From NCBI GenBank assembly GCA_029269725.1, contig JARJHS010000011.1, forward strand, positions 124,001 to 188,000: a stretch of DNA of 64,000 nucleotides. Reading direction: 5' to 3'. A program made the position numbers and the translations under genes. This DNA is from Pollutibacter soli (lineage in GTDB: Bacteria; Bacteroidota; Bacteroidia; Chitinophagales; Chitinophagaceae). Below are positions 1 through 64,000 of this stretch, piece by piece. The notes beneath the pieces are model-generated. The model was not told where the DNA came from. It did no database searches and worked only from the letters and a program-made list of their open reading frames with translations. Every line of letters begins with the position of its first letter. Positions within the stretch are counted from its first letter, which is position 1.

Positions 1-236
1 TGGAAAGAATGATCACGCTGATCAATCCTCCTCCACCCATTCAATCAGGCGCGTTTACCATTCGTTTTGGTCCTGACGTGCTGAAAACAGATATCAGTTC
101 CCTGACACGTGCTCATCTTTCAACCTTGCGTAGCGAATTTCTTGCAGCTGCTCCAGCGATGACGGATCCGATGACGCGTTATCATTTACAGGATCTGGCG
201 GAGAGGATTAAGAGGGCGTTAAATCCGGGGAATTAA
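1..236 (+). CDS. C-terminal end of probable zinc-dependent metalloprotease (partial)
   Basis: The reading frame is open from the window edge (codons start at base 3) to a TAA at 234-236, so only about 78 C-terminal residues are seen. The tail has the pattern of a helix with RAHLSTLRSEF, then MTRYHLQDLAERIKRALNP, which resembles the last residues of the large Bacteroidota DUF5117/DUF4953 zinc metalloproteases (about 800 aa, exported). The HExxH site would lie outside the window, so the assignment rests on the tail only and is from memory of the family. A G-rich array begins right after the stop. Confidence 0.5.
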   Translation, partial: ERMITLINPPPPIQSGAFTIRFGPDVLKTDISSLTRAHLSTLRSEFLAAAPAMTDPMTRYHLQDLAERIKRALNPGN

Positions 237-237
237 T

Positions 238-264
238 GTGGAGGCAGGAGATGGGAGGCAGGAG
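238..264 (+). repeat. GGAGGCAGGAG array after stop codon (family A)
   Basis: Two copies of GGAGGCAGGAG-like units directly follow the stop of the upstream gene. Bases 240-273, including a trailing AAAACAGCC, are an imperfect inverted repeat of 524-549. Confidence 0.7.
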
Positions 265-331
265 AAAACAGCCAGCCATGGCGTTAGCCGAAGTCTAAAG
301 CCAAATGCAAAAAAAAGCTTCTACCAATGTT

Positions 332-361
332 AAAAGACCGCCAGTGATGGTGGTCTTTTTT
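332..361. terminator. Bidirectional rho-independent terminator between convergent genes
   Basis: An 11-bp stem (332-342 with 349-359, one G-T pair) closes a 6-base loop and is followed by a T run on the + strand; the - strand also ends in four T. It lies between the convergent metalloprotease and FtsX-type permease genes. The rest of 237-560 holds repeat tracts (family A at both ends, AACAACGAA-type repeats at 480-505) and no ORF that I can support. Confidence 0.8.
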
Positions 362-523
362 TATTCGGTTTTTATATGTAAGATAAATTTCGTCCGCGTG
401 CATAAATTATTCCCTATGACAATGTCGGCCAAAATCCAGATATCTTAACTGCCACTTCACCAACCGCTGTCGTGAATAATGAACAACGAATAACGAACAA
501 CGAAAACCGATTAACTATGAACC

Positions 524-560
524 GGCTGTTTTCTTCTGCCTCCTGCCTCCCTACTCCTGC
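524..560 (-). repeat. Family A array after stop of the FtsX permease gene
   Basis: On the - strand the TAG stop (561-563) runs straight into GCAGGAGTAGGGAGGCAGGAGG and then AAAACAGCCGGTTCATAG. The array is the inverted partner of 238-273. The core ACAGCCGGTTCATAGT recurs, inverted, at 28761-28777. Confidence 0.7.
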
Positions 561-1832
561 CTACTCATACCTCAACGCCACAATCGGATCCAGTCTCGAA
601 GCCTTTAGCGCAGGATAAATCCCTGCCAGTAATCCTACAAAAGAACAGATCGTGATACCTAGAAATATCACTTTCCATGGTATAAAGAATGGAGTATCCA
701 TTAATTGTCCGACAAGATTACCGACAAGTACACCTAGGAATATTCCGATCAATGCACCCATCAGACTGATGATAATGGATTCGAAAAGGAACTGTATCCT
801 GATGGCATTCTTTTTACCTCCCAGTGCTTTCACCAGGCCCACTTCCTTCGTTCGTTCGGAAACCGCTACCAGCATGATATTCATCAATCCGATAGCAGCA
901 CCAATCAGTGTTATAAACCCGATAACACTTGCTGCAATAGTGATAGTACTCAGCAGTTTGATGAAAGTCTCTGCGATACTATCACTCTTGTCGATATAAA
1001 AATTGCTGTCGTCTTTTACCCCCAGCCCACGGATGGGTCTGAACGCCGCTTCAGCCTCCCCGATCGCATCATCCATCTGCTTAATATCGTCTACCATAAT
1101 CGCAATATTGAAGCTCTGGTTATTGCTAGAATACAACCGACGAACATTCGTATAAGTAGTGAAAACGACGTTATCTGCGCGCATCATCGCACTCGATCCT
1201 TTTTCTTTTGCAACACCGATGATCCTATATTTATTGGTGCCGACACGAATCACTTTATCAATCGCACGCTCCTTTCTGTTGCTGAAAAATTTCTTGGCAA
1301 CATCGCTTCCGATGATGCAAACATTCCGGCCACTCTCCACATCCAGCTTATTAAAATTCCTGCCGTATTCAATTTCATAACCATTGAGCGCCAGATAATT
1401 TTCATCACCCCCATTCATTGCCACTGTGGGATTGGTTTTCGCATTTTCGAAAAACACAGTATAGTTGCGACCACCATTTAAACCCACACTGACTTTTGCC
1501 GGATAATCAAATTCCCTTTTAAAAAGTCTTGCCTGCTGATAAGTAATGATCTGACCGGAACGGGATTTTTTTTCTTTCTTGCGCTTATCGGTTTTCTTCA
1601 CTTCATCGCCATTACCAAAACGGATACGGCGTTCCTTAAACCGGATACTGAAGGCATTGGCACCCATCGTGGCAAAGCTTTCGCGAAGACTGTTATTCAT
1701 CGCTTCAATGGCAGTAATGATTCCTACCAATGCCATGATACCAAAAGCGATAATCGCCACGGTGATTCCTGTGCGCAGTTTATTGCCACGGACAGTCCGA
1801 TAGGCCAGTGAAAATATATCCCGGATTTTCAT
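561..1832 (-). CDS. ABC transporter permease, MacB/FtsX type
   Basis: A 423-aa inner-membrane protein. Residues about 20-42 form an N-terminal transmembrane helix, followed by a large periplasmic MacB_PCD-like domain to about residue 285, then three transmembrane helices (about 300-410) of the FtsX domain, ending in the typical [20 protein letters not shown] tail. Such permeases pair with a MacB/LolD-type ATPase to move lipoproteins, lipids or drugs or to act mechanically at the envelope; no ATPase gene is adjacent here, so the substrate is unknown. The basic Lys/Arg-rich stretch near residues 68-93 is a lineage-specific insertion in the periplasmic part. A -7-like box sits four bases before the ATG. 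Confidence 0.9.
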
Positions 1833-1836
1833 TCGC

Positions 1837-1844
1837 TAAAGGTA
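1837..1844 (-). promoter_or_regulatory. -7-like box TACCTTTA, four bases before FtsX-permease ATG
   Basis: On the - strand TACCTTTA is followed by gcga and then ATG. It matches TAnnTTTG in 7 of 8 positions and has the same four-base spacing seen at thiolase, rlmN, trmD and oxyR, which predicts a leaderless transcript. Confidence 0.4.
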
Positions 1845-1851
1845 AATAAAC

Positions 1852-1882
1852 AAGTAAGAAGTAAGAAGTGAGAAGTAAGAAG
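1852..1882. repeat. AAGTAAGAAGT array (family C)
   Basis: Four to five copies of AAGTAAG/AAGTGAG lie just upstream of the permease gene. The 459-bp stretch 1833-2291 also contains a perfect 14-bp palindrome CTGCCGGCCGGCAG (1936-1949) and the family A material at 2195-2291, and no convincing ORF. Confidence 0.7.
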
Positions 1883-2194
1883 GGTTGAAATTTGATTTTG
1901 GCTGGCGAATAGCGGTGTTTTCGGGAGTTGTCAGTCTGCCGGCCGGCAGGCGTCGGTTCTCAGTAGTCAGGAACAGCCAGGCAACAGGCACCAGATATTG
2001 TCAAACCGGGTTGATTAATTGATATGTCCAAATGCCTTTAAGGGTTACAAACTTTGCTGCTTCCAATTTTCTCAAATAGACGAATTAAGTTTATAAACCC
2101 GATAAGAATTTGAATTAACTGAGATAATAGCGGAGATCTATTACTATTGCCAAAAACAGAAAAGAACAAGCAGAAACTGTTTGGCATTACATAG

Positions 2195-2291
2195 GCTGGC
2201 AGTTCCTATTGCCCTGCCTCGCGGCAGGCGGACTATTGCCTCATACCTATTGCCTATTGAATCGACGTCGCGAAGATCTCCTGCCTGCTGC
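2195..2291 (-). repeat. Family A array and CCTGCC/GGCAGG palindrome after nuoN
   Basis: On the - strand the nuoN TAG stop reads directly into GCAGCAGGCAGGAG. Further out, 2213-2228 is the hairpin CCTGCC-tcgc-GGCAGG followed by CGG, a form that recurs at 42808-42827 and, more weakly, at 1936-1949. Confidence 0.65.
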
Positions 2292-3665
2292 CTAGTTATC
2301 CAGCAGATGCAATAACCAATCCGGATGTACTCCCAGGATAATTACCAGTACCGCTGTCAGTACCAGTACTGTTTTGAAACCTTCTGACACCTGGATCCCC
2401 GGATCGGCACCTTCGCGGAAATACATGGCCTGGATGATCCGGAAATAATAATAGACACTGATGGCTGCACAGCAAACACCAATAATAACCAGCCAGAACA
2501 TAGCACCGTTTTTCATGGCCGCAACCAGCATATAGTATTTGGCAAAAAAGCCACCGGTGAGCGGAATGCCTGCAAGAGAAAATAAAAATACAGCCAGAAG
2601 AGCTGCAAGTAACGGCTGATGTTTGGCGAATCCATTAAAACCTTCGTAAGTATAATCCTTCATCCGCATAAGAACAGCGAAAATGCCGATCGTTGGCAGA
2701 CTATAAGCTGCTGTATAAAGTATCAGCCCTTGTTTCCCGATATTATTCAAAGCAAATATCGCCAGCAACATAAACCCAGCCTGGGCTATACTGGAATAAG
2801 CGAGCATTCTTTTTACGCTTTGCTGAAATACTGCAGTAATATTCCCGATGATCAATGTTGCAGCAGTTATCAGCGCCATGGCAAACTGCCACTCTGAATG
2901 CATCCTTCCAAAAGCGTTTTCGAACAACAAAAGAAAAGCAATGAAGAAAGCTGCTTTTACAATGGTTGCCATAAAGGAAGTAAATACGGTTGGAGAACCA
3001 TCATACACATCCGGGGTCCAGAAATGGAACGGTACAGCAGAAACTTTAAACCCAAGTGAAATCATCAGCAGAACAAGTCCTGCCATTTTCATTACGGTGA
3101 TATTTCCGAGACCGAGATACATTCCATCAGTATAAAAAGTACCGGTTGCTCCGTACAGCAATGCAATCCCCATCAGCATCAATCCCGTTGAGAAAGAGCC
3201 CATCAGGAAATATTTCAATGCTGCTTCATTACTCCTGAGGTTCTTTTTATCACTGCCTGCAAGAATATACAATGGAATTGAAATGATCTCGATGCCGATA
3301 AAAAGCATCAGCATTGTTTTGAATGCAGAAACTATAGCTATGCCTGTGAGAATAAAAAATATCAGTGCAAAATAATCAGCTGCATTTGCTCCTACTTCCT
3401 CAAGATCTTTGCCTGAAAGCAGAAAATACACCAATGTACAAACCAGTATGATCAGGTTGAATACAAGGCCGAAGCTGGTAAACTCCAGCATTCCTCTCGT
3501 ATCAATATTGAAGAAATTAACTCCCGCAAATTCCAGCCAGTTGGCGCCAATCAACGCCAGTATGCCGGCTGTGGCCACATAACGTGCAGTTGATTTGTTT
3601 TTTGACATTACCCCGGTATACATCATAATAACTCCGAGGATCGCCGATAAAATGATCACATTCAT
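2292..3665 (-). CDS. nuoN: NADH-quinone oxidoreductase subunit N
   Basis: A 457-aa antiporter-like membrane subunit of complex I with about 14 hydrophobic helices. It contains the proton-antiporter core with SLGFKVSAVPFHFWTPDVYDG (about 203-223) and the Lys-bearing KRMLAYSSIAQAG helix (about 283-295). Together with NuoL and NuoM it couples quinone reduction to proton translocation. It is the last gene of the nuo operon, 16 bases after nuoM. Its TAG stop is the first codon of a G-rich array. Confidence 0.97.
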   Translation of the reverse strand: MNVIILSAILGVIMMYTGVMSKNKSTARYVATAGILALIGANWLEFAGVNFFNIDTRGMLEFTSFGLVFNLIILVCTLVYFLLSGKDLEEVGANAADYFALIFFILTGIAIVSAFKTMLMLFIGIEIISIPLYILAGSDKKNLRSNEAALKYFLMGSFSTGLMLMGIALLYGATGTFYTDGMYLGLGNITVMKMAGLVLLMISLGFKVSAVPFHFWTPDVYDGSPTVFTSFMATIVKAAFFIAFLLLFENAFGRMHSEWQFAMALITAATLIIGNITAVFQQSVKRMLAYSSIAQAGFMLLAIFALNNIGKQGLILYTAAYSLPTIGIFAVLMRMKDYTYEGFNGFAKHQPLLAALLAVFLFSLAGIPLTGGFFAKYYMLVAAMKNGAMFWLVIIGVCCAAISVYYYFRIIQAMYFREGADPGIQVSEGFKTVLVLTAVLVIILGVHPDWLLHLLDN

Positions 3666-3681
3666 AAATTCCGTTCAATGT

Positions 3682-5151
3682 TTATTTGGCCGCAATACGG
3701 GATAATAATGTATCTGTACTACTCCTGATAAGATCAAACATAGGTGCCGGATAAACACCTACGATAAAAATCAAAACGACGATAACGGCCAGGACCAACC
3801 GCTGATTCAGGGTAATCTCCTGCACACGTTCCGAAATCGGGTTCATACTGCCGTAAAACACATTTTTGATCATGTTCAGCGTATAGATCGCTGCAAGGAT
3901 AATACTCAGTCCCGCAAATGCAGCAACATATTTACTGTATCCAAACAGGCCGTTAAACATGAGAAACTCTCCAACAAATGCATTGGTCAATGGAAGCGCA
4001 ATATTCGCCAGCGCGACAATCACCAGTAATATGGTAAGTACCGGGGCTTTCTGCGCGATCCCACCCAGTTGGGAAATTTTCCTGATTCCCAGTTGTTGTT
4101 CCAGCAGGCCGGCAACAATCCACAATCCAAGGATATTTACTCCGTGATTGAACATCTGAATAATCACTCCACTTACAGCAGCATGGTTCAGAGTGAAAAG
4201 AGCAGCACACATCAAACCAATATGCGCAATCGACGACCATGCGATCAACCGCTTTATATCATCCTGCACAATCGCGACGCAGGACGCATATATTATTCCC
4301 GTCACCGAAAGCCCGATGACAATGGAATCAAAATGTTTTACAGCAGAAGGGAACACCGGCAGCAACCAGCGAATCACGGCAAATACGCCCATTTTTACCA
4401 TCACTGCACTTAACACCATCGTGACAGCCGGTGGTGATTGTTCGTACACATCCGGTTGCCAGGTATGGAAAGGAAAAATCGGCATCTTGATCGCGAAGGC
4501 AATAAAGAATAACCAGAACAACCAGTTTTGTTCGTCCCCACTCAGTTTCACTTTATAAAAAGAAAGCATAGCGAATGACTGATCAGGTGTTTTCAGATAT
4601 ACATAGAGAATACCGATCAGCAGCAGCAAAGAACCTGCAAATGTGTAAATAAAGAATTTGAATGCGGCTTGTATCCTTCTTTCTCCTCCCCACTGTGATG
4701 CAAGAAAATAAGTGGGTATCAGCGCGAGTTCCCAGAAGAAATAAAACGCCATCGCATCAGTAGCCATGAACACACCCATCATACCGCATTGTGCCAGCAG
4801 CATCAATCCATGAAAACTATTGCTGTTACTGTATTTTGTATTCCAGGTAGCTGCAAAAATCAAAGGGAAGGCTATAGCATTCAACAACACCAGTGTTCTT
4901 GAAATTCCATCCAGCACAAATCCAAAACTTGCTCCGATATCAGTTAACCAGAAATATTTTACCTCATTGAGCATGTAGTGTTTCTGATCAGTATAGGTAA
5001 GACTTACTGCTACCAATGCTAGAGTGATAATAGAAGAAAATAAACTCCAGGTTTTTACATTCCTTTCATTCTTTATAAAAAAACAAAGAATGCCACCGAT
5101 CAGCGGCAGCCATAAAAGCAATGCGGGAAAATTATCAAATGCAGCTATCAT
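3682..5151 (-). CDS. nuoM: NADH-quinone oxidoreductase subunit M
   Basis: A 489-aa antiporter-like membrane subunit of complex I. The family signatures WELALIPTYFLASQWG, AFAIKMPIFPFHTWQPDVYE and DIKRLIAWSSIAHIG are present in order, including the glutamate and lysines of the proton channel. Length is normal for the family. It starts 15 bases after the nuoL stop, as expected of an operon. Confidence 0.97.
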   Translation of the reverse strand: MIAAFDNFPALLLWLPLIGGILCFFIKNERNVKTWSLFSSIITLALVAVSLTYTDQKHYMLNEVKYFWLTDIGASFGFVLDGISRTLVLLNAIAFPLIFAATWNTKYSNSNSFHGLMLLAQCGMMGVFMATDAMAFYFFWELALIPTYFLASQWGGERRIQAAFKFFIYTFAGSLLLLIGILYVYLKTPDQSFAMLSFYKVKLSGDEQNWLFWLFFIAFAIKMPIFPFHTWQPDVYEQSPPAVTMVLSAVMVKMGVFAVIRWLLPVFPSAVKHFDSIVIGLSVTGIIYASCVAIVQDDIKRLIAWSSIAHIGLMCAALFTLNHAAVSGVIIQMFNHGVNILGLWIVAGLLEQQLGIRKISQLGGIAQKAPVLTILLVIVALANIALPLTNAFVGEFLMFNGLFGYSKYVAAFAGLSIILAAIYTLNMIKNVFYGSMNPISERVQEITLNQRLVLAVIVVLIFIVGVYPAPMFDLIRSSTDTLLSRIAAK

Positions 5152-5166
5152 ATGCTATTACGGGCT

Positions 5167-7068
5167 TCAGGATTTCCAGAAAAACTGGATGATGAATAAT
5201 AAGATGGTTGCTGTAACCATGATTAAAATATAAGACCCTACCTGTCCGCTCTGGATCCAGCGCAGTTGTCTGCTGCTGTATTGAACCAGTCTCCCTACTC
5301 CATTTACAATTCCATCAATAAATATTTTATCAAACTTGCTCAGGAATGATGAAAAGCCGAGCAGCGGTCTGCTGATCACTGTGTCATAGATTTCATCTAC
5401 ATACCACTTGTTTTCGAGTACGCGTCCCAGTCCGGTAGCTTCTGCTGTGGTTTTCTGGTAGCGACTGAATTTATTCCAGGCAATGATAATAATCACGAGG
5501 ATGATGGCTGCAACACCAAACATCATCATATACTCCATCACATGACTGAGATGATGTTCTTCATGCATTTTTGCTGTGGATTGTGCGAAGACAGGCGCAA
5601 GATAATTTTCGAGTTGGTGACCGTTTTTCATCAGCACTTCCGGCACTCCGATAAATCCGCCAAATACAGAAAGTAAAGCCAGCACAACCAAAGGAATAGT
5701 CATAGCCGCCGGACTTTCATGCAGGTGATGTTCCTGATCATGTGTACCTCTGAATTTGCCAAGGAAAGTCATCGCGTACAATCTGAACATATAAAAAGCT
5801 GTCATCAATGCACCCAGAACACCCAGTACCCAAAACACCGGACTTTTCAAAAATGCAGCAGTCAGAATTTCATCTTTTGAAAAGAAACCCGATAACGGTG
5901 GAATACCGGCAATAGCAAGACATCCCAGCAAAAAAGTAATATGCGTAATGGGTAAATGTTTTTTCAGACCACCCATATTTCTGATATCCTGTTCGTGATG
6001 CATAGCATGAATAACACTACCAGCACCGAGGAAGAGAAGGGCTTTGAAAAAGGCGTGTGTCATTACGTGGAATACAGCGCCGGTGTATGCACCAACACCA
6101 AGGCCAAGGAACATATATCCCAACTGGCTGACAGTAGAATAAGCCAGTACTTTTTTAATATCGTTTTGCTTCAGCGCGATCGATGCTGCGAATAATGCAG
6201 TAGCTAATCCTGTGATAGCAACAACTGCCTGCGTAACAGGAGAGAGCGTGTACATGATGTTGCTACGTGCGATCATGTAGATACCCGCAGTCACCATCGT
6301 TGCAGCGTGTATCAGGGCAGATACAGGCGTAGGACCCGCCATCGCATCAGGCAACCAGGTGTACAAAGGAATCTGTGCAGATTTACCCATTGCTCCAACA
6401 AAAAGCAGCAAAGTAATTCCGGTAAGTATTTTCACCGGGGTTCCATCGGCACCGGCAAATACAACACTGAAATCAGTGGAACCGAACTGGCTGATCATCC
6501 AGAAAATACCTAGGAGAAAACCAAGGTCACCGATACGGTTCATCACAAAGGCTTTTTTTGCAGCCTTGTTGTAGTCATCATTCTTGAACCAGTATCCGAT
6601 CAGTAAATAAGAACAAAGGCCAACACCTTCCCAGCCCATAAACATGATCACGAAGTTGGCACCCAGTACCAGCAGCAACATCGAAAAAACAAAGAGGTTG
6701 AGATAAGCGAAATAGCGTGCGAAATGCGGTGGTGTTTCTTCATGCATATATGCTGAAGAATACAAATGAATCAGGAAACCAACGCCGGTGATGATCAGCA
6801 GGAATAATGCAGAAAGCTGATCCACCTGGAAGGCAAAAGATATTTTCAGTTTTGCAACGTCTATAAAATCAAACAGCGTCACGACCTGTGGAGCAAAGCC
6901 TGGAGCTTTCACTTCAAAAAAGATCATCAGGCTCACAATGAATGAAGCCAGGATGGTTCCCGAACCAATGATGGAAACAAGTGATTTGGAAAGATATTTT
7001 CTGCCGAGGCCATTTATTAAAAAGCCCAGCAGCGGAAAAAGAGGAACCAGGTATATGAGTTTACTCAT
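5167..7068 (-). CDS. nuoL: NADH-quinone oxidoreductase subunit L
   Basis: A 633-aa distal antiporter-like subunit of complex I, with the long C-terminal part that carries the lateral amphipathic helix. Signatures include GWEGVGLCSYLLIGYW, MGKSAQIPLYTWLPDAMAGP, ALIHAATMVTAGIY and NDIKKVLAYSTVSQLGYM. A histidine-rich loop (EEHHLSHVMEY) lies near residue 500. It follows nuoK by 58 bases, the widest gap within the L-M-N part. Confidence 0.97.
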   Translation of the reverse strand: MSKLIYLVPLFPLLGFLINGLGRKYLSKSLVSIIGSGTILASFIVSLMIFFEVKAPGFAPQVVTLFDFIDVAKLKISFAFQVDQLSALFLLIITGVGFLIHLYSSAYMHEETPPHFARYFAYLNLFVFSMLLLVLGANFVIMFMGWEGVGLCSYLLIGYWFKNDDYNKAAKKAFVMNRIGDLGFLLGIFWMISQFGSTDFSVVFAGADGTPVKILTGITLLLFVGAMGKSAQIPLYTWLPDAMAGPTPVSALIHAATMVTAGIYMIARSNIMYTLSPVTQAVVAITGLATALFAASIALKQNDIKKVLAYSTVSQLGYMFLGLGVGAYTGAVFHVMTHAFFKALLFLGAGSVIHAMHHEQDIRNMGGLKKHLPITHITFLLGCLAIAGIPPLSGFFSKDEILTAAFLKSPVFWVLGVLGALMTAFYMFRLYAMTFLGKFRGTHDQEHHLHESPAAMTIPLVVLALLSVFGGFIGVPEVLMKNGHQLENYLAPVFAQSTAKMHEEHHLSHVMEYMMMFGVAAIILVIIIIAWNKFSRYQKTTAEATGLGRVLENKWYVDEIYDTVISRPLLGFSSFLSKFDKIFIDGIVNGVGRLVQYSSRQLRWIQSGQVGSYILIMVTATILLFIIQFFWKS

Positions 7069-7126
7069 GACAGTCAGTATAGCTTTAATGCTGATTCCGA
7101 TTTTTTAATCGGAACAGTATACATCA

Positions 7127-7462
7127 TCAGTGTTTCAGCCTGTTTAAAAAATTGATATCTACGGAATGTATATTTCTGTACATCATCACGATGATAGCCA
7201 GGCCCACAGTCACTTCAGCCGCGGCCACCACCATAATAAAGAATACAAAGAGTTGTGCTTCGGAACCCACATTGGTTGCAGGATTTGCTGTTGCAGCAGC
7301 GAGGTAATGCATTTTTGAAAATGCCACCAGCAAAATATTCACCGCATTCAGCATAAGTTCAATACACATGAAAATGATGATCGCGTTGCGGCGGGTTAAT
7401 ACCCCAACAATTCCGATACAGAACAATGTGATTGCGAGAAATATGTAATAATTAATCGGCAT
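7127..7462 (-). CDS. nuoK: NADH-quinone oxidoreductase subunit K
   Basis: A 111-aa, three-helix membrane subunit of complex I. The conserved [16 protein letters not shown] stretch carries the channel glutamate, and a second glutamate sits in [13 protein letters not shown]. Length is slightly above the usual 100 aa because of the C-terminal tail. It lies 19 bases after nuoJ. Confidence 0.96.
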
Positions 7463-7481
7463 AATTTATACTGATTGTATC

Positions 7482-7982
7482 TCAATCTTTTTTTCCGATG
7501 ACAACAGCTCCCACCATCGCACTTAAAAACAACACGCTGCTTATCTCAAAAGGAACAACATAATCTGTAAACAATGTTTTGCCGAGGTTATGAATCAACC
7601 CGATGGTTCCCTGGGCACCTTCCACTTTCTGGTACTGAACTTCTGAATTTTTTAATGCAGCAACCAGTATCAGAAGCAAACTTCCACCAGCTACAGTTCC
7701 GGCCATTTTCAGCCATTTATTCTTCTGAGGTTCTGAATCAGAATTCATGTTCATGAGCATGATTACAAAAAGGAACAACACCATGATTGCACCTGCATAT
7801 ACGATGAGGTTCACAATGGCGAGGAACTGTGCATTCAGCATGATATAGTGACCGGAAATAGCAAAGAATACAAGGATCAGCCAGAGTACGCTGTGCACCG
7901 GGTTACGACTGAAAACGACCATCAAAGCGCTCAGGATAGCCAGTGCAGTCAGGAACCAGAAAAGAATTTCTGTAATATTCAT
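7482..7982 (-). CDS. nuoJ: NADH-quinone oxidoreductase subunit J
   Basis: A 166-aa membrane subunit with five predicted helices. The motif NLIVYAGAIMVLFLFVIML, which includes the pi-bulge helix region of the family, is at about residues 57-75. It starts 7 bases after nuoI and belongs to the same transcript. Confidence 0.95.
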   Translation of the reverse strand: MNITEILFWFLTALAILSALMVVFSRNPVHSVLWLILVFFAISGHYIMLNAQFLAIVNLIVYAGAIMVLFLFVIMLMNMNSDSEPQKNKWLKMAGTVAGGSLLLILVAALKNSEVQYQKVEGAQGTIGLIHNLGKTLFTDYVVPFEISSVLFLSAMVGAVVIGKKD

Positions 7983-7989
7983 TGGTCAG

Positions 7990-8562
7990 TTAGTCGGTTT
8001 TTTTTGCGCGCTGATTGGCTTTATGTTCTTCCAGTTTTCCTTTTGCTCTTTCAAAATCTTCTGGTTGAGCAACCGGGTCAGGAATCAGCAGATCAGGCTT
8101 ACCATAGATAAAACTGCTGCGTGTATAATTTGCAGGCGCAAAAGTTTCAGTGAGATAGATGGCGTCTTTCGGACAGGCCTCTTCACACAATCCGCAGAAT
8201 ATGCAGCGAAGCATATTGATTTCGTAGCGTGCGGCATACTTTTCTTCCCTGTACAGGTGTAACTCATCTTTTTTCCGTTCAGCTCCCTCCATAGTAATTG
8301 CCTCAGCTGGGCATGCCACTGCACAAAGGCCACAGGCAGTGCATCTTTCACGACCTTCCTCATCACGGTTTAGCACATGCAATCCGCGAAACACGGAACT
8401 GAATGGTCTTTTCTGTTCAGGATAATTTATAGTCGCTTTCTTTTTAAATATATGCTTCAGCGTTATCAGCATGCCTTTGGCAATACCGGGCAGGTACAAC
8501 CGCTCCCAGAAGCTTAAAGGCTCCGCATCAACTTGTTTTGCCCTGTTTGTTAGTGCTTGCAT
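7990..8562 (-). CDS. nuoI: NADH-quinone oxidoreductase subunit I (2x[4Fe-4S])
   Basis: A 190-aa peripheral-arm subunit that carries clusters N6a and N6b. The two CxxCxxCxxxCP motifs are complete: Cys74/77/80/84 and Cys120/123/126/130. It passes electrons from NuoG towards NuoB. A gap of 83 bases separates it from nuoH. Confidence 0.97.
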   Translation of the reverse strand: MQALTNRAKQVDAEPLSFWERLYLPGIAKGMLITLKHIFKKKATINYPEQKRPFSSVFRGLHVLNRDEEGRERCTACGLCAVACPAEAITMEGAERKKDELHLYREEKYAARYEINMLRCIFCGLCEEACPKDAIYLTETFAPANYTRSSFIYGKPDLLIPDPVAQPEDFERAKGKLEEHKANQRAKKTD

Positions 8563-8645
8563 ATCATTATACTTTTACAGGAGTCTGTAAAGGTTCGCAA
8601 AAATATTTTTGTTTACCCGATCTCCCAATTTTATCTCGGTCGATA

Positions 8646-9719
8646 CTATTTGTTTAACCACAATACAACCGCACCAGTAATCAGCATATTTGCCAATGCC
8701 AGTGGTATCAGTTTTTTCCATCCCAGGTCCATCAGCTGATCGTACCTGAAACGCGGAACTGTCCATCTTACCCACATAAAGAAAAATATAAACAGTACGG
8801 TTTTTACAAGTAGTGCGATCACGCCCAGGAATGCCACAATATTGGGCCCCCATGATTGTGCGAGGTTCGCTTCATTCACAAAAGGAATATCATATCCTCC
8901 GAAAAACAATGTTGCCATCAGCGCGCTGGAAATAAACATATTGATGTACTCAGCAAAAAGGAAGAAGCCGAGTTTCATTGATGAATACTCCTGGTGATAT
9001 CCGAAGTTCAGCTCGCTCTCTGCTTCCGAAAGATCGAATGGTGTTCGGTTGCATTCCGCAAATGCGCATATGAGGAAAATCAGAAACCCCAGCGGCTGAT
9101 AAATAATATTCCATCCCAGCAATCCACCCCAGCCGCCACCCATCTGTTGCTCGACGATTGTTTTCAGACTCAAAGAACCTGTCAGCATCAGCAATGCAAT
9201 CAGTGAAATGCCCATGGCCAGTTCATAAGAAATGATCTGTGATGCTCCGCGGATGGCAGCAAGCAGCGAGAACTTGTTATTAGATGCCCACCCACCAATC
9301 ATCACCCCATAAACACCCATACTCACCACACCGAAAATGTAAAGAACACCAATATTTATGTCCGCTATTTGCAATGGAACAGTGCGTCCATCCAGATCAA
9401 GCGCACTTCCCCAGGGAATCACCGCGCTTGTCAGAAGTGCAGTTACCATCGCCAATCCCGGACCAAGTACGAACAATGCTTTATTGGAAGTGAGAGGAAT
9501 GATATCTTCCTTGAAAATAAGTTTCAATCCATCTGCAAAAGGCTGAAGTAAACCAAAGGGACCAGCACGGTTAGGACCACGCCTGTCCTGGATCACAGCA
9601 GCCACTTTACGTTCTGCAAACGTTGTATACAAAGCAATGCCCAGTGAGGCCAGCACCACAATTACGATCAGAATTAATTTTTCAAATACAAGCGCCCAAT
9701 CAACTAGTAATAGGTCCAT
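8646..9719 (-). CDS. nuoH: NADH-quinone oxidoreductase subunit H
   Basis: A 357-aa membrane subunit at the quinone-site interface. The signatures ERKVAAVIQDRRGPNRAGPFGLLQPFADGLKL and AFAECNRTPFDLSEAESELNFGYHQEYSS are present (positions about 36-67 and 221-249), with the acidic quinone-loop residues. It starts two bases after the nuoG stop, so the two are probably translationally coupled. Confidence 0.97.
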   Translation of the reverse strand: MDLLLVDWALVFEKLILIVIVVLASLGIALYTTFAERKVAAVIQDRRGPNRAGPFGLLQPFADGLKLIFKEDIIPLTSNKALFVLGPGLAMVTALLTSAVIPWGSALDLDGRTVPLQIADINIGVLYIFGVVSMGVYGVMIGGWASNNKFSLLAAIRGASQIISYELAMGISLIALLMLTGSLSLKTIVEQQMGGGWGGLLGWNIIYQPLGFLIFLICAFAECNRTPFDLSEAESELNFGYHQEYSSMKLGFFLFAEYINMFISSALMATLFFGGYDIPFVNEANLAQSWGPNIVAFLGVIALLVKTVLFIFFFMWVRWTVPRFRYDQLMDLGWKKLIPLALANMLITGAVVLWLNK

Positions 9720-9721
9720 GC

Positions 9722-10819
9722 TCAGGATTTTTTTGGTGTTTCGTTGAACACATCGGACGTTGCCGGTCCGGGAATGGCACTCAAATCAATTTCCGGACGG
9801 TTCACTTCACTGACACTATGAATATTCATCAGCAATTTTGGTTTTGATCCATCATGCACTGCTGAAAAAGTTTCTTTTGGCTTAACCACACCAACATAAT
9901 GTCCCTGCGAAATCACAGAATGCCTGTTGATCTTGGTGGGTCCTTCAATCACCCAGTCGTCAATGTGTTTTTTCTCGAAACGACAATCATTACAGATCCA
10001 TTCCTCCACTTCACCCCATTGGTCTTTACGTGCAGTAACACGCAATACCTCCTTACCGCGTTCCCAGAGTGTTACTTTACCACTGCACTTAGGGCAATCG
10101 CGATGGGCATCTACCGGTTTTGTAAACCACACCCGATTTTTAAAGCGGAATGTTCTGTCAGTAAGTGCACCAACCGGGCAAACATCAATCACATTACCAA
10201 TAAAGTCATTATCAAGTGACTTCTCAATATAAGTGGCGATTTCCGAGTGATCACCGCGACTGAGTACTCCGTGCACACGCTTATTGGTTATCTGATCAGC
10301 CACAAATACACATCGATAGCACAGAATGCAACGCGTCATGTGAAGCTGGATATAAGGACCGAGATCATGTTTATCGAAAGTGCGGCGATGAAATTCGTAG
10401 CGGGTACCTTCTTTTCCATGTTCGTAGCTGAGATCCTGCAGGTGACACTCTCCTGCCTGGTCGCAGATCGGGCAATCGAGCGGATGATTCAGCAGGAGAA
10501 ATTCCACCACACCATTTCGCGCGTCTGTCACGCGTGCACTTGTAATGTTTTTCACTTCCATTCCATCCATCACATTCGTACGACAACTCGCTACCAGTTT
10601 CGGCATCGGGCGTGGATCAGCGTTACTTCCTTTGCTCACTTCCACCAGGCAGGTACGGCATTTACCACCGCTGCCCTTCAGTTTGGTATAATAACACATT
10701 GCCGGCGGGGCAACTTCACCACCGATCGTCCTGGCGGCCTGGAGAATAGAAGTGCCGGGTGGTACCTGCACGGTAATATTATCTATAACTACACTAACTA
10801 ATTTCGGCGCTTCAGACAT
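9722..10819 (-). CDS. nuoG: NADH-quinone oxidoreductase subunit G, short form
   Basis: A 365-aa iron-sulfur subunit. The [2Fe-2S] cluster ligands are Cys42/54/57/79, the His-ligated [4Fe-4S] motif is His112/Cys116/119/125, and a further [4Fe-4S] site is Cys164/167/170/214. A second CPKC...CNDC group (Cys242/245 and about 276) marks the start of the Fe4S4 module of the molybdopterin family, but the protein stops about 90 residues later, so the large MGD-like domain of the E. coli-type subunit (about 900 aa) is absent. Short NuoG proteins are, to my knowledge, usual in Bacteroidota. Confidence 0.93.
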   Translation of the reverse strand: MSEAPKLVSVVIDNITVQVPPGTSILQAARTIGGEVAPPAMCYYTKLKGSGGKCRTCLVEVSKGSNADPRPMPKLVASCRTNVMDGMEVKNITSARVTDARNGVVEFLLLNHPLDCPICDQAGECHLQDLSYEHGKEGTRYEFHRRTFDKHDLGPYIQLHMTRCILCYRCVFVADQITNKRVHGVLSRGDHSEIATYIEKSLDNDFIGNVIDVCPVGALTDRTFRFKNRVWFTKPVDAHRDCPKCSGKVTLWERGKEVLRVTARKDQWGEVEEWICNDCRFEKKHIDDWVIEGPTKINRHSVISQGHYVGVVKPKETFSAVHDGSKPKLLMNIHSVSEVNRPEIDLSAIPGPATSDVFNETPKKS

Positions 10820-10852
10820 GCTTGAGTTCGTTTATGTCGTCTGTTATTTTTA

Positions 10853-12208
10853 TTAAGCTGTGGCTACTGCTAACGGTTCTGCATAGCCGGCAAGTCCATA
10901 ATTCCTTTGCAGGCATTCCACCGGGTGGTCCACATGCCATTCAAATTCATCGCGGAAATGACGTATCGCTGCTGCTACCGGCCAGGCTGCTGCATCACCC
11001 AGCGGACAGATCGTATTCCCTTCTATCTTTCTCTGGATATCCCAAAGCAGATCTATATCCGATTTTTTTCCTTTTCCGTATTCGATATTCTTCAGGATCT
11101 TTTCCATCCAACCTGTGCCTTCGCGGCAAGGGGAACATTGTCCACAACTTTCATGTCGATAAAAGCGGGCAAGCGTCAAGGTATTTTTTACGATACACTG
11201 ATCTTCATCCAACACGATGAAACCACCGGAACCCATCATTGTTCCTGTTGCAAACCCACCATCAGATAAACTTTCATAGTTCATGATTCTTGGTTCACCT
11301 TTCGCGGTTTTCAACAAAAGATTCGCAGGAAGGATAGGTACCGAAGATCCACCAGGAATACAGGCTTTCAACCTTTTTCCGTTGGCTATTCCACCACAAT
11401 ATTCATCGCTGTAGATGAACTCTTCAACAGAAATCGTCATATCGATTTCATACACACCCGGTTTATTGATATTACCGCAGGCGGAAATCAGTTTTGTACC
11501 TGTTGATTTACCAACACCAATCTTTGCATATTCTTCGCCACCGATATTAATGATAGGAACAACCGCTGCGAGTGTTTCTACATTGTTTACCACCGTTGGA
11601 GAATCCCATAGTCCTTTTACTGCGGGGAAAGGAGGTTTTATTCTTGGGTTACCACGTTTGCCTTCAAGAGATTCGAGCAAAGCTGTTTCTTCTCCACAGA
11701 TATAAGCGCCGGCACCGCGCTGAACATAAATCTCACAATTGAAACCCGTACCCAGGATATTATTTCCAACAAAATTATTGGCCCTTGCTTCTTCGATCGC
11801 TTCTTCAAGAATATCAACGATCCAGGCATATTCACCTCGGATGTATATATAAGTTCTGTTGCTTCCCAATGCAAACGATGAAATCACCAATCCTTCGATC
11901 AGCAGATGCGGAATGAATTCCATCAGGTATCTGTCTTTGAAAGTACCCGGTTCAGATTCATCAGCATTGCAAACCAGGTAACGCGGAATACCCTCTGGTT
12001 TGGCAAGGAAACTCCATTTCATACCCGCAGGAAAACCCGCGCCACCCCGACCACGCAAGCCGCTCTTCTTCACTTCCTCTGTCACCGCATCAGGAGCCAT
12101 GGTGGTCAGCGCTTTTTCAGCTGCCTTATATCCGCCTTCCCTCCGGTATACATCAAAATGACGGATACCTTCAACATGTGCTTTCTCTAAAAGTAATTTT
12201 CTGCCCAT
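10853..12208 (-). CDS. nuoF: NADH-quinone oxidoreductase subunit F (NADH/FMN/[4Fe-4S])
   Basis: A 451-aa subunit that binds NADH and FMN. The glycine-rich GLRGRGGAGFPAGMKW motif is near residue 50, EPGTFKDR and GAGAYICGEETALLESLEG follow, and the N3 cluster ligands are Cys355/358/361 and Cys401. Forms the NADH dehydrogenase module with NuoE and NuoG. It starts 37 bases after the nlpE-like gene. Confidence 0.97.
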   Translation of the reverse strand: MGRKLLLEKAHVEGIRHFDVYRREGGYKAAEKALTTMAPDAVTEEVKKSGLRGRGGAGFPAGMKWSFLAKPEGIPRYLVCNADESEPGTFKDRYLMEFIPHLLIEGLVISSFALGSNRTYIYIRGEYAWIVDILEEAIEEARANNFVGNNILGTGFNCEIYVQRGAGAYICGEETALLESLEGKRGNPRIKPPFPAVKGLWDSPTVVNNVETLAAVVPIINIGGEEYAKIGVGKSTGTKLISACGNINKPGVYEIDMTISVEEFIYSDEYCGGIANGKRLKACIPGGSSVPILPANLLLKTAKGEPRIMNYESLSDGGFATGTMMGSGGFIVLDEDQCIVKNTLTLARFYRHESCGQCSPCREGTGWMEKILKNIEYGKGKKSDIDLLWDIQRKIEGNTICPLGDAAAWPVAAAIRHFRDEFEWHVDHPVECLQRNYGLAGYAEPLAVATA

Positions 12209-12245
12209 TTCGTTGGGTTATGATTTGCCGGATGAAACCGGCTGT

Positions 12246-12731
12246 TTATTGTTTTCTTAAAACAAATTTATCCGCAAGTGATCCACCTATTCTTTCTCCC
12301 TTATCATCAACCTGTATAAGACTCGAATCGGTCTGCAGATAATATGTGGCACCTCCCGATTTTTCCACGAGGTGTATGGTGTTGCCATGCCTCATCCAGC
12401 TGCCGGATTGATTCAATTCATTTGATCCGGCACCTGTCGATTTACGCCCCATGTACAAAAGCCTGCCGGTGAAAGTGAAATCCTTTCTCAGACTAACGAT
12501 TGATTCAATTCCCTCACAATCCGCGCAAGGAATAACACCAGAATAGGTTATGACAGAATCGGCCTGAGCTGCAGCACCAGATATCATATTGCCATGACTG
12601 CTGTCATGAGCCGCTGCACTGTCGCCATGCGATTCATGACCCCCATCAGCAGAATGACCATTACTCTGACAGGCATATATCACTGTCGCCGTAATCAATA
12701 ACACCACAAATATGTCTAACTGTTTGCTCAT
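12246..12731 (-). CDS. NlpE-like copper-site lipoprotein inside the nuo operon
   Basis: A 161-aa lipoprotein. The start at 12731 (MSKQLDIF) is chosen because it gives a clean signal peptide with lipobox VIYAC and lies 7 bases after nuoE; an in-frame start at 12788 would overlap nuoE by 50 bases. After the lipid-anchored Cys comes a linker with six histidines (about residues 25-50), then the NlpE N-terminal domain with IPCADCEGI, the CxxC that binds copper or senses surface stress in E. coli NlpE, and the SGSWMRHGNTIHL beta-barrel strand. Its position between nuoE and nuoF, on the same strand and without an obvious terminator, means co-transcription with complex I is likely. The function in this place is unknown. 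Confidence 0.85.
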   Translation of the reverse strand: MSKQLDIFVVLLITATVIYACQSNGHSADGGHESHGDSAAAHDSSHGNMISGAAAQADSVITYSGVIPCADCEGIESIVSLRKDFTFTGRLLYMGRKSTGAGSNELNQSGSWMRHGNTIHLVEKSGGATYYLQTDSSLIQVDDKGERIGGSLADKFVLRKQ

Positions 12732-12738
12732 CTTCTTT

Positions 12739-13242
12739 TTAATTCTGTTGAGCTGCTTTTTGAGTACACTCGTCGATGATCTTATCAACTTTCTCAGGAG
12801 TAAGATGTTCCCTGAAATATTTTCCCAGCTGCATCATCGGTGCGTATCCACACGCGCCTAAACACTCAACTACTTTTAAAGTGAATAATCCATCAGCGCT
12901 GGTTTCACCAACATCAATGCCTAAGCGCTTTTTAATGTGTTTTACAATATCCTCACTTCCTCTAATCATGCATGGACCTGTCTGGCAAACTTCAAATACA
13001 TATTTGCCAACGGGCTGAAGATTGAACATACTGTAAAATGTTGCCACCTCGTATACTTCGATAGGTTCAATTTTAAGCAGACCTGCCACATAGTCCATCG
13101 TTGGTTCACTCAGCCAGCCACCGGATTCTTCCTGGGCCAGGTTGAGCAAAGGAATCAACGCCGCTTTCTGTTTTCCTTCCGGATAACGTGCAATGATCTT
13201 ATCAACCTGCTTCATTTTCGCTTCAGAAAATGGATTCATCAT
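12739..13242 (-). CDS. nuoE: NADH-quinone oxidoreductase subunit E ([2Fe-2S])
   Basis: A 167-aa thioredoxin-fold subunit with the N1a [2Fe-2S] ligands Cys86, Cys91, Cys127 and Cys131 in CQTGPCMIRG and CLGACGYAPMM. A second Met codon at 13239 is an equally possible start. An AACGTT-type array (13246-13292) begins 3 bases upstream of the start codon, so no purine-rich binding site is recognisable there. Confidence 0.96.
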   Translation of the reverse strand: MMNPFSEAKMKQVDKIIARYPEGKQKAALIPLLNLAQEESGGWLSEPTMDYVAGLLKIEPIEVYEVATFYSMFNLQPVGKYVFEVCQTGPCMIRGSEDIVKHIKKRLGIDVGETSADGLFTLKVVECLGACGYAPMMQLGKYFREHLTPEKVDKIIDECTQKAAQQN

Positions 13243-13245
13243 ATT

Positions 13246-13292
13246 CGTTTAACGTTCAACGTTATACGTTTAACGCAGAACGTTAAACGCAG
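13246..13292. repeat. AACGTT/TTTAACGT array (family B)
   Basis: Five or six degenerate copies of AACGTT-N2-4 lie between nuoD and nuoE, next to the nuoE start. Similar arrays follow rpoD, rimM and the 160-aa gene at 30217. Confidence 0.7.
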
Positions 13293-13315
13293 AACCATCA
13301 TTATGTTAGTCTTGA

Positions 13316-13470
13316 AACAACGCGTGGTTGTTCCTGGTTTATCTATTCCCGAGACAACGCATGCGTTGTCTCTAATAACTATCAACAAAAAACTTATTCT
13401 TACCTCAAACCTCGTACTTCACGTCCGCCCTCCGGGCGGCTACAAACATGATGTTCCTACCGGAACATGA
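13316..13470. repeat. Composite REP-like palindrome set, copy 1
   Basis: Four palindromes in order: AACAAC-gcgtg-GTTGTT (13316-13332), a perfect 22-bp palindrome with arms GAGACAACGCA (13351-13372), CCGCCC-tcc-GGGCGG (13425-13439) and ATGTTCC-tacc-GGAACAT (13451-13468). The last three recur in the same order at 15424-15548. Confidence 0.85.
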
Positions 13471-13527
13471 TCGTTACCTCTGGTCGCAATGCTAGATACA
13501 TTGGCGTTTTCAACAGATAACTATTTA

Positions 13528-13587
13528 CTATAAACTAAGAACTCCTACTTACTACTTACTTCTTACTACTTACTCTCTTCGGCCTTC
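13528..13587 (-). repeat. AAGTAAGTAGT array after nuoD stop (family C)
   Basis: On the - strand the nuoD TAG stop is followed by GAAGGCCGAAGAGAG and then at least five copies of TAAGTAG/TAAGAAG. The array adjoins repeat copy 1 and together they fill the 345-bp nuoE-nuoD gap. Confidence 0.7.
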
Positions 13588-14814
13588 CTACGCGTCCATT
13601 TCCCCGGCAATCAGATTCAGACTACTCATCGTTACAACGGCATCGCTCAGCATCGCGCCCTTCACAATTTCTGCATATGCCTGGTAGTATATGAAGCACG
13701 GTCTGCGGAAATGTAAACGATATGGTGAACGGCCACCATCACTGATCAGGTAAAAGCCAAGCTCGCCATTGCCACCTTCCACAGCCTGGTACACTTCACC
13801 AACAGGAATTTCTGTTTCCCCCATCACTATCTTGAAGTGCCAGATCAGCGCTTCCATTTTTGTGTATACATCAGTTTTGGGAGGGAGATAATATTCAGGA
13901 GCGTCGGCATGAAATACTTCCGCTTCAGTTCCTTTGAATGATTGTACTTTTTCATACGCCTGGCGAATCAGTGAAAGCGATTCCCATATCTCCCCATTAC
14001 GAACCATAAAACGATCATAGTTATCGCCGCTGGTGCCTACGGGTATTTTGAAATCAAAATCTTCGTATGATGAGTAAGGTGTGTGAACACGAACATCATA
14101 ATCTACGCCTGCAGCCCTGAGGTTGGGTCCGGTAAAACCATAGTTCAATGCTCTGTCAGCAGAAATGCCGCCTGTGTTTTTTGTTCTTTCGTAAAAGATG
14201 CGGTTGCGGTTGAACATTTTTTCAAACTCAGCCTGTACACCAGGATATTCCGCGAGAAATTTTTCGATCTTACGGAAAGCCGTATCCGAAAAATTTCTTT
14301 CGAATCCACCGATGCGGCCCATATTGGTTGTCAGCCTCGATCCGCAAACCTCTTCATATATTTCATAGATCAGTTCGCGGTATTGCATCACGTATAAAAA
14401 GCCAGTGAAAGCACCGGTATCAACACCAACGATGGAATTACAGATCAGGTGATCAGAAATCCGTGCAAGCTCCATGATGATGATACGGAGATAGTCAACG
14501 CGTTTTGGCGTTTTCACACCCAGCAATTTTTCGCAGGTGAGATGCCAGCCCATATTATTTATAGGAGAAGAACAGTAATTCAACCTGTCAGTGAGCGTGG
14601 TGATCTGGTACAGCGGACGACGTTCAGCAATTTTTTCAAAAGCGCGGTGGATATATCCAACGGTTGCTTCTGATTTAATAATGCGTTCGCCATCCAGCTC
14701 CAGGATATTCTGAAACACGCCATGTGTCGCAGGGTGGGTGGGGCCGAGGTTCAGGGTCGTCGTCTGCTTTTCAATCGAACCTTCAGGAAGTTTTATATTA
14801 AAATGCTCAGACAT
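13588..14814 (-). CDS. nuoD: NADH-quinone oxidoreductase subunit D (49-kDa type)
   Basis: A 408-aa subunit that forms the quinone-binding pocket with NuoB. The LGPTHPATHGVFQNILELDGE motif (about 23-43) has the quinone-site histidine, and the C-terminal DVVTMSSLNLIAGEMDA tail is typical, although the family usually ends in DR rather than DA. NuoC and NuoD are separate genes here, 30 bases apart, not fused as in E. coli. Confidence 0.96.
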   Translation of the reverse strand: MSEHFNIKLPEGSIEKQTTTLNLGPTHPATHGVFQNILELDGERIIKSEATVGYIHRAFEKIAERRPLYQITTLTDRLNYCSSPINNMGWHLTCEKLLGVKTPKRVDYLRIIIMELARISDHLICNSIVGVDTGAFTGFLYVMQYRELIYEIYEEVCGSRLTTNMGRIGGFERNFSDTAFRKIEKFLAEYPGVQAEFEKMFNRNRIFYERTKNTGGISADRALNYGFTGPNLRAAGVDYDVRVHTPYSSYEDFDFKIPVGTSGDNYDRFMVRNGEIWESLSLIRQAYEKVQSFKGTEAEVFHADAPEYYLPPKTDVYTKMEALIWHFKIVMGETEIPVGEVYQAVEGGNGELGFYLISDGGRSPYRLHFRRPCFIYYQAYAEIVKGAMLSDAVVTMSSLNLIAGEMDA

Positions 14815-14844
14815 ATTTATTTATTCAAGAGCCGCGAAAGTAAA

Positions 14845-15348
14845 TCAGCGGCCAAACATTTCATCGTCTTTATCTACGCGGGTCTGGTCCTCCAGCGGAT
14901 ACTCCTTACGCATCGGGAAATAATCCATCTCGTCTACATTCAACACACGCTTCAGGTCCGGGTGCCCGACAAAATTGATTCCATAGAAATCATAGGTTTC
15001 ACGCTCCATCCAGTTGGCAGCGGAAAATAATCCTGTTGCTGTGTATACATCGGGACGCTCAGCTGCTGTATAAATCTTCATCCTGATTCTGACATTCTCT
15101 ACCAGGTTGTGCAGGTGATAAACAACACAGAATTCTTCGCCTTTTTTATCAGGATAGTGAATCCCGGTGAGGTCAGTCATGAATCGAAAAGCAAGTTCAG
15201 GCGTATCGTAAAGAAAGTTCAGCACTTTCAGATTCATATCACGTGGAGCCGTGAACGTGAGCATGCCATAAGGTTCTTCCCAGTGGGTGAGCGACTCACC
15301 AAACTGCTCCGTTAATAATGATTTTATTTTATCGTTGGCTATTGCCAT
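14845..15348 (-). CDS. nuoC: NADH-quinone oxidoreductase subunit C (30-kDa type)
   Basis: A 167-aa peripheral-arm subunit. It carries the family signature ERETYDFYGINFVGHPDLKRVL (about 117-138) and ends with YPLEDQTRVDKDDEMFGR. It scaffolds NuoB and NuoD. It is preceded by a 320-bp gap that contains repeat copy 2. Confidence 0.96.
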   Translation of the reverse strand: MAIANDKIKSLLTEQFGESLTHWEEPYGMLTFTAPRDMNLKVLNFLYDTPELAFRFMTDLTGIHYPDKKGEEFCVVYHLHNLVENVRIRMKIYTAAERPDVYTATGLFSAANWMERETYDFYGINFVGHPDLKRVLNVDEMDYFPMRKEYPLEDQTRVDKDDEMFGR

Positions 15349-15361
15349 GGTTATTTGATGT

Positions 15362-15548
15362 CGCCCTTTCAGGGCTATTGGATTACGCCCTTTCAGGGCT
15401 TTTTATTTAATTTCTTTTTTTCTGAGACAATGCATGGGTTGTCTCTAGAAATTTTCAATTATAAACTTGAAACTACTTCCTACCTCTTATCTCTGACTTC
15501 ATTCCCGCCCTTCGGGCGGCTACAAACAGGATGTTCCTACCGGAACAT
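15362..15548. repeat. Composite REP-like palindrome set, copy 2
   Basis: Two direct copies of the small palindrome CGCCCTTTCAGGGCT (15362-15376 and 15386-15400), then GAGACAA-N8-TTGTCTC (15424-15445), CCGCCC-ttc-GGGCGG (15505-15519) and ATGTTCC-tacc-GGAACAT (15531-15548). The last three elements and the sequence CTACAAACAGGATG between them match copy 1, 2.07 kb away. Confidence 0.85.
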
Positions 15549-15626
15549 GAATGTTACCCTTTGTCGTAATTTCAGATGCATCTGGCTTTCGCGAAAACTA
15601 ACTTATAACTTAACATATAAAACCTT

Positions 15627-15668
15627 CCGCTTTCAACTTTCTACTTTAAACTCCTACTTACTTCTTAC
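15627..15668 (-). repeat. AAGTAAGTAGG array after nuoB stop (family C)
   Basis: On the - strand the nuoB TAG stop reads into GTAAGAAGTAAGTAGGAG and then AAAGTAGAAAGTTGAAAG. It is anchored at the stop codon like the arrays at nuoD, nuoN and rpoD. Confidence 0.7.
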
Positions 15669-16256
15669 CTACTGTATTCCATAACTCTCCAGCAACGCCT
15701 TGTACTTCGGTCCGTTTCTGCGGCGTAAGGACTCATTATGCACCAGTTCCTGGATCTTCATGAAACCATCTATGATAGCCTCGGGTCTTGGCGGACAGCC
15801 TGGCACATAAACATCCACAGGAACAACCTGGTCAATACCTTGTAACACAGAATAAGTATCAAAAATTCCACCGCTGGAAGCGCATGCGCCAACAGCCATC
15901 ACCCAGCGAGGTTCGGCCATCTGGAGATACACCTGCTTTACTACGGGTCCCATTTTTTTCGCAATTGTCCCCATTACCATCAGCAAATCACACTGACGGG
16001 GAGAGAACCCTACCCGCTCAGAACCAAATCGTGCAAAATCATAATGGGAACCCATGGTTGCCATGAATTCGATACCACAGCAGGATGTAGCGAATGGTAA
16101 GGGCCACATGGAATTCTTTCTTGCCAGACCTACAACTTTATCAAAAGAGGTCGCAAAAAAGCCTTCACCGGTAACTCCATCGGGTGCATCCACCTGGTTG
16201 ATTCCCCAGTCGCTGACTGATTTTTGTTTTATATTGAATCGTACGGGACGAGCCAT
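15669..16256 (-). CDS. nuoB: NADH-quinone oxidoreductase subunit B (N2 cluster)
   Basis: A 195-aa subunit that binds the terminal [4Fe-4S] cluster N2. The ligands are the tandem Cys59-Cys60 in SCCGIEFMA, Cys125 in GACASSGG and Cys154 in PGCPPRPEA. It follows nuoA by 100 bases. Confidence 0.97.
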   Translation of the reverse strand: MARPVRFNIKQKSVSDWGINQVDAPDGVTGEGFFATSFDKVVGLARKNSMWPLPFATSCCGIEFMATMGSHYDFARFGSERVGFSPRQCDLLMVMGTIAKKMGPVVKQVYLQMAEPRWVMAVGACASSGGIFDTYSVLQGIDQVVPVDVYVPGCPPRPEAIIDGFMKIQELVHNESLRRRNGPKYKALLESYGIQ

Positions 16257-16356
16257 ATCACAAATTTTTAAATAACTGTGTAAGAAGATTCCGCAGTAAC
16301 AACAAAACGGTCTCTTCTTAGTTCAATTTCTTTGGCAAACAAGCTGTTAATCCTGA

Positions 16357-16773
16357 TCAATCTTCCCAGTGCAACGCACCTTTTTTGATAATATAGATGA
16401 AGCCGCACAGAAAGAATCCTACAAAAAGCACGACGGCCAGAAATCCGTTCCAGCCCAGTTCCCTGAAATTCACCGCGTATGGGTAAAAAAAGATGACTTC
16501 AACATCAAAAAGAACAAAGAGTATTGCAACAAGAAAATATTTGATCGCCATTGGCTGACGTGCATTTCCCTGTTGTTCGATACCACTTTCAAAGGTCTGT
16601 AATTTATCGGCAGTATTGCGTTTCGGACCAAGGAAATAACTCAGGGTAATCATTCCTCCAACGAAAAGAATTGCAAACAGGAGCTGCATTCCAATCGGGA
16701 AATAATTGGCAGAACTATTAAGATCAGAGATGGCCTGAGCGGCAGGAGTTTGAAGGAAATAAGATTGATACAT
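16357..16773 (-). CDS. nuoA: NADH-quinone oxidoreductase subunit A
   Basis: A 138-aa, three-helix membrane subunit of complex I. Signatures are FLGPKRNTADKLQTFESGIEQQG and FLVAILFVLFDVEVIFFYPYAV, with the acidic residues of the helix. The frame is open to 16878, but the start at 16773 (MYQSYFL) is preferred because a full promoter (16797-16826) lies inside the longer version and 138 aa fits the family better. First gene of the nuo operon. Confidence 0.93.
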   Translation of the reverse strand: MYQSYFLQTPAAQAISDLNSSANYFPIGMQLLFAILFVGGMITLSYFLGPKRNTADKLQTFESGIEQQGNARQPMAIKYFLVAILFVLFDVEVIFFYPYAVNFRELGWNGFLAVVLFVGFFLCGFIYIIKKGALHWED

Positions 16774-16796
16774 CAGCGAAATTTCTTCTGCGGGGA

Positions 16797-16826
16797 CAAA
16801 AATAAGGCAGGGGATATTAAAAACAA
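16797..16826 (-). promoter_or_regulatory. Promoter of the nuo operon
   Basis: On the - strand TTG, a 19-base spacer and TATTTTTG match the Bacteroidota -33/-7 consensus (TTG, TAnnTTTG) exactly. The -7 box is 16797-16804 and the -33 TTG is 16824-16826. The start site would be near 16793, about 20 bases before the nuoA ATG. Confidence 0.7.
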
Positions 16827-16899
16827 TAATAGCCGGAAAATAGAACGCACAATAATAACCGCCTGAAAACGTGTACATCCCGGTTTCACCGGTTTAAAA

Positions 16900-16927
16900 T
16901 AAAAAGCCCCCGGCAATACCAGGGGCT
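16900..16927 (-). terminator. Terminator of the TPR gene, upstream of nuoA
   Basis: A 9-bp stem (AGCCCCTGG with CCGGGGGCT, one G-T pair) with a 5-base loop is followed by five T on the - strand. It separates the PstS/TPR operon from the nuo operon. Confidence 0.85.
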
Positions 16928-16949
16928 ATTAAATTTCAATTAAAATCAG

Positions 16950-18638
16950 TTATTGGTTTACACTTCCCGACTTCGGTTGACTCTGACCCGGCGAAGTTTT
17001 TGGAGCGCTACCGCTTTGAGCTGCGCCTTTATTTGCTTTCTGCAGGATCTCTTTATTCTTTGGCGCGTCAGGATTTGTAGGATCGATCTCGATGATTTTA
17101 TCAAGATATTCTATCGCTTTGGGAAAGTCCTTTTTGATGTTCGCGTTATATCCTGCGAGATAGCCATACGCTGTGATCAAAGTGCTTTTGTTTTTCACTT
17201 TATCAGTTTCTGCAATGCTTATAAATTTCTCTGCATCCGGAACAGCAAGCCCTTTTTCCATAGTAGAATCAATCAGCATCAGCGAACGCATCTTCCAGTA
17301 ATATCCATAAACTTCGTTCGGATATTTGTCTGAATACATCTTGAAAATGCTGTCAGCGGTTGCGTAATTCTGCGCCTTGAAGTTTTCGAAACCAGCATTG
17401 TAGATATCTACTTTGCCCGGATTAGGATTCACCACCAATACTTTTGACATCCACTCAGCAGCTTTTGGCTGATTACCTACTTTCTTAAAGAAATCAGAAG
17501 CTTTTCTTACGTAGTCAATTTTATTTGCCTGTGCAGTATCGCTGGTGATTGCTTTATTGAAAAACTCGTCAACCTGCGCTTGTTTGTCAGGGAACTTCGC
17601 AGAAAGCATAGCCATTGTTACATAGTTCTCAGGAATGATCTGACCTTCTTTAGCTTTTGAAAAGAATATTTCCAGATTTTTTATTGCGTTCACTGAGTCA
17701 TTCAGTTTGTCATAGCTATATCCCTTTAACCTGTACAGACGAGGATCTGCAGTTTCACCCTGTTTAGCCAGCAGTTCATCTGCTTTGGTGATCGCAGTCT
17801 GGAAATCTCCCGATGCAAACTGTAACGTCGCTTCTTCATAATCGAGTGCCGGACCTTTATCTGCCACAGCCCTGTATTTTTCAAAAAAGCTTTTTGATTT
17901 GTATACATCTCTCGAGAAATAGTAGGTGTACAGATCATAATATGCGGGCGCATAGCTTGGGTCGATTTCTACCGCTTTGTTAAAATGCTGAAGAAAAATA
18001 TCTTTCTGATCAGAACCTTGTGTGAGATAAACCTTACCTACTTTGTATTCGCCTTCTGCGTATTTCGGATCGAGTGCAACCGCTTTCTGATAAGAGGAAA
18101 CAGCGCCACCACCATCTGAATTTTTGCGGTAAGCGTCACCGAGATTAATGTACACATCCGGCTCTTTAAATCCTTTGATTAAAGTAGCCTGGTTTAGTTT
18201 TTCGATGGCATAAGCAGCGTCTCCGGATTTCTCAAGATTCGCTTTTCCGATCGCGTTCAGCACATTAATATCTTTACCTTTTGTAAGGCTTATGGCTGTT
18301 TCAAAACGTTGACGGGCATCGTTTGTTTTACCTTCTGCCAGTTCCATCTGTCCCATGCCGGCAAGCAGTAACGGATTGCTTCCGTTGGCACCCTCCATTC
18401 CTTTGCGCAACGTTTCTGTTGCCTTAGGAACATCACCGTTTTCACGGTATGCCTGTGCTAACCAATATATGGCCTCGGGGTCACCAGGTTTGGACGCCAG
18501 TGCTTTTTCAAGAGCATCAATGGCACTCTGGTATCGCTCGTAATAAAGGAATTTTTTTCCTTCCTGTACAGACTGAGCAAAAACCAGGTTGCTCATCAGC
18601 ATCACCACAGCAACAAGGCCTGTTTTGATTTTTGTCAT
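16950..18638 (-). CDS. Periplasmic or envelope TPR-repeat protein
   Basis: A 562-aa protein with a signal peptide (MTKIKTGLVAVVMLMSNLVFA) and roughly ten tetratricopeptide-like repeats, e.g. DPEAIYWLAQAYRENGDVPKA and DPKYAEGEYKVGKVYLTQGS. The C-terminal 30 residues are a Ser/Gly/Gln/Pro-rich tail. TPRs mediate protein-protein contacts; no enzymatic domain is seen. It follows the PstS-like gene by 50 bases and shares its operon, so the two probably act together at the envelope. Confidence 0.85.
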   Translation of the reverse strand: MTKIKTGLVAVVMLMSNLVFAQSVQEGKKFLYYERYQSAIDALEKALASKPGDPEAIYWLAQAYRENGDVPKATETLRKGMEGANGSNPLLLAGMGQMELAEGKTNDARQRFETAISLTKGKDINVLNAIGKANLEKSGDAAYAIEKLNQATLIKGFKEPDVYINLGDAYRKNSDGGGAVSSYQKAVALDPKYAEGEYKVGKVYLTQGSDQKDIFLQHFNKAVEIDPSYAPAYYDLYTYYFSRDVYKSKSFFEKYRAVADKGPALDYEEATLQFASGDFQTAITKADELLAKQGETADPRLYRLKGYSYDKLNDSVNAIKNLEIFFSKAKEGQIIPENYVTMAMLSAKFPDKQAQVDEFFNKAITSDTAQANKIDYVRKASDFFKKVGNQPKAAEWMSKVLVVNPNPGKVDIYNAGFENFKAQNYATADSIFKMYSDKYPNEVYGYYWKMRSLMLIDSTMEKGLAVPDAEKFISIAETDKVKNKSTLITAYGYLAGYNANIKKDFPKAIEYLDKIIEIDPTNPDAPKNKEILQKANKGAAQSGSAPKTSPGQSQPKSGSVNQ

Positions 18639-18688
18639 TTGTGATAGTTGATTTTGTTAAGAAAAAATATTGAAATCAAAATTGGTTA

Positions 18689-19648
18689 CTACTCCATATT
18701 CAGGTTTACTCTTCTTACACCCAACTGCATTCTGTCGGGTACCAGATAAGCTCTTCTGAATATCAGCTGGCCTTTTTCATGGGTTAGGAAATTTGAAAAT
18801 CCGCGACCGAGTCCCGAATAATTTTCTTTCAGTACAAAATATAAACCACGTCTGAAAGGATATCTCTTTAGAGCGATATTAGCCTGGTAAGGTTTAACAT
18901 AAACATCTCCGCTGTCACAATTGCTGCATTGCATTGAAGCAATTTTAACTTTTTTCAGAAAACTCAGCTGTGTTGAATCTTCTTTATTGCCAATCCAGCT
19001 CACTCCGACAAAGCCGATCGATGCGGGATCTGACGCTACATAATCCAACACACCTTCACTACTGGTAGCAGCCTGTACTTTCTGGGAAAATGGTTGTCCT
19101 TTCAAAACAGAGTCCAGCATAAATCTTACCGTGCTTGTCGCTGTCAATCCATCCATCACAGGTTTATAAGCATAACCGGAAGTTCCATTGAGGATAGATC
19201 TGATATCTCCTACCGTAAACAGCGAATCCTTTGCTGCATTATTTACAACCACTGCTATCGCGTCAGACGCCATAATCCCGAATATCGGTGCAAATTCAAG
19301 GGTGTCTTTATAGAATTTAACTTCATCTTCACTGAGGCCACGGGTGATGATCACCATCCTTATGCTATCGTTCAACAGATCCTTAATACAGTCTGCTTCG
19401 GGCTTGTAGTGAGCTATGATATTTGCCTTAGGATACTGGGAGAGAAATACCTTTATCTGTGAGTCTATTACCGGCTTAAAAGATTCGTCTGCGCTGATGT
19501 GTATGGTGCCACTGGTCAGGGTATCGTCACCGCCGATAACATGCGGTTTTTTACCATTTCCGGCGCACCCTGTAAGTATAAAAACAATTCCTGTTAAAAA
19601 CAATAGTTGGGCCGGAATGAATTTCCGGAGTGCAAAATTTCTTTTCAT
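18689..19648 (-). CDS. PstS-like substrate-binding lipoprotein
   Basis: A 319-aa lipoprotein with lipobox ILTGC (Cys28). It resembles periplasmic phosphate-binding proteins (PBP-like fold): GTIHISADESFKPVIDSQI near residue 47, and DPASIGFVGVSWIG in the second lobe. No pstCAB permease genes are nearby. In Bacteroidota such stand-alone PstS-like lipoproteins sit with TPR and TonB/ExbBD genes, so a role other than classical phosphate import is possible. The start codon immediately follows the stop of the upstream gene (TAA then ATG). Confidence 0.8.
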   Translation of the reverse strand: MKRNFALRKFIPAQLLFLTGIVFILTGCAGNGKKPHVIGGDDTLTSGTIHISADESFKPVIDSQIKVFLSQYPKANIIAHYKPEADCIKDLLNDSIRMVIITRGLSEDEVKFYKDTLEFAPIFGIMASDAIAVVVNNAAKDSLFTVGDIRSILNGTSGYAYKPVMDGLTATSTVRFMLDSVLKGQPFSQKVQAATSSEGVLDYVASDPASIGFVGVSWIGNKEDSTQLSFLKKVKIASMQCSNCDSGDVYVKPYQANIALKRYPFRRGLYFVLKENYSGLGRGFSNFLTHEKGQLIFRRAYLVPDRMQLGVRRVNLNME

Positions 19649-19888
19649 TTATCCTGCCTGTTGTTTTGTTTTATATCCTCTCCAGATGCGGAAGATGCCA
19701 TACAAAATGCAGGCGCCGCCAAAAATCGATGTCACCAATGGATCAAAATTAAAATCAAAGCCAAACTTCCGGTATCCCAGGAAAAACACCCCGGCTAAAC
19801 TCCATAAAATTCCCATGCCAAAATCGTAAAATGAGCGAAGCCGCCCCTGGTGCCGAACCTGTTTTTCTTCGAATTCGTTTCTGTCCAT
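19649..19888 (-). CDS. Small two-helix membrane protein
   Basis: A 79-aa protein with a charged N-terminus and two hydrophobic helices (about 22-43 and 49-70), ending KTKQQAG. The start at 19888 (MDRNEFEEKQ) is chosen because an A-rich stretch precedes it; the frame extends to 19912. It is first in an operon with the PstS-like and TPR genes. I do not recognise a named family; its position is where exbD/tonB genes are found in some relatives. Confidence 0.7.
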   Translation of the reverse strand: MDRNEFEEKQVRHQGRLRSFYDFGMGILWSLAGVFFLGYRKFGFDFNFDPLVTSIFGGACILYGIFRIWRGYKTKQQAG

Positions 19889-20472
19889 TGTTATTTTTCG
19901 CAGAGTTGCCAAGGTAGTGAAAACCTGTTTTAAAACCTTAATTTAATATGGCTGTTTATGAGCGATGTATTATCATTCTACTGTAAAATCAAAATCCGGT
20001 TTTGGTGAAAAGAATGATATCCGTAAAAGCTTTTCTAATGCCCGGTAAATGCTGCAGGACTAATCAACTTCTAATCAAATCCCGCATGCCGAATTCTCTT
20101 CTTCGAGGGTGACCGTCAGATAGGGGTTGCCTTTCCCCTTTTTAACAAATGTCATTCGATCGGATACCAAACCATTAGTTATTACGGGTAATCATTTCCA
20201 CAGTTGCCAGTAGAAATGCAGCCAGGTATTAGATGCAGAATTTGGAAGATTTCATAACGAGACGGTAGACAGCAGACAGTGGCAGTTAATAAGTAGAAGA
20301 TCGCGTGCAGAGGGCAGCAGATCGGTGCGGTATGGCCTGTTGTTTCTATTCGCTGCTTTCTGTTGCTGGATTTTTGCCACAACACCGGGGGGCTGTTTTC
20401 TCCTGTCTCCCTGATCCTGCCTGGCGACTTTTATTCCTGCCAGCGACTATCTTTGCGGCCTTAAAACCAGCA
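19889..20472. other. Divergent intergenic region with family A fragments
   Basis: The 584 bases hold short family A tracts (about 20266-20290 as GACAGCAGACAG, and the inverse CTCCTGTCTCCCTG near 20398-20424) and the promoter of the LMW phosphatase gene. I see no convincing ORF or RNA gene. Confidence 0.5.
20448..20455 (+). promoter_or_regulatory. -7 box TATCTTTG of the LMW phosphatase/hisS operon
   Basis: An exact TAnnTTTG match lies 17 bases before the ATG at 20473. No clear TTG is seen at the -33 position. Confidence 0.5.
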
Positions 20473-20955
20473 ATGATGAAAATACTCATGGTTTGTCTGG
20501 GAAATATTTGTCGCAGCCCACTGGCTGAAGGCATTCTCAGGCAAAAAATTGAGCAGGAGGGTCTGGACTGGCAGGTGGATAGCGCCGGTACTAATGGTCT
20601 TCACGATGGAGAGTCGCCGCATCGTCTTTCACAAAAAGTTGCAGGAATGAATGGGATCAGCATCTGTGACCAGCGTTCCCGCCGCATTATTCCCCAGGAT
20701 TTTAAAAAATACGACCGGATATATGCCATGGCCGGGGATGTTGTTGATGAAATGAAATGGATCGCCGGCAGTCATTACGACGGAAGCAAAGTTGATCTTT
20801 TGATGAACCTGACCCATCCCGGAAAAAACCTCGATGTACCTGATCCATGGTATGGCGGTGAGTCAGGATATCATGAAGTGTATAAGCTGATTGAGCAGGC
20901 TTGCGAAAGACTCATTCAGAGAGAGAAGTCGATCATAGAAAAAAGACCCCGATAA
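20473..20955 (+). CDS. Low-molecular-weight protein-tyrosine phosphatase
   Basis: A 160-aa cytoplasmic phosphatase. The active-site loop CX5R is Cys8 to Arg14 in VCLGNICRSPLAEG and the general acid is the Asp in DPWYGG near residue 122. The start is placed at the MM pair at 20473 because the phosphatase fold begins there; the frame is open back to 20305 but that part is low-complexity repeat. It lies 18 bases ahead of hisS. Confidence 0.92.
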   Translation: MMKILMVCLGNICRSPLAEGILRQKIEQEGLDWQVDSAGTNGLHDGESPHRLSQKVAGMNGISICDQRSRRIIPQDFKKYDRIYAMAGDVVDEMKWIAGSHYDGSKVDLLMNLTHPGKNLDVPDPWYGGESGYHEVYKLIEQACERLIQREKSIIEKRPR

Positions 20956-20973
20956 CCCAAGTTTCTAAATAAG

Positions 20974-22344
20974 ATGAAGCCATCCATTCCCCAGGGCACA
21001 CGAGATTTTTCTGCAGAAGTTGTAAGGAAGCGCCAGTTTATTTTTAAAACGATCAGCACTGTTTTCGAACGATACGGTTACCATCCGCTGGAAACACCTG
21101 CGATGGAAAACCTGGAAACACTGATGGGAAAATATGGCGAAGAAGGCGACCGGCTCATCTTCAGGATACTAAATAACGGACTGGATCACCCGAAAAAACA
21201 GGAACAGGCCCGCGTTGATTTCGAAAAAGTGCTGGAAGGAAAAAATGTTCCCGGGATTTCCGAAAGGGCGTTGAAATATGATCTTACCATTCCTTTTGCC
21301 CGCTATGTCGCGATGAACCACGGGCAGCTGAGTTTCCCTTTCAGAAGATACCAGATTCAACCGGTTTGGCGTGCTGATAGTCCGCAGAAAGGTCGCTATC
21401 GCGAATTTTATCAATGTGATGCTGACGTGGTGGGCAGTAAATCGCTGTTGAATGAAGTGGAACTCACTTCTATTTATATGGAAGCTTTTGCTCTGCTTAA
21501 AGTGCCTGTGGAGATAAAAATAAACAGTCGCAAAATGCTGTCAGCACTGGCAAATGCATGTGGAGGACAGGAATACCTGACGGATATCACTGTAGCCATC
21601 GACAAACTGGATAAGATCGGAATTGAAAAGGTGAAAGAAGAAATTTTACGCAAAGGCCTGACTGAAGAGCAGTATTCAATTATCGAAAAATATTTGCATA
21701 TCAGCGGTTCGCCTGCTGAGCAGCTGGAAAAAGCCGCGGCACTTTTGGGATCAGAGCCGCTTTGCGAAGCAGCAATCGCAGAGATCAGGTTCATTCTTGA
21801 TTATGCCGATAAGTTATCGTCACCGGAATCTTTATTCGTCGATTTTACATTAGCCCGTGGACTTAATTATTACACCGGTATCATTTTCGAAGTGAAAGCA
21901 AAGGGTGTAAAGATGGGAAGCATCGGTGGCGGTGGACGGTACGATGAACTCACTGCAACTTTTGGTGTACCCAACATTCCTGGTGTCGGAATTTCGTTTG
22001 GGGTTGACCGTATCTATGATGTGATGGAAGAACTTGGTCTTTTTCCTGAGTCATTAAAAAGCGGGGCAAGACTGTTGTTTTTTAACCTTGGAGAAAAGGA
22101 AACAAAATTTGCATTTTCACTGGCACAGGAGCTTCGTTCTAAAAATGTTGCAGCTGAAATTTTTCATGAAACGGCAAAGTTTGATAAGCAGTTCAAATAT
22201 GCTGAAAAGAAAAACATTCCTTTTGTTGCCATCATTGGATCAAAGGAAATGGAATCTAATACCGTGATGGTAAAAAATCTCGCCACAGGTGAACAACAGT
22301 CCATTCCGGCTAATGAGTTAGCAGCATTTTTCGAAAGCAAATAA
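20974..22344 (+). CDS. hisS: Histidyl-tRNA synthetase
   Basis: A 456-aa class II synthetase. Motif 1 (PQGTRDFSAEVVRKRQ), motif 2 (FRRYQIQPVWRADSPQKGRYREFYQCDAD), the histidine motif (LARGLNYYTG) and motif 3 (GGGRYDELTATFG, VGISFGVDRIYDV) are all present, followed by the anticodon-binding domain. It charges tRNA-His and is second in an operon with the phosphatase gene. Confidence 0.97.
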   Translation: MKPSIPQGTRDFSAEVVRKRQFIFKTISTVFERYGYHPLETPAMENLETLMGKYGEEGDRLIFRILNNGLDHPKKQEQARVDFEKVLEGKNVPGISERALKYDLTIPFARYVAMNHGQLSFPFRRYQIQPVWRADSPQKGRYREFYQCDADVVGSKSLLNEVELTSIYMEAFALLKVPVEIKINSRKMLSALANACGGQEYLTDITVAIDKLDKIGIEKVKEEILRKGLTEEQYSIIEKYLHISGSPAEQLEKAAALLGSEPLCEAAIAEIRFILDYADKLSSPESLFVDFTLARGLNYYTGIIFEVKAKGVKMGSIGGGGRYDELTATFGVPNIPGVGISFGVDRIYDVMEELGLFPESLKSGARLLFFNLGEKETKFAFSLAQELRSKNVAAEIFHETAKFDKQFKYAEKKNIPFVAIIGSKEMESNTVMVKNLATGEQQSIPANELAAFFESK

Positions 22345-22366
22345 GACAGCATTTACAAGGTGAAAA

Positions 22367-23563
22367 TTACATGGCATTTTCAAAAATCACTGCGGCTCCC
22401 TGTCCTACCCCAATACACATGGTGGCCAGGCCGTAGCGGATTTTTCGTTTTTTCATTTCGTGAAGTAAGGTTGTACTAATTCTCACACCTGAGCAACCCA
22501 ACGGATGTCCAATGGCTATCGCCCCGCCGTTGACATTGACAATTGAGGGATCAATACCAAGTTCCTGTATACATGCGAGAGACTGAGACGCAAATGCTTC
22601 ATTGAGCTCAACAAGACCGATATCGTTAATCTCCAGCCCGGCCCTTTTCAATGCTTTTCGTGTAGCCGGTACCGGGCCGATGCCCATTATTGATGGATCA
22701 ACACCTGCAACGGCCATCGAGACAATCCTTCCCAGCGGTGCAAGATTATTTTTTGTTATAAGATCTTCACTTGCCAATATTGCTGCGGCCGCGCCATCAT
22801 TAATTCCCGATGAGTTTCCCGCGGTAACACTCCCTTCTTTTGCAAAAGCCGGTTTTAAAACCGCTAATTTTTCCAGGGAAGTCTGACGAGGATGTTCGTC
22901 AGTATCAACCATTACTTCGTCTTTTTTTCCCGATATTTTTACCGGAACAAGTTCATCTTTCCACTTCCCTGCTGCTGCGGCAGCTGCATATTTTTCCTGG
23001 GATGAAAATGCAAACTGATCCTGCGCCTCTCTGGAAATCTTCCAGTGTTTCGCTATATTTTCTGCTGTTTCACCCATCGTAAAAGGGTAATATTTTGCCC
23101 TGAGAGCAGGGTTAATAAACCTCCAGCCGAGCGTGGTATCAAACAGATCTGTTTTTCGTCCAAATCCCTCTTCCTGTTTTCCCATTACAAAAGGCGCGCG
23201 GGACATGCTTTCCACTCCGCAACTGATGATCGCTTCACCATCACCCGCAGCAATGGCCCTCGCACCGTCCATGACAGCCTGTAATCCCGAAGCGCAAAGT
23301 CTGTTGACTGTAGTACCGGCAACCTCCAGCGGCAAACCTGCAAGTAAGGCCGCCATCCGGGCAACATTCCGGTTATCCTCACCTGATTGATTTGCCGCCC
23401 CTGCAATCACATCTTCAATCAGATGGACATCCATTTTTGGATTGCGCCGAAGGATGGCAACGATCATATCGGCGAGCAGATCATCCGGCCTTTTAGAACT
23501 CAACGAACCGCCATACCGGCCAATGGGGGAACGAAGCGCATCAACAACGAAGACAGGTTTCAT
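22367..23563 (-). CDS. Acetyl-CoA acyltransferase (thiolase)
   Basis: A 398-aa thiolase. The acyl-accepting Cys90 is in NRLCASGLQ, GGAIAIGHPLGCSG carries the catalytic His, and CIGVGQGAA the second Cys. Likely acts in fatty-acid beta-oxidation or degradation of aromatic compounds (the family that includes FadA and PcaF). It is divergent from rlmN with only 54 bases between start codons, and has a TATATTTG box four bases before its ATG. Confidence 0.93.
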   Translation of the reverse strand: MKPVFVVDALRSPIGRYGGSLSSKRPDDLLADMIVAILRRNPKMDVHLIEDVIAGAANQSGEDNRNVARMAALLAGLPLEVAGTTVNRLCASGLQAVMDGARAIAAGDGEAIISCGVESMSRAPFVMGKQEEGFGRKTDLFDTTLGWRFINPALRAKYYPFTMGETAENIAKHWKISREAQDQFAFSSQEKYAAAAAAGKWKDELVPVKISGKKDEVMVDTDEHPRQTSLEKLAVLKPAFAKEGSVTAGNSSGINDGAAAAILASEDLITKNNLAPLGRIVSMAVAGVDPSIMGIGPVPATRKALKRAGLEINDIGLVELNEAFASQSLACIQELGIDPSIVNVNGGAIAIGHPLGCSGVRISTTLLHEMKKRKIRYGLATMCIGVGQGAAVIFENAM

Positions 23564-23567
23564 CTTT

Positions 23568-23575
23568 CAAATATA
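23568..23575 (-). promoter_or_regulatory. -7 box TATATTTG, leaderless thiolase promoter
   Basis: On the - strand TATATTTG is followed by aaag and ATG. With the start site expected three to four bases after the box, the mRNA would begin at the start codon. Confidence 0.6.
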
Positions 23576-23605
23576 AGTCGCCCGGGCCAGCAACAGACGA
23601 TGCCG

Positions 23606-23613
23606 TATCTTTG
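23606..23613 (+). promoter_or_regulatory. -7 box TATCTTTG, leaderless rlmN promoter
   Basis: TATCTTTG, ccgg, ATG. The box faces the thiolase promoter 30 bases away, so the -33 regions of the two promoters overlap. Confidence 0.6.
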
Positions 23614-23617
23614 CCGG

Positions 23618-24682
23618 ATGAAAGTGGCGTCGATACGGAATATCAGGCAGTTAAACCCTGATGAACTGAAAACAGTATTCCAGGAAATGGGTGAGAAATC
23701 ATTCCGTGCACAACAGGTGTGGGAGTGGTTATGGCAAAAACATGCGTTCAGTTTCGAGGACATGACCAATCTTTCCAAGGACCTCCGGGCAAAACTGAAC
23801 GAAAATTTCAGCTTTCCCAGTTTAAAAATTGATGCGGTCCAGCAAAGCTCAGATGGAACGATAAAATCAAGATTTAAAACTTTTGATGGTCACCTGGTCG
23901 AAGGTGTTCTGATACCTTCGGACCAAAGATTCACAGCCTGTGTTTCTTCCCAGATCGGTTGCAGCCTGAGCTGCAAGTTTTGTGCGACGGGGTATATGGA
24001 GCGCAAGCGCAACCTGAATTTTGATGAGATCTACGACCAGGTAGTTCATATCAATCAGCAAAACATGAAGGTCAATGGTAAAAAACTGACCAATATTGTT
24101 TTTATGGGAATGGGCGAACCCCTGTTGAATTATAAAAATGTCCTTCAGGCCATTGAAAGAATTACCGCTGCTGACGGGCTGGCGATGAGCCCGAAAAGGA
24201 TCACGGTGTCTACAGCCGGTGTTGCGAAAATGATCAAACAGCTGGGGGATGATAATGTCAAATTCAAACTGGCATTATCGCTGCATGCGGCAAACGATAG
24301 GAAGAGAAACGAGATCATGCCGATCAACGAAACCAATGATCTCAGGTCGTTGATTGATGCACTCAATTATTTTTATAAGAAAACCGGAAATGAAATAACA
24401 CTGGAGTATATTCTTTTCAACCAGTTTAACGATAGCCAGGAAGATGCTGAAGAATTGATTAAAGCGTATCGCCAGATACCTGCCGACCTGGTCAACCTGA
24501 TCGAATACAACCCTATTGATTTCGCACGCTTCACAAAACCATCTGAGGAAAGAATTGAGTTTTTCATGCAATACCTTGGAAAAAACAGGGTCAATGCAAG
24601 ATTGAGACGCAGCCGTGGAAAGGATATTGATGCAGCATGCGGCCAGCTAGCCAATAAAGCAGGTGATGTAAAAACAGCTTAA
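23618..24682 (+). CDS. rlmN: 23S rRNA/tRNA adenine-C2 methyltransferase
   Basis: A 354-aa radical-SAM enzyme that methylates A2503 of 23S rRNA and A37 of some tRNAs. The radical-SAM motif is Cys115/119/122 (CSLSCKFC), and the mechanistic C-terminal Cys is at about 342 (AACGQLA). The start at 23618 is preferred: 354 aa fits the family, the -7 box sits directly before it, and the frame extension back to 23387 runs into the thiolase gene. Confidence 0.96.
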   Translation: MKVASIRNIRQLNPDELKTVFQEMGEKSFRAQQVWEWLWQKHAFSFEDMTNLSKDLRAKLNENFSFPSLKIDAVQQSSDGTIKSRFKTFDGHLVEGVLIPSDQRFTACVSSQIGCSLSCKFCATGYMERKRNLNFDEIYDQVVHINQQNMKVNGKKLTNIVFMGMGEPLLNYKNVLQAIERITAADGLAMSPKRITVSTAGVAKMIKQLGDDNVKFKLALSLHAANDRKRNEIMPINETNDLRSLIDALNYFYKKTGNEITLEYILFNQFNDSQEDAEELIKAYRQIPADLVNLIEYNPIDFARFTKPSEERIEFFMQYLGKNRVNARLRRSRGKDIDAACGQLANKAGDVKTA

Positions 24683-24733
24683 GACTTAAAGATCTTCTCC
24701 AAAATATATTCTTAAATACTTCAGTTACACTTC

Positions 24734-25723
24734 ATGACTAAAAAACCAGCAGGCAATTTTGAAAAATTTCTGCCAAAGAAAAAAAACAGTGTAATCAAGG
24801 AAGAGATCCGTCAGCAGAAAAAGAAATTCAAAAAGGAAAGGTCAGATGCAATTGAAAAAAAGAAGCAGGAAAAAAGAGCCGCTTTTCAATCGCAGCCGCA
24901 TGCACCCAATAAAGCCACTGCAAGCGATCATAAGGCACCTGTTATTATAAGGAAACAGAATAATGAGATGCCGCTGAATAAATATATTGCTCATGCAGGA
25001 ATATGTTCCCGCAGAGATGCCGCTACACTTGTTCGGGAAGGAAAAGTAAAAGTGAATGGCAATGTGGTTTCCGAGCCTGGTTTCAAAGTAAAAACGAGTG
25101 ACGAGGTGGTGTACGGTGGAAAGAAATTATATCCTGCAGAAAATCTGGTATATATTCTTTTAAACAAACCCAAAGACTATATCACAACTTCAGAAGATCC
25201 GCAAGGAAGAAAAACTGTGCTGGAGTTGATCAAGGGAGCAACAAATGAAAGGGTATATCCTATCGGCAGACTGGATAGAAATACAACTGGCGTTTTGTTG
25301 TTGACGAATGATGGCGAACTGACGCAGAAACTTTCACATCCGTCATATGAAGTTCGAAAGATGTACGAAGTAAAGCTGGACAAAATCCTCACAAAAGCTC
25401 ACTTCGAAAAAATATTGAATGGTATCGTACTGGAAGATGGCCCGGTTCGTGCGGATGCTTTAGCTTATGCAGATGCCAAAGACAAGTCGATCATTGGTAT
25501 TGAATTACACAGTGGGAAAAACCGCATCGTAAGAAGAATGTTTGAATCACTCGGTTATGATGTAAAAAATCTCGATCGGGTAATGTTTGGTAACCTTACC
25601 AAAAAAGATGTTGAACGTGGCAAATGGCGTTTCCTGAAAGAAAAAGAAGTGAGGTTACTGAAATTTATGAATAGCTCCTTTATCCGCAAGAATAAATCGC
25701 AGGCAGACGACGATTTTCAATAG
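24734..25723 (+). CDS. rRNA pseudouridine synthase, RluB/RsuA family
   Basis: A 329-aa protein. Residues 1-70 are a Lys/Arg/Gln-rich, probably disordered tail; then an S4 RNA-binding domain (MPLNKYIAHAGICSRRDAATL) and the RsuA-type catalytic domain with GRLDRNTTGVLLLTNDGEL, whose Asp is the nucleophile. It isomerises uridine in rRNA, most likely 23S (RluB-like). It lies 51 bases after rlmN. Confidence 0.92.
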   Translation: MTKKPAGNFEKFLPKKKNSVIKEEIRQQKKKFKKERSDAIEKKKQEKRAAFQSQPHAPNKATASDHKAPVIIRKQNNEMPLNKYIAHAGICSRRDAATLVREGKVKVNGNVVSEPGFKVKTSDEVVYGGKKLYPAENLVYILLNKPKDYITTSEDPQGRKTVLELIKGATNERVYPIGRLDRNTTGVLLLTNDGELTQKLSHPSYEVRKMYEVKLDKILTKAHFEKILNGIVLEDGPVRADALAYADAKDKSIIGIELHSGKNRIVRRMFESLGYDVKNLDRVMFGNLTKKDVERGKWRFLKEKEVRLLKFMNSSFIRKNKSQADDDFQ

Positions 25724-25743
25724 ACAGTCGATTGAAATAAAGA

Positions 25744-26484
25744 ATGGCACAAATACAGGTTCTTTTTGAAGATGATGATCTGATTGCTTTAAATAAGCCT
25801 TCCGGCCTGTTGACCATTCCCGATCGTTTTGATCCCACATTACCATCATTGAAAACTATCCTACGTGAACAGTATGATGATTTGTTCATCATACACAGAA
25901 TCGACAGAGATACCAGCGGTTTGATTTTATTTGCAAAAAATGCTACTGCACATAAGTACTATTCACAGTTATTTGAATCGCGTTCTGTTGAAAAAAAATA
26001 TTACGCTCTTGTACATGGACGTATGAGCAGTTCATCCGGAACTTTTGATCAGCCCATTGGTGAACACTTTCAGGTAAAGGGGAAAATGGCTGTTAGCCGT
26101 AAGGGCAAAACGGCAATTACTCATTTTAACGTAGTGGAAACTTTTCAGTCGTATAGCTGGTTGCAACTAAACATTGAAACAGGAAGAACACACCAGATCC
26201 GCGTTCATCTGCAGGACGCCGGGCATCCTGTTGTGTGTGATCCGTTGTATGGAACAAATACACCACTCCTTCTCTCTACAATAAAAAAGAAAAAGTTTAA
26301 ACTCTCGAAAGACGCTGAAGAAGAGCAGCCCTTGATGAACAGACTGGCACTACATGCATACAGTCTTGAATTTCAGAATCAACAAGGGCAAAAATCATTG
26401 ATTGAAGCTCCACTGTTTAAGGATATGCAGGCTACCCTGAAGCAGCTGGAAAAATGGACAGGGGTAAACAAACCAAAAGCCTGA
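25744..26484 (+). CDS. Pseudouridine synthase, RluA family
   Basis: A 246-aa enzyme with the RluA motif HRIDRDTSGLILFAKN (catalytic Asp) and the ETGRTHQIRVHLQDAGHPVVCDPLYG segment. It has no S4 domain. The target RNA cannot be told from sequence alone. It follows the RluB-like gene by 20 bases and probably shares its transcript, giving an RNA-modification cluster with rlmN. Confidence 0.92.
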   Translation: MAQIQVLFEDDDLIALNKPSGLLTIPDRFDPTLPSLKTILREQYDDLFIIHRIDRDTSGLILFAKNATAHKYYSQLFESRSVEKKYYALVHGRMSSSSGTFDQPIGEHFQVKGKMAVSRKGKTAITHFNVVETFQSYSWLQLNIETGRTHQIRVHLQDAGHPVVCDPLYGTNTPLLLSTIKKKKFKLSKDAEEEQPLMNRLALHAYSLEFQNQQGQKSLIEAPLFKDMQATLKQLEKWTGVNKPKA

Positions 26485-26498
26485 TCAATCTTTTCTGC

Positions 26499-27146
26499 TT
26501 ACAGTTTTTGCGTACTACTTCCTTCCATTTTCCCATAAGTGATAAACACCAAAGCTGAAATGACCAGGCTTACAATCATCAGCACACAATTCAGTAGTAC
26601 TGTATTTAATCCGTTGATCGTTACATCAAGAAAGGGATAGGGATAAAAATGATCGATCGCGCCACAAGTCAAAGCAAACAGCAGGTACGCAAACGGAAAT
26701 ATCAACCATAAAAAAATATGCTTCCATTTCAGTGTCGATTTCGTGGTAAAAAACAACCAGTACATCAGAAACAGTACCGGCACAACCAGGTGAAGAAGTT
26801 CATCTGCCACGCGGTTGATGCCTTCCGGGTTCCAGATTTTTCTCAAGACTGTATGGTACACAATTGCACCGGCAGTAATATAAACCGCAATTGCAGTAAC
26901 AGCGGCGGGTTTTTTAAAAAATGATTTCATTCGATTGCTGCCGGGCATTAAAGAGATTGCGCAACAAACAGCGATAACAAGATTGATCCAGATGGTGAAA
27001 TAGCTAAAGTAACGTGTGATCGCTTCCGTCAGGTCTTTACCTGATGTATAAATTGACAAATAAAATTGTAGCCCCAGGGCAAACCATGCAGTGATTGCCG
27101 TGATTAAAAGAATGGTCCTTTCAGCTCCAGGCTGCTGAATCCTCAT
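26499..27146 (-). CDS. Pr6Pr-type multi-pass membrane protein
   Basis: A 215-aa protein with six hydrophobic helices. Conserved-looking features are TRYFSYFTIWINLVIAVC near residue 42, HTVLRKIWNPEG and DELLHLVVPVLFLMYWL near 105-130, and ALTCGAIDHFYPYPFLD near 160-175, which match the Pr6Pr (FAR-17a/AIG1-like) family. The biochemical role is unknown. A TATTTTTC box sits four bases before the ATG. It is convergent with the RluA-like gene. Confidence 0.8.
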   Translation of the reverse strand: MRIQQPGAERTILLITAITAWFALGLQFYLSIYTSGKDLTEAITRYFSYFTIWINLVIAVCCAISLMPGSNRMKSFFKKPAAVTAIAVYITAGAIVYHTVLRKIWNPEGINRVADELLHLVVPVLFLMYWLFFTTKSTLKWKHIFLWLIFPFAYLLFALTCGAIDHFYPYPFLDVTINGLNTVLLNCVLMIVSLVISALVFITYGKMEGSSTQKL

Positions 27147-27150
27147 AAAC

Positions 27151-27158
27151 GAAAAATA
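27151..27158 (-). promoter_or_regulatory. -7-like box TATTTTTC, four bases before Pr6Pr ATG
   Basis: TATTTTTC, gttt, ATG on the - strand; 7 of 8 matches to TAnnTTTG with the leaderless spacing. Confidence 0.4.
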
Positions 27159-27339
27159 TCCGGGTTATAGAATGGGGGTAACAGTTAACCAGGGATCAGA
27201 AAAATAATACTACCAATTGGGGGTGGATATATAAATGAGGTGGGTGTCAGCATCTTGAATAGACAAGTGCAATGCGAACTTAAAAAATTTTTCGAATTCT
27301 CAAACAGAAATCTGACAGGTGAAATTAGATGAGGAGAAA

Positions 27340-28035
27340 TCAGGAAGCTACGTGAAGACCGCATTCCTTTTTGGATTCTTCCCACCACCATCTTCCGGCA
27401 CGGGGATCTTCGCCGGGTTCGATAGCACGGGTACATGGCGCACATCCGATGCTGACAAATCCTTTATCGTGAAGGGGATTGTAGGGAACGTTGAATTCCT
27501 TAAGGTAATCGAGTACCTGTTGAAAACTCCAATGAATCAGCGGGTTAAATTTAATTAACTGGCGTTGTTCATCCCTCTCGACCAGCGGCATATCATGACG
27601 GTTCGCCGACTGATCAGCACGCAATCCGGTGATCCAGACTTTAGCACCCGCAAGTGCGCGTCCCAGTGGTTCAACTTTCCTGATAAAGCAGCATTCTTTC
27701 CTGTTTTCGACGGAGTCATAAAAACTCGTGAAGCCTTTTTTTGTTACCAGTTCTTCTACGGTTTCGTGTCTTGGGAAAAACACATCAATATCGATCTTGT
27801 ACCTGGCGCGTGTACGATCGACCAATTCATAAGTTTCATAAAACAATCGGCCAGTATCCAATGTGAAAATGCGGATCGGAATTTTATTCCGGGCAATAAT
27901 ATCTGTTATCACCTGGTCTTCCTGGCCAAGTGAAGTGGAAAAGCAAACTCCACCTGGAAACAAATTTGCCAGGTGGAGTAACTGTGCTTTGATATCTTTC
28001 TGACTCAGTTCCTCCTGTAAGGATTCAAGCGTCAT
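27340..28035 (-). CDS. cysH: Adenylyl-sulfate (APS/PAPS) reductase
   Basis: A 231-aa assimilatory sulfate reductase. The [4Fe-4S] ligands Cys115-Cys116 and Cys198/Cys201 (GCAPCTR) mark the APS-type reductase, and Cys225 in ECGLH is the catalytic Cys. It reduces APS to sulfite and AMP with thioredoxin. No cysD/cysN genes are nearby. It lies 13 bases after the peroxiredoxin gene and is probably co-transcribed with it. Confidence 0.93.
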   Translation of the reverse strand: MTLESLQEELSQKDIKAQLLHLANLFPGGVCFSTSLGQEDQVITDIIARNKIPIRIFTLDTGRLFYETYELVDRTRARYKIDIDVFFPRHETVEELVTKKGFTSFYDSVENRKECCFIRKVEPLGRALAGAKVWITGLRADQSANRHDMPLVERDEQRQLIKFNPLIHWSFQQVLDYLKEFNVPYNPLHDKGFVSIGCAPCTRAIEPGEDPRAGRWWWEESKKECGLHVAS

Positions 28036-28048
28036 CGAAAAGAATTAA

Positions 28049-28687
28049 TTAGTCAACATTAGGTTGTGGAGTATACCTCAGGTAAGGTTTAACCACATTC
28101 AAACCTTTCGGGAATTTCTTCACTGCATCTTCTGTGGAAACTGCAGGAACAACAATTACATCTTCACCGTTTTTCCAGTCAGCAGGAGTTGCTACACTGT
28201 AATTAGCTGTAAGCTGTAATGAGTCGATCACTCTCAGTACTTCAACAAAGTTTCTTCCAGTGGAAGCAGGATAAGTAATAGTAAGTTTGATTTTTTTATC
28301 AGGACCAATCACAAACAATGATCTCACTGTGAAATTCTCAGAAGAATTCGGGTGAATCATGTCATATAAGTCAGCCACTTTACGATCCGGATCCGCGATG
28401 ATCGGAAATTCAACATTCACTTTCTGAGTTTCGTTAATGTCTTTCACCCAACCACGATGCTTATCAATCGGGTCAACACTTACCGCGAGCACCTTTACAT
28501 TACGCTTTCTGAATTCTTCTTTCAAAGCTGCGGTCTTACCGAGTTCGGTAGTGCATACAGGAGTATAATCGGCCGGGTGTGAAAACAGAATGCCCCAGCT
28601 ATTGCCGAGATATTCATAAAAATCAATTTCACCTTCAGTAGTCGTTGCCTGGAAGTTGGGAGCTATGTCTCCTAAACGTAATCCCAT
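28049..28687 (-). CDS. 1-Cys peroxiredoxin (Prx6 family)
   Basis: A 212-aa peroxidase. The peroxidatic Cys45 is in SHPADYTPVCTTELG, and the long C-terminal domain (from about residue 165) is that of the Prx6 group; there is no resolving Cys pair. It reduces hydrogen peroxide and organic peroxides. It has its own promoter and probably leads the cysH transcript. Confidence 0.93.
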   Translation of the reverse strand: MGLRLGDIAPNFQATTTEGEIDFYEYLGNSWGILFSHPADYTPVCTTELGKTAALKEEFRKRNVKVLAVSVDPIDKHRGWVKDINETQKVNVEFPIIADPDRKVADLYDMIHPNSSENFTVRSLFVIGPDKKIKLTITYPASTGRNFVEVLRVIDSLQLTANYSVATPADWKNGEDVIVVPAVSTEDAVKKFPKGLNVVKPYLRYTPQPNVD

Positions 28688-28712
28688 AATTGGTAAATTT
28701 TTGAATGAGCGA

Positions 28713-28744
28713 CGAATTTAGGAGAATTTGAGAAGCCGACAAAA
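28713..28744 (-). promoter_or_regulatory. Promoter of the peroxiredoxin/cysH operon
   Basis: TTTTG (28740-28744), a 19-base spacer and TAAATTCG (28713-28720) on the - strand, 7 of 8 matches in the -7 box. The leader would be about 22 bases. Confidence 0.5.
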
Positions 28745-29008
28745 TTTATAGACTTATTTAACAGCCGGTTCATAGTCCATAGTCCATAGTTGAACAGCCA
28801 AGGAAGCACGCAGGGGGCGCCAGGCATCAGATCTCCGGGATTCTCGTTTAAAAAATGCAGCGTTCATTTATTTACAGGGTGAACTGCATAAGATTATTAA
28901 ACAATCGGAGCTGCCATGGTTACGATTTTATGAACGCACAATCAACACTTTACAAATGCTGCTCCCGCATTCCGGCTTTTGGCTGCGGTCCCGATAAAAA
29001 GTTACAGG
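28745..29008. other. Repeat-bearing intergenic stretch between peroxiredoxin and dinB genes
   Basis: It holds AACAGCCGGTTCATAGT (28761-28777, inverted copy of 511-527), three tandem CATAGTC units after it, and otherwise no ORF or RNA structure I can support. Confidence 0.5.
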
Positions 29009-30154
29009 CTAGAAACTTCCGCCGCTTCCTACGGCATCCCTGCCAAACCGGTCCTTAACATCATCAATAGCTTTATACAGTCCGGCCTTGCGTGCGGGAT
29101 CGCTGAAAAGATTGGTTTGCAGAGCCTCGCGGGTGAGTTCACTGACCCGGACGCCTAAAAGTCGAATTTTTTCACCTTTACGATAAAGCTGGTGAAACAA
29201 AGTCTTTGCTACAGGAATAAGTTCGTCATCAAAAAAAGTATAGGGGATCGAGGATTGTTTTGACGTCGTTTCAAAATCCGGATACCTGATTTTTACTGCC
29301 AGACAGCCAGCCATCTTATCATCATTGCGAAGATTGAAGGCGACTTTTTCTGTCATCTTTACCAGCTGGCTCATCAGGAATTCCATGTCATTGGTATTTT
29401 CTTCGAAAGTGTTTTCGTTGGAAATTGATTTAGATTCATGATAGGCATGCACTTCACTGTGGTGTTGACCCTGTGCGCGATGCCATAAATCGACGGCATA
29501 ATTTCCCACTGTTTTTTCTAAAACTTCCAGCGGATAAGAGGCGAGGTCACCAATGGTTGAAAAACCAAGCGCATGCAGATTTTTCAGCGTGTGCTCACCA
29601 ACGCCCATAAAACGACTGAGTGGTAACGGTGCAAGAAATTCCTTTTCTCTTCCCGGCAACACCTGCAAATAACCATTTGGCTTCGCTTCATTTGTAGCCA
29701 TTTTTGCGATCATTTTATTCGACGCAAGGCCAAATGATATAGGAAGTTTGGTTTTCTCCATGATCTCTTCACGTAATTCTATTGTCCATTTCAAAGGCTG
29801 AAAAAACCTATCCATTCCCGTTATATCAACATAAAACTCATCGATAGAAGCCTTTTCAAATAGTGGTGCTTTTGCAGCAATAATTTCTGTCACCATTCTT
29901 GAATAATGACTATACCTGTCACGCGAGCCCTGCAACAATATGGCTTGCGGACAAAGCTGCATGGCCTTTTTCATGGGCATGGCTGATGCAACTCCAAATT
30001 TCCTTGCCTCATAACTGCAGGTCGTTACAACACCACGATCGCGGCTGCCTCCCACAATCAACGGTTTTCCGCGAAGCGATGGATCTTTTAGGATCTCCAC
30101 TTCCACAAAAAATGCATCGAGGTCGAAATGAGCGATATATCGTTGCTTCTCCAA
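29009..30154 (-). CDS. dinB: DNA polymerase IV
   Basis: A 381-aa Y-family translesion polymerase. The catalytic carboxylates are in HFDLDAFFVEVE (near residue 10) and KASIDEFYVDITG (near 102), followed by the helix-hairpin-helix GVGEHTLKNLHALGFSTIGDLA and the little-finger domain. The frame begins with TTG at 30154; a TAAATTTG box lies five bases before it, which supports that start as leaderless, though an internal start cannot be excluded. Confidence 0.93.
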   Translation of the reverse strand: MEKQRYIAHFDLDAFFVEVEILKDPSLRGKPLIVGGSRDRGVVTTCSYEARKFGVASAMPMKKAMQLCPQAILLQGSRDRYSHYSRMVTEIIAAKAPLFEKASIDEFYVDITGMDRFFQPLKWTIELREEIMEKTKLPISFGLASNKMIAKMATNEAKPNGYLQVLPGREKEFLAPLPLSRFMGVGEHTLKNLHALGFSTIGDLASYPLEVLEKTVGNYAVDLWHRAQGQHHSEVHAYHESKSISNENTFEENTNDMEFLMSQLVKMTEKVAFNLRNDDKMAGCLAVKIRYPDFETTSKQSSIPYTFFDDELIPVAKTLFHQLYRKGEKIRLLGVRVSELTREALQTNLFSDPARKAGLYKAIDDVKDRFGRDAVGSGGSF

Positions 30155-30159
30155 GGGAT

Positions 30160-30179
30160 CAAATTTACAGATTTCTGTA
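30160..30179 (-). promoter_or_regulatory. dinB -7 box with overlapping palindrome
   Basis: The -7 box TAAATTTG is 30160-30167 (- strand), and TACAG-attt-CTGTA at 30166-30179 is an inverted repeat that overlaps its upstream end. The palindrome could be an operator for a damage-response repressor; this is inference. Confidence 0.4.
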
Positions 30180-30216
30180 CCGGCTAATATGATGTAAATT
30201 CACCGATTACAAAAGA

Positions 30217-30699
30217 ATGGCTATGACATGGACCTGGCTTAGTTCAACCGTTGCTCCTTTGCAACAACTGATCGGATTTCTGCACAAAGAATCTAAATCA
30301 AGTGATGTTACAGGAAAACAGGTATTGATGGAACTGAGAGATAATCTTAATCTATATAAGGAGGCTTATGAAAATACCGGTACCTATGATAATCTCATCG
30401 ATTTGCTCAGTAATGAGGCATACAGAACTGCCATTAAAGAAAATTTTCCTTTTAAAAAGATAAAGGCAGGTAAAATTCAGAAAATCCATATCAGGGATGA
30501 ACGCAACCTCAGATACCTGGGATGGACAACCGAAAAACTGATGGATAAGATCGATGAAAAAATTCAGTCACTCAAAAATCTGAAAAAATTAAACAACGGA
30601 TCAGTAGAAAAAATCAGCCCGAAAGTCACACTCAAACTCAGTAATCTTTACTTCAGGATGAAGCTGATGGCGGAGTTCATTTACGAAGTAAAACGCTGA
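30217..30699 (+). CDS. Unknown 160-aa helical protein
   Basis: I do not recognise a family. The protein appears all-alpha and cytoplasmic: an N-terminal amphipathic stretch, then KQVLMELRDNLNLYKEAYENTGTYDNLIDLLSNEAY, a basic middle part (FPFKKIKAGKIQKIHIRDERNLRYLGW) and a Lys-rich coiled-coil-like segment (DKIDEKIQSLKNLKKL). A second Met at 30223 is an alternative start. It is divergent from dinB, with 62 bases between starts. A family B array begins right after the stop. Confidence 0.7.
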   Translation: MAMTWTWLSSTVAPLQQLIGFLHKESKSSDVTGKQVLMELRDNLNLYKEAYENTGTYDNLIDLLSNEAYRTAIKENFPFKKIKAGKIQKIHIRDERNLRYLGWTTEKLMDKIDEKIQSLKNLKKLNNGSVEKISPKVTLKLSNLYFRMKLMAEFIYEVKR

Positions 30700-30705
30700 A
30701 AGTGG

Positions 30706-30885
30706 AAGGTAGAACGTTAAACGTTGAACGTCAGAACCTGCGAAGCGACCAGCACTGCAATTTGCGATCATATTTGCTTTGTAATCAATGCAGCCGCAAA
30801 AAATATATTAAAATATCTACTTGCATTTCTAAAAAATATCTTTCGAGCAACAGCTTACGTTTTACATTCGACGTTTTACGATAAA
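30706..30885. repeat. Paired inverted family B arrays between convergent genes
   Basis: GTAGAACGTTAAACGTTGAACG follows the stop of the 160-aa gene (30709-30731), and on the - strand CGTAAAACGTCGAATGTAAAACG follows the rimM stop (30852-30885). Both lie in sense orientation after a stop codon. The 120 bases between them show no gene. Confidence 0.65.
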
Positions 30886-30887
30886 CC

Positions 30888-31406
30888 TTAAAGATAAATT
30901 TCCAGTAGACCTTCAGGCAAATTCACCAGTATCTGTTTTTTTGAGTGATTTATTTTTTCGAGCGTCGATTCATTTAACGGGATCAGCACTTCTTTCTTAC
31001 TGATCTCGATCCGGAGCAGAATCTGTTGTGGTTGTTCAATCACCTCTTCCACAAGGCCTAAGGGTTCTTTATTGTTCAGAACTGTGTATCCAAGGAGGGA
31101 AACCGGTGCATTTTTAGCAGCAAGTTTACTGACCTGGCTTTCGGGTAGCCATACCTGCTTTTTCAACAGCAGCTGCGCCGCTTCTTTTGATGCCACCGAA
31201 TCCAGCCGGATGATTACTTCTTCATTATTCTTCCCGCGGATCTGCAGTGGGAAATAGGGGATATAACTCCCACGGGATACTTCAACAAAAAAGCTTTCCA
31301 CTCCCGGGAATAAAGATTTTTTTCCGAGGTTGTGTTTCAATACAATTTCACCTTCTGTTCCGTAGGTTCCTACGATTGAACCTACACGGATATACTGTTC
31401 ATCCAT
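30888..31406 (-). CDS. rimM: 16S rRNA processing protein
   Basis: A 172-aa maturation factor for the 30S subunit head. The N-terminal beta-barrel begins YIRVGSIVGTYGTEGEIVLKHNL and the PRC-barrel part has LVEEVIEQPQQILLRIEI and EVLIPLNESTLEKI. It binds uS19. It follows rpsP as in many bacteria, but a terminator separates them. Confidence 0.93.
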   Translation of the reverse strand: MDEQYIRVGSIVGTYGTEGEIVLKHNLGKKSLFPGVESFFVEVSRGSYIPYFPLQIRGKNNEEVIIRLDSVASKEAAQLLLKKQVWLPESQVSKLAAKNAPVSLLGYTVLNNKEPLGLVEEVIEQPQQILLRIEISKKEVLIPLNESTLEKINHSKKQILVNLPEGLLEIYL

Positions 31407-31433
31407 TAGCTGTTCTTATCGTCTGAAAAATAC

Positions 31434-31458
31434 AAAAAGCCCCGGATCAGGGGGCTTT
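31434..31458 (-). terminator. Terminator after rpsP
   Basis: AAAGCCCC pairs with GGGGCTTT (loop of seven), then TTTTTG on the - strand. It lies 24 bases after rpsP, so part of the transcription may stop before rimM. Confidence 0.8.
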
Positions 31459-31481
31459 CTGTGATATCTTACCAGCAGGTA

Positions 31482-31928
31482 CTATTCCGGTTTTGCTTCG
31501 CCTGGCCTTCTTTCCATGCGACGGTTTGGAGGACCCTGTCTGCGATTACCTCTACGCGCACGCGCAGATTCTTCCTGACGCTGCCTGATTTTTGCCTCAT
31601 GCTCTTCGTGCCATTTAGCAAACTTCGTCATTGCAGTGGCTTCATCAAAAAGGTTGAGCGTAACACCACGCAACAAGTGTTTCAGGTAGAGTACTCCTTT
31701 GTAAGAAAGAATTCTTCTTACAGTGTCTGTGGGTTGAGCTCCTTTGTGAAGCCATTCCAATGCTTTCTGACGATCAATCTGCACAGTAGCAGGAACAGTT
31801 AAAGGATTGTAAGTGCCGATCTTCTGGATGAATTTACCATCCCTGGGCGCACGGGCATCGGCAACAACGATAAAGTAGAAGGGTCGTTTTTTGCTCCCGT
31901 GACGCTGTAATCTAATCTTTACAGCCAT
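31482..31928 (-). CDS. rpsP: 30S ribosomal protein bS16
   Basis: A 148-aa ribosomal protein. The core (1-80) begins [19 protein letters not shown]. The remaining residues form a long charged tail, with [13 protein letters not shown] and an Arg/Gly/Pro-rich end, that is missing from the 82-aa E. coli protein and is common in Bacteroidota. The tail is rich in Arg and may contact rRNA. Confidence 0.95.
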
Positions 31929-32051
31929 AAAAAATAGAAATTTTTTGCGGGTTGTTTATTAAAAAGGTTTCAACTAATAAGTTTGCGAAGATAAGGCTAA
32001 CGGCCTATTTCACAAAACAAAATTACAAAGCATTTCTTAAAAAATTATCCA

Positions 32052-33374
32052 CTACCTGCGCCCAAAACCCATTCTACCGCCCATTGGCATCTTGTTCATC
32101 ATTTTCATCATTTCCCTCATTTGCTCAAACTGCTTCATGAACTGATTTACATCGGAGATATCCTTCGCCGAACCGGCAGCGATGCGCTTTTTCCGGCTCA
32201 TATCGATCACATTCGGGTTGGCACGCTCGAATGGTGTCATGGAATTGATGATCGCTTCCACACCCTTAAACGCATCATCACTGATATCAACATCTTTGAT
32301 CGCCTTGCCCATTCCGGGTATCATGCCCATCAGATCTTTCAGGCTTCCCATTTTCTTAATCTGCTGCAGCTGATCAAGAAAATCCTGGAAATCAAACTGG
32401 TTTTTCCTGATCTTTTTCTCCAGTTTTTTTGCTTCCGCTTCGTCGTACTGCGCCTGTGCTTTTTCAACAAGTGAAGTGATATCACCCATCCCCAGGATAC
32501 GCTGAGCCATACGCTCCGGATAGAATACGTCCAGGGTATCCAACTTTTCTCCGCTGCTGATGAACTTGATCGGCTTGTTAACAGTATACCTGATCGATAA
32601 TGCCGCACCACCGCGCGTATCACCATCAAGTTTCGTAAGTACAACGCCATTAAAATCAAGACGATCATTGAAAGCCTTGGCAGTATTCACTGCGTCCTGG
32701 CCGGTCATGGAGTCAACTACGAACAAGATCTCCTGTGGTTTTACCGCCTCTTTTATTCCTGCTACCTCGTTCATCATCACTTCGTCAATGGCAAGGCGAC
32801 CGGCAGTATCTATGATAACAACATTCTTGTTTTTTGCCCGTGCTTCAACAATTGCCTGTTTCGCAATGGCAACAGCATCCTTGTTTTCCGGATCACTGTA
32901 CACATCAACTTTAATCTGCTCCCCCAATACTTTCAACTGATCAATCGCCGCGGGACGATAGATATCAGCCGCTACAAGCAAGGGAGATTTCCCCTTTCTT
33001 GTTTTCAGGTAACTGGCCAGCTTACCGCTGAATGTAGTTTTACCCGAACCCTGCAAACCAGCAATCAGGATAATTGCAGGATTGCCCGTGATATTGAAAT
33101 CACTTTCAACACCGCCCATCAATTCGGTAAGCTCATCCTTTACGATCTTAACCATGAGCTGTCCCGGACTAACGGCATTGATTACCTTCTCACCAGCTGC
33201 CTTATCCTTGACCTTATCCGTAAATTCTTTAGCAATCTTAAAGTTTACATCCGCATCAATCAAAGCCCTTCGGATTTCCTTTACTGTGGTGGCAATATTC
33301 AGATCGTTGATCCTTCCTTCACCCTTGAGTTGCTTAAACGCCGATTCAAGTTTATCACTGAGATTTTCAAACAT
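32052..33374 (-). CDS. ffh: Signal recognition particle protein Ffh
   Basis: A 440-aa SRP GTPase. The N domain is followed by the G domain with the P loop GLQGSGKTTFSGKL, DTAGRLAIDE and TKLDGDTRGGAALS, then the methionine-rich M domain ending MREMMKMMNKMPMGGRMGFGRR, which binds signal sequences and SRP RNA. The leader holds a hairpin with a T run. Confidence 0.97.
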   Translation of the reverse strand: MFENLSDKLESAFKQLKGEGRINDLNIATTVKEIRRALIDADVNFKIAKEFTDKVKDKAAGEKVINAVSPGQLMVKIVKDELTELMGGVESDFNITGNPAIILIAGLQGSGKTTFSGKLASYLKTRKGKSPLLVAADIYRPAAIDQLKVLGEQIKVDVYSDPENKDAVAIAKQAIVEARAKNKNVVIIDTAGRLAIDEVMMNEVAGIKEAVKPQEILFVVDSMTGQDAVNTAKAFNDRLDFNGVVLTKLDGDTRGGAALSIRYTVNKPIKFISSGEKLDTLDVFYPERMAQRILGMGDITSLVEKAQAQYDEAEAKKLEKKIRKNQFDFQDFLDQLQQIKKMGSLKDLMGMIPGMGKAIKDVDISDDAFKGVEAIINSMTPFERANPNVIDMSRKKRIAAGSAKDISDVNQFMKQFEQMREMMKMMNKMPMGGRMGFGRR

Positions 33375-33395
33375 AACCGTGTTTTTCTAACCAAT

Positions 33396-33424
33396 AAAAA
33401 AGTGAACATCATTGATGTTCACTT
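33396..33424 (-). terminator. Hairpin with T run between rpoD and ffh
   Basis: An 11-bp perfect stem (AAGTGAACATC with GATGTTCACTT, loop of three) runs into TTTTTT on the - strand. It may end the rpoD transcript, but a TATATTTG box lies 12 bases upstream of it (33436-33443), so it could also act as an attenuator in the ffh leader. Confidence 0.7.
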
Positions 33425-33435
33425 AAAATGAGATG

Positions 33436-33443
33436 CAAATATA
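33436..33443 (-). promoter_or_regulatory. -7 box TATATTTG ahead of ffh
   Basis: An exact TAnnTTTG match on the - strand, directly after the family B array that follows rpoD. The leader to ffh would be about 57 bases and include the hairpin at 33400-33424. Confidence 0.45.
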
Positions 33444-33483
33444 CGTTTTACGCGGAACGTTGAACGTTCTACGTTTAACGTTT
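33444..33483 (-). repeat. Family B array after rpoD stop
   Basis: On the - strand the rpoD TAG stop runs into AAACGTTAAACGTAGAACG and further AACGTT units, ending at the ffh -7 box. Confidence 0.7.
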
Positions 33484-34350
33484 CTACCCCAAATAGCTTC
33501 TCAGGTGTTTGCTTCTTGAAGTATTTCGTAAACGTGTAATGGCTTTGTCTTTGATCTGCCTGACGCGTTCGCGGGTGAGGCTGAATCTTTCGCCGATATC
33601 TTCCAGGCTCATCGGATGATCCACACCGATTCCGAAGAAAAAGCGAAGTACTTCCTGCTGGCGCTCGGTCAATGTGTTCAGCGATCTTTCGATCTCCTGT
33701 TTCATCGATTGATTATGGTCAAGCTCTTCATCGGCAGCTTCCGAATTCGGATTTTCCATAACATCAACCAATGTACTCTCTTCTCCGTCGGAAAGAGGGG
33801 AATCCATACTCACATGCCTGCTGCCCATACTGAGTGTTGCTGAGATCTCTTCGATTTCGAGATCAAGAATATCAGCCAGTTCTTCTACCGAGGGTTCGCG
33901 CTCGAACTCCTGTTCCAGCTGCTGATAAGCCTTGTTAATCCTGTTGGCGAGACCGACTTTATTCAATGGTAATCGTACAATCCTCGACTGTTCAGCCAGT
34001 GATTGCAGGATGCTTTGACGGATCCACCATACTGCGTAAGAAATGAATTTGAAACCTCTTGTTTCATCAAAGCGCTGTGCTGCTTTGATCAGGCCGAGAT
34101 TACCTTCGTTGATTAAATCTGGAAGTGAAAGACCTTGATTCTGATACTGTTTCGCAACAGAAACAACAAATCGAAGGTTTGCCTTTGTCAGGCGGTCAAG
34201 GGCACGTTGATCGCCTTGTTTGATGAGCATCGCCAGTTGTACTTCTTCTTCAGCACTCACCATTTCCACCTTACCGATTTCCTGGAGATACTTTTCAAGA
34301 CTTTGCGACTCACGATTTGTAATAGATTTCGTGATTTTGAGCTGACGCAT
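33484..34350 (-). CDS. rpoD: RNA polymerase primary sigma factor
   Basis: A 288-aa sigma-70 family protein of the short Bacteroidota RpoD/SigA type. The start at 34350 gives the conserved [15 protein letters not shown] opening (34356, MSMRQ, is an alternative; the frame extends to 34404). Region 2 has [22 protein letters not shown] and [10 protein letters not shown]; region 4 has [22 protein letters not shown]. It lacks the long non-conserved region 1.1 of E. coli. It directs recognition of TTG/TAnnTTTG promoters such as those noted here. Confidence 0.96.
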
Positions 34351-34571
34351 ACTCATAGGAGGGCACTTTTTTGGTTTTGCCTTTTTGGCTGTACGGATTA
34401 ACACAGCTTAAACGGATACTCTTTTAAGATATTGTTAAAGGCGCATACCCGTAAAGGCCAATCACAATCCACATTTTTTTCATAAATAATTGAAAGATAG
34501 TCAGTTACTTATTTCAAAAATCTAATGACGTTTTTTTCCCACCATGCGGGGTGAACAAATGCCAAAAAATA

Positions 34572-34602
34572 TTTTGCGGCAACAGATTATTTTCTATACT
34601 TG
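34572..34602 (+). promoter_or_regulatory. Promoter of the START-like gene
   Basis: TTTTG (34572-34576), an 18-base spacer and TATACTTG (34595-34602; 7 of 8 matches). The leader would be about 45 bases. Confidence 0.5.
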
Positions 34603-34650
34603 CACGGATACAGTCAGAATGACTGTGAGCTAGACTAATTGAATCAAAAG

Positions 34651-35028
34651 ATGAGTAAGCAATTGTACACCCTGGAATACCCTGTGAGATGTTCGCCCAC
34701 GATTTTATATGAATTTTTATCAACGCCTGCCGGTTTACAGGAATGGTTTGCTGACAAAGTAGATGAACGGGACAGTGTCTTCTCTTTCACCTGGAATGGA
34801 AATACCGATAAGGCGCAGATGATCGAAGCGGAGGAAGATAAATTTGTTCGTTTTCACTGGCTGAATGGCCCTAAGAATGAATACTTCGAGTTCGCCATAG
34901 AAAAATCAGAAGTCACCAGCCAGACCATCCTGGTGATCAAAGATTTTTCAGAGAAAAAAGAAATCCCTGACCAGAAACGTCTCTGGGATTTCCAGGTGAA
35001 TGATCTTTTCTATCGTTTAGGAAACTGA
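34651..35028 (+). CDS. START-like (SRPBCC) domain protein
   Basis: A 125-aa single-domain protein of the Bet v1/AHSA1-like helix-grip fold: LEYPVRCSPTILYEFLSTPAGLQEWFADKVD is the typical opening, with FSFTWNGN, VRFHWL and a long C-terminal helix. Such proteins bind hydrophobic ligands in a central cavity; the ligand here is unknown. The start at 34651 (MSKQLY) is preferred over 34639. It is widespread in Bacteroidota near rpoD/lptG, as far as I recall. Confidence 0.85.
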   Translation: MSKQLYTLEYPVRCSPTILYEFLSTPAGLQEWFADKVDERDSVFSFTWNGNTDKAQMIEAEEDKFVRFHWLNGPKNEYFEFAIEKSEVTSQTILVIKDFSEKKEIPDQKRLWDFQVNDLFYRLGN

Positions 35029-35063
35029 TACCTGGTATTCCGGCAATGGACGCCAGCTGATGG

Positions 35064-35678
35064 CTAATTACCACCTAATATTTTAAGGATGGTTGAATAA
35101 ACCGTTGTTATACGCAACGGAAGTTCTTCCCATTGATCCAGCGGAAACTTAATTGCCAGTTTGGTAAAGTCCCGGGCCTGGTACAGTTCCAGCCATTCAT
35201 CAGGCTCAATCACTGCTGCAGGAAGATAATTATCCTCCCCGAAATGATGTTCCCATTCATCAGGACCCACACCTGCATAAAATCCCAGTTGTGAAATGGT
35301 ATGGAATTCTTCGATTATGCGTTGATGATAGTGTTCCCTGTAATTCCCTTTCAGATGCAGAGTGACACTCATAAACTTTCCCCACCAGAACATCGTTCTG
35401 ATTGCGAAAATATCATGCGTCCTGAAGTAACGGGGATAATCCAGGATCACAAAAGGAAGACCGAGGTAATTTTCACCACGCGAAATTTTGGGAGAAATAT
35501 CCAAAACTTCGTTGAGTTCCTGCTGGAAAGGAATCACTGCATTCTGCATCCATTCCGAAAGACCTCCGTACATACCATACACCTTTTCAATAATCCCATT
35601 CTTTGTTAAAATGAAATCCGCATCCGTTACCAGCCGGAGTTCCTCTGCTGAAAGCCTTATTTTTGTAAAATCTGTCAT
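35064..35678 (-). CDS. Conserved protein of unknown function
   Basis: A 204-aa soluble-looking protein that I do not recognise. It is rich in aromatic residues (FRTHDIFAIRTMFWWGKFMSVTLHL, WEHHFGEDNYLPAA, WLELYQARDF). No signal peptide or membrane helix is seen. It is convergent with the START-like gene and divergent from lptG; the lptG -7 box lies inside its first codons. Confidence 0.7.
   Translation of the reverse strand: MTDFTKIRLSAEELRLVTDADFILTKNGIIEKVYGMYGGLSEWMQNAVIPFQQELNEVLDISPKISRGENYLGLPFVILDYPRYFRTHDIFAIRTMFWWGKFMSVTLHLKGNYREHYHQRIIEEFHTISQLGFYAGVGPDEWEHHFGEDNYLPAAVIEPDEWLELYQARDFTKLAIKFPLDQWEELPLRITTVYSTILKILGGN
35658..35665 (+). promoter_or_regulatory. -7 box TATTTTTG ahead of lptG-like gene
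   Basis: An exact TAnnTTTG match 39 bases before the GTG start at 35705, within the 5' end of the divergent gene. Confidence 0.45.
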
Positions 35679-35704
35679 CCCTTGTTATTTTTTCTCTTCT
35701 TACC

Positions 35705-37147
35705 GTGATCAAAAAATTAGACACTCTTATATTAAAAGCTTTTATAGGGCCATTTATTGCCACCTTCTTCGTCACCATGTTCGTTCTGGTGATGCAGTTC
35801 TTCTGGAAATATATCGATGATCTTGTTGGTAAAGGTCTCGACATTATAAGTATTTTAAAACTTACAGGATACGTTGCCATAAATACAGTGCCACTCGCAC
35901 TTCCACTGGCTGTATTACTATCATCAATAATGACTTTTGGGAACCTGGGCGAAAGCTTTGAACTCGTGGCGATTAAGTCAGCAGGCATTCCATTGCTTCG
36001 TTTTATGCGCCCGTTGCTGGTAGTGAGTTTGTTGTTGTGTGTACTCGCATTTCTGTTTGCCAACTACATCATTCCGGTGGCGCAATTGAAGTTTACCACC
36101 ATGCTTTTTGACATCCGTGTAGCAAAACCTGCATTCGACATCAAGGAGGGTATCTTTTATGACAAAATTCCCGGATTTGCCATAAAGGTAGGAAGTAAGG
36201 AAAAGGATGGTAACACCATCCATGATGTGATTATATATGAAAATCAGTTTGCACTACAGGATAATATAATAGTTGCGGAAAGTGGTATTATGACTGTTAG
36301 TGCCGATAAAAAATTTCTTGAATTCAATCTTCGTAACGGGTGGAGATACCAGGAGAAGGGACAATTCAATACTGCTGAAACGGAGTTTTACAGGCTGGGT
36401 TTCAAAGAATATAAAAAATCATTTGACCTGAGCAGTTTTGATGTTTTAAAAACACCCGACAGTGCATTCAAAAATAATTATGCGATGCTGGATGTAGCGC
36501 AACTTGACAGGGCGATTGACAGTCTCCAGGAAGCGATCAAAGGACCGCTGGCCCAGAGAATTTCACGTGAAGTGGGAGGATATTTTCTATTCAGAAAACA
36601 AATGGACAGCGGATGGAAGTCAAAGAAACCGGTCATTGCAGATACTGTCAAACAATATATCCAGATCATTCCCGACAGTGCGAAAAGTCTTGTGTCATCA
36701 AGAGCAGCTGATAAAATGAATATGATGCGTTCGTCACTGGATATTGTCAATCTCGAATACCAGCAAAGGCGAAAAGACATACGCTTTTACCTCATCGAAT
36801 GGCACAGGAAATTTGTGTTATCATTCGCATGTTTTGTATTGTTTATGATTGGTGCACCACTCGGTTCGATTATACGTAAGGGTGGGTTAGGAATGCCGCT
36901 TGTTTTTGCCGTGATATTTTTCCTCATATTTCACCTGTTATATATGTTTGGTGAAAAATTCGTACGGCAGGATATCACCACTGCTTTTGGAGGAATGTGG
37001 TTATGTGTATACGCATTGATGCCGGTGAGCTTTTTCCTCATTTATAAAGCAATGAATGATTCCCAGTTATTCAATTCTGAATTTTACTTCAGAACATTCA
37101 GGACAGTGAGAACCGGTTGGCATAGTTTATTTAAAAAGAACAGTTAA
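35705..37147 (+). CDS. LPS-export permease of the LptF/LptG family (YjgP/YjgQ)
   Basis: A 480-aa inner-membrane protein: three N-terminal helices (about 12-32, 50-75, 98-122), a large periplasmic beta-jellyroll-like domain (about 125-350) and three C-terminal helices (about 370-465). It forms, with LptB, the transporter that extracts LPS from the inner membrane. It starts with GTG at 35705. A single member is seen; the partner would be elsewhere. The exported SOD gene follows by 33 bases. Confidence 0.88.
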   Translation: MIKKLDTLILKAFIGPFIATFFVTMFVLVMQFFWKYIDDLVGKGLDIISILKLTGYVAINTVPLALPLAVLLSSIMTFGNLGESFELVAIKSAGIPLLRFMRPLLVVSLLLCVLAFLFANYIIPVAQLKFTTMLFDIRVAKPAFDIKEGIFYDKIPGFAIKVGSKEKDGNTIHDVIIYENQFALQDNIIVAESGIMTVSADKKFLEFNLRNGWRYQEKGQFNTAETEFYRLGFKEYKKSFDLSSFDVLKTPDSAFKNNYAMLDVAQLDRAIDSLQEAIKGPLAQRISREVGGYFLFRKQMDSGWKSKKPVIADTVKQYIQIIPDSAKSLVSSRAADKMNMMRSSLDIVNLEYQQRRKDIRFYLIEWHRKFVLSFACFVLFMIGAPLGSIIRKGGLGMPLVFAVIFFLIFHLLYMFGEKFVRQDITTAFGGMWLCVYALMPVSFFLIYKAMNDSQLFNSEFYFRTFRTVRTGWHSLFKKNS

Positions 37148-37180
37148 GTCAATTCATTTTAACTTCATAAAAAATTAGCC

Positions 37181-37930
37181 ATGTCAATTCGTTCATCCCG
37201 CAGAAAATTCCTGCAGACCACTTTAACGGGAGGCGTGATCGCCGGAGCTATTTCAGCAGTACCTGCTTTACAATCATTCAGAACTAATGAGCAACCGGCA
37301 GGTTATCCATTGCCTCCTACGCCATTGGATCAGACACCTCTTCCATACGGATATGCCGCTCTCGAGCCTTCCATTGATGCAAAAACAATGGAGATCCATT
37401 ATACTAAACATGCAGCGGCTTATTCGAAGGCCGTGAAAGAAGCTGTGGAAGCGGAATCAGCTGCCAAAGGTCTTACGTTGGAAGCCATATTGGCAAAAGT
37501 ATCAGGCTTCACACCGAAGATGCGCAACAATGGTGGTGGACATTACAATCATGAATTGTTCTGGAAAGTGATGGGTCCGGGAACATCACAGTTAGCAGCA
37601 GGCAAATTACGCAATGCAGTTGAAGGAAGTTTTGGATCGATGGATCAGTTTAAATCAAAACTTTCAGAAGCTGCAATGACAAGGTTCGGTTCAGGCTGGG
37701 CCTGGTTATATGTTGATGGTGACAAAAAATTACAGATCGGATCAACACCAAACCAGGATAATCCATTGATGGATGTTTCCACTATCAAAGGTGTTCCTTT
37801 GCTTGGGATCGATGTGTGGGAACACGCTTATTATCTGAAATACCAGAACAAAAGAGCAGATTATGTAACCAGCTGGTTCAATATTATCAACTGGGATTTT
37901 GTACAAAAACGTTATGACGCACTGGTATAA
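37181..37930 (+). CDS. Tat-exported Fe/Mn superoxide dismutase
   Basis: A 249-aa SOD. The first 30 residues are a twin-arginine signal (SRRKFLQTTLTGG). Metal ligands are His73 (EIHYTKH), His124 (HYNHELFW), and the Asp and His of DVWEHAYYLKYQN. It removes superoxide in the periplasm or at the cell surface. Metal choice cannot be fixed from the sequence. Confidence 0.92.
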   Translation: MSIRSSRRKFLQTTLTGGVIAGAISAVPALQSFRTNEQPAGYPLPPTPLDQTPLPYGYAALEPSIDAKTMEIHYTKHAAAYSKAVKEAVEAESAAKGLTLEAILAKVSGFTPKMRNNGGGHYNHELFWKVMGPGTSQLAAGKLRNAVEGSFGSMDQFKSKLSEAAMTRFGSGWAWLYVDGDKKLQIGSTPNQDNPLMDVSTIKGVPLLGIDVWEHAYYLKYQNKRADYVTSWFNIINWDFVQKRYDALV

Positions 37931-37957
37931 CTTATTTTCAATACCGGCTCTGCAACC

Positions 37958-38491
37958 ATGATTAACATTCGGATTATTCTTTTCTTTTTTATAGCCACTC
38001 TTGGAGTGTTTCTTTTGCTCAGGATCCAGGGCCGGCTGGAAACAAAAGAAACGCCCCTGGGGATTGTATCTCTTGAACTTGCGGGTACAACAACAGAAGT
38101 AAAAAATATTCTCCAAACCTGGGAAACAGAAGCAATGATCGGCACGGCGAAGAATAATATCCTGCTGGACTTCCTGTTTATTCCATTATACAGCCTGCTT
38201 TTTTACACGCTTTGCGGAAGTATATCCGTAAGAACTCGAAGAATCGTTGCAAAGATGGGCGTGGTTCTCGCCTTTGGTGCTGTAATTGCAGGACTCTTTG
38301 ATGTATTTGAAAATATACTGATGCTGTTATCTCTCGAAGATCACTACAATGACCTGACGGTATTGCTCACTGCTTTTTTTGCTATAACTAAATTCATCCT
38401 GCTCGGACTCGCTCTTTTGTATGTGATACCATTCGGGATAGTCGTCATTGTCCGTAAACTGATGTATGGTGACGACTACGCGAGATCCTGA
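37958..38491 (+). CDS. Four-helix membrane protein of unknown function
   Basis: A 177-aa protein with hydrophobic helices at about 3-22, 70-88, 100-122 and 137-165. LFDVFENILML in helix 3 and the preceding NILLDFLFIPLYSLLFY are the most family-like stretches. It follows the SOD gene by 27 bases and is probably co-transcribed. I do not recognise a named family. Confidence 0.75.
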   Translation: MINIRIILFFFIATLGVFLLLRIQGRLETKETPLGIVSLELAGTTTEVKNILQTWETEAMIGTAKNNILLDFLFIPLYSLLFYTLCGSISVRTRRIVAKMGVVLAFGAVIAGLFDVFENILMLLSLEDHYNDLTVLLTAFFAITKFILLGLALLYVIPFGIVVIVRKLMYGDDYARS

Positions 38492-38531
38492 ACTTGAATC
38501 CGATCTTTAATTTTCGCAGCAGGACCTCTGC

Positions 38532-39905
38532 CTACCCCTTTGACATTTCAGTAAAATACTTATGGAAATAAGGAATGGTTTCTATCCCCTTATAAAAATT
38601 GTTTAATTCGAATTTTTCGTTTGGAGAATGAAGATTGTCGCTGTCCAATCCGAATCCCATAAATGCAATTTTCAGCCCTAGTTCTTTTTCGAACAGAGAG
38701 CAGATGGGAATACTTCCGCCACCACGTACAGGGATAGGCGCTTTTCCGAAGCTCTCTGTAATGGCGGCTTCTGCAGCTTTATACGCTAATGAATCAAGAG
38801 GCGTTCTGTAGGGTTCGCCGCCATGATGTTCTTCTGCTTTTACAGTTACACCGGGTGGTGCAATCCTGTTGAAATAGTCCAGTAACATGGCGGTTATTTT
38901 ATCAGAACTCTGATTCGGTACCAGGCGGCAGGAGATCTTTGCATATGCTTTTGACGGCAATACGGTTTTAGCTCCCTCACCGATATATCCGCCCCAGATT
39001 CCATTCAGTTCAAGTGTGGGACGAATGCCCGTTCTTTCAGCAACGGTAAATCCTTTTTCACCCCAGGTCTCCGGAATGTTCAGGTCTTTTTTATAAGTTT
39101 CTTCGTTGTAGGGTGCCCTGGCCAGCATCTCACGTTCTTCGGGAGTTGCTTCTACCACATCATCATAAAAACCAGGAATGGTGATATGATTATTTTCATC
39201 GTGACATGAAGCAATCATTTTTGCCAGCATGGTGATTGGGTTAGCAACTGCTCCTCCATAAACACCGCTGTGCAGATCACGGGACGGACCAGTCACTTCC
39301 ACTTCAATATAACTTAAGCCACGAACGCCCACATCGATCGATGGTGTTTCGAGACTGATCATTGCAGTGTCACTTACCAGTACGACATCTGCTTTTAATA
39401 AGTCACGATTGGTCTGAACAAACTTTGCAAGGTTGGGAGAACCAATTTCTTCTTCGCCTTCGATACAGAATTTGATATTGGTATTGAGCGTTTTGGTTTT
39501 CACCAGTATCTCCAATGCTTTCACGTGCATATAAAACTGGCCTTTATCATCGCAGGAACCGCGGGCATATAATTTACCATCGCGGATTTCGGGTTCAAAG
39601 GGCCCGCTTTTCCATAGCTCCAGCGGCTCAGCAGGCTGAACATCATAATGGCCGTATACTAATACTGTCGGTAATGAAGGATTTACAATCTTTTCACCAT
39701 AAACAATCGGGTGACCTTCTGTCGCAAACACAATCGCTTTATCCGCGCCGGCTTCCAGCAATCGCTGCTTTACTTCCTCAGCACAGATCGTCATATCCTG
39801 TTTGTGTTCACTCTTCGCGCTGACTGAAGGAATTTTCAACAAGTCGATCAGTTCTTTCAAAAAACGTTCTTTATGCTCATCCTGGTAGCGCTTCCATGCC
39901 TCCAT
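38532..39905 (-). CDS. M20 family dipeptidase
   Basis: A 457-aa zinc peptidase. Zinc-site motifs are GHYDVQPAEPLELW (His and Asp), RGSCDDKGQ (bridging Asp) and EGEEEIGSPNL (catalytic Glu pair), with a dimerisation lid domain in the middle. It resembles cytosolic non-specific dipeptidases (CNDP-like). Start at 39905 (MEAWKRYQDEH) is preferred; the frame extends to 39965 without family resemblance. Confidence 0.93.
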   Translation of the reverse strand: MEAWKRYQDEHKERFLKELIDLLKIPSVSAKSEHKQDMTICAEEVKQRLLEAGADKAIVFATEGHPIVYGEKIVNPSLPTVLVYGHYDVQPAEPLELWKSGPFEPEIRDGKLYARGSCDDKGQFYMHVKALEILVKTKTLNTNIKFCIEGEEEIGSPNLAKFVQTNRDLLKADVVLVSDTAMISLETPSIDVGVRGLSYIEVEVTGPSRDLHSGVYGGAVANPITMLAKMIASCHDENNHITIPGFYDDVVEATPEEREMLARAPYNEETYKKDLNIPETWGEKGFTVAERTGIRPTLELNGIWGGYIGEGAKTVLPSKAYAKISCRLVPNQSSDKITAMLLDYFNRIAPPGVTVKAEEHHGGEPYRTPLDSLAYKAAEAAITESFGKAPIPVRGGGSIPICSLFEKELGLKIAFMGFGLDSDNLHSPNEKFELNNFYKGIETIPYFHKYFTEMSKG

Positions 39906-40115
39906 GAAAAAAATATTTAGGGACGAATGTATAAGAAATTCATTAAACACGTCCAATGAAATCAAAAGCAGTAATAACGCCGTTTTAATTTATGTGTGGG
40001 TTACTCTGAGATTAGTTTTAAAAGAGTAATCGCTTAAAATAAAAAAAGAGAACGCAATTAATGTATCATCAATTGTTATAAAGTGTTATTGTTTCCTGAA
40101 AATAAGTGACATAAA

Positions 40116-40146
40116 TTTTTGGTTATCATTCATGTTTATATATTTG
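40116..40146 (+). promoter_or_regulatory. Orphan strong promoter
   Basis: TTTTTG (40116-40121), a 17-base spacer and TATATTTG (40139-40146). No + strand ORF follows. On the - strand the same bases overlap the stop of a doubtful 69-codon ORF (40136-40345). Confidence 0.5.
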
Positions 40147-40149
40147 TGT

Positions 40150-40345
40150 CCGATTGCAAACCATTATCAGCCTTTGCGGAACCGACTAACCCTTGAGTAG
40201 AAGGCTTCCCCAAAGGCTGAGCCAATTTAGGGAAGAAGTGAGGCAGGAAGTAAAAAGCGCCTTGAAGCAGTGATTTTTTAAAATGTCGGCCATCTCCAAT
40301 CCAGTACAATTTTAGCCCCACTTCTTTTTTGAAGTCTTTCTCCAT
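40150..40345 (+). ncRNA. Candidate structured RNA (or doubtful - strand ORF)
   Basis: Downstream of the orphan promoter two long imperfect hairpins can be drawn: CAGCCTTTGcGGAA with TTCCcCAAAGGCTG (40168-40181 with 40206-40219), and GGAAGAAGTGAGGC with GCCCCACTTCTTTT (about 40230-40243 with 40315-40328). A - strand ORF of 69 codons (40136-40345) with a purine-rich GGAAAAGGA before its ATG covers the same bases; it shows no family resemblance. The two readings are alternatives. Confidence 0.3.
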
Positions 40346-40461
40346 TCCTTTTCCAACACAATTAAGTTTTTTTATTTTTCAAAAACTGATGCAATTAATA
40401 CTGTATCGTTGTTCATATGGCCACTAATATGTCTTTGATTATTGAGAGCTATTGGCCTTAT

Positions 40462-40503
40462 AAAAAAGGTATAGACGCCGTCCATGGCGTCTATACCTTT
40501 TTT
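40462..40503. terminator. 18-bp perfect terminator hairpin
   Basis: Stem 40462-40479 with 40486-40503, loop of six, T runs on both strands. It lies 109 bases after the DPP4-like gene (- strand) and would also end a transcript from the orphan promoter at 40116. Confidence 0.85.
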
Positions 40504-40611
40504 ATTAAATGATTTTTCACATTGACTTCTTTCTAAGTGCGTACAGTCTTGTATTCAGATCTTCCCGCTTTAATCTCCTTCACACCTTCAAACTACATTC
40601 GCCCCTGCGCG

Positions 40612-42792
40612 CTACTTCGCTCCCGGAGGACATTTCTCTCTCAGGTACTGTGTGTACAATGTTTTGAGATGATCAAAAGTTCCCTCCCCTTCACTGATGC
40701 CGTGCGTACGATTAGGATACGGGAAAAAACGGAACTGTTTGTTGTGTCTGATCATTTCGTTCAACAGCAATTCTGCATTCTGATAATGAACGTTATCATC
40801 ACCTGTGCCGTGGATGTATAATAAATTTCCCTGTAGGTTTTTTGCATAGGTGATCGGCGAACCTTTTATAAAATCATCCATGTTCTCCGAAGGAAGCCCC
40901 ATATATCTTTCCTGGTAAATATTATCGTAGGTAAGCTGATTAGCTACAGCAGCGATCGCGATCCCGGTTTTATAAATTTCCGGATAACGGAACATCAGGT
41001 TCAATGTGGCAGAGCCACCGCCACTCCAACCCCATACTGCCACACGTTCCGGATCGATATATTTCCATTTCAGGATTTCCCTTGCTGCTGCAGCCTGGTC
41101 ATCAATATTGATAATCCCTACTTTCCTGTAAATCGATTTGCGCCACTCACGTCCTTTCGGCACCGGTGTTCCACGATTATCAATCGCAATCTGGAAATAT
41201 CCGTCTGCACTGATATCACCATCGTATAAAAAATTATACCCGGCACCAAACTCGTCCTGCACCAGCTGACCTGCCGGTTCCGTATACACGTAAAAAACCA
41301 CGGGGTATTTTTTTGAAGGATCGAAATTGTCTGGCCTGATCACCAACGCATCCATTTCAATATTGTCTGCTGTTTTTATCTTTATATATTCCGTAGCAGA
41401 AGTTTGCGATGCTGCTTTCTGCAATGCGGTTTTGAGTCGTGAATCATTGTTTAACGTTTTATGATCCGGAAGACTGATCCATTCAGCAATGGTCTGCACT
41501 TTATGATTGGTGAACCGATGTGATGCATACTTCGCACCGGGAGAAATAGTATAACTGTTGGAACCCTGCTGCTCTGCAGGAGTCAGTCTTTCGGGGGCAG
41601 ATCCTCCATTGAGGGAACATCTGAAAAGGTAAGACTGCGTGGCATTTTCCGGAGAAGCGATAAAATATACGAAGCCTCCTTTCTCATCGACACAATTGAT
41701 GCTCATTACATCAAAGTCCCCCTTGGTAACAAGTGTTTCTTTGCCAGTGGCAGCGTCGATAAGATAAAGGTGACGCCAGCCATCTTTCTCACTTGCCCAT
41801 AGAAATGATTTGCCATTGTTCAGCCAGTCAAAACCGCGATCAGCGTAATCGGAATCCCAGTTCTGCATCATCTCAATCCAGGCAGCATCTTTCTCAGTGA
41901 TTATTTTCTTCGCCTCGCCGCTTGCTGCATTGCATCGCCAGAGAACAGTTTCGTTTTGTTTTCTTGTGAGTTGCTGAATGATCACCTCATTTCCATACCA
42001 ATCGATACGCGGAATATAATTCTGTTTTGCATCGCCGGGAACATTCATCCATTTCGTGATTTTGCCAGTCAATCCAACAACACCAATCCTAACTGCCGAA
42101 GGCGGCTGCCCCACTTTCGGATATTCGACCGGAATTACTTTTGAATAGATCGAATCGGTATTATTGATAAGGAAAAAGTCCCTTGTATCAGCAGCATTTA
42201 CCTGCCAGTAAGCGATCGACCTGCTATCCGGGCTCCAGCGGAATCCGTCACGACAATAAAACTCTTCTTCATATACCCAATCGAAAGTACCATTGATCAG
42301 CTTTCGGTTACCCCCTGTAGTAAGCTGTGTTTCTGCACCGGTTTTCACATCTTCTACATAAATATTCTGCGCACTTACATAAGCAATTTTTGAAAAGTCG
42401 GGAGAGAATTTTGCAAACATAAGCGACTGTGCAGGCCTGCCCTTTCCTACCTGTCGCCATTTGCCGGTGGCTTTATCAAAAAGCCAGTAGTCTCCACGCG
42501 TGTTGTATCTCCATACTCTGGCAGCATTGGTAAACACCAGCAGTTTTGATTGATCATCACTAAACTCATAAGCTGCGGGTTGAATCATTGTGCCATTTAC
42601 CTTGAGTTGATCCGCGGTAAACAATACTTCAGACCGGCCATCTGCCACAAAAGTTTTCTTCAGTTGCCCGCCCTCAAAACGGATCATCGCTTCGCCATCC
42701 TTTGACCAGCGCAATGCGTTTGACTTCTGGGCAACAGCAAAAAAAGGAACTGTGATTACAAAAACGAGGAGGAGGATTTTGTTGAACTTCAT
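40612..42792 (-). CDS. DPP4-like prolyl oligopeptidase (S9B)
   Basis: A 726-aa exported serine peptidase with signal peptide (MKFNKILLLVFVITVPFFAVAQ). The N-terminal beta-propeller includes the EEEFYCRDGFRWSPD segment whose Glu pair binds the substrate amino terminus in DPP4. The catalytic domain has GWSGGGSAT (nucleophile near residue 600), GTGDDNVH (Asp) and RTHGI (His). It removes Xaa-Pro dipeptides from peptides in the periplasm. Confidence 0.93.
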   Translation of the reverse strand: MKFNKILLLVFVITVPFFAVAQKSNALRWSKDGEAMIRFEGGQLKKTFVADGRSEVLFTADQLKVNGTMIQPAAYEFSDDQSKLLVFTNAARVWRYNTRGDYWLFDKATGKWRQVGKGRPAQSLMFAKFSPDFSKIAYVSAQNIYVEDVKTGAETQLTTGGNRKLINGTFDWVYEEEFYCRDGFRWSPDSRSIAYWQVNAADTRDFFLINNTDSIYSKVIPVEYPKVGQPPSAVRIGVVGLTGKITKWMNVPGDAKQNYIPRIDWYGNEVIIQQLTRKQNETVLWRCNAASGEAKKIITEKDAAWIEMMQNWDSDYADRGFDWLNNGKSFLWASEKDGWRHLYLIDAATGKETLVTKGDFDVMSINCVDEKGGFVYFIASPENATQSYLFRCSLNGGSAPERLTPAEQQGSNSYTISPGAKYASHRFTNHKVQTIAEWISLPDHKTLNNDSRLKTALQKAASQTSATEYIKIKTADNIEMDALVIRPDNFDPSKKYPVVFYVYTEPAGQLVQDEFGAGYNFLYDGDISADGYFQIAIDNRGTPVPKGREWRKSIYRKVGIINIDDQAAAAREILKWKYIDPERVAVWGWSGGGSATLNLMFRYPEIYKTGIAIAAVANQLTYDNIYQERYMGLPSENMDDFIKGSPITYAKNLQGNLLYIHGTGDDNVHYQNAELLLNEMIRHNKQFRFFPYPNRTHGISEGEGTFDHLKTLYTQYLREKCPPGAK

Positions 42793-43003
42793 TTTTAAAG
42801 TTTAATGCCTGCCCGACAGCAGGCGGGTAGAATGTTTAAAGTTAAAAGAAGTTGGCTGAATTCGTTTTTCGTTGTTCGTTCATGGTTGTTCGTTCGAACA
42901 GCTATTTCCGGTGGTGAACCGGCTATCCTGTCTTGTCAAATGCTGAAACAGTTTTGCAGACTTCAAACCTTCAACTTTCAACATATAACTTTTAACTTTA
43001 ACT
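42793..43003. repeat. Mixed repeat region upstream of DPP4-like gene
   Basis: It contains the palindrome CCTGCCCGACAGCAGGCGGG (42808-42827), a CGTTGTTCGTT-type array (42861-42896, inverse of that at 480-505) and TTAACTTT units (42968-43000) running up to the S4-domain gene. No ORF is supported. Confidence 0.6.
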
Positions 43004-43396
43004 ATGAAAAGTGAAGCCGGAAACGAAAAACTCCGAATAGACAAATACCTCTGGGCCATTCGTTTATTTAAAACGAGAACTGCGGCTGCCGAAGCCTGTG
43101 ATAAAGGAAAAGTGAAGCTCAACGGTGATAGTGTTAAAGCATCCAGGACTGTGCATATTGGTGATGAATATGAAGTAAAAACAGAAGCACGCAGGTGGGT
43201 AATCCAGGTCAGCGGGTTGCTGGACCACCGTGTACAATACACCGAGGCAGTGAAATTTTATACCGACAAAACTCCTGAAGAAGAAAAACAACGTCTCGAA
43301 TACCAGGCTGCTGTCTTTTATTCTGGTAAAAGAAAAACAAAAATCGGACGGCCTACCAAAAAAGAACGTCGCGACCTTGACGAATTCATGGAATAG
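43004..43396 (+). CDS. S4-domain RNA-binding protein, Hsp15-like
   Basis: A 130-aa protein. The S4 domain begins LRIDKYLWAIRLFKTRTAAAEACDKGKVKLNG and the C-terminal part is basic (GKRKTKIGRPTKKERRDLDEF), as in Hsp15/HslR, which binds 50S subunits with stalled nascent chains. It lies 34 bases ahead of trmD. Confidence 0.88.
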   Translation: MKSEAGNEKLRIDKYLWAIRLFKTRTAAAEACDKGKVKLNGDSVKASRTVHIGDEYEVKTEARRWVIQVSGLLDHRVQYTEAVKFYTDKTPEEEKQRLEYQAAVFYSGKRKTKIGRPTKKERRDLDEFME

Positions 43397-43418
43397 ATCG
43401 CATTTTTTCCAATGCGCT

Positions 43419-43426
43419 TATCTTTG
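43419..43426 (+). promoter_or_regulatory. -7 box TATCTTTG, leaderless trmD promoter
   Basis: TATCTTTG, atcc, ATG. Exact consensus with four-base spacing. Confidence 0.6.
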
Positions 43427-43430
43427 ATCC

Positions 43431-44111
43431 ATGCACATTCACATTCTTACCGTTTTGCCCGAATTACTGGAAAGTCCGTTTAACCATTCCATTCTCAAAC
43501 GTGCGAAGGACAAAGGCCTGCTGGAAATTTCGGTGCATCATCTCCGCCGCTGGGCAGTAAATGAATATGGCCAGGTGGATGACTACCAGTTTGGCGGCGG
43601 CGCAGGTATGGTCATTATGTGTGAGCCATTAGTAAAAGCGATTGAGGAATTATCTGCCGATAAAATATTTGATGAGATTATTTTCTTAACGCCTGATGGA
43701 GAAAGACTCTCACAGCCAATCGCAAATCAACTTTCACTGAGGGAAAATATACTGATGATCTGTGGTCACTACAAAGGCATCGATCAGCGGGTACGGGATC
43801 ATTTTGTAACACGTGAAATTTCTATAGGGGACTATGTATTAAGTGGAGGAGAACTCGCTGCGGCCGTATTGGTTGATGCCATCGGCAGATTGTTACCAGG
43901 TGTTCTGAATGATGAAACATCTGCTTTGTTCGATTCCTTCCAGGATAATCTTTTGGCTCCGCCCGTATATACGCGCCCGGAAGTATATCGCGACTGGAAA
44001 GTGCCGGAAATATTGCTGAGTGGCGATCACAAAAAAATAAATGAATGGCGCTATGAAGAAGCTGTAAAGAGAACGCAGGAACGGCGTCCCGATATTATTA
44101 AAGATGAATAA
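43431..44111 (+). CDS. trmD: tRNA (guanine-N1)-methyltransferase
   Basis: A 226-aa SPOUT methyltransferase that makes m1G37 in tRNA and prevents frameshifting. The trefoil-knot SAM site is MICGHYKGIDQRVRDHFVTREISIGDYVLSGGE, and DDYQFGGGAGMVI is the conserved N-terminal loop. In many bacteria it sits with rimM and rpsP; here it is about 12 kb away from them. Confidence 0.97.
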   Translation: MHIHILTVLPELLESPFNHSILKRAKDKGLLEISVHHLRRWAVNEYGQVDDYQFGGGAGMVIMCEPLVKAIEELSADKIFDEIIFLTPDGERLSQPIANQLSLRENILMICGHYKGIDQRVRDHFVTREISIGDYVLSGGELAAAVLVDAIGRLLPGVLNDETSALFDSFQDNLLAPPVYTRPEVYRDWKVPEILLSGDHKKINEWRYEEAVKRTQERRPDIIKDE

Positions 44112-44113
44112 TC

Positions 44114-45418
44114 CTATCTGAACAATCTTCGGCGAAGATTTTTATTGGTTCTCCAGAAACTAAATTCATTTCTCAGATCTTCGAGGTCCTTTATCACCTG
44201 CGGTTTTGCATTACGAAGGAAAAGATATCGGGCATGTGCGGTAAAAATTTTGAACGCTTCCCACCATTGGATGGCAAGGTAGATCGTCAGCGGTGATAAC
44301 AATACGGCGATAAAAAACCACCATTGCTGTACAAATGCAGAAACGATCAATAAAAGAATAAACCAGATATCAAACAGCATTCCACCCAAAACACAGCTTA
44401 CGCTGGTATACCAATCGATTCTTTTTACTTTTTTATCTGCAATGTATTTCGCAAGTAACACCGGAACTATTCCTGTTGCTGCACCGCAAAGTGTTACGGG
44501 TAACCCCAGGATCAATCCAAAAAAATGGAAGAAAATAGAATGATAGCGATGGATAATTGATCTGTCATTCAACCGCAGGTTACTCAGTTTATGTGTGTAT
44601 CTGAAAACACTTTCAGTAACGTCGCTGGCAGTATCATCATCCATTTCACTAACGTCATCGGCTATGCTTTTTTCTTCCCTGATCACGAGGTCTTTTTTCC
44701 GGTAATCCGACCGATGAATAGCATCGTTCCTGAAATATTCAAGGAGTTGATTGATGAGGTCCGTACGTTCAGCCTGGTCGACATATAAAACTGTATTACT
44801 GAATTTTTCCTGCAGCTCGCGTGTAAGTACATTGATGGCTTTTGCAGGATTTTCTTCATACATGGTTTTATAATCAGCTATCGCTGTGCTGTCGCCAACG
44901 GAAACCACCACGCTTGCACGAAAACGATGAAAGCTGTAATTGATCCCCACAGGAATTACTTCGAGGCCGATATCAAAGCCATGTGTTGAAACCGTATGGA
45001 AGGCAATCCTTGCAGTTCCTTTTTTCAGCGGGAGTAATATCCTTTCGCGGCGGCTGATGCCCTCAGGAAAAATCATCAGGATTTTTTTCTGCCTTAATAC
45101 CTCTTCACCTTCAGCAAATGTCTCCATATTCCTGCTGAGATCTTCTTTGCTGTGTTCCGCATTGTATATAGGGATCATGTGTACGCCTTTCATATACTTT
45201 TTTGCGCGGGGTTTAAATACGTCACTGCGTGCAAGAAAATACATTGGCCTCCTGATGAGAAGACCTACTACGATGGCGTCCAGAAATGAAGCAGAGTGAT
45301 TGGCGATCAGTATTACCGGCTTGTTTTTGGGAATATGTTCCGCTCCGGAAATAACCATCCTGCGGAAAAAAACCTGTGTTGCCGGCCACATGATCGCCTT
45401 GGCCAGGAAATACAACAT
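44114..45418 (-). CDS. PlsC-like 1-acyl-sn-glycerol-3-phosphate acyltransferase
   Basis: A 434-aa membrane acyltransferase. The catalytic histidine motif is ANHSASFLDA, i.e. H-x5-D instead of the classical H-x4-D, followed by FPEGISRRERILLPLKKGTARIAF (the FPEG motif). The C-terminal half has three or four hydrophobic helices (about 310-400). It acylates lysophospholipid or a related lipid. The frame is open to 45490, but the start at 45418 (MLYFLAK) is preferred because a TATCTTGG box sits four bases before it. Confidence 0.85.
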   Translation of the reverse strand: MLYFLAKAIMWPATQVFFRRMVISGAEHIPKNKPVILIANHSASFLDAIVVGLLIRRPMYFLARSDVFKPRAKKYMKGVHMIPIYNAEHSKEDLSRNMETFAEGEEVLRQKKILMIFPEGISRRERILLPLKKGTARIAFHTVSTHGFDIGLEVIPVGINYSFHRFRASVVVSVGDSTAIADYKTMYEENPAKAINVLTRELQEKFSNTVLYVDQAERTDLINQLLEYFRNDAIHRSDYRKKDLVIREEKSIADDVSEMDDDTASDVTESVFRYTHKLSNLRLNDRSIIHRYHSIFFHFFGLILGLPVTLCGAATGIVPVLLAKYIADKKVKRIDWYTSVSCVLGGMLFDIWFILLLIVSAFVQQWWFFIAVLLSPLTIYLAIQWWEAFKIFTAHARYLFLRNAKPQVIKDLEDLRNEFSFWRTNKNLRRRLFR

Positions 45419-45422
45419 AAAC

Positions 45423-45430
45423 CCAAGATA
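45423..45430 (-). promoter_or_regulatory. -7-like box TATCTTGG, four bases before the PlsC-like ATG
   Basis: TATCTTGG, gttt, ATG on the - strand, 7 of 8 matches. It decides the start at 45418 if real. Confidence 0.4.
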
Positions 45431-45566
45431 GGAAATCAACTGAAACCCGGAAATGCTTTTTAACAGCCACTGGCATGAATGATTTTCCATTCATCAGATA
45501 CATTCGGGATTTTTCCCATTGGTTTTTGCCACGCAGTAAAATCGATCGAAATTCGCGATCCTGTAT

Positions 45567-47783
45567 ATGAGAAAACGAAGACTATTGCTGCTGGGGTTCC
45601 TCTTTGCTTTTGCCGATGTCGATGCTCAGCCAGTGGTGAGCATGCAGGAACGCTTTCGTATGCACATCAGAAAAGCGACCGGACTGATTAAGCTGGACGG
45701 TATTTTTGACGAAGATTCATGGCAGCAGGCCACAGCAACCCAGCGTTTCTTTGAAAAATGGCCCAATGATGTGGATTCAGCAAAACAACTCACCGAAATC
45801 CGTATGACTTATGACCAGCGCAACCTGTACTTTTCCATCGTTGCGTGGCAGAACAAATCCATCATAGTGCAAACCCTGAAACGGGATAATGGAATTTATG
45901 ACAGCGATGCGGTGAGTATTTCTCTTGATCCTTTCAATCAGAAAACAAATGGATTTCTTTTTTCCATCAATCCCTATAATGTTCAGACAGAAGATCTGAT
46001 CTCTATCAACACTGGTGAAGGGAACCTTAATTTCAGCTGGGATAACAAGTGGTATTCAGCTACAAAACGATATGAAGACAGATGGACCGCAGAAATCGCT
46101 ATCCCTTTCAGTACTTTGAGATTTTCAGCTGACAAAGCAATCTGGGGAATCAATTTTCTTCGTTCAGATCTGCAGAACAACCAATACAGCAGCTGGACGG
46201 ATATGCCAGTGAACTTTCCATTTTTTGATTTTGGATATACCGGCGCATTGATTTGGGATGAGCCTCCTCCTTCCCCTGGCAGGAATATTTCGCTGATACC
46301 TTATATATCCGGTTCAGCAGCTTTTGCAGACAATGAATTAACCAATAGCAAACTTGGCTTAGGTGTCGATGCAAAAATCGCTATCACCCCTTCAATGAAC
46401 CTTGACCTGACTGTTAATCCGGATTTTTCCCAGGTGGAAGTGGACCGGCAGGTGACAAATCTTACACGATTCAATATTTTCTTCCCGGAACGACGGACTT
46501 TTTTTCTTGAGAATGATGATCTTTTTTCAGGTTACGGAATAGATCCGATAAAACCGTTTTACTCCAGGAGGATCGGTTTGGATAATGAAGGAAACACCAT
46601 ACCCATTGCAGGCGGTGTTCGGTTAAGCGGAAACGTTACAAAAAAATTCAGGCTCGGTGTTATGAATATGCAGAGTCTGAAAAAAGGAAATTTCCAGGCG
46701 CAGAACTATACAGCAGTTAGTTTCAATCAACAGGTACAGAAAAGATCCGTCGTAAAAGGATATTTTCTGAATCGTCAGCAGATCAGTCACGACGAATATA
46801 TCAAGAGTAATCCGCTGGATGAATTCGGAAGGAACTTCGGTCTTGAGTATAATTTTATCGACATCACCGGAAAATGGAATGCATGGACAGGTTATCACCG
46901 ATCATTCAAACCTGATATAAAAACGCATGAGCATTTTATAGATCTTGGTTTCGGATACCTTGGAAAAAAATTCAATTCTGTTTTTGATTACACTGACCTG
47001 ACGAATAATTACTACACCGATATGGGCTATATTGAGCGCATTGAAAATTATGATGCACTCAAGGATACCATTTATCGTGTCGGCTTCCGGCATTTATTTA
47101 ATGAAACCACCTACCGGATTTTTCCGTCTTCAGGCTTTGTAAATAATCACCGGTTTGGAATGGAAAACTATATTGTGTGGAACAGGGATAACACATTGAA
47201 TGAACGCACCACAGAAATGTCCTACCTCGTAGAGTTCAAAAACACGATGGGCTTGCGTTTTGTATTCAACAACACGCAGACCAATCTCCTGTTTCCTACA
47301 AATGTTACTGACAATGCTCCGTTGATGCCGGGAAAATATTTGTACAACAGGGTTGGTCTCGAGTTTCAGAGTGACTACCGTAAAAAAATCTATTTTGGTG
47401 TGGAAGGTGTAGCAGGTGGATTTTATAGTGGTGAAATGTACCAGCTGGCAGTATCAGGAACTTTCCGTGCGCAGCCCTGGGGAAATTTCAGTCTTGACCT
47501 GGTGTACTCATCTTTGCATTTTGCTGAACCAACCGGCGATGACAAACTTCTGTTGATTGCTCCAAGGATTGAAATCAATTTCACCAACAATCTTTTCTGG
47601 ACAACTTTTATTCAATACAACAGCCAGCGGAACAATATCAATTTCAATAGTCGCCTGCAATGGCGCTATAAACCGATGAGTGATATTTTTCTTGTATATA
47701 CCGATAACTACTTTACTGATCCGTTGTTTAAGAACAAGAACAGAGCAGTTGTTTTTAAGATGAATTATTGGCTGAATCTTTAA
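45567..47783 (+). CDS. DUF5916 outer-membrane protein with CBM9-like N-terminus
   Basis: A 738-aa exported protein with a signal peptide (to about ADA at residue 20). Residues about 35-230 form a CBM9-like beta-sandwich (IKLDGIFDEDSWQQA, YFSIVAWQ, WTAEIAIPFSTLRF); the rest is the DUF5916 domain with NPDFSQVEVDRQVTNLTRFNIFFPERRTFFLEN, and repeated amphipathic beta strands ending in an aromatic residue (KMNYWLNL), which suggests a beta-barrel. The function is unknown. A G-rich array follows the stop codon. Confidence 0.88.
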   Translation: MRKRRLLLLGFLFAFADVDAQPVVSMQERFRMHIRKATGLIKLDGIFDEDSWQQATATQRFFEKWPNDVDSAKQLTEIRMTYDQRNLYFSIVAWQNKSIIVQTLKRDNGIYDSDAVSISLDPFNQKTNGFLFSINPYNVQTEDLISINTGEGNLNFSWDNKWYSATKRYEDRWTAEIAIPFSTLRFSADKAIWGINFLRSDLQNNQYSSWTDMPVNFPFFDFGYTGALIWDEPPPSPGRNISLIPYISGSAAFADNELTNSKLGLGVDAKIAITPSMNLDLTVNPDFSQVEVDRQVTNLTRFNIFFPERRTFFLENDDLFSGYGIDPIKPFYSRRIGLDNEGNTIPIAGGVRLSGNVTKKFRLGVMNMQSLKKGNFQAQNYTAVSFNQQVQKRSVVKGYFLNRQQISHDEYIKSNPLDEFGRNFGLEYNFIDITGKWNAWTGYHRSFKPDIKTHEHFIDLGFGYLGKKFNSVFDYTDLTNNYYTDMGYIERIENYDALKDTIYRVGFRHLFNETTYRIFPSSGFVNNHRFGMENYIVWNRDNTLNERTTEMSYLVEFKNTMGLRFVFNNTQTNLLFPTNVTDNAPLMPGKYLYNRVGLEFQSDYRKKIYFGVEGVAGGFYSGEMYQLAVSGTFRAQPWGNFSLDLVYSSLHFAEPTGDDKLLLIAPRIEINFTNNLFWTTFIQYNSQRNNINFNSRLQWRYKPMSDIFLVYTDNYFTDPLFKNKNRAVVFKMNYWLNL

Positions 47784-47835
47784 GGCAGAAGTAAGGAGTT
47801 GGGAGGCAGGAGAATCAGTTAGTAGTTAATAGTAA
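47784..47835 (+). repeat. Family A array after the DUF5916 gene
   Basis: The TAA stop is followed by GGCAGAAGTAAGGAGTTGGG and AGGCAGGAG, then TTAGTAGTTAATAGTAA. Inverted material (CTCCTGCCTCCTGTCTCC) stands at 48138-48163 ahead of the GH109-like gene. The remaining bases up to 48202 show no ORF. Confidence 0.65.
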
Positions 47836-48137
47836 CAAGCATCCTTTGCAAAACTCATCCCGAGCCGGTATTTTTTGCCACCCGGAAAAATTTCATTGGG
47901 ATTTGAAGCTTTTTCAAATAGACAATTTTTTTAATTCCGAGTTTTATTGACCAGGGTATTATATAGAAACAAGGCAGCGTTGTTCCTATTTAAAATTAAT
48001 TCCTGCAAATCGAAACGGTTTATCTCCTCGACAGGCACCTATCAACTGTCAGCTAAAACTTCTGCCTTCGTTCTCCTGCCTACTGAGTGTAAAATATCTT
48101 CCACTGAATGCTTGTTACGAAAAACTTTCTGTTAAAT

Positions 48138-48163
48138 CTCCTGCCTCCTGTCTCCTGCCTCCT
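48138..48163 (-). repeat. Inverse family A array upstream of GH109-like gene
   Basis: CTCCTGCCTCCTGTCTCC and CTGCCTCC; the inverse of the array after the DUF5916 gene, 340 bases upstream. Confidence 0.6.
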
Positions 48164-48202
48164 CACTTCTTATCATTATCTTCAACCCCAAAAATTACCC
48201 AT

Positions 48203-49606
48203 ATGAGTAAAACGGACAGGCGACAGTTCCTGAGGAATATCACCATAGGTGGCAGTGCTGTTGCTGCAGGATTGCACAGCCAGGATGCGTACGCTCTAAA
48301 CTATCCTTCTTTGCCGGATGCTGTAAACATGTCCGGCTTTGCCGTACCAAAAATGGACAAGGTCAGGATCGGGTTTATCGGTCTGGGTATGCGCGGTAGC
48401 GACGCCGTTCAACGTGTAAGTTTTATTGAAGGCATCGAAATTAAAGCCATCTGTGATAAGCTTAAAGATCGTGTTGAAAAATCAAACCAGGCACTTGTAA
48501 AATCCGGGCTTCCTGCAGCAAAAGGCTATGATGGAAATGACGGATGGAAAGCCATGCTCGAAAACGAAGACCTCGATCTTGTGTACATATGCACACCCTG
48601 GTCCTTACATACACCGATGGCAGTTGCGGCGATGAAAGCAGGAAAAAATGCAGCGACAGAGGTACCTGCAGCAAGAACGCTCGACGAATGCTGGCAGCTG
48701 GTGGAAACATCAGAAAAAACAAAAAAGCATTGCATGATGCTTGAAAACTGCTGCTATGATTTTTTTGAATTGCTGACTTTGAACATGGCTCGCAACGGAA
48801 TGTTTGGCGAACTTGTTCATGCAGAAGGCGCATACATCCACGACCTGCGTTCGCTTAATTTTGCAAAAGATGGTTACGTTGATATGTGGCGATTAAAAGA
48901 AAATGCCACGAGGAACGGAGATCTTTATCCAACACATGGACTTGGTCCGATTGCGCAATGCCTGAATATCAATCGTGGTGACAGAATGGATCATCTGGTG
49001 TCAATGTCCACAAATGATTTTCAGATGGGTGCCATGGCGAAAGAAAAAGCTGCAACAGATGATTTCTATAAACCTTTTGCAGATAAAAAATTCCGTGGTA
49101 ATATGAATACCACTTTGATCAGAACAGAGAAAGGAAAAACAATCATGGTACAACATGATGTTACTTCTCCGAGGCCGTATAGTCGGATTCATCTTATCAG
49201 TGGAACAAAGGGTATGGCGCAGAAATGGCCGTCACCAGCTAAAATCGCTTTTGGTCACGAATGGGTGAAAGCAGAAGAGTTTAAAGCGCTCGAAGAAAAG
49301 TATACTCCTCCGATTGTAAAACATATCGGTGATATCGCTAAAAATGTCGGGGGACATGGAGGTATGGATTTCATCATGGACTGGAGACTGATTGATTGTC
49401 TCCGCAATGGCCTGCCACTCGACCAGGATGTATATGATGCGGCGCTGTGGAGTTCTATTGCTCCGTTAAGTGAAGCTTCCATTGCAAAAAGATCACGCAC
49501 AGTTGATGTACCAGATTTCACACGTGGGAAATGGAAGACAAATACTCCACATGATCTTACGCTCAACGGTGGTGGTACAACGACGGTGCGTGCCGTGAAC
49601 AAATAA
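48203..49606 (+). CDS. GH109-like Gfo/Idh/MocA family protein, Tat-exported
   Basis: A 467-aa protein with a twin-arginine signal (DRRQFLRNITIGGSAVAAG). The Rossmann domain has VRIGFIGLGMRG (about 55) and YICTPWSLHTPMAVAAM. The stretch MLENCCYDFFELLTLNMARNGMFGELVHAEGAYIHDLR and NGDLYPTHGLGPIAQCLNINRG, and the C-terminal HGGMDF and IPDFTRGKWK-like tail (VPDFTRGKWK here), resemble NAD-dependent alpha-N-acetylgalactosaminidases of family GH109. These hydrolyse by transient oxidation with tightly bound NAD. Activity is inferred; other oxidoreductases of the superfamily remain possible. Confidence 0.82.
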   Translation: MSKTDRRQFLRNITIGGSAVAAGLHSQDAYALNYPSLPDAVNMSGFAVPKMDKVRIGFIGLGMRGSDAVQRVSFIEGIEIKAICDKLKDRVEKSNQALVKSGLPAAKGYDGNDGWKAMLENEDLDLVYICTPWSLHTPMAVAAMKAGKNAATEVPAARTLDECWQLVETSEKTKKHCMMLENCCYDFFELLTLNMARNGMFGELVHAEGAYIHDLRSLNFAKDGYVDMWRLKENATRNGDLYPTHGLGPIAQCLNINRGDRMDHLVSMSTNDFQMGAMAKEKAATDDFYKPFADKKFRGNMNTTLIRTEKGKTIMVQHDVTSPRPYSRIHLISGTKGMAQKWPSPAKIAFGHEWVKAEEFKALEEKYTPPIVKHIGDIAKNVGGHGGMDFIMDWRLIDCLRNGLPLDQDVYDAALWSSIAPLSEASIAKRSRTVDVPDFTRGKWKTNTPHDLTLNGGGTTTVRAVNK

Positions 49607-49693
49607 TGTTCATTCACATAAACGAGCCATCAACATAAAACACAGATCTGGTATTACTGATGACGCCAGCCGACGTGAATCAACATTCAGCAC

Positions 49694-49786
49694 TTAAAAT
49701 ACTTTTGTAAAGAAAACCATCATCACATAAAACACAAGGATCATCGCCAGGCAAATTCCGAAATTGGTTGCATAGATTTTTTTCAT
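49694..49786 (-). CDS. Candidate 30-aa single-helix membrane peptide
   Basis: ATG at 49786 opens a 30-codon ORF ending in TAA. The peptide starts MKKIYATNFG and has one hydrophobic helix (ICLAMILVFYVMMVFF) before a TKVF end. Codon choice looks ordinary. A hairpin (GGCGGTTA with TAACCGCC, 49805-49834) lies 19 bases upstream of its start. It is convergent with the GH109-like gene. It is too short to be proven from sequence. Confidence 0.35.
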   Translation of the reverse strand: MKKIYATNFGICLAMILVFYVMMVFFTKVF

Positions 49787-49804
49787 ACCAAGTGGATTTA
49801 AAAC

Positions 49805-49834
49805 AAGGGCGGTTAGGATATCTTAACCGCCTTT
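49805..49834. other. Eleven-base hairpin upstream of the 30-aa ORF
   Basis: Stem 49805-49815 with 49824-49834 (one G-T pair), loop GGATATCT. There is no T run on either strand, so a simple terminator is unlikely. The stretch 49835-50280 beyond it shows only small inverted repeats (e.g. 50184-50197, ATGGTG-tc-CACCAT) and no ORF I can support. Confidence 0.4.
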
Positions 49835-50280
49835 AAAGTTGTTCCAAAAAAATTATGCCAGCAAAGTAAAACTACTGTACGCCTTCTCTTTTTTTACCGC
49901 AAGTCTGTCAGCAATTACACGCGCTGAAAGCTAATAGCTTCATCCTGACCATATTTGCTATTGACATTCCTTCCGGCAAAATCTATGGCCACCCCACTTT
50001 ATAACTGCTTTCATAAAAAAACTGTGGAATTATTGATTTAATGCACATTTTTTTGTGCTAAAAAATCAAAAATCCGCTTATGCGAGGAGAAAAAAACGTC
50101 TGGAAAACGTTATTTCACGTTGGTCAGATTTCCTGTTACAGATAATTTTAAACCCTTAGTGTAAATCTGGTGGTTTTCCGGATGGTGTCCACCATAGACG
50201 GAATTGGAAGCGAGGGGTGATATCAAACGGATAATTCTGAAAGGAAAATTCTGTAAAATATTTCTCCCGGTCTTTCAAAA

Positions 50281-50309
50281 AAAAGTTCCCGCTTTCGGCG
50301 GGAACTTTT
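50281..50309. terminator. Terminator hairpin after candidate 33-aa ORF
   Basis: A 12-bp stem AAAAGTTCCCGC with GCGGGAACTTTT, loop of five; eight T follow on the - strand and five on the + strand. It lies five bases after the candidate - strand ORF at 50314-50415. Confidence 0.8.
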
Positions 50310-50313
50310 TAAT

Positions 50314-50415
50314 CTAGTCATTCAGAGATTGTTGAAATTCGCATAGCGGCTTTGTGGTTTCATTTTCTTTCCGCTTTGCTTCCAGGTTTCGCAAGGTTAG
50401 CATTAAATCCAACAT
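50314..50415 (-). CDS. Candidate 33-aa charged small protein
   Basis: ATG at 50415, TAG at 50314-50316; the peptide begins MLDLMLTLRNLEAKRKENET and is helical and charged. GGAAAGAAAC precedes the ATG as an A/G-rich site, a GGTCCG-TTTTT/AAAAA-CGGACC hairpin (50443-50477) lies in the leader, a CATATTTG -7-like box is at 50556-50563, and a strong terminator follows directly. The cassette arrangement supports a real transcript; coding is unproven. Confidence 0.38.
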   Translation of the reverse strand: MLDLMLTLRNLEAKRKENETTKPLCEFQQSLND

Positions 50416-50442
50416 GTTTGTTTCTTTCCGGGTTCAGGTTTG

Positions 50443-50477
50443 GGTCCGCCTTTTTAAGGGTACGGGAAAAACGGACC
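50443..50477 (-). promoter_or_regulatory. Leader hairpin of the candidate small-protein cassette
   Basis: GGTCCG (50443-50448) pairs with CGGACC (50472-50477) and TTTTT (50451-50455) with AAAAA (50467-50471), with a two-base bulge. A four-codon ORF (MSQP, stop) starts about 60 bases further upstream on the - strand. Confidence 0.45.
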
Positions 50478-50643
50478 GTTTAATTTTTGTTCGGGACGAA
50501 GGGTGTTTTTTATCTTTCTAAAGGGCTTAGGGTTGACTCATCAATCTTGACAATACAAATATGCATCGCAGTTTTTGCGTTTGAAAATCAATTCGATGAT
50601 TGAATGTAATTAGACGATTTTTGGAAGAAAATGATCGATTAAA

Positions 50644-50700
50644 CAGAAGACAGCAGACAGCAGAAGTGGTTAGTAGTAATCTGTAAGTAGTAATTAAGAG
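50644..50700. repeat. Family A/C repeat fragment
   Basis: GACAGCAGACAGCAG followed by TTAGTAGTAA and AAGTAGTAA units, 35 bases beyond the 3' end of the first alpha/beta hydrolase gene, in the inverse orientation relative to it. Confidence 0.55.
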
Positions 50701-50734
50701 TTTATTGGTGATATTTTTAGGGCAGCTTAGAAAA

Positions 50735-51550
50735 TCAAAAAACTTTTCCGAGTATAGAATCCAGTTTTTTCTGAACCAGCAGATTTTTTTGAAGACCATT
50801 GTGTTTGCCTCCCTCAACAACCAAAAACTCATCGCCTGGCTTGAGATATTTTTTTAGCTTCTGAGCACTGGACAATGAAATTGTACGATCATCTGTTCCA
50901 TGAAAAATAAAAACGGGAGTTTTACATTCATAGAGATAGGAGTAAGTAGGAAATTCAAAATGCATCATCATCGCTACAGGATAAATTGGGAAACGGCTGA
51001 ATGCAACGGAATGCATACTATAATATGGTGTTTCAAGGATGAGGTATGCTGCTGTTTTTTTTGCAGCGATATAAGACGCAAGACCAGTGCCGAGAGATTT
51101 ACCGTATAGCACTATTGAATCGGCATTAATTTCACTGTTCGCCATTTTATACATCTGCTCAGAAAATTCATACATAAGCTTTTCTGAAATCTTTCCCGTT
51201 GATTTTCCATAACCCGGATAATCCAGCATCCATACATCGTAACCCCGATTCTGAAATTCTTCAGTCAAAGGTGCATAGTATTCAACATTCTTCATATTGC
51301 CATGAAAATAGAGTACGGCACCTTTTTTCTTTTCGCGAGGCACTTCAAATTTGATGATACTAAGATTTGTATGTGGATCATATGGGATATTAACTTCCTT
51401 GAAGGGCCTGTCGATCTTGAACGTATCAGTAAATGCAATCGGAGTCGGATGAAAAATCATTTTTTCCTGCAGGTAGTATAAAGCAGTTCCCAGAAGGCAA
51501 TAAATAATTACAACCCATTGAATAATTCTTTTGATTCTTTTCCGATTCAT
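50735..51550 (-). CDS. Membrane-anchored alpha/beta hydrolase (Bem46-like), copy 1
   Basis: A 271-aa protein with one N-terminal helix (about 8-28). The oxyanion-side motif YFHGNMKNVEYY, GYGKSTGK, the nucleophile elbow YGKSLGTGLASY (Ser near 155), the acid in FHGTDDRTISL and the His of GGKHNGL are all present. Substrate unknown. It is a paralogue of the gene 211 bases upstream on the same strand. Confidence 0.85.
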   Translation of the reverse strand: MNRKRIKRIIQWVVIIYCLLGTALYYLQEKMIFHPTPIAFTDTFKIDRPFKEVNIPYDPHTNLSIIKFEVPREKKKGAVLYFHGNMKNVEYYAPLTEEFQNRGYDVWMLDYPGYGKSTGKISEKLMYEFSEQMYKMANSEINADSIVLYGKSLGTGLASYIAAKKTAAYLILETPYYSMHSVAFSRFPIYPVAMMMHFEFPTYSYLYECKTPVFIFHGTDDRTISLSSAQKLKKYLKPGDEFLVVEGGKHNGLQKNLLVQKKLDSILGKVF

Positions 51551-51761
51551 TTATTCCATTTATTTACTACTATCCTGAACGGCATTCATCTTCAAATTTT
51601 CCCATTTACCCTTCTGCCCTTTTACTACTGATTTCTACCCAGCTAAAGTCAAAACACAGAAAATACAGCCGGGGTAACAGCATAGTATCTGCAGGGATTC
51701 TAAACGATCTTACACCGATCTGCTGTCTTCTCAGTCCTGCCTTCTCAGGCCGGCCTGCTGC
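51551..51761 (-). repeat. Spacer with family A array after the second hydrolase
   Basis: On the - strand the TAG stop of the upstream hydrolase runs into GCAGCAGGCCGGCCTGAGAAGG and GGCAGGACTGAGAAGACAGCAG. The rest is AT-rich without ORF. Confidence 0.6.
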
Positions 51762-52559
51762 CTAGTATTGCAAAATATCGCGTATAAAATTATGATATTC
51801 AGGGAAGGACGGAAGGTTATTATGTCCGCCACCATGGATACGTATCAGCGTAATTTTTCCAGGATTGAGCTGCTGCAAACGAATACTATTTTTTAACGGA
51901 ATCAATCGGTCTTTTGTACCATGTATAATGTATATCGGACAGGTGACTGATTGGATCCATTTGTCTGTGCGAAGATGATATCTCAGCACAAATCTCACCG
52001 GCAGAATCGGTAAAAACCGTTCAACGACTTTTGAGAAACTGTAGTAAGGCGCATCAAGTATTAAATATCGCGGATGATTATCTGAAGCCAGTTTTGCTGC
52101 AAATCCACTTCCGATACTTCTGCCATAAAGTATCAGGTGTTTCTCCGGATACTTCGATTTAAGATCATTGTAGATAAACTGCATGTCATTCAGCATGCCT
52201 TCCTCCGATCGCTTTCCTGTACTTTTTCCAAAACCACGATAATCCACAAGAACCACATCATAATTGTATCGATAGAAATCTCCGGAATACTTGGCCCAGC
52301 CTTTTATACTGCGGGTGTTTCCATGAAAATATAAAACGAGTCCGGCAGGATTTTCCCTGTGGAAATGTAATCCGTTTATTTTCACACCTGGTTCAATATC
52401 AAAAAACAATTCGCTGAAAGGAGCATCGTATTTAAACTGGAAATCCTGGGCAAGTTTTTCGGGCTTAAAGATCAGTTTCTCCTGGATAAAATAAGCAACC
52501 GCGAGAACGAGCAGGTAGCCGCCAAGTATATACCACCAGCTGACCAGGAGAAAAATCAT
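51762..52559 (-). CDS. Membrane-anchored alpha/beta hydrolase (Bem46-like), copy 2
   Basis: A 265-aa protein with an N-terminal helix (about 3-25) and the same motif series as copy 1: YFHGNTRSIKGW, GFGKSTGKRS, YGRSIGSGFAAK (Ser near 148), IHGTKDRLIPL and GGGHNNLPSF. Divergence between the copies is high in the lid region, so the substrates may differ. It is divergent from xseA with 93 bases between starts. Confidence 0.85.
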   Translation of the reverse strand: MIFLLVSWWYILGGYLLVLAVAYFIQEKLIFKPEKLAQDFQFKYDAPFSELFFDIEPGVKINGLHFHRENPAGLVLYFHGNTRSIKGWAKYSGDFYRYNYDVVLVDYRGFGKSTGKRSEEGMLNDMQFIYNDLKSKYPEKHLILYGRSIGSGFAAKLASDNHPRYLILDAPYYSFSKVVERFLPILPVRFVLRYHLRTDKWIQSVTCPIYIIHGTKDRLIPLKNSIRLQQLNPGKITLIRIHGGGHNNLPSFPEYHNFIRDILQY

Positions 52560-52640
52560 ATTCAGGAAATTAAAAAAAAATCGCGATAAGCTGATCTCTG
52601 TATCAGATTAACACTAAACATTTAAAAAGAAATTTTCAGC

Positions 52641-52648
52641 TATCTTCC
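52641..52648 (+). promoter_or_regulatory. Weak -7-like box TATCTTCC, four bases before xseA ATG
   Basis: TATCTTCC, gcac, ATG; 6 of 8 matches to TAnnTTTG but the same four-base spacing as other leaderless candidates. Confidence 0.3.
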
Positions 52649-52652
52649 GCAC

Positions 52653-54125
52653 ATGGCTGATCAGTCACAGGAGAGGAAAATATTTACGTTGCTGGACGTA
52701 AGCAAAAGTATTCAGCAAACGCTGGCGGGCAGGTATGGTTCTGCATTCTGGGTGAAAGCAGAAATGAATAAACTCAATTACTATCCTCATTCAGGCCATT
52801 GCTACCCGGAACTGGTGGAGAAATCAGGAGGAAAGATTACGGCGCAGATGAAAGCAAATTTGTGGAAGGATGATTATCTGAGAGCAGATCAGAAATTCCG
52901 CGCAACACTGAAAGAGCCTTTGAAAGACGGAATAAAAATTCTGTTCCTCGCGAAAATCAGTTTTAACCCGGTTCATGGATTAGCATTACAGATTCTTGAA
53001 ATTGATCCCGCATTTACACTTGGAGATCTTGAAAAAGAAAAACAGGAATCTATTGACAGGTTGAAGCAGGAAGGTGTTTTTAGTTTGAACAAATTTATTC
53101 CTCTGGCACTGCTTCCGCAAAGGATTGCAATTATCTCCGTGGAAAGCAGCAAAGGATATGCGGATTTCATCGATGTGATTAGTAAAAATCCATGGAAATA
53201 TCGATTCTTCCATATGTTGTTTCCGGCGGTACTTCAGGGCGACAAAGCTGCAGCGGAGATAACAGCTCAGCTTAACCGAATCCGGAAAGTTATTGCGCAT
53301 TTTGATGTTGTAGCCATCATCCGGGGAGGCGGTGGAGATATCGGGCTGTCCTGCTACAACAATTATACGCTTGCCCAAACCATATGCACATTTCCGGCAC
53401 CGGTGATTACGGGCATAGGTCATTCCACAAATGAGACTGTCGCCGAGTTGGTTTCATTTCAGAATGCCATCACCCCCACGAAACTGGCCGAATACCTGAT
53501 TCAGCAGTTTCATGATTTTTCAGTTCCGGTACAGGAAGCGGAAGCGAGGATTATTGAATTTGCGGAGAGTATTATTGCTGAAAACAAATACGCGCTCCTG
53601 TCAACAGTAAAATTATTCAGATCGGTTACTGAAAATATCTTACTACGAAACAAAAACTTCGCTGATCAGATCGGAACTGCTGTGCAGAAACAAATCAGTT
53701 TTCGCTTTCATCATGAACGAGCCCGTCTGAATAATCTTAAATTTTCTTTGACAAGAAGTTCAGCAGAGGCCATCGGTGCAGGAAGAATGAATCTAAAAAA
53801 TTCCGGTAGAATATTACAGAAAGATAGTGTCATGTCAATAAAAGCAAAGAAGCAGGAAGTTGAACAATTCGCCGATCAACTCCGGCAGCAGGTGAGTCAA
53901 CAGATTAGTTATTCCCTGCTGAGGATTGATTCCATTGAGAAGAATGTTAGAAATTTGAGTCCGGAGAATGTCCTTCGCCGTGGATACAGCATTACTCGAT
54001 CAAAGGGAAAACTGGTCCGGAATGCGGAAGATGTAAATCCGGGAGATCACTTGAGTACAACTCTTTACTCCGGTAATGTGACAAGTATTGCAGAATCAAT
54101 AGAAAAATTAAAAAAAGATGAGTGA
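52653..54125 (+). CDS. xseA: Exodeoxyribonuclease VII large subunit
   Basis: A 490-aa nuclease subunit. The N-terminal OB fold (about 10-110; FTLLDVSKSIQQTLAGRYGSAFWVKAEM) is followed by the catalytic core with AIIRGGGGDIGLSCYNNYTLAQTI and TGIGHSTNETVAELV, then a long coiled-coil region and a final NVLRRGYSITR domain. It degrades single-stranded DNA in both directions with XseB. Overlaps xseB by eight bases. Confidence 0.95.
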   Translation: MADQSQERKIFTLLDVSKSIQQTLAGRYGSAFWVKAEMNKLNYYPHSGHCYPELVEKSGGKITAQMKANLWKDDYLRADQKFRATLKEPLKDGIKILFLAKISFNPVHGLALQILEIDPAFTLGDLEKEKQESIDRLKQEGVFSLNKFIPLALLPQRIAIISVESSKGYADFIDVISKNPWKYRFFHMLFPAVLQGDKAAAEITAQLNRIRKVIAHFDVVAIIRGGGGDIGLSCYNNYTLAQTICTFPAPVITGIGHSTNETVAELVSFQNAITPTKLAEYLIQQFHDFSVPVQEAEARIIEFAESIIAENKYALLSTVKLFRSVTENILLRNKNFADQIGTAVQKQISFRFHHERARLNNLKFSLTRSSAEAIGAGRMNLKNSGRILQKDSVMSIKAKKQEVEQFADQLRQQVSQQISYSLLRIDSIEKNVRNLSPENVLRRGYSITRSKGKLVRNAEDVNPGDHLSTTLYSGNVTSIAESIEKLKKDE

Positions 54126-54324
54126 GAAGATCAGTTATACAGAAGCGTTTGAAGAATTACAGCAAATTGTAACCGAGATCGAGGAAGGAGAAATTTCTGT
54201 TGATGCACTTTCGGAAAAAGTAAAGCGTGCAGCATTCCTTATCAATATATGCAAAACAAAACTCAGTTCGACGGAAGAAGATGTAAACAGGATTCTGAAA
54301 GAACTGGAAAACGGAGAGGCGTAA
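54118..54324 (+). CDS. xseB: Exodeoxyribonuclease VII small subunit
   Basis: A 68-aa helical subunit (SYTEAFEELQQIVTEIEEGEISVDALSEKVKRAAFLI), normal for the family. Its ATG lies inside the end of xseA, so translation is coupled. Confidence 0.93.
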   Translation: MSEKISYTEAFEELQQIVTEIEEGEISVDALSEKVKRAAFLINICKTKLSSTEEDVNRILKELENGEA

Positions 54325-54455
54325 TACAGGAGTTCTGATATCACTGTTTATGTCCAGCCAATCAAAAAAACTACATCCTGCTCAGGAAACCAATTTTGTA
54401 AAATCACATTTTTATAAATTAGTGACGGTGTTTGCATTTGGCACCGGGTAATAAA

Positions 54456-55211
54456 ATGATCAGTAACGGGAGCGATTCTTTACTTTATCCTTTCTGGAAC
54501 AGGCTTTTTTCTTTTAACTGGAAATTCAGCCTCGGATTGGCACTACTTATTTGTATTCCGCGGTTTTTCCTCGTGTTGCAGGCCAATGAAATTGGCAACT
54601 ACAACGCAATTGGAATTATCATGGTGCTATCTGCGCTTACGCCTTTCCTGTTTCTTACGCGTAATGGCCGAAGGGAAGCGGGTATCGTGAGTACAAAAAG
54701 ATGGTCGGTATTATTATCCGCGTTTGCCGCTGGTCTCGGCTTTGCAGTCATTCTTCATTTTTCGGGAATGCTATTGTATGGAAATACAGAAAGCAACTGG
54801 TACAATTATATCGGCAGGTCTTATCGTTTACCGGAAAATACAAATGATACGGATAAGCTGGTGATGTTCGCCATATTTGCGATTACAGGAATGAGTTTTA
54901 GTCCTGTCGGCGAAGAATTTTTCTTTCGCGCGATTGTACATACAGGTTTTGCAAAATCGATGAATGAAAAGAAAGCGTCTGTTATCGACAGTCTCCTTTT
55001 TGCATTCACCCATCTTGCGCATTTTGGAATTGTCTTTATAAATGAGCGCTGGCACTTTCTTTTTGTACCTGCACTGATATGGGTTGGAGCGATGTATTTA
55101 GTCAGCAGAATTTTCTTCTATTTTAAAGAAAAAGCAACTTCCATCTGGGGAACAGTTATTTGTCATGCAGGATTTAACCTTGGAATGATCGGAGCGATTT
55201 TTTACTTGTAA
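54456..55211 (+). CDS. CPBP family intramembrane metalloprotease
   Basis: A 251-aa protein with about seven hydrophobic helices. The active-site motifs are EEFFFRAI (EExxxR) near residue 153, FTHLAHFG (FxxxH) near 187 and HAGFNL near 240. The family includes CAAX-processing and bacteriocin-immunity proteins; the role here is not known. The start at 54456 (MISNGS) is chosen; an upstream TTG at 54432 is possible but overlaps a TGCATTTG -7-like box. Confidence 0.85.
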   Translation: MISNGSDSLLYPFWNRLFSFNWKFSLGLALLICIPRFFLVLQANEIGNYNAIGIIMVLSALTPFLFLTRNGRREAGIVSTKRWSVLLSAFAAGLGFAVILHFSGMLLYGNTESNWYNYIGRSYRLPENTNDTDKLVMFAIFAITGMSFSPVGEEFFFRAIVHTGFAKSMNEKKASVIDSLLFAFTHLAHFGIVFINERWHFLFVPALIWVGAMYLVSRIFFYFKEKATSIWGTVICHAGFNLGMIGAIFYL

Positions 55212-55312
55212 ATCTCCAGCAATTGAACAGATGAACTGGTTATTTCGCTTCATCGTTTTCGTAACTTCCTGACAGCAGTATTCCAATTTTCAATTTAATC
55301 TTTTAATGAATT

Positions 55313-55684
55313 ATGATAGCCAAAATCATCAGCGGCATTTTAATACTCATCACCGCTTACCTGAATATTAAACATGGATGGGCTGGTTTGTCCGGTAAAA
55401 TGAGTGCGGAGGAAATAAAAATGATGACAGATCTTGGAATCAGCAAACCAGTGCTCACCGGAGTTTCAATACTTGCGATTGTATCCGCAATACTCACACT
55501 GGTACCGAAAACATTTTTTGTCGGGAATATTCTCAATGCATTCGGGATACTCATTGTGATGTCTTTCGCGCTCAGAGCCGGCAATTACAAAACTGCATTC
55601 ATGGAAATTCCTTTTTTACTGATTCCCTTAGTACTAATATACCTGGGACATCCATTGAAATCCGAAAAATATTTTGCGAAATAG
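55313..55684 (+). CDS. DoxX-like small membrane protein
   Basis: A 123-aa protein with four hydrophobic helices (about 3-20, 48-66, 70-88, 97-113). The pattern resembles the DoxX-like family of small integral membrane proteins. It stands alone between the CPBP gene and oxyR. Function unknown. Confidence 0.7.
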   Translation: MIAKIISGILILITAYLNIKHGWAGLSGKMSAEEIKMMTDLGISKPVLTGVSILAIVSAILTLVPKTFFVGNILNAFGILIVMSFALRAGNYKTAFMEIPFLLIPLVLIYLGHPLKSEKYFAK

Positions 55685-55732
55685 TTTCTTTATGGCTGCT
55701 GCTGATCGGTAAAGGTGTAATCCGTTGCATCT

Positions 55733-56668
55733 TTACAATGGAATTACATTCTTGCTCTTGTTATCCTTTACAGAATCGGGAACTGCTGCAATAATTTCTT
55801 CCTGCAAAGCTTTTATCAGTTGCTTTTTCATAAAGTCGCGATGCGTAACCATACTCACTTCGCGCATCGGGGCAGGCGATTTAAAATGCCTGATCTGCTT
55901 CTGCTGTTTAGAACCCATATCCAGGGTAGTGAGTTCAGGTAAAATCGTGATCCCATCATTCAGATCAACCATCCTTCTTAAAGTTTCAATACTACCGGCT
56001 TCATATTCAAAATGGCTGCCACTTTCAGAAGCTTTTCTCAATTCACAAAGGTTTACGATCTGTGAGCGAAAGCAATGTCCTTCCTCCATCAGCCATAATT
56101 TTTCCGGATCGATGTCCTGTGCCAGCACATATGTTTTTTCATAAGCTGCATTTTTCCTCGATACGTAGGCCACAAGTTCTTCATAAAACAAAGGCTGTTC
56201 GCGAATTCCTTTTTCCTGTAAAGGCGTAACCAGCAAACCTACATCGATCCTCCCTTCGCGAAGACGCTGTACAATAAACTCCGTCATCATCTCATTTACG
56301 ATGAGCTTTACCTCAGGAAACTTAGCGTTAAAACTTTTCAGAAACAACGGAAGTAAATATGGCGCGAGAGTTGGAATGATTCCGATCCTTAGCTCTCCTG
56401 CGAGAATACCTTTCCGGATCTGAACCAGTTCAGTTATCTTACTTTTTTCCGCGAGTACTTTTTTTGCCTGTTCAATTATTTCCCGTCCGCCCTCAGTAGG
56501 TATTACAGGCTGTTTGCTGCGATCAAAAATTTTGATGCCCAACTCCTCTTCGAGCTTCTGAATCTGCATACTCAGCGTAGGCTGAGTAACAAAACAGCGC
56601 GAAGCCGCAGTAGCAAAATGGCGGCAATTGTCTACAGCAACAACATACTCGAGTTGTGTCAGTGTCAT
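55733..56668 (-). CDS. oxyR: Hydrogen-peroxide sensor, LysR-type regulator OxyR
   Basis: A 311-aa regulator. The winged helix-turn-helix is residues about 1-60 (FATAASRCFVTQPTLSMQIQKLEEELG), and the redox pair is Cys199 and Cys208 in EEGHCFRSQIVNLCELR, the same numbering as in E. coli OxyR. Peroxide would form the disulfide and activate defence genes; candidate targets here are the peroxiredoxin gene and its own. It has a TAACTTTG box four bases before its ATG and an OxyR-type site just upstream. Confidence 0.94.
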   Translation of the reverse strand: MTLTQLEYVVAVDNCRHFATAASRCFVTQPTLSMQIQKLEEELGIKIFDRSKQPVIPTEGGREIIEQAKKVLAEKSKITELVQIRKGILAGELRIGIIPTLAPYLLPLFLKSFNAKFPEVKLIVNEMMTEFIVQRLREGRIDVGLLVTPLQEKGIREQPLFYEELVAYVSRKNAAYEKTYVLAQDIDPEKLWLMEEGHCFRSQIVNLCELRKASESGSHFEYEAGSIETLRRMVDLNDGITILPELTTLDMGSKQQKQIRHFKSPAPMREVSMVTHRDFMKKQLIKALQEEIIAAVPDSVKDNKSKNVIPL

Positions 56669-56672
56669 GCTG

Positions 56673-56680
56673 CAAAGTTA
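56673..56680 (-). promoter_or_regulatory. -7 box TAACTTTG, leaderless oxyR promoter
   Basis: TAACTTTG, cagc, ATG on the - strand; exact consensus with four-base spacing. Confidence 0.6.
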
Positions 56681-56684
56681 CGCC

Positions 56685-56705
56685 CTGATAGATTTTGCCT
56701 ATCAG
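56685..56705. promoter_or_regulatory. OxyR-type operator on the oxyR promoter
   Basis: CTGATAG-attttgc-CTATCAG: a perfect 7-bp inverted repeat that contains ATAG-N7-CTAT, the half-element of the known E. coli OxyR site. It lies five bases upstream of the -7 box, where a bound regulator would affect promoter use, so autoregulation is likely. Confidence 0.6.
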
Positions 56706-57084
56706 ATTATTTAGTTAATTGATGATAATTATAATTTTAAATGGTTCAAATTTGTATTTACTTCTGAATTTCCACGACCTGATTCTGCACAGCAAAAGGC
56801 TGACACAAGAGATTTTATTGGTTGACTGTCGCAGTAGCGATGATTATCATTCATCGTGAAAGCAGAATGGTGTTCCTGTTTGACACATATCTCTGAACAA
56901 CTATTCCTAAAAAGTTCCGTTACTGGTTACGGAACTTTTTTGTTTTTTAATCTATCCGGAATACAAGGCTTTTTATTTCGCCAGGTTTTGATATCTACCA
57001 TACCGGGAAGGCGTCGATCCCGATTGTAGTAGAGGAAAATGTATTTTGAGGAAAGAAAATTAATTCTATATTCAGATTCTGCGT
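56706..57084. other. Intergenic stretch with terminator
   Basis: Apart from the terminator at 56909-56945 I see a 45-codon + strand ORF (56722-56859) without family resemblance and nothing else. Confidence 0.4.
56909..56945 (+). terminator. Rho-independent terminator
   Basis: A 12-bp stem AAAAAGTTCCGT with ACGGAACTTTTT, loop of eight, followed by TTTTTGTTTTTT. What transcript it ends is unclear: no supported + strand gene precedes it. On the - strand it lies after the LD-carboxypeptidase pair (about 140 bases past 57085). Confidence 0.75.
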
Positions 57085-58005
57085 TTACTTTTCTTTAAGC
57101 GAAACATTTTTACCCGAGACAATCAGCCTGTAAGTTGCACCAATTTTCAAAGCAACATTTGCTGTTTCATGGCTCACCGGAAATCCAAAACAGACAGGGT
57201 AATCAAATTCATTTATTGCATCAAGAATTATTTCTTCAAGCGTTTTACCGAACGGAACAGTTGTGTCTTTCATGGAATCGAATCCGCCAACCACAAACCC
57301 TGCAAGTTTGTTCAAAGCGCTATTACGCTTTAACTGAATCAGCATCCTGTCGATATTGTACAGGTACTCCCCTGTGTCTTCAATAAAAAGAATTTTTCCG
57401 TCAGTCTGAATACCTGATGATGTGCCGCATGCATGTGCCAGCATTGTGAGATTTCCACCGATCAGCTGTCCTTCGCCTTTACCTTTTCTGTTTAGTTCGT
57501 GCACCGAACTGTTGTAGCTCGCCTTTTTTCCTGTCAGCGCTTTATGAAGAGAACCGATGTATTGATTTTTATAGCCTCCATCGCGGAAAGCACCCGCCAT
57601 CGGAGCATGCATAGTTGCTATATGAAATTGGCGATGGATATGCGTATGCAACAAAGTCACATCACTGAAACCAATCAGCCATTTGGGATTTTTTCTGAAT
57701 GCACGAAAATCTATCTTATCAATAATTCTGCTTATTCCATAGCCACCGCGACCAAAGAGGATTGCGTCAATTGCAGGATCATTCAGCATTTGCTGAAGCT
57801 CATCCAATCGCTGTTCATCAGTACCCGAAAAATAATTGTACTGCTGTCCAATTGTTTTTCCAATGACAACATGGTATCCCCATTCCTTTAAAGTACGAAC
57901 ACAATCTTCCGTTTTTTCAATCGGCATATAACCGGCAGGACAAGTGATGCCGATTACGGCGCCCTTATTCAGACATGGGGGAAATACTATTTTACTAACC
58001 GCCAT
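57085..58005 (-). CDS. LD-carboxypeptidase (S66), cytoplasmic copy
   Basis: A 306-aa peptidase that trims the terminal D-Ala from murein tetrapeptides during recycling. The Ser nucleophile is about residue 114 (IGFSDVTLLH), the Glu is in LFIEDTGEYLYNIDRM and the His in PVSHETANVAL. No signal peptide is present, so the enzyme is cytoplasmic. It follows its exported paralogue by five bases. Confidence 0.88.
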   Translation of the reverse strand: MAVSKIVFPPCLNKGAVIGITCPAGYMPIEKTEDCVRTLKEWGYHVVIGKTIGQQYNYFSGTDEQRLDELQQMLNDPAIDAILFGRGGYGISRIIDKIDFRAFRKNPKWLIGFSDVTLLHTHIHRQFHIATMHAPMAGAFRDGGYKNQYIGSLHKALTGKKASYNSSVHELNRKGKGEGQLIGGNLTMLAHACGTSSGIQTDGKILFIEDTGEYLYNIDRMLIQLKRNSALNKLAGFVVGGFDSMKDTTVPFGKTLEEIILDAINEFDYPVCFGFPVSHETANVALKIGATYRLIVSGKNVSLKEK

Positions 58006-58010
58006 GAAAC

Positions 58011-59036
58011 TTAAATTTCTGTGAGTTCAACAGTATCTTCCCTGACGGTGAGTGTATGCTTCACTCCGCATTTCAGCGCCATATTGTACTTCTGATGTCC
58101 GACCGGGAAATTGAAACATACCGGGAACGAATAGGCGCTTACTTTACTGAGAATAATTTCTTCCACCGTGCGACCAAATTCTTCACCAGGATCATCAGGT
58201 TTAAGCCGGTTGAATCCTCCCACGACGATACCGGATAATTTGTCAAGTTTTTTAGAACGTTGGAGGTTCATCATCATCCGGTCAAGACTGTACAGGTACT
58301 CAGCAACTTCTTCAAGGAAAAGAATTTTTCCATCAGTTTTTATTTCAGAGTTGGTACCCATCAGGTTTTGGATAATGGAAAGATTTCCACCGATCAGTTG
58401 CCCCGTTCCAATGCCTTTTCGGTTCATCGGGGAAACGGGGATGGTATATTTCATCTTCGTTCCTGTCAGTGCCTGCTTGATTGATAAAATGGATTCCTGT
58501 ATCTGTGGTTCTGCTGACGCCCAATTCTCCGGGAAGCTGTTGCACATTTTGGAATGGATCGAAGCAGTATTAAAATTCCTGTTGACGTGGATTAAAAGCG
58601 CGGTGATATCGCTGAAACCAATGATCCATTTTGGTTTTTCCCTGAAACGGGTGAAACTGAGCTTATCCATAATCCTCGTTACTCCGTAGCCTCCGCGTGC
58701 ACATAAAATTGCTTTTACGTTCGGATCATCGATCATGATCTGGAGATCATTTGCCCGCTGGTCGTCCGTTCCTCCGAAACTAAAATCACGTTTACCTACG
58801 GTATAGCCAATTCGGACTTTAAATCCCCATTCTTCCAGTTTAAGTTTTGCCGGCTGTATTTCTTTATCCAGGATATATCCGGCTGGTGCGCTGATCCCAA
58901 TCGTATCTCCAGGTTTGAGATAAGGAGGTATGATTGCCTGGGCATCAGATGATTCTGATGCTGCTGACGCTGAAGAAACGCTGCCGATTACAGCAGCTGA
59001 CATGGATACGGAACGAATAAAATTTTTTCTATTCAT
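58011..59036 (-). CDS. LD-carboxypeptidase (S66), exported copy
   Basis: A 341-aa paralogue of the next gene with an N-terminal signal (MNRKNFIRSVSMSAAVIG ... SASAAS), probably Tat- or Sec-exported. Motifs: GISAPAGYI, RGGYGVTRIMDKL, GFSDITALL (nucleophile), FLEEVAEYLYSLDRM (Glu) and PVGHQKYNMAL (His). The pair would act on murein in the periplasm and on recycled peptides in the cytoplasm. Confidence 0.88.
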   Translation of the reverse strand: MNRKNFIRSVSMSAAVIGSVSSASAASESSDAQAIIPPYLKPGDTIGISAPAGYILDKEIQPAKLKLEEWGFKVRIGYTVGKRDFSFGGTDDQRANDLQIMIDDPNVKAILCARGGYGVTRIMDKLSFTRFREKPKWIIGFSDITALLIHVNRNFNTASIHSKMCNSFPENWASAEPQIQESILSIKQALTGTKMKYTIPVSPMNRKGIGTGQLIGGNLSIIQNLMGTNSEIKTDGKILFLEEVAEYLYSLDRMMMNLQRSKKLDKLSGIVVGGFNRLKPDDPGEEFGRTVEEIILSKVSAYSFPVCFNFPVGHQKYNMALKCGVKHTLTVREDTVELTEI

Positions 59037-59107
59037 GCACAGGTTGTTTCAGGACATTAGGAACAAAGTCTAAAAATAGTTCAGAGAAGACAGGTTTCCA
59101 AAACCAC

Positions 59108-59336
59108 AACCTGGGAGGTCTAAGACCTCCCAGGTTTAAAAGACCTGCCAGGTTTGAAACACCTCCCAGGTTTATAAGACCTGCAAGGTCTAAAACACCT
59201 CCCAGGTTTGAAAGACCTGCAAGGTCTAAAACACCTCCCAGGTTTAAAAGACCTGCCAGGTCTAAAACACCTCCCAGGTTTGAAACACCTCCCAGGTTTG
59301 AAAGACCTGCCAGGTTTATTAGACCGCCCAGGTCGA
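59108..59336. repeat. Tandem array of 18-bp palindromic units
   Basis: About 13 units of 18 bases of the form nnnARACCTSCMAGGTYT, mainly alternating ACCTCCCAGGT and ACCTGCMAGGT cores, each itself near-palindromic. The first unit pairs with its neighbour as a perfect 14-bp inverted repeat (59108-59121 with 59123-59136). Because the period is a multiple of three, long spurious ORFs run through it on both strands. It lies between the divergent LD-carboxypeptidase and metG genes. No spacers are present, so it is not a CRISPR array. Confidence 0.9.
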
Positions 59337-59361
59337 CTGTCACCAGTCGGCGATTTTGCGG

Positions 59362-59369
59362 TATTTTTG
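59362..59369 (+). promoter_or_regulatory. -7 box TATTTTTG ahead of metG
   Basis: An exact TAnnTTTG match 39 bases before the metG ATG, just downstream of the 18-bp repeat array. Confidence 0.45.
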
Positions 59370-59408
59370 CAGCCCCCGGCAGGCAAAACCGTTTAACCGG
59401 GCTGATTT

Positions 59409-61520
59409 ATGCAGCAACCGAAAAGATATCTGATTACTTCCGCCCTTCCCTATGCCAATGGCTATAAACATATCGGACACCTCGCGGGTGCCTACCTACC
59501 TGCGGATACTTATGTGCGGTACCTGCGTGCCCAACAGCGCGATGTGGTTTTTGTCTGCGGCAGCGACGAACATGGAACCGCCATACCCATCCAGGCTGCG
59601 AAAGAAAACACGACTCCAAGAGCGATCATCGATAAATACCACGAAATCTGTAAAAAGAATTTTGAGGACCTGGGAATATCTTTCGATATCTATCATCGTA
59701 CTTCCGAGCCGCTGCATCATGAAACATCACAGGAATTTTTCACTTACCTGAACGACAGAAATGAGTTCCAGGTTTTTGAAAGTGAACAGTATTATGACGA
59801 AGAAGCCAGAACATTCCTGGCCGACAGATACATCAAAGGCACCTGCCCCAACTGCGGATTCAACCAGGCTTATGGGGATCAATGTGAAAAATGTGGTAAA
59901 ACCCTAAGCCCTGATGAGCTCATCAATCCAGTAAGTACACTCAGTGGAATGACACCGGTCAAAAGACCCACCAAACATTGGTACCTACCGCTGGATAAGC
60001 ATGAAGGGTTTCTCAGGAAATGGATCCTGGAAGAACACGGAAACGATTGGAAAGCCAATGTGGTTGGCCAGTGCAAAAGCTGGATCGATGGAGGTTTATT
60101 ACCCCGGGCAGTAACCCGCGATCTTGATTGGGGAATAAAAGTGCCGCTGACAGATGCAGAAGGCAAAGTGTTGTATGTATGGTTTGATGCCCCTATAGGT
60201 TATATCAGTGCAACAAAACAATGGGCAATAAATGCCGGTAAAGACTGGAAACCCTACTGGTATGATAAGGATACCAGCTTGGTTCATTTTATCGGGAAAG
60301 ACAATATCGTATTTCACAGCATCATATTCCCGGTGATGCTTAACCTGCATGGAAATATCCTTCCTTCGTTTGTTGCCGGAAATGAATTCATGAATCTCGA
60401 AGGAGATAAGATGAGTACAAGTCGCAACTGGAAGATCGATATGCAGGATTATATCGATGATTTTGTAAACAAGGATAACGGTGGCGAACAAACGGTGGAT
60501 ATGCTCAGGTACTATCTTACTCAGATTGCACCGGAGTCAAAGGATAGCGAGTTTACCTGGAAAGGTTTCCAGGATGCAGTAAACAATGAACTCGTTTCCG
60601 TTTTTGCCAATTTTGTCAACCGCACGATGGTGCTCATGCACAAACTCACCAGCGGAAAAGTACCAAAGCTGCATGAAGATGTGATGGATGATAAAGACCG
60701 CAACATGCTGGCCGGATTCATGAAAACAAAGGAAGTTGTTGAAGACTGCATTGAGCATTTCCGTTTTCGTGAAGGGCTGTTCGAGGTGATTGAATTGTCA
60801 AGAAAAGGAAACAGGTACATGCAGGAAAAAGAACCCTGGATCCTTGCCAGAAATCTGGAAACAAATCCTGAGAATCAGAAAATAATCGACAACTGCCTGC
60901 ATGTATGTCTGCAGCTTTCGGCTAACCTTGCGATTTTTATTAATCCATGGCTGCCGTCTACATCTAAAAAGATGCTGCACATGTTTAAAGTGGTGGAGAA
61001 AATTCTGTTTTGGGAAAATGCAGGAAAACAGAAATTGTTAAGTCCGGGCTATAGCCTGAGAGAACCTTCATTGCTGTTCCGCAAGGTGGAAGATGATGAG
61101 ATTAAATACCAGGTTGAAAAATTAAAGTCAAATGCAAAGCCATCGACTGCAGTTGCGGAAGTTCCTGTGGAAGAAATAAAACCTGAAATGAAAGCGGAAA
61201 TTGTCTACGATGATTTTGCGAAGATTTCACTTTTTACCGGCAAAATTCTTTCTGCAACCAAAGTGAAGAAAGCCGATAAACTTCTTCAGCTGGAAGTGGA
61301 TCTTGGTTTTGAAAAAAGAACCATTCTATCGGGTATTGCGGAACATTTTGAACCTGACTCGATCATCGGTCAGCAGGTAGTGGTTGTAGCCAATCTTGCT
61401 CCGCGAAAAATGAAAGGCATAGAGAGTAATGGAATGATTCTGATGGCTGAGGATAGTGCGGGGAAATTGTATTTTGTACAGCCGGCGCAGGAGATCGCAG
61501 CGGGAGCGAAAGTGAGTTAG
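59409..61520 (+). CDS. metG: Methionyl-tRNA synthetase with C-terminal tRNA-binding domain
   Basis: A 703-aa class I synthetase. The HIGH motif is ANGYKHIGHLAGA (about 16-28), zinc ligands are CPNC and CEKC (about 145-165), and the KMSKS-type motif is KMSTS near 337. The C-terminal 110 residues are the EMAP/Arc1p-like OB fold (KISLFTGKILSATKVKKADKLLQLEVDLG), which binds tRNA and dimerises. Length is normal for this two-part form. The TAG stop is followed by a G-rich array. Confidence 0.97.
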   Translation: MQQPKRYLITSALPYANGYKHIGHLAGAYLPADTYVRYLRAQQRDVVFVCGSDEHGTAIPIQAAKENTTPRAIIDKYHEICKKNFEDLGISFDIYHRTSEPLHHETSQEFFTYLNDRNEFQVFESEQYYDEEARTFLADRYIKGTCPNCGFNQAYGDQCEKCGKTLSPDELINPVSTLSGMTPVKRPTKHWYLPLDKHEGFLRKWILEEHGNDWKANVVGQCKSWIDGGLLPRAVTRDLDWGIKVPLTDAEGKVLYVWFDAPIGYISATKQWAINAGKDWKPYWYDKDTSLVHFIGKDNIVFHSIIFPVMLNLHGNILPSFVAGNEFMNLEGDKMSTSRNWKIDMQDYIDDFVNKDNGGEQTVDMLRYYLTQIAPESKDSEFTWKGFQDAVNNELVSVFANFVNRTMVLMHKLTSGKVPKLHEDVMDDKDRNMLAGFMKTKEVVEDCIEHFRFREGLFEVIELSRKGNRYMQEKEPWILARNLETNPENQKIIDNCLHVCLQLSANLAIFINPWLPSTSKKMLHMFKVVEKILFWENAGKQKLLSPGYSLREPSLLFRKVEDDEIKYQVEKLKSNAKPSTAVAEVPVEEIKPEMKAEIVYDDFAKISLFTGKILSATKVKKADKLLQLEVDLGFEKRTILSGIAEHFEPDSIIGQQVVVVANLAPRKMKGIESNGMILMAEDSAGKLYFVQPAQEIAAGAKVS

Positions 61521-61547
61521 CCAGGCAGTAGGCAGCGGGCAGCAGAC
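61521..61547 (+). repeat. Family A array after metG stop
   Basis: TAG CCAGGCAGTAGGCAGCGGG CAGCAG. An inverse tract (CTGCTGCCTGCTGCC) lies at about 62082-62096 ahead of the AsmA-like gene, on the other side of the pseudogene. The rest of 61548-61630 and 61978-62183 shows no gene. Confidence 0.65.
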
Positions 61548-61630
61548 CGGTGCTGACATGCTTTGAAAATAAAATCAGATTTCGAAATCAGGATCGTGAA
61601 GTCATATCGATCTTGATTTCACTTCTCCTG

Positions 61631-61977
61631 TTATTGAATCATCTTGGACAACATTTTGAAGACTTCCACCATGTTAACATTAACAGGTTCAAAATCTGAT
61701 GTACCAGTCTAGTTAAGCATTACCGACAATTCCAATTGTGAATTTGTTTCGACAAGTGATGAACGGGCAATTGTATAAAATCTTTTTCTTTCGGCGGCGC
61801 TGCTTCGTGCTGAACCTTCTGCGATATTAGAACTGATTGAAATCGCTGCCCTCCTTATTTGCGCTTTTAATGAGAAGTTTTCTGAGCAGGCCACTTTTCG
61901 CTTGGGAAATAAAGCTGCTTTGCTAATTCCATCGATCTATGCCAAACGAAAAGTTTCCTGTATCCCCAATCCTGCAT
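61631..61977 (-). pseudogene. Decayed four-helix-bundle (S23/TIGR02436) gene
   Basis: From ATG at 61977 the - strand reads MQDWGYRKLFVWHRSMELAKQLY, the N-terminus of the family. A frameshift near 61890-61900 moves the reading to the next frame, which gives SLKAQIRRAAISISSNIAEGSARS, the family core. An in-frame TAG at 61709-61711 then interrupts it before the C-terminus (DFEPVNVNMVEVFKMLSKM) and the final TAA at 61631-61633. The total of 347 bases equals a full-length gene of about 115 aa. Confidence 0.75.
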
Positions 61978-62162
61978 TCCCTTTATTTTATTGATATGAC
62001 TTTACTATAAGAAAAAAGCGGCACCAAGGTTCCTTAAACCAGTTTGCATGCTTTTTCCTCGCAGGATTCCGTGAATTTTTCTGCTGCCTGCTGCCTTACC
62101 TCTCCCAAAAGTTAAATCTGTAAACCAAATACCTAAATCACTAATCTATTCGTTATCAATCC

Positions 62163-62170
62163 GATATTTG
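62163..62170 (+). promoter_or_regulatory. -7-like box GATATTTG before AsmA-like gene
   Basis: Seven of eight matches to TAnnTTTG, 13 bases before the ATG at 62184. Confidence 0.35.
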
Positions 62171-62183
62171 TGATTACCGCCTG

Positions 62184-64000
62184 ATGAAGCGTATCTTAAA
62201 AATTTCCGGAATTATCATTGGCATCCTTCTTTTGCTATTCCTGGGTGCATACATCTGGGTGATTTACAATGCCCAATATCTTTTACGTGAATTCGTACGT
62301 TCCGAGTCAAAAGGAAAAATAGAAATCGCGAGTCAGAAAGTAAGGTATTCGTTCCGCAAGCAACAGTTCGAAGTGCTCAATCCCAGGATAAGTTCTGCTC
62401 CTTCAGCTGATCAGAGCACTTCCTATGTAATACAATTGAAAAAGATGGTTTTGAATACCGGTTCGCTTCAATCCATCATCTTCCGCAAAACATTTACCAT
62501 CGATTCACTGGATTGTACACAGCCAGTTGTGGAAGTAATAAAAACAAAACCATCAGAAAATAAAAAGATCTCGTTGCCGGAAGAGATTTCAAAAATTTAT
62601 AAGTCGATCGAAGAAGTGATCAGCAAAATGGAGATCCGCCATTTCGCCATCAGAAATGGTAGCTTTTCGCTGATAAGACAATACGATCCTGAATCGCCGC
62701 CGATACATATTTCCAACATCGATCTTACCATCACTAATTTCGGCGAATCTTCTGGATATGATGCCGGAAAGCGCGTTCTGTTTACCGACAAAATCCTGCT
62801 CGAATCACATAACCAGGATATTATTTTCCCTGATGGATTTCATGGTCTCCGCTTCAGCAGGTTCAGATTGAACAGCGAAACCCGTCATATCGAAATTGAC
62901 AGTTGTTATATCTATGGAAACAAAACAAAAAATTCCACTGCTGATTTCGGAGTATTCGTTGATACTCTACGACTGATCAACACGGATCTGAATGCACTGT
63001 CGAGAGCAGATATTATTCGTGTAGACAGTACCGTTTGTCTTAATCCTGAGATTCGTTTCAATCTGGAAGTACAAAATACCGCAGCAGGTTCTGTTTTTTC
63101 ATCAAAGAAAAGAGAAAAAGATAGTCTCGAAGCTGCTTTTAAAAACCTCTTTGCCAATCTCGATCTGAGGGCGATAAACGTATTAAATGCCGGAATTGAT
63201 ATCAAGGTAAAACGCGGAGAAGGAGTAACGACATACACTTCCAAAAAAAGCAATTTCAACCTGATGGGTTTATTGATCCTGAAGGATCCCGAAGTACCTA
63301 TCCAGGTCGAAAGATTTGATTTTGCCATCCGCGACTATAAAGGATTTTCCCGGGACAGCGCATATATGATTCGCTTCGATAGTATACAATTACTAAAAAA
63401 CAGGTTATCACTCAGCAACTTTGCCATTGCACCCAATAGCAGTAATCATAATGCCGATTGGCGTGAAGTAAAAACGAGGGCTTTCCAACTGGAAGATATT
63501 ACCTGGGCAGAATTGATTTACAACAACAAAGTTTTTGCTGAACGTGCTATCCTGGTAAGACCCGAGGTTGAAATCCACAGCCAGACGCGAAAGAAAAAAC
63601 AAAGAGGAAGTTTGTACAGGGTCCTTGATGGATTCAAAGACAATTTTGAAATCAACCAACTGATCCTGAGCGATGCAAAAGTGATTATTCAATCCGGAGA
63701 TGGTACTGTCCTGGAGATGGATCATTTCAATACCGGTATCAAAGCTAATTCTCTTTTAAATGCTGACGATGCGGGTGAACTGATCAACAGTATTGATCGC
63801 TTTTCTTTTGAAAACGGTTTTCTGCGGAACAAGGGCAGGGAGTTTCGCCTGTCGGAAGGTATATATAACGGAAAAGATCAGTCGATTTTTTTAAAAGCCG
63901 CTACCTACACCGGGAATGAACCAGGAAATGCGATTACCGCTGAACATATTAACCTGAAAAATATCGAACGCAAATCTCCATTCCAATTTACTGCTGATTC
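62184..64000 (+). CDS. AsmA-like/DUF748-type large envelope protein (partial)
   Basis: ATG at 62184 opens a frame that runs without a stop to the window end (605 codons seen). The protein starts MKRILKISGIIIGILLLLFLG, a single N-terminal anchor, followed by repeated beta-strand-rich segments (LEVLNPRISS-like, HISNIDLTITNFGESSGYD, LLESHNQDIIF, FHGLRFSRFRLNS). This layout resembles the AsmA/TamB-like repeating beta-groove proteins that carry lipids between membranes, or Bacteroidota DUF748-type proteins. The C-terminus is missing, so the family cannot be fixed. Confidence 0.65.
   Translation, partial: MKRILKISGIIIGILLLLFLGAYIWVIYNAQYLLREFVRSESKGKIEIASQKVRYSFRKQQFEVLNPRISSAPSADQSTSYVIQLKKMVLNTGSLQSIIFRKTFTIDSLDCTQPVVEVIKTKPSENKKISLPEEISKIYKSIEEVISKMEIRHFAIRNGSFSLIRQYDPESPPIHISNIDLTITNFGESSGYDAGKRVLFTDKILLESHNQDIIFPDGFHGLRFSRFRLNSETRHIEIDSCYIYGNKTKNSTADFGVFVDTLRLINTDLNALSRADIIRVDSTVCLNPEIRFNLEVQNTAAGSVFSSKKREKDSLEAAFKNLFANLDLRAINVLNAGIDIKVKRGEGVTTYTSKKSNFNLMGLLILKDPEVPIQVERFDFAIRDYKGFSRDSAYMIRFDSIQLLKNRLSLSNFAIAPNSSNHNADWREVKTRAFQLEDITWAELIYNNKVFAERAILVRPEVEIHSQTRKKKQRGSLYRVLDGFKDNFEINQLILSDAKVIIQSGDGTVLEMDHFNTGIKANSLLNADDAGELINSIDRFSFENGFLRNKGREFRLSEGIYNGKDQSIFLKAATYTGNEPGNAITAEHINLKNIERKSPFQFTAD

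Follow-up and report, generated by a model that had tools for sequence, protein, structure and literature searches.

Boxes in the window

The window, i.e. the complete 64,000-nt stretch of DNA that was analysed, carries eight copies of the box TAnnTTTG, exact or degenerate, that are separated by 4 nt from an ATG, and one exact box that lies 5 nt ahead of a TTG start (Table 1). Matches were scored on the six fixed letters of the consensus (one-off, 5/6; two-off, 4/6). All box positions and gaps that had been given in a preliminary description of this DNA, including the gap for the ORF that it named dinB, were recovered when the sequence was re-read, each box lying on the strand of its gene. The gene labels fared less uniformly: the regulator that had been called oxyR was confirmed by Pfam as a member of the LysR family, but not as OxyR itself, and the ORF that had been called Pr6Pr has no Pfam match at E 0.001.

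Table 1. Putative -7 boxes ahead of start codons in the window
Gene	Box	Position	Strand	Fixed letters matched	Gap to start codon	Gene or ORF	Assignment
Thiolase	TATATTTG	23568-23575	-	6/6	4 nt to ATG	22367-23563	Pfam
rlmN	TATCTTTG	23606-23613	+	6/6	4 nt to ATG	23618-24682	RlmN by Pfam
trmD	TATCTTTG	43419-43426	+	6/6	4 nt to ATG	43431-44111	TrmD by Pfam
LysR-family regulator	TAACTTTG	56673-56680	-	6/6	4 nt to ATG	55733-56668	LysR family by Pfam
MacB/FtsX-type permease	TACCTTTA	1837-1844	-	5/6 (one-off)	4 nt to ATG	561-1832	Pfam
"Pr6Pr"	TATTTTTC	27151-27158	-	5/6 (one-off)	4 nt to ATG	26499-27146 (215 aa)	
PlsC-like acyltransferase	TATCTTGG	45423-45430	-	5/6 (one-off)	4 nt to an ATG	44114-45418 by the gene caller; open frame extends to 45490	Acyltransferase by Pfam
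xseA	TATCTTCC	52641-52648	+	4/6 (two-off), doubtful	4 nt to ATG	52653-54125	XseA by Pfam
"dinB"	TAAATTTG	30160-30167	-	exact	5 nt to TTG	29009-30154	name from the preliminary description

Spacing between box and start codon across the genome

We determined the distance between box and start codon for the 1582 genes called in a 2.06 Mb sample of the same genome, using a home-made caller in which the box plays no part. Exact boxes peaked at a spacing of 4 nt (22 of the 1582 called starts), where 200 dinucleotide-shuffled sets gave a mean of 1.1 and a maximum of 5 and where the far-upstream background of the same 1582 genes amounts to about 1.4-1.5 per spacing. The comparison with shuffled sequence by which the preliminary description had proposed to check the frequency thus came out in favour of the class when made at gene starts. 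Internal ATGs behaved differently: within the sample the box at spacing 4 preceded none of the 11972 that are in frame and 2 of the 24341 that are out of frame. A second, broad hump of exact boxes, found at a spacing of around 15-32, fits leadered promoters.

Degenerate boxes were also enriched at spacing 4, with 37 one-off boxes where about 13 were expected and 144 two-off boxes where about 82 were expected, although the latter excess is less clean, spacings 3, 5 and 6 being high as well (102, 125 and 106, respectively). The variant TAnnTTTA, which has the letters of the FtsX-type box, was over-represented (11 vs 1.1 far upstream), the Pr6Pr-type variant TAnnTTTC occurred 5 times (vs 0.8), and the PlsC-type variant TAnnTTGG was rare and displayed no clear excess at this spacing (1 vs 0.16). 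We estimate that about 3% of the genes have an exact or one-off box at spacing 4. The 56 genes called in the window include 4 with an exact box at that spacing where the shuffled rate predicts about 0.04, so that the window is rich even relative to its own genome.

Chance matches in AT-rich upstream DNA might seem to account for the boxes, as the raw count of the pattern in the whole genome is near that of the reversed pattern (103 vs 88 sites) and as two-off boxes like that of xseA are common at any spacing. The raw count is nevertheless a poor test because many sites lie away from gene starts (only 22 of the 36 sites in the sample coincide with called starts), and the excess at called starts, together with the conservation in relatives described below, leaves this explanation with next to no probability. 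Taken together, the exact boxes are not explained by chance; an individual box, most of all that of xseA, may still be a coincidental match.

Sequence context of the boxes

The two free positions of the box hold a G in only 5% and 0% of the 22 spacing-4 sites, which thereby conform to TAHHTTTG (TA, two non-G letters, TTTG), and the same low-G motif makes up the hump at 15-32. The consensus TAHHTTTG has been reported for the -7 box of the Bacteroidota housekeeping promoter (PMC6847099). Within the leadered set the upstream base frequencies revealed no clear -33 element (TTTG), an element that is weak in PMC6847099 as well, and no start-site base preference was seen. An A is present at position -13 in 18% of the 22 leaderless-type genes and in 52% of 103 leadered genes, which indicates that the A-rich signal of the leader is missing from the former; positions -12 and -11 are not comparable, since they are fixed by the box in the leaderless-type genes. 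The start codon is ATG at all 22 sites, but also at 1460 of the 1582 starts in total.

Of the 516 genes with a divergent neighbour 13 had a spacing-4 site, a higher share than the 3 in 457 tandem genes at most 60 bp apart (Fisher p 0.024), and no such site was found among the 238 tandem genes at most 20 bp apart. The latter result bears on the idea that the box is a ribosome signal within RNAs that start further upstream, for which the fixed distance to the start codon could be adduced, as it is what one expects of a translation signal. Such a signal would be needed most in precisely these tight tandem genes (although the upstream gene also constrains sites there), and its motif would not be expected to form the hump at 15-32 with the same scarcity of G at the free positions; we hold this idea to be very improbable.

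Conservation of the spacing in relatives

The box was found at spacing 4 ahead of gltX in 19 of 20 relatives (all exact), ahead of pheS in 18 of 20 (2 exact, 16 one-off) and ahead of rlmN in 25 of 30 loci, own locus included (22 exact, 3 one-off), with a GTG start at that spacing in three of the rlmN loci. In serS, the only matched leadered control, the spacing drifts between 13 and 17 in the 18 of 20 relatives that have an exact box. For trmD, 24 of the 80 loci from relatives have the exact box at spacing 4, and 16 different spacers occur among the 22 TAHHTTTG boxes at that spacing. In the Chitinophaga loci, the genes near trmD, which from their N-termini we take to be ffh, rplS and rpsP, have a constant spacing (22 or 53) and leaders of almost the same sequence. 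To judge from these sequences fixed spacing alone is not special, as the leadered genes of close Chitinophaga species keep theirs too. Among the loci in which the trmD box lies at 4 or 5 nt (25 in all), none yielded ffh or rplS and one yielded rpsP, so that serS was taken as the matched control in their place. The joint shift of box and start observed in rlmN and gltX constitutes weaker evidence than it might seem, because indels in the coding region leave both in place.

Other genes retained the arrangement less often. For mnmG, 4 of the 30 loci, its own among them, have the box at spacing 4, the others showing a spacing of 5-38 or no box, and for thiolase an exact box at 4 was found in 2 of 30 loci, own included (exact in L242, one-off in L243), many of these loci being paralogues of 40-50% identity. 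The figures for rlmN, mnmG and thiolase give the best match obtained over several start codons and over four spacings, with the absence of a box in 22 of 30 mnmG and 27 of 30 thiolase loci as the yardstick within the comparison in place of a shuffle. The LysR gene has the exact box at 4 in 1 of 8 loci, its own; the 7 relatives lack an exact box and one has a one-off box (L212). In the locus L035, a gene whose N-terminus is similar to that of the "dinB" ORF is preceded by an exact box 4 nt ahead of an ATG. For xseA, only L236 among 10 distant relatives has an exact box at 4, ahead of a shifted start, and given this gene's weak box and the lack of support among relatives we regard its membership of the class as doubtful. 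Likewise, the exact leaderless-type promoters that had been claimed for thiolase and the LysR gene are not kept in most of the relatives examined. The predicted leaderless state is labile, having apparently been lost in most relatives for the LysR gene, thiolase and mnmG.

A further alternative is that the boxes are indeed promoters and that upstream promoters act as well, the leaderless form being minor and most protein being made from leadered RNA. Read-through can reach tandem genes, and these follow 9 of the 22 sites; the 13 other sites, however, face a divergent neighbour, and a fixed spacer length as in gltX, pheS and rlmN is not what one would expect of a start that hardly matters, so that we consider this alternative unlikely.

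Functions of the associated genes

Among the first 22 leaderless-type genes, 6 encode tRNA synthetases or enzymes that modify tRNA or rRNA, an apparent enrichment. With 22 more genes the translation/RNA genes came to 8 of 44, compared to 6 of 38 leadered controls (7 with an ABC-F-like ATPase), and a functional regulon was rejected; the controls were 38 of the first 40 genes in a shuffled list of 73 candidates, two being omitted. Separately, transcription regulators made up 6 of the 44 leaderless-type and 1 of the 38 leadered genes.

Predicted leaderless transcripts

We consider it highly probable that the boxes are promoters positioned for predicted leaderless mRNAs that start at the start codon. 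In the Flavobacterium start-site maps transcription begins 4-5 nt past the box, with the box at -12 to -5 (PMC6847099, PMC9723704). The 4-nt gap equals this published distance, which puts the predicted +1 at the A of the ATG, and together with the peak over the shuffled sets it indirectly supports the mRNA start proposed in the preliminary description. The boxes would serve housekeeping promoters of the sigma-ABfr type as -7 elements and, by analogy with the Flavobacterium maps, RNA polymerase would initiate at the first base of the start codon, yielding leaderless mRNAs with a 5'-terminal AUG that would be translated without any leader signal. Leaderless mRNAs in general are initiated on a 5'-terminal AUG, and the predicted transcripts would be too.

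Leaderless mRNAs have already been reported as a minority in Bacteroidota on the basis of start-site mapping, with 5.5% leaderless in Flavobacterium psychrophilum (PMC9723704), 3.7% with a 5' UTR below 10 nt in Bacteroides thetaiotaomicron (PMC7366714) and no more than 13% with leaders of up to 10 nt in F. johnsoniae (PMC6847099). The phylum and the box are the same and the proportion is of a similar order (about 3% here), whereas the sets were measured on RNA there and are read from DNA alone here. In another survey (PMC5397173), leaderless mRNA and/or S1 had already been suggested to underlie the biased base composition upstream of Bacteroidetes genes. Zheng and others (2011; PMC3160421) predicted leaderless genes from a TA-like signal ahead of the start codon, a logic shared with ours in that a promoter core lies at a short fixed distance from that codon; they sought Pribnow-type boxes, unlike the TAnnTTTG box considered here, and obtained such genes for 1 of 37 Bacteroidetes/Chlorobi genomes while acknowledging a possible underestimate in Bacteroidetes. 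The preliminary suggestion that a fixed four-base class is undescribed stands to the extent that neither a class of fixed box-to-ATG spacing nor its gene-by-gene conservation was found in the available portions of the literature searched on Bacteroidota leaderless mRNAs; the leaderless mRNAs themselves had been reported before.

It is conceivable, and we propose it tentatively, that TAHHTTTG-N4-ATG is a unit under selection in Chitinophagaceae-type bacteria: the leaderless state itself would be maintained for rlmN, gltX and pheS (and in part for trmD), with a spacer that is constant in length but variable in sequence; a possible reason is that leaderless translation couples the output of these genes to the condition of the ribosomes or initiation factors. 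Shine-Dalgarno signals are mostly missing in Bacteroidota, and start-codon choice by their ribosomes is a matter still under study. A leaderless state that is legible from the DNA would provide predicted start codons for annotation, and orthologues of one gene that are leaderless in one species and leadered in another, such as mnmG, would form natural comparisons, while some housekeeping genes seem to retain the leaderless form.

The -7 boxes of the window

Re-reading of the sequence bore out position, gene strand and spacing (bases between box and start codon) for all eight TAnnTTTG-type -7 boxes described four bases before an ATG, and also the exact box five bases 5' of the TTG of the "dinB" ORF. 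Boxes are graded by their six fixed letters as exact (all six matched), one-off (five) or two-off (four). Six of the gene names agreed with Pfam; the product named OxyR can be assigned to the LysR family only, and the "Pr6Pr" ORF had no Pfam match (E 0.001).

Features with a box at spacing 4 in the window and at one further locus (L118) of the same genome
Feature	Location	Fixed letters matched	Pfam
thiolase		6 of 6	thiolase
rlmN		6 of 6	RlmN
trmD		6 of 6	TrmD
LysR-family regulator ("oxyR")		6 of 6	LysR family
MacB/FtsX-type permease		5 of 6	MacB/FtsX
"Pr6Pr" ORF		5 of 6	no match
PlsC-like acyltransferase		5 of 6	acyltransferase
xseA		4 of 6	XseA
region between the divergent thiolase and rlmN start codons (54 bp)	window 23564-23617	6 of 6 on both sides	
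second MacB/FtsX-type permease	L118:1032-2279	6 of 6 (TACATTTG)	

The divergent thiolase/rlmN pair is retained in two relatives (G015 and G022), with an exact rlmN box at spacing 4 in both and a thiolase box that is exact in G022 and one-off in G015. The two permeases both have their box at spacing 4, one-off in the window but exact in L118.

Genome-wide enrichment at spacing 4

The pattern TAnnTTTG-N4-ATG occurs 103 times in the whole genome (6.12 Mb, 37 contigs), versus 88 times for the reversed pattern. Upstream of 1582 genes, called by coding potential and blind to the box in a sample of 2.0 Mb of the genome plus the window, the boxes at spacings 0 to 10 numbered 0, 0, 0, 5, 22, 7, 4, 3, 2, 5 and 3, with a second hump around 15-32, as would fit leadered promoters, and about 1.4 per spacing far upstream. 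The proposed excess over shuffled sequence is thereby present at called starts: the 22 boxes at spacing 4 compare with a mean of 1.1 and a maximum of 5 in 200 sets of dinucleotide shuffles of the 50 bases upstream. Six complemented, reversed or permuted control motifs gave 0-2 at this spacing, and a box at spacing 4 preceded none of 11972 internal in-frame ATGs and 2 of 24341 out-of-frame ones. Among one-letter variants, TAnnTTTA (11) and TAnnTTTC (5) peaked at spacing 4 and TAnnTTTT (3) did not in the same sample. One-off boxes at spacing 4 numbered 37 versus about 13 and two-off boxes 144 versus about 82, the latter being raised at adjoining spacings as well; from the excess, roughly 1.3% of the genes have an exact box, and about 3% an exact or one-off box, at spacing 4.

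We examined 88 of the 103 pattern sites. Of the 36 in the sample, 22 coincide with called starts; for the 52 outside it, the ATG is its frame's best-scoring start in 18 cases, and in four more the best-scoring start is no further than 60 bases away. This gives 44 predicted leaderless-type genes (22 from the sample and 22 from the further sites, in four of which the box is merely close to the called start). There was no sign of a functional regulon among them: translation/RNA genes make up 8/44, versus 6/38 of leadered genes (7 if an ABC-F-like ATPase is counted).

Gene context and upstream composition

Exact sites at spacing 4 precede 13/516 genes with a divergent neighbour, 6/607 tandem genes with a gap above 60 bp, 3/457 with one of 60 bp or less and 0/238 with one of 20 bp or less. 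A promoter fits this distribution better than a translation signal. The leadered genes (n = 103) are rich in A from -10 to -13 (41, 62, 52 and 52% A); the 22 predicted leaderless genes have 18% A at -13 to -15, with C at -4 in 77% and at -1 in 59%.

Conservation of the spacing in relatives

For several genes the arrangement is mostly absent. mnmG has spacing 4 in 4/30 loci (own included), the others being at 5-38 or without a box; thiolase, for which many loci are paralogues, is exact at 4 in 2/30 (own included) and one-off in one; the LysR gene has an exact box at 4 in none of seven relatives (one-off in one, boxes at 18 and 22 in two); and xseA has one in 1/10 distant relatives, there before a shifted start.

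The genome seems to belong to Chitinophagaceae or a close neighbour, the best named trmD matches (75-80% identity) being from Chitinophagaceae or Chitinophagales. For trmD, 24/80 loci have an exact box at spacing 4 and three at 5, ten more are one-off at 4, and 38 are without a box of five or six matches at spacings 3-6. Its TAHHTTTG boxes at spacing 4 (n = 22) have 16 different spacers. At spacing 4, the 584 genes called on these 80 named loci have 34 boxes where the background would give about 0.35, and 11 remain when trmD is excluded; further peaks at 22, 53 and 59 arise mostly because copies of the same leadered genes recur in close Chitinophaga species.

The first rlmN set (30 loci, own included, from 38/40 genomes with a match) comprised 22 exact boxes at 4, three one-off at 4, two at 5, one at 6 and two without. 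In the second (the 29 best matches among 87/90 genomes of the class having one) there were 12 exact at 4, one one-off at 4 (GTG), three exact at 5 (two TTG), two at 6 and 11 without. The 12 exact loci start with ATG (nine) or GTG (three: L275, L284 and L293).

Twenty relatives were compared per gene, mostly the best hits among those of 40 genomes that had one: 40 for gltX, 34 for pheS and 38 for serS. With few exceptions, if any, they belong to the same genus. The box of gltX is exact at 4 in 19/20, the remaining one being one-off at 5. That of pheS is at 4 in 18/20 (two exact, 16 one-off), with one one-off at 8 and one without; TATCTTCG is the one-off box at 4 in 14/20 (L370, L372, L374, L375, L377-L386), and the window's genome has TATCTTTG. 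From its recurrence, TATCTTCG would be a conserved variant -7 box, perhaps of tuned strength. serS, the leadered control, has an exact box in 18/20, at spacings 13 (one), 14 (four), 15 (eight), 16 (two) and 17 (three). Many serS leaders (L390-L409) have an A-rich stretch, e.g. CAAAAATT, directly 3' of the box. The window's genome measures 6.1 Mb versus 1.4-4.1 Mb in 24 genomes listed under the same genus (G001-G024), several of them incomplete.

Relation to known leaderless mRNAs and proposed mechanism

Leaderless mRNAs as such are already reported for the phylum. The published figures are 5.5% leaderless mRNAs in F. psychrophilum (PMC9723704), 3.7% of 5' UTRs below 10 nt in B. thetaiotaomicron (PMC7366714) and at most 13% with a leader of 10 nt or less in F. 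johnsoniae (PMC6847099). A genome survey with a Pribnow-type search found leaderless genes in 1/37 Bacteroidetes/Chlorobi genomes, noting a possible underestimate (PMC3160421), and another ties the upstream base bias of Bacteroidetes to leaderless mRNA and/or S1 (PMC5397173). A literature search of main texts, including few subscription papers, returned no description of a fixed box-to-ATG spacing or of its per-gene conservation.

In Flavobacterium start-site maps the box spans -12 to -5 (PMC6847099; PMC9723704), which leaves four bases between it and +1. Combined with the N4 spacing, this distance would put +1 on the A of the ATG. By analogy with Flavobacterium, of the same phylum, the polymerase would set the mRNA 5' end on the start codon. 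Ribosomes initiate on the 5'-terminal AUG of leaderless mRNAs, and would be expected to take it here. The spacing of gltX, rlmN and pheS hardly changes, versus 13-17 for serS, the single matched leadered control, in largely the same genomes; this contrast is what a constraint of that kind would predict.
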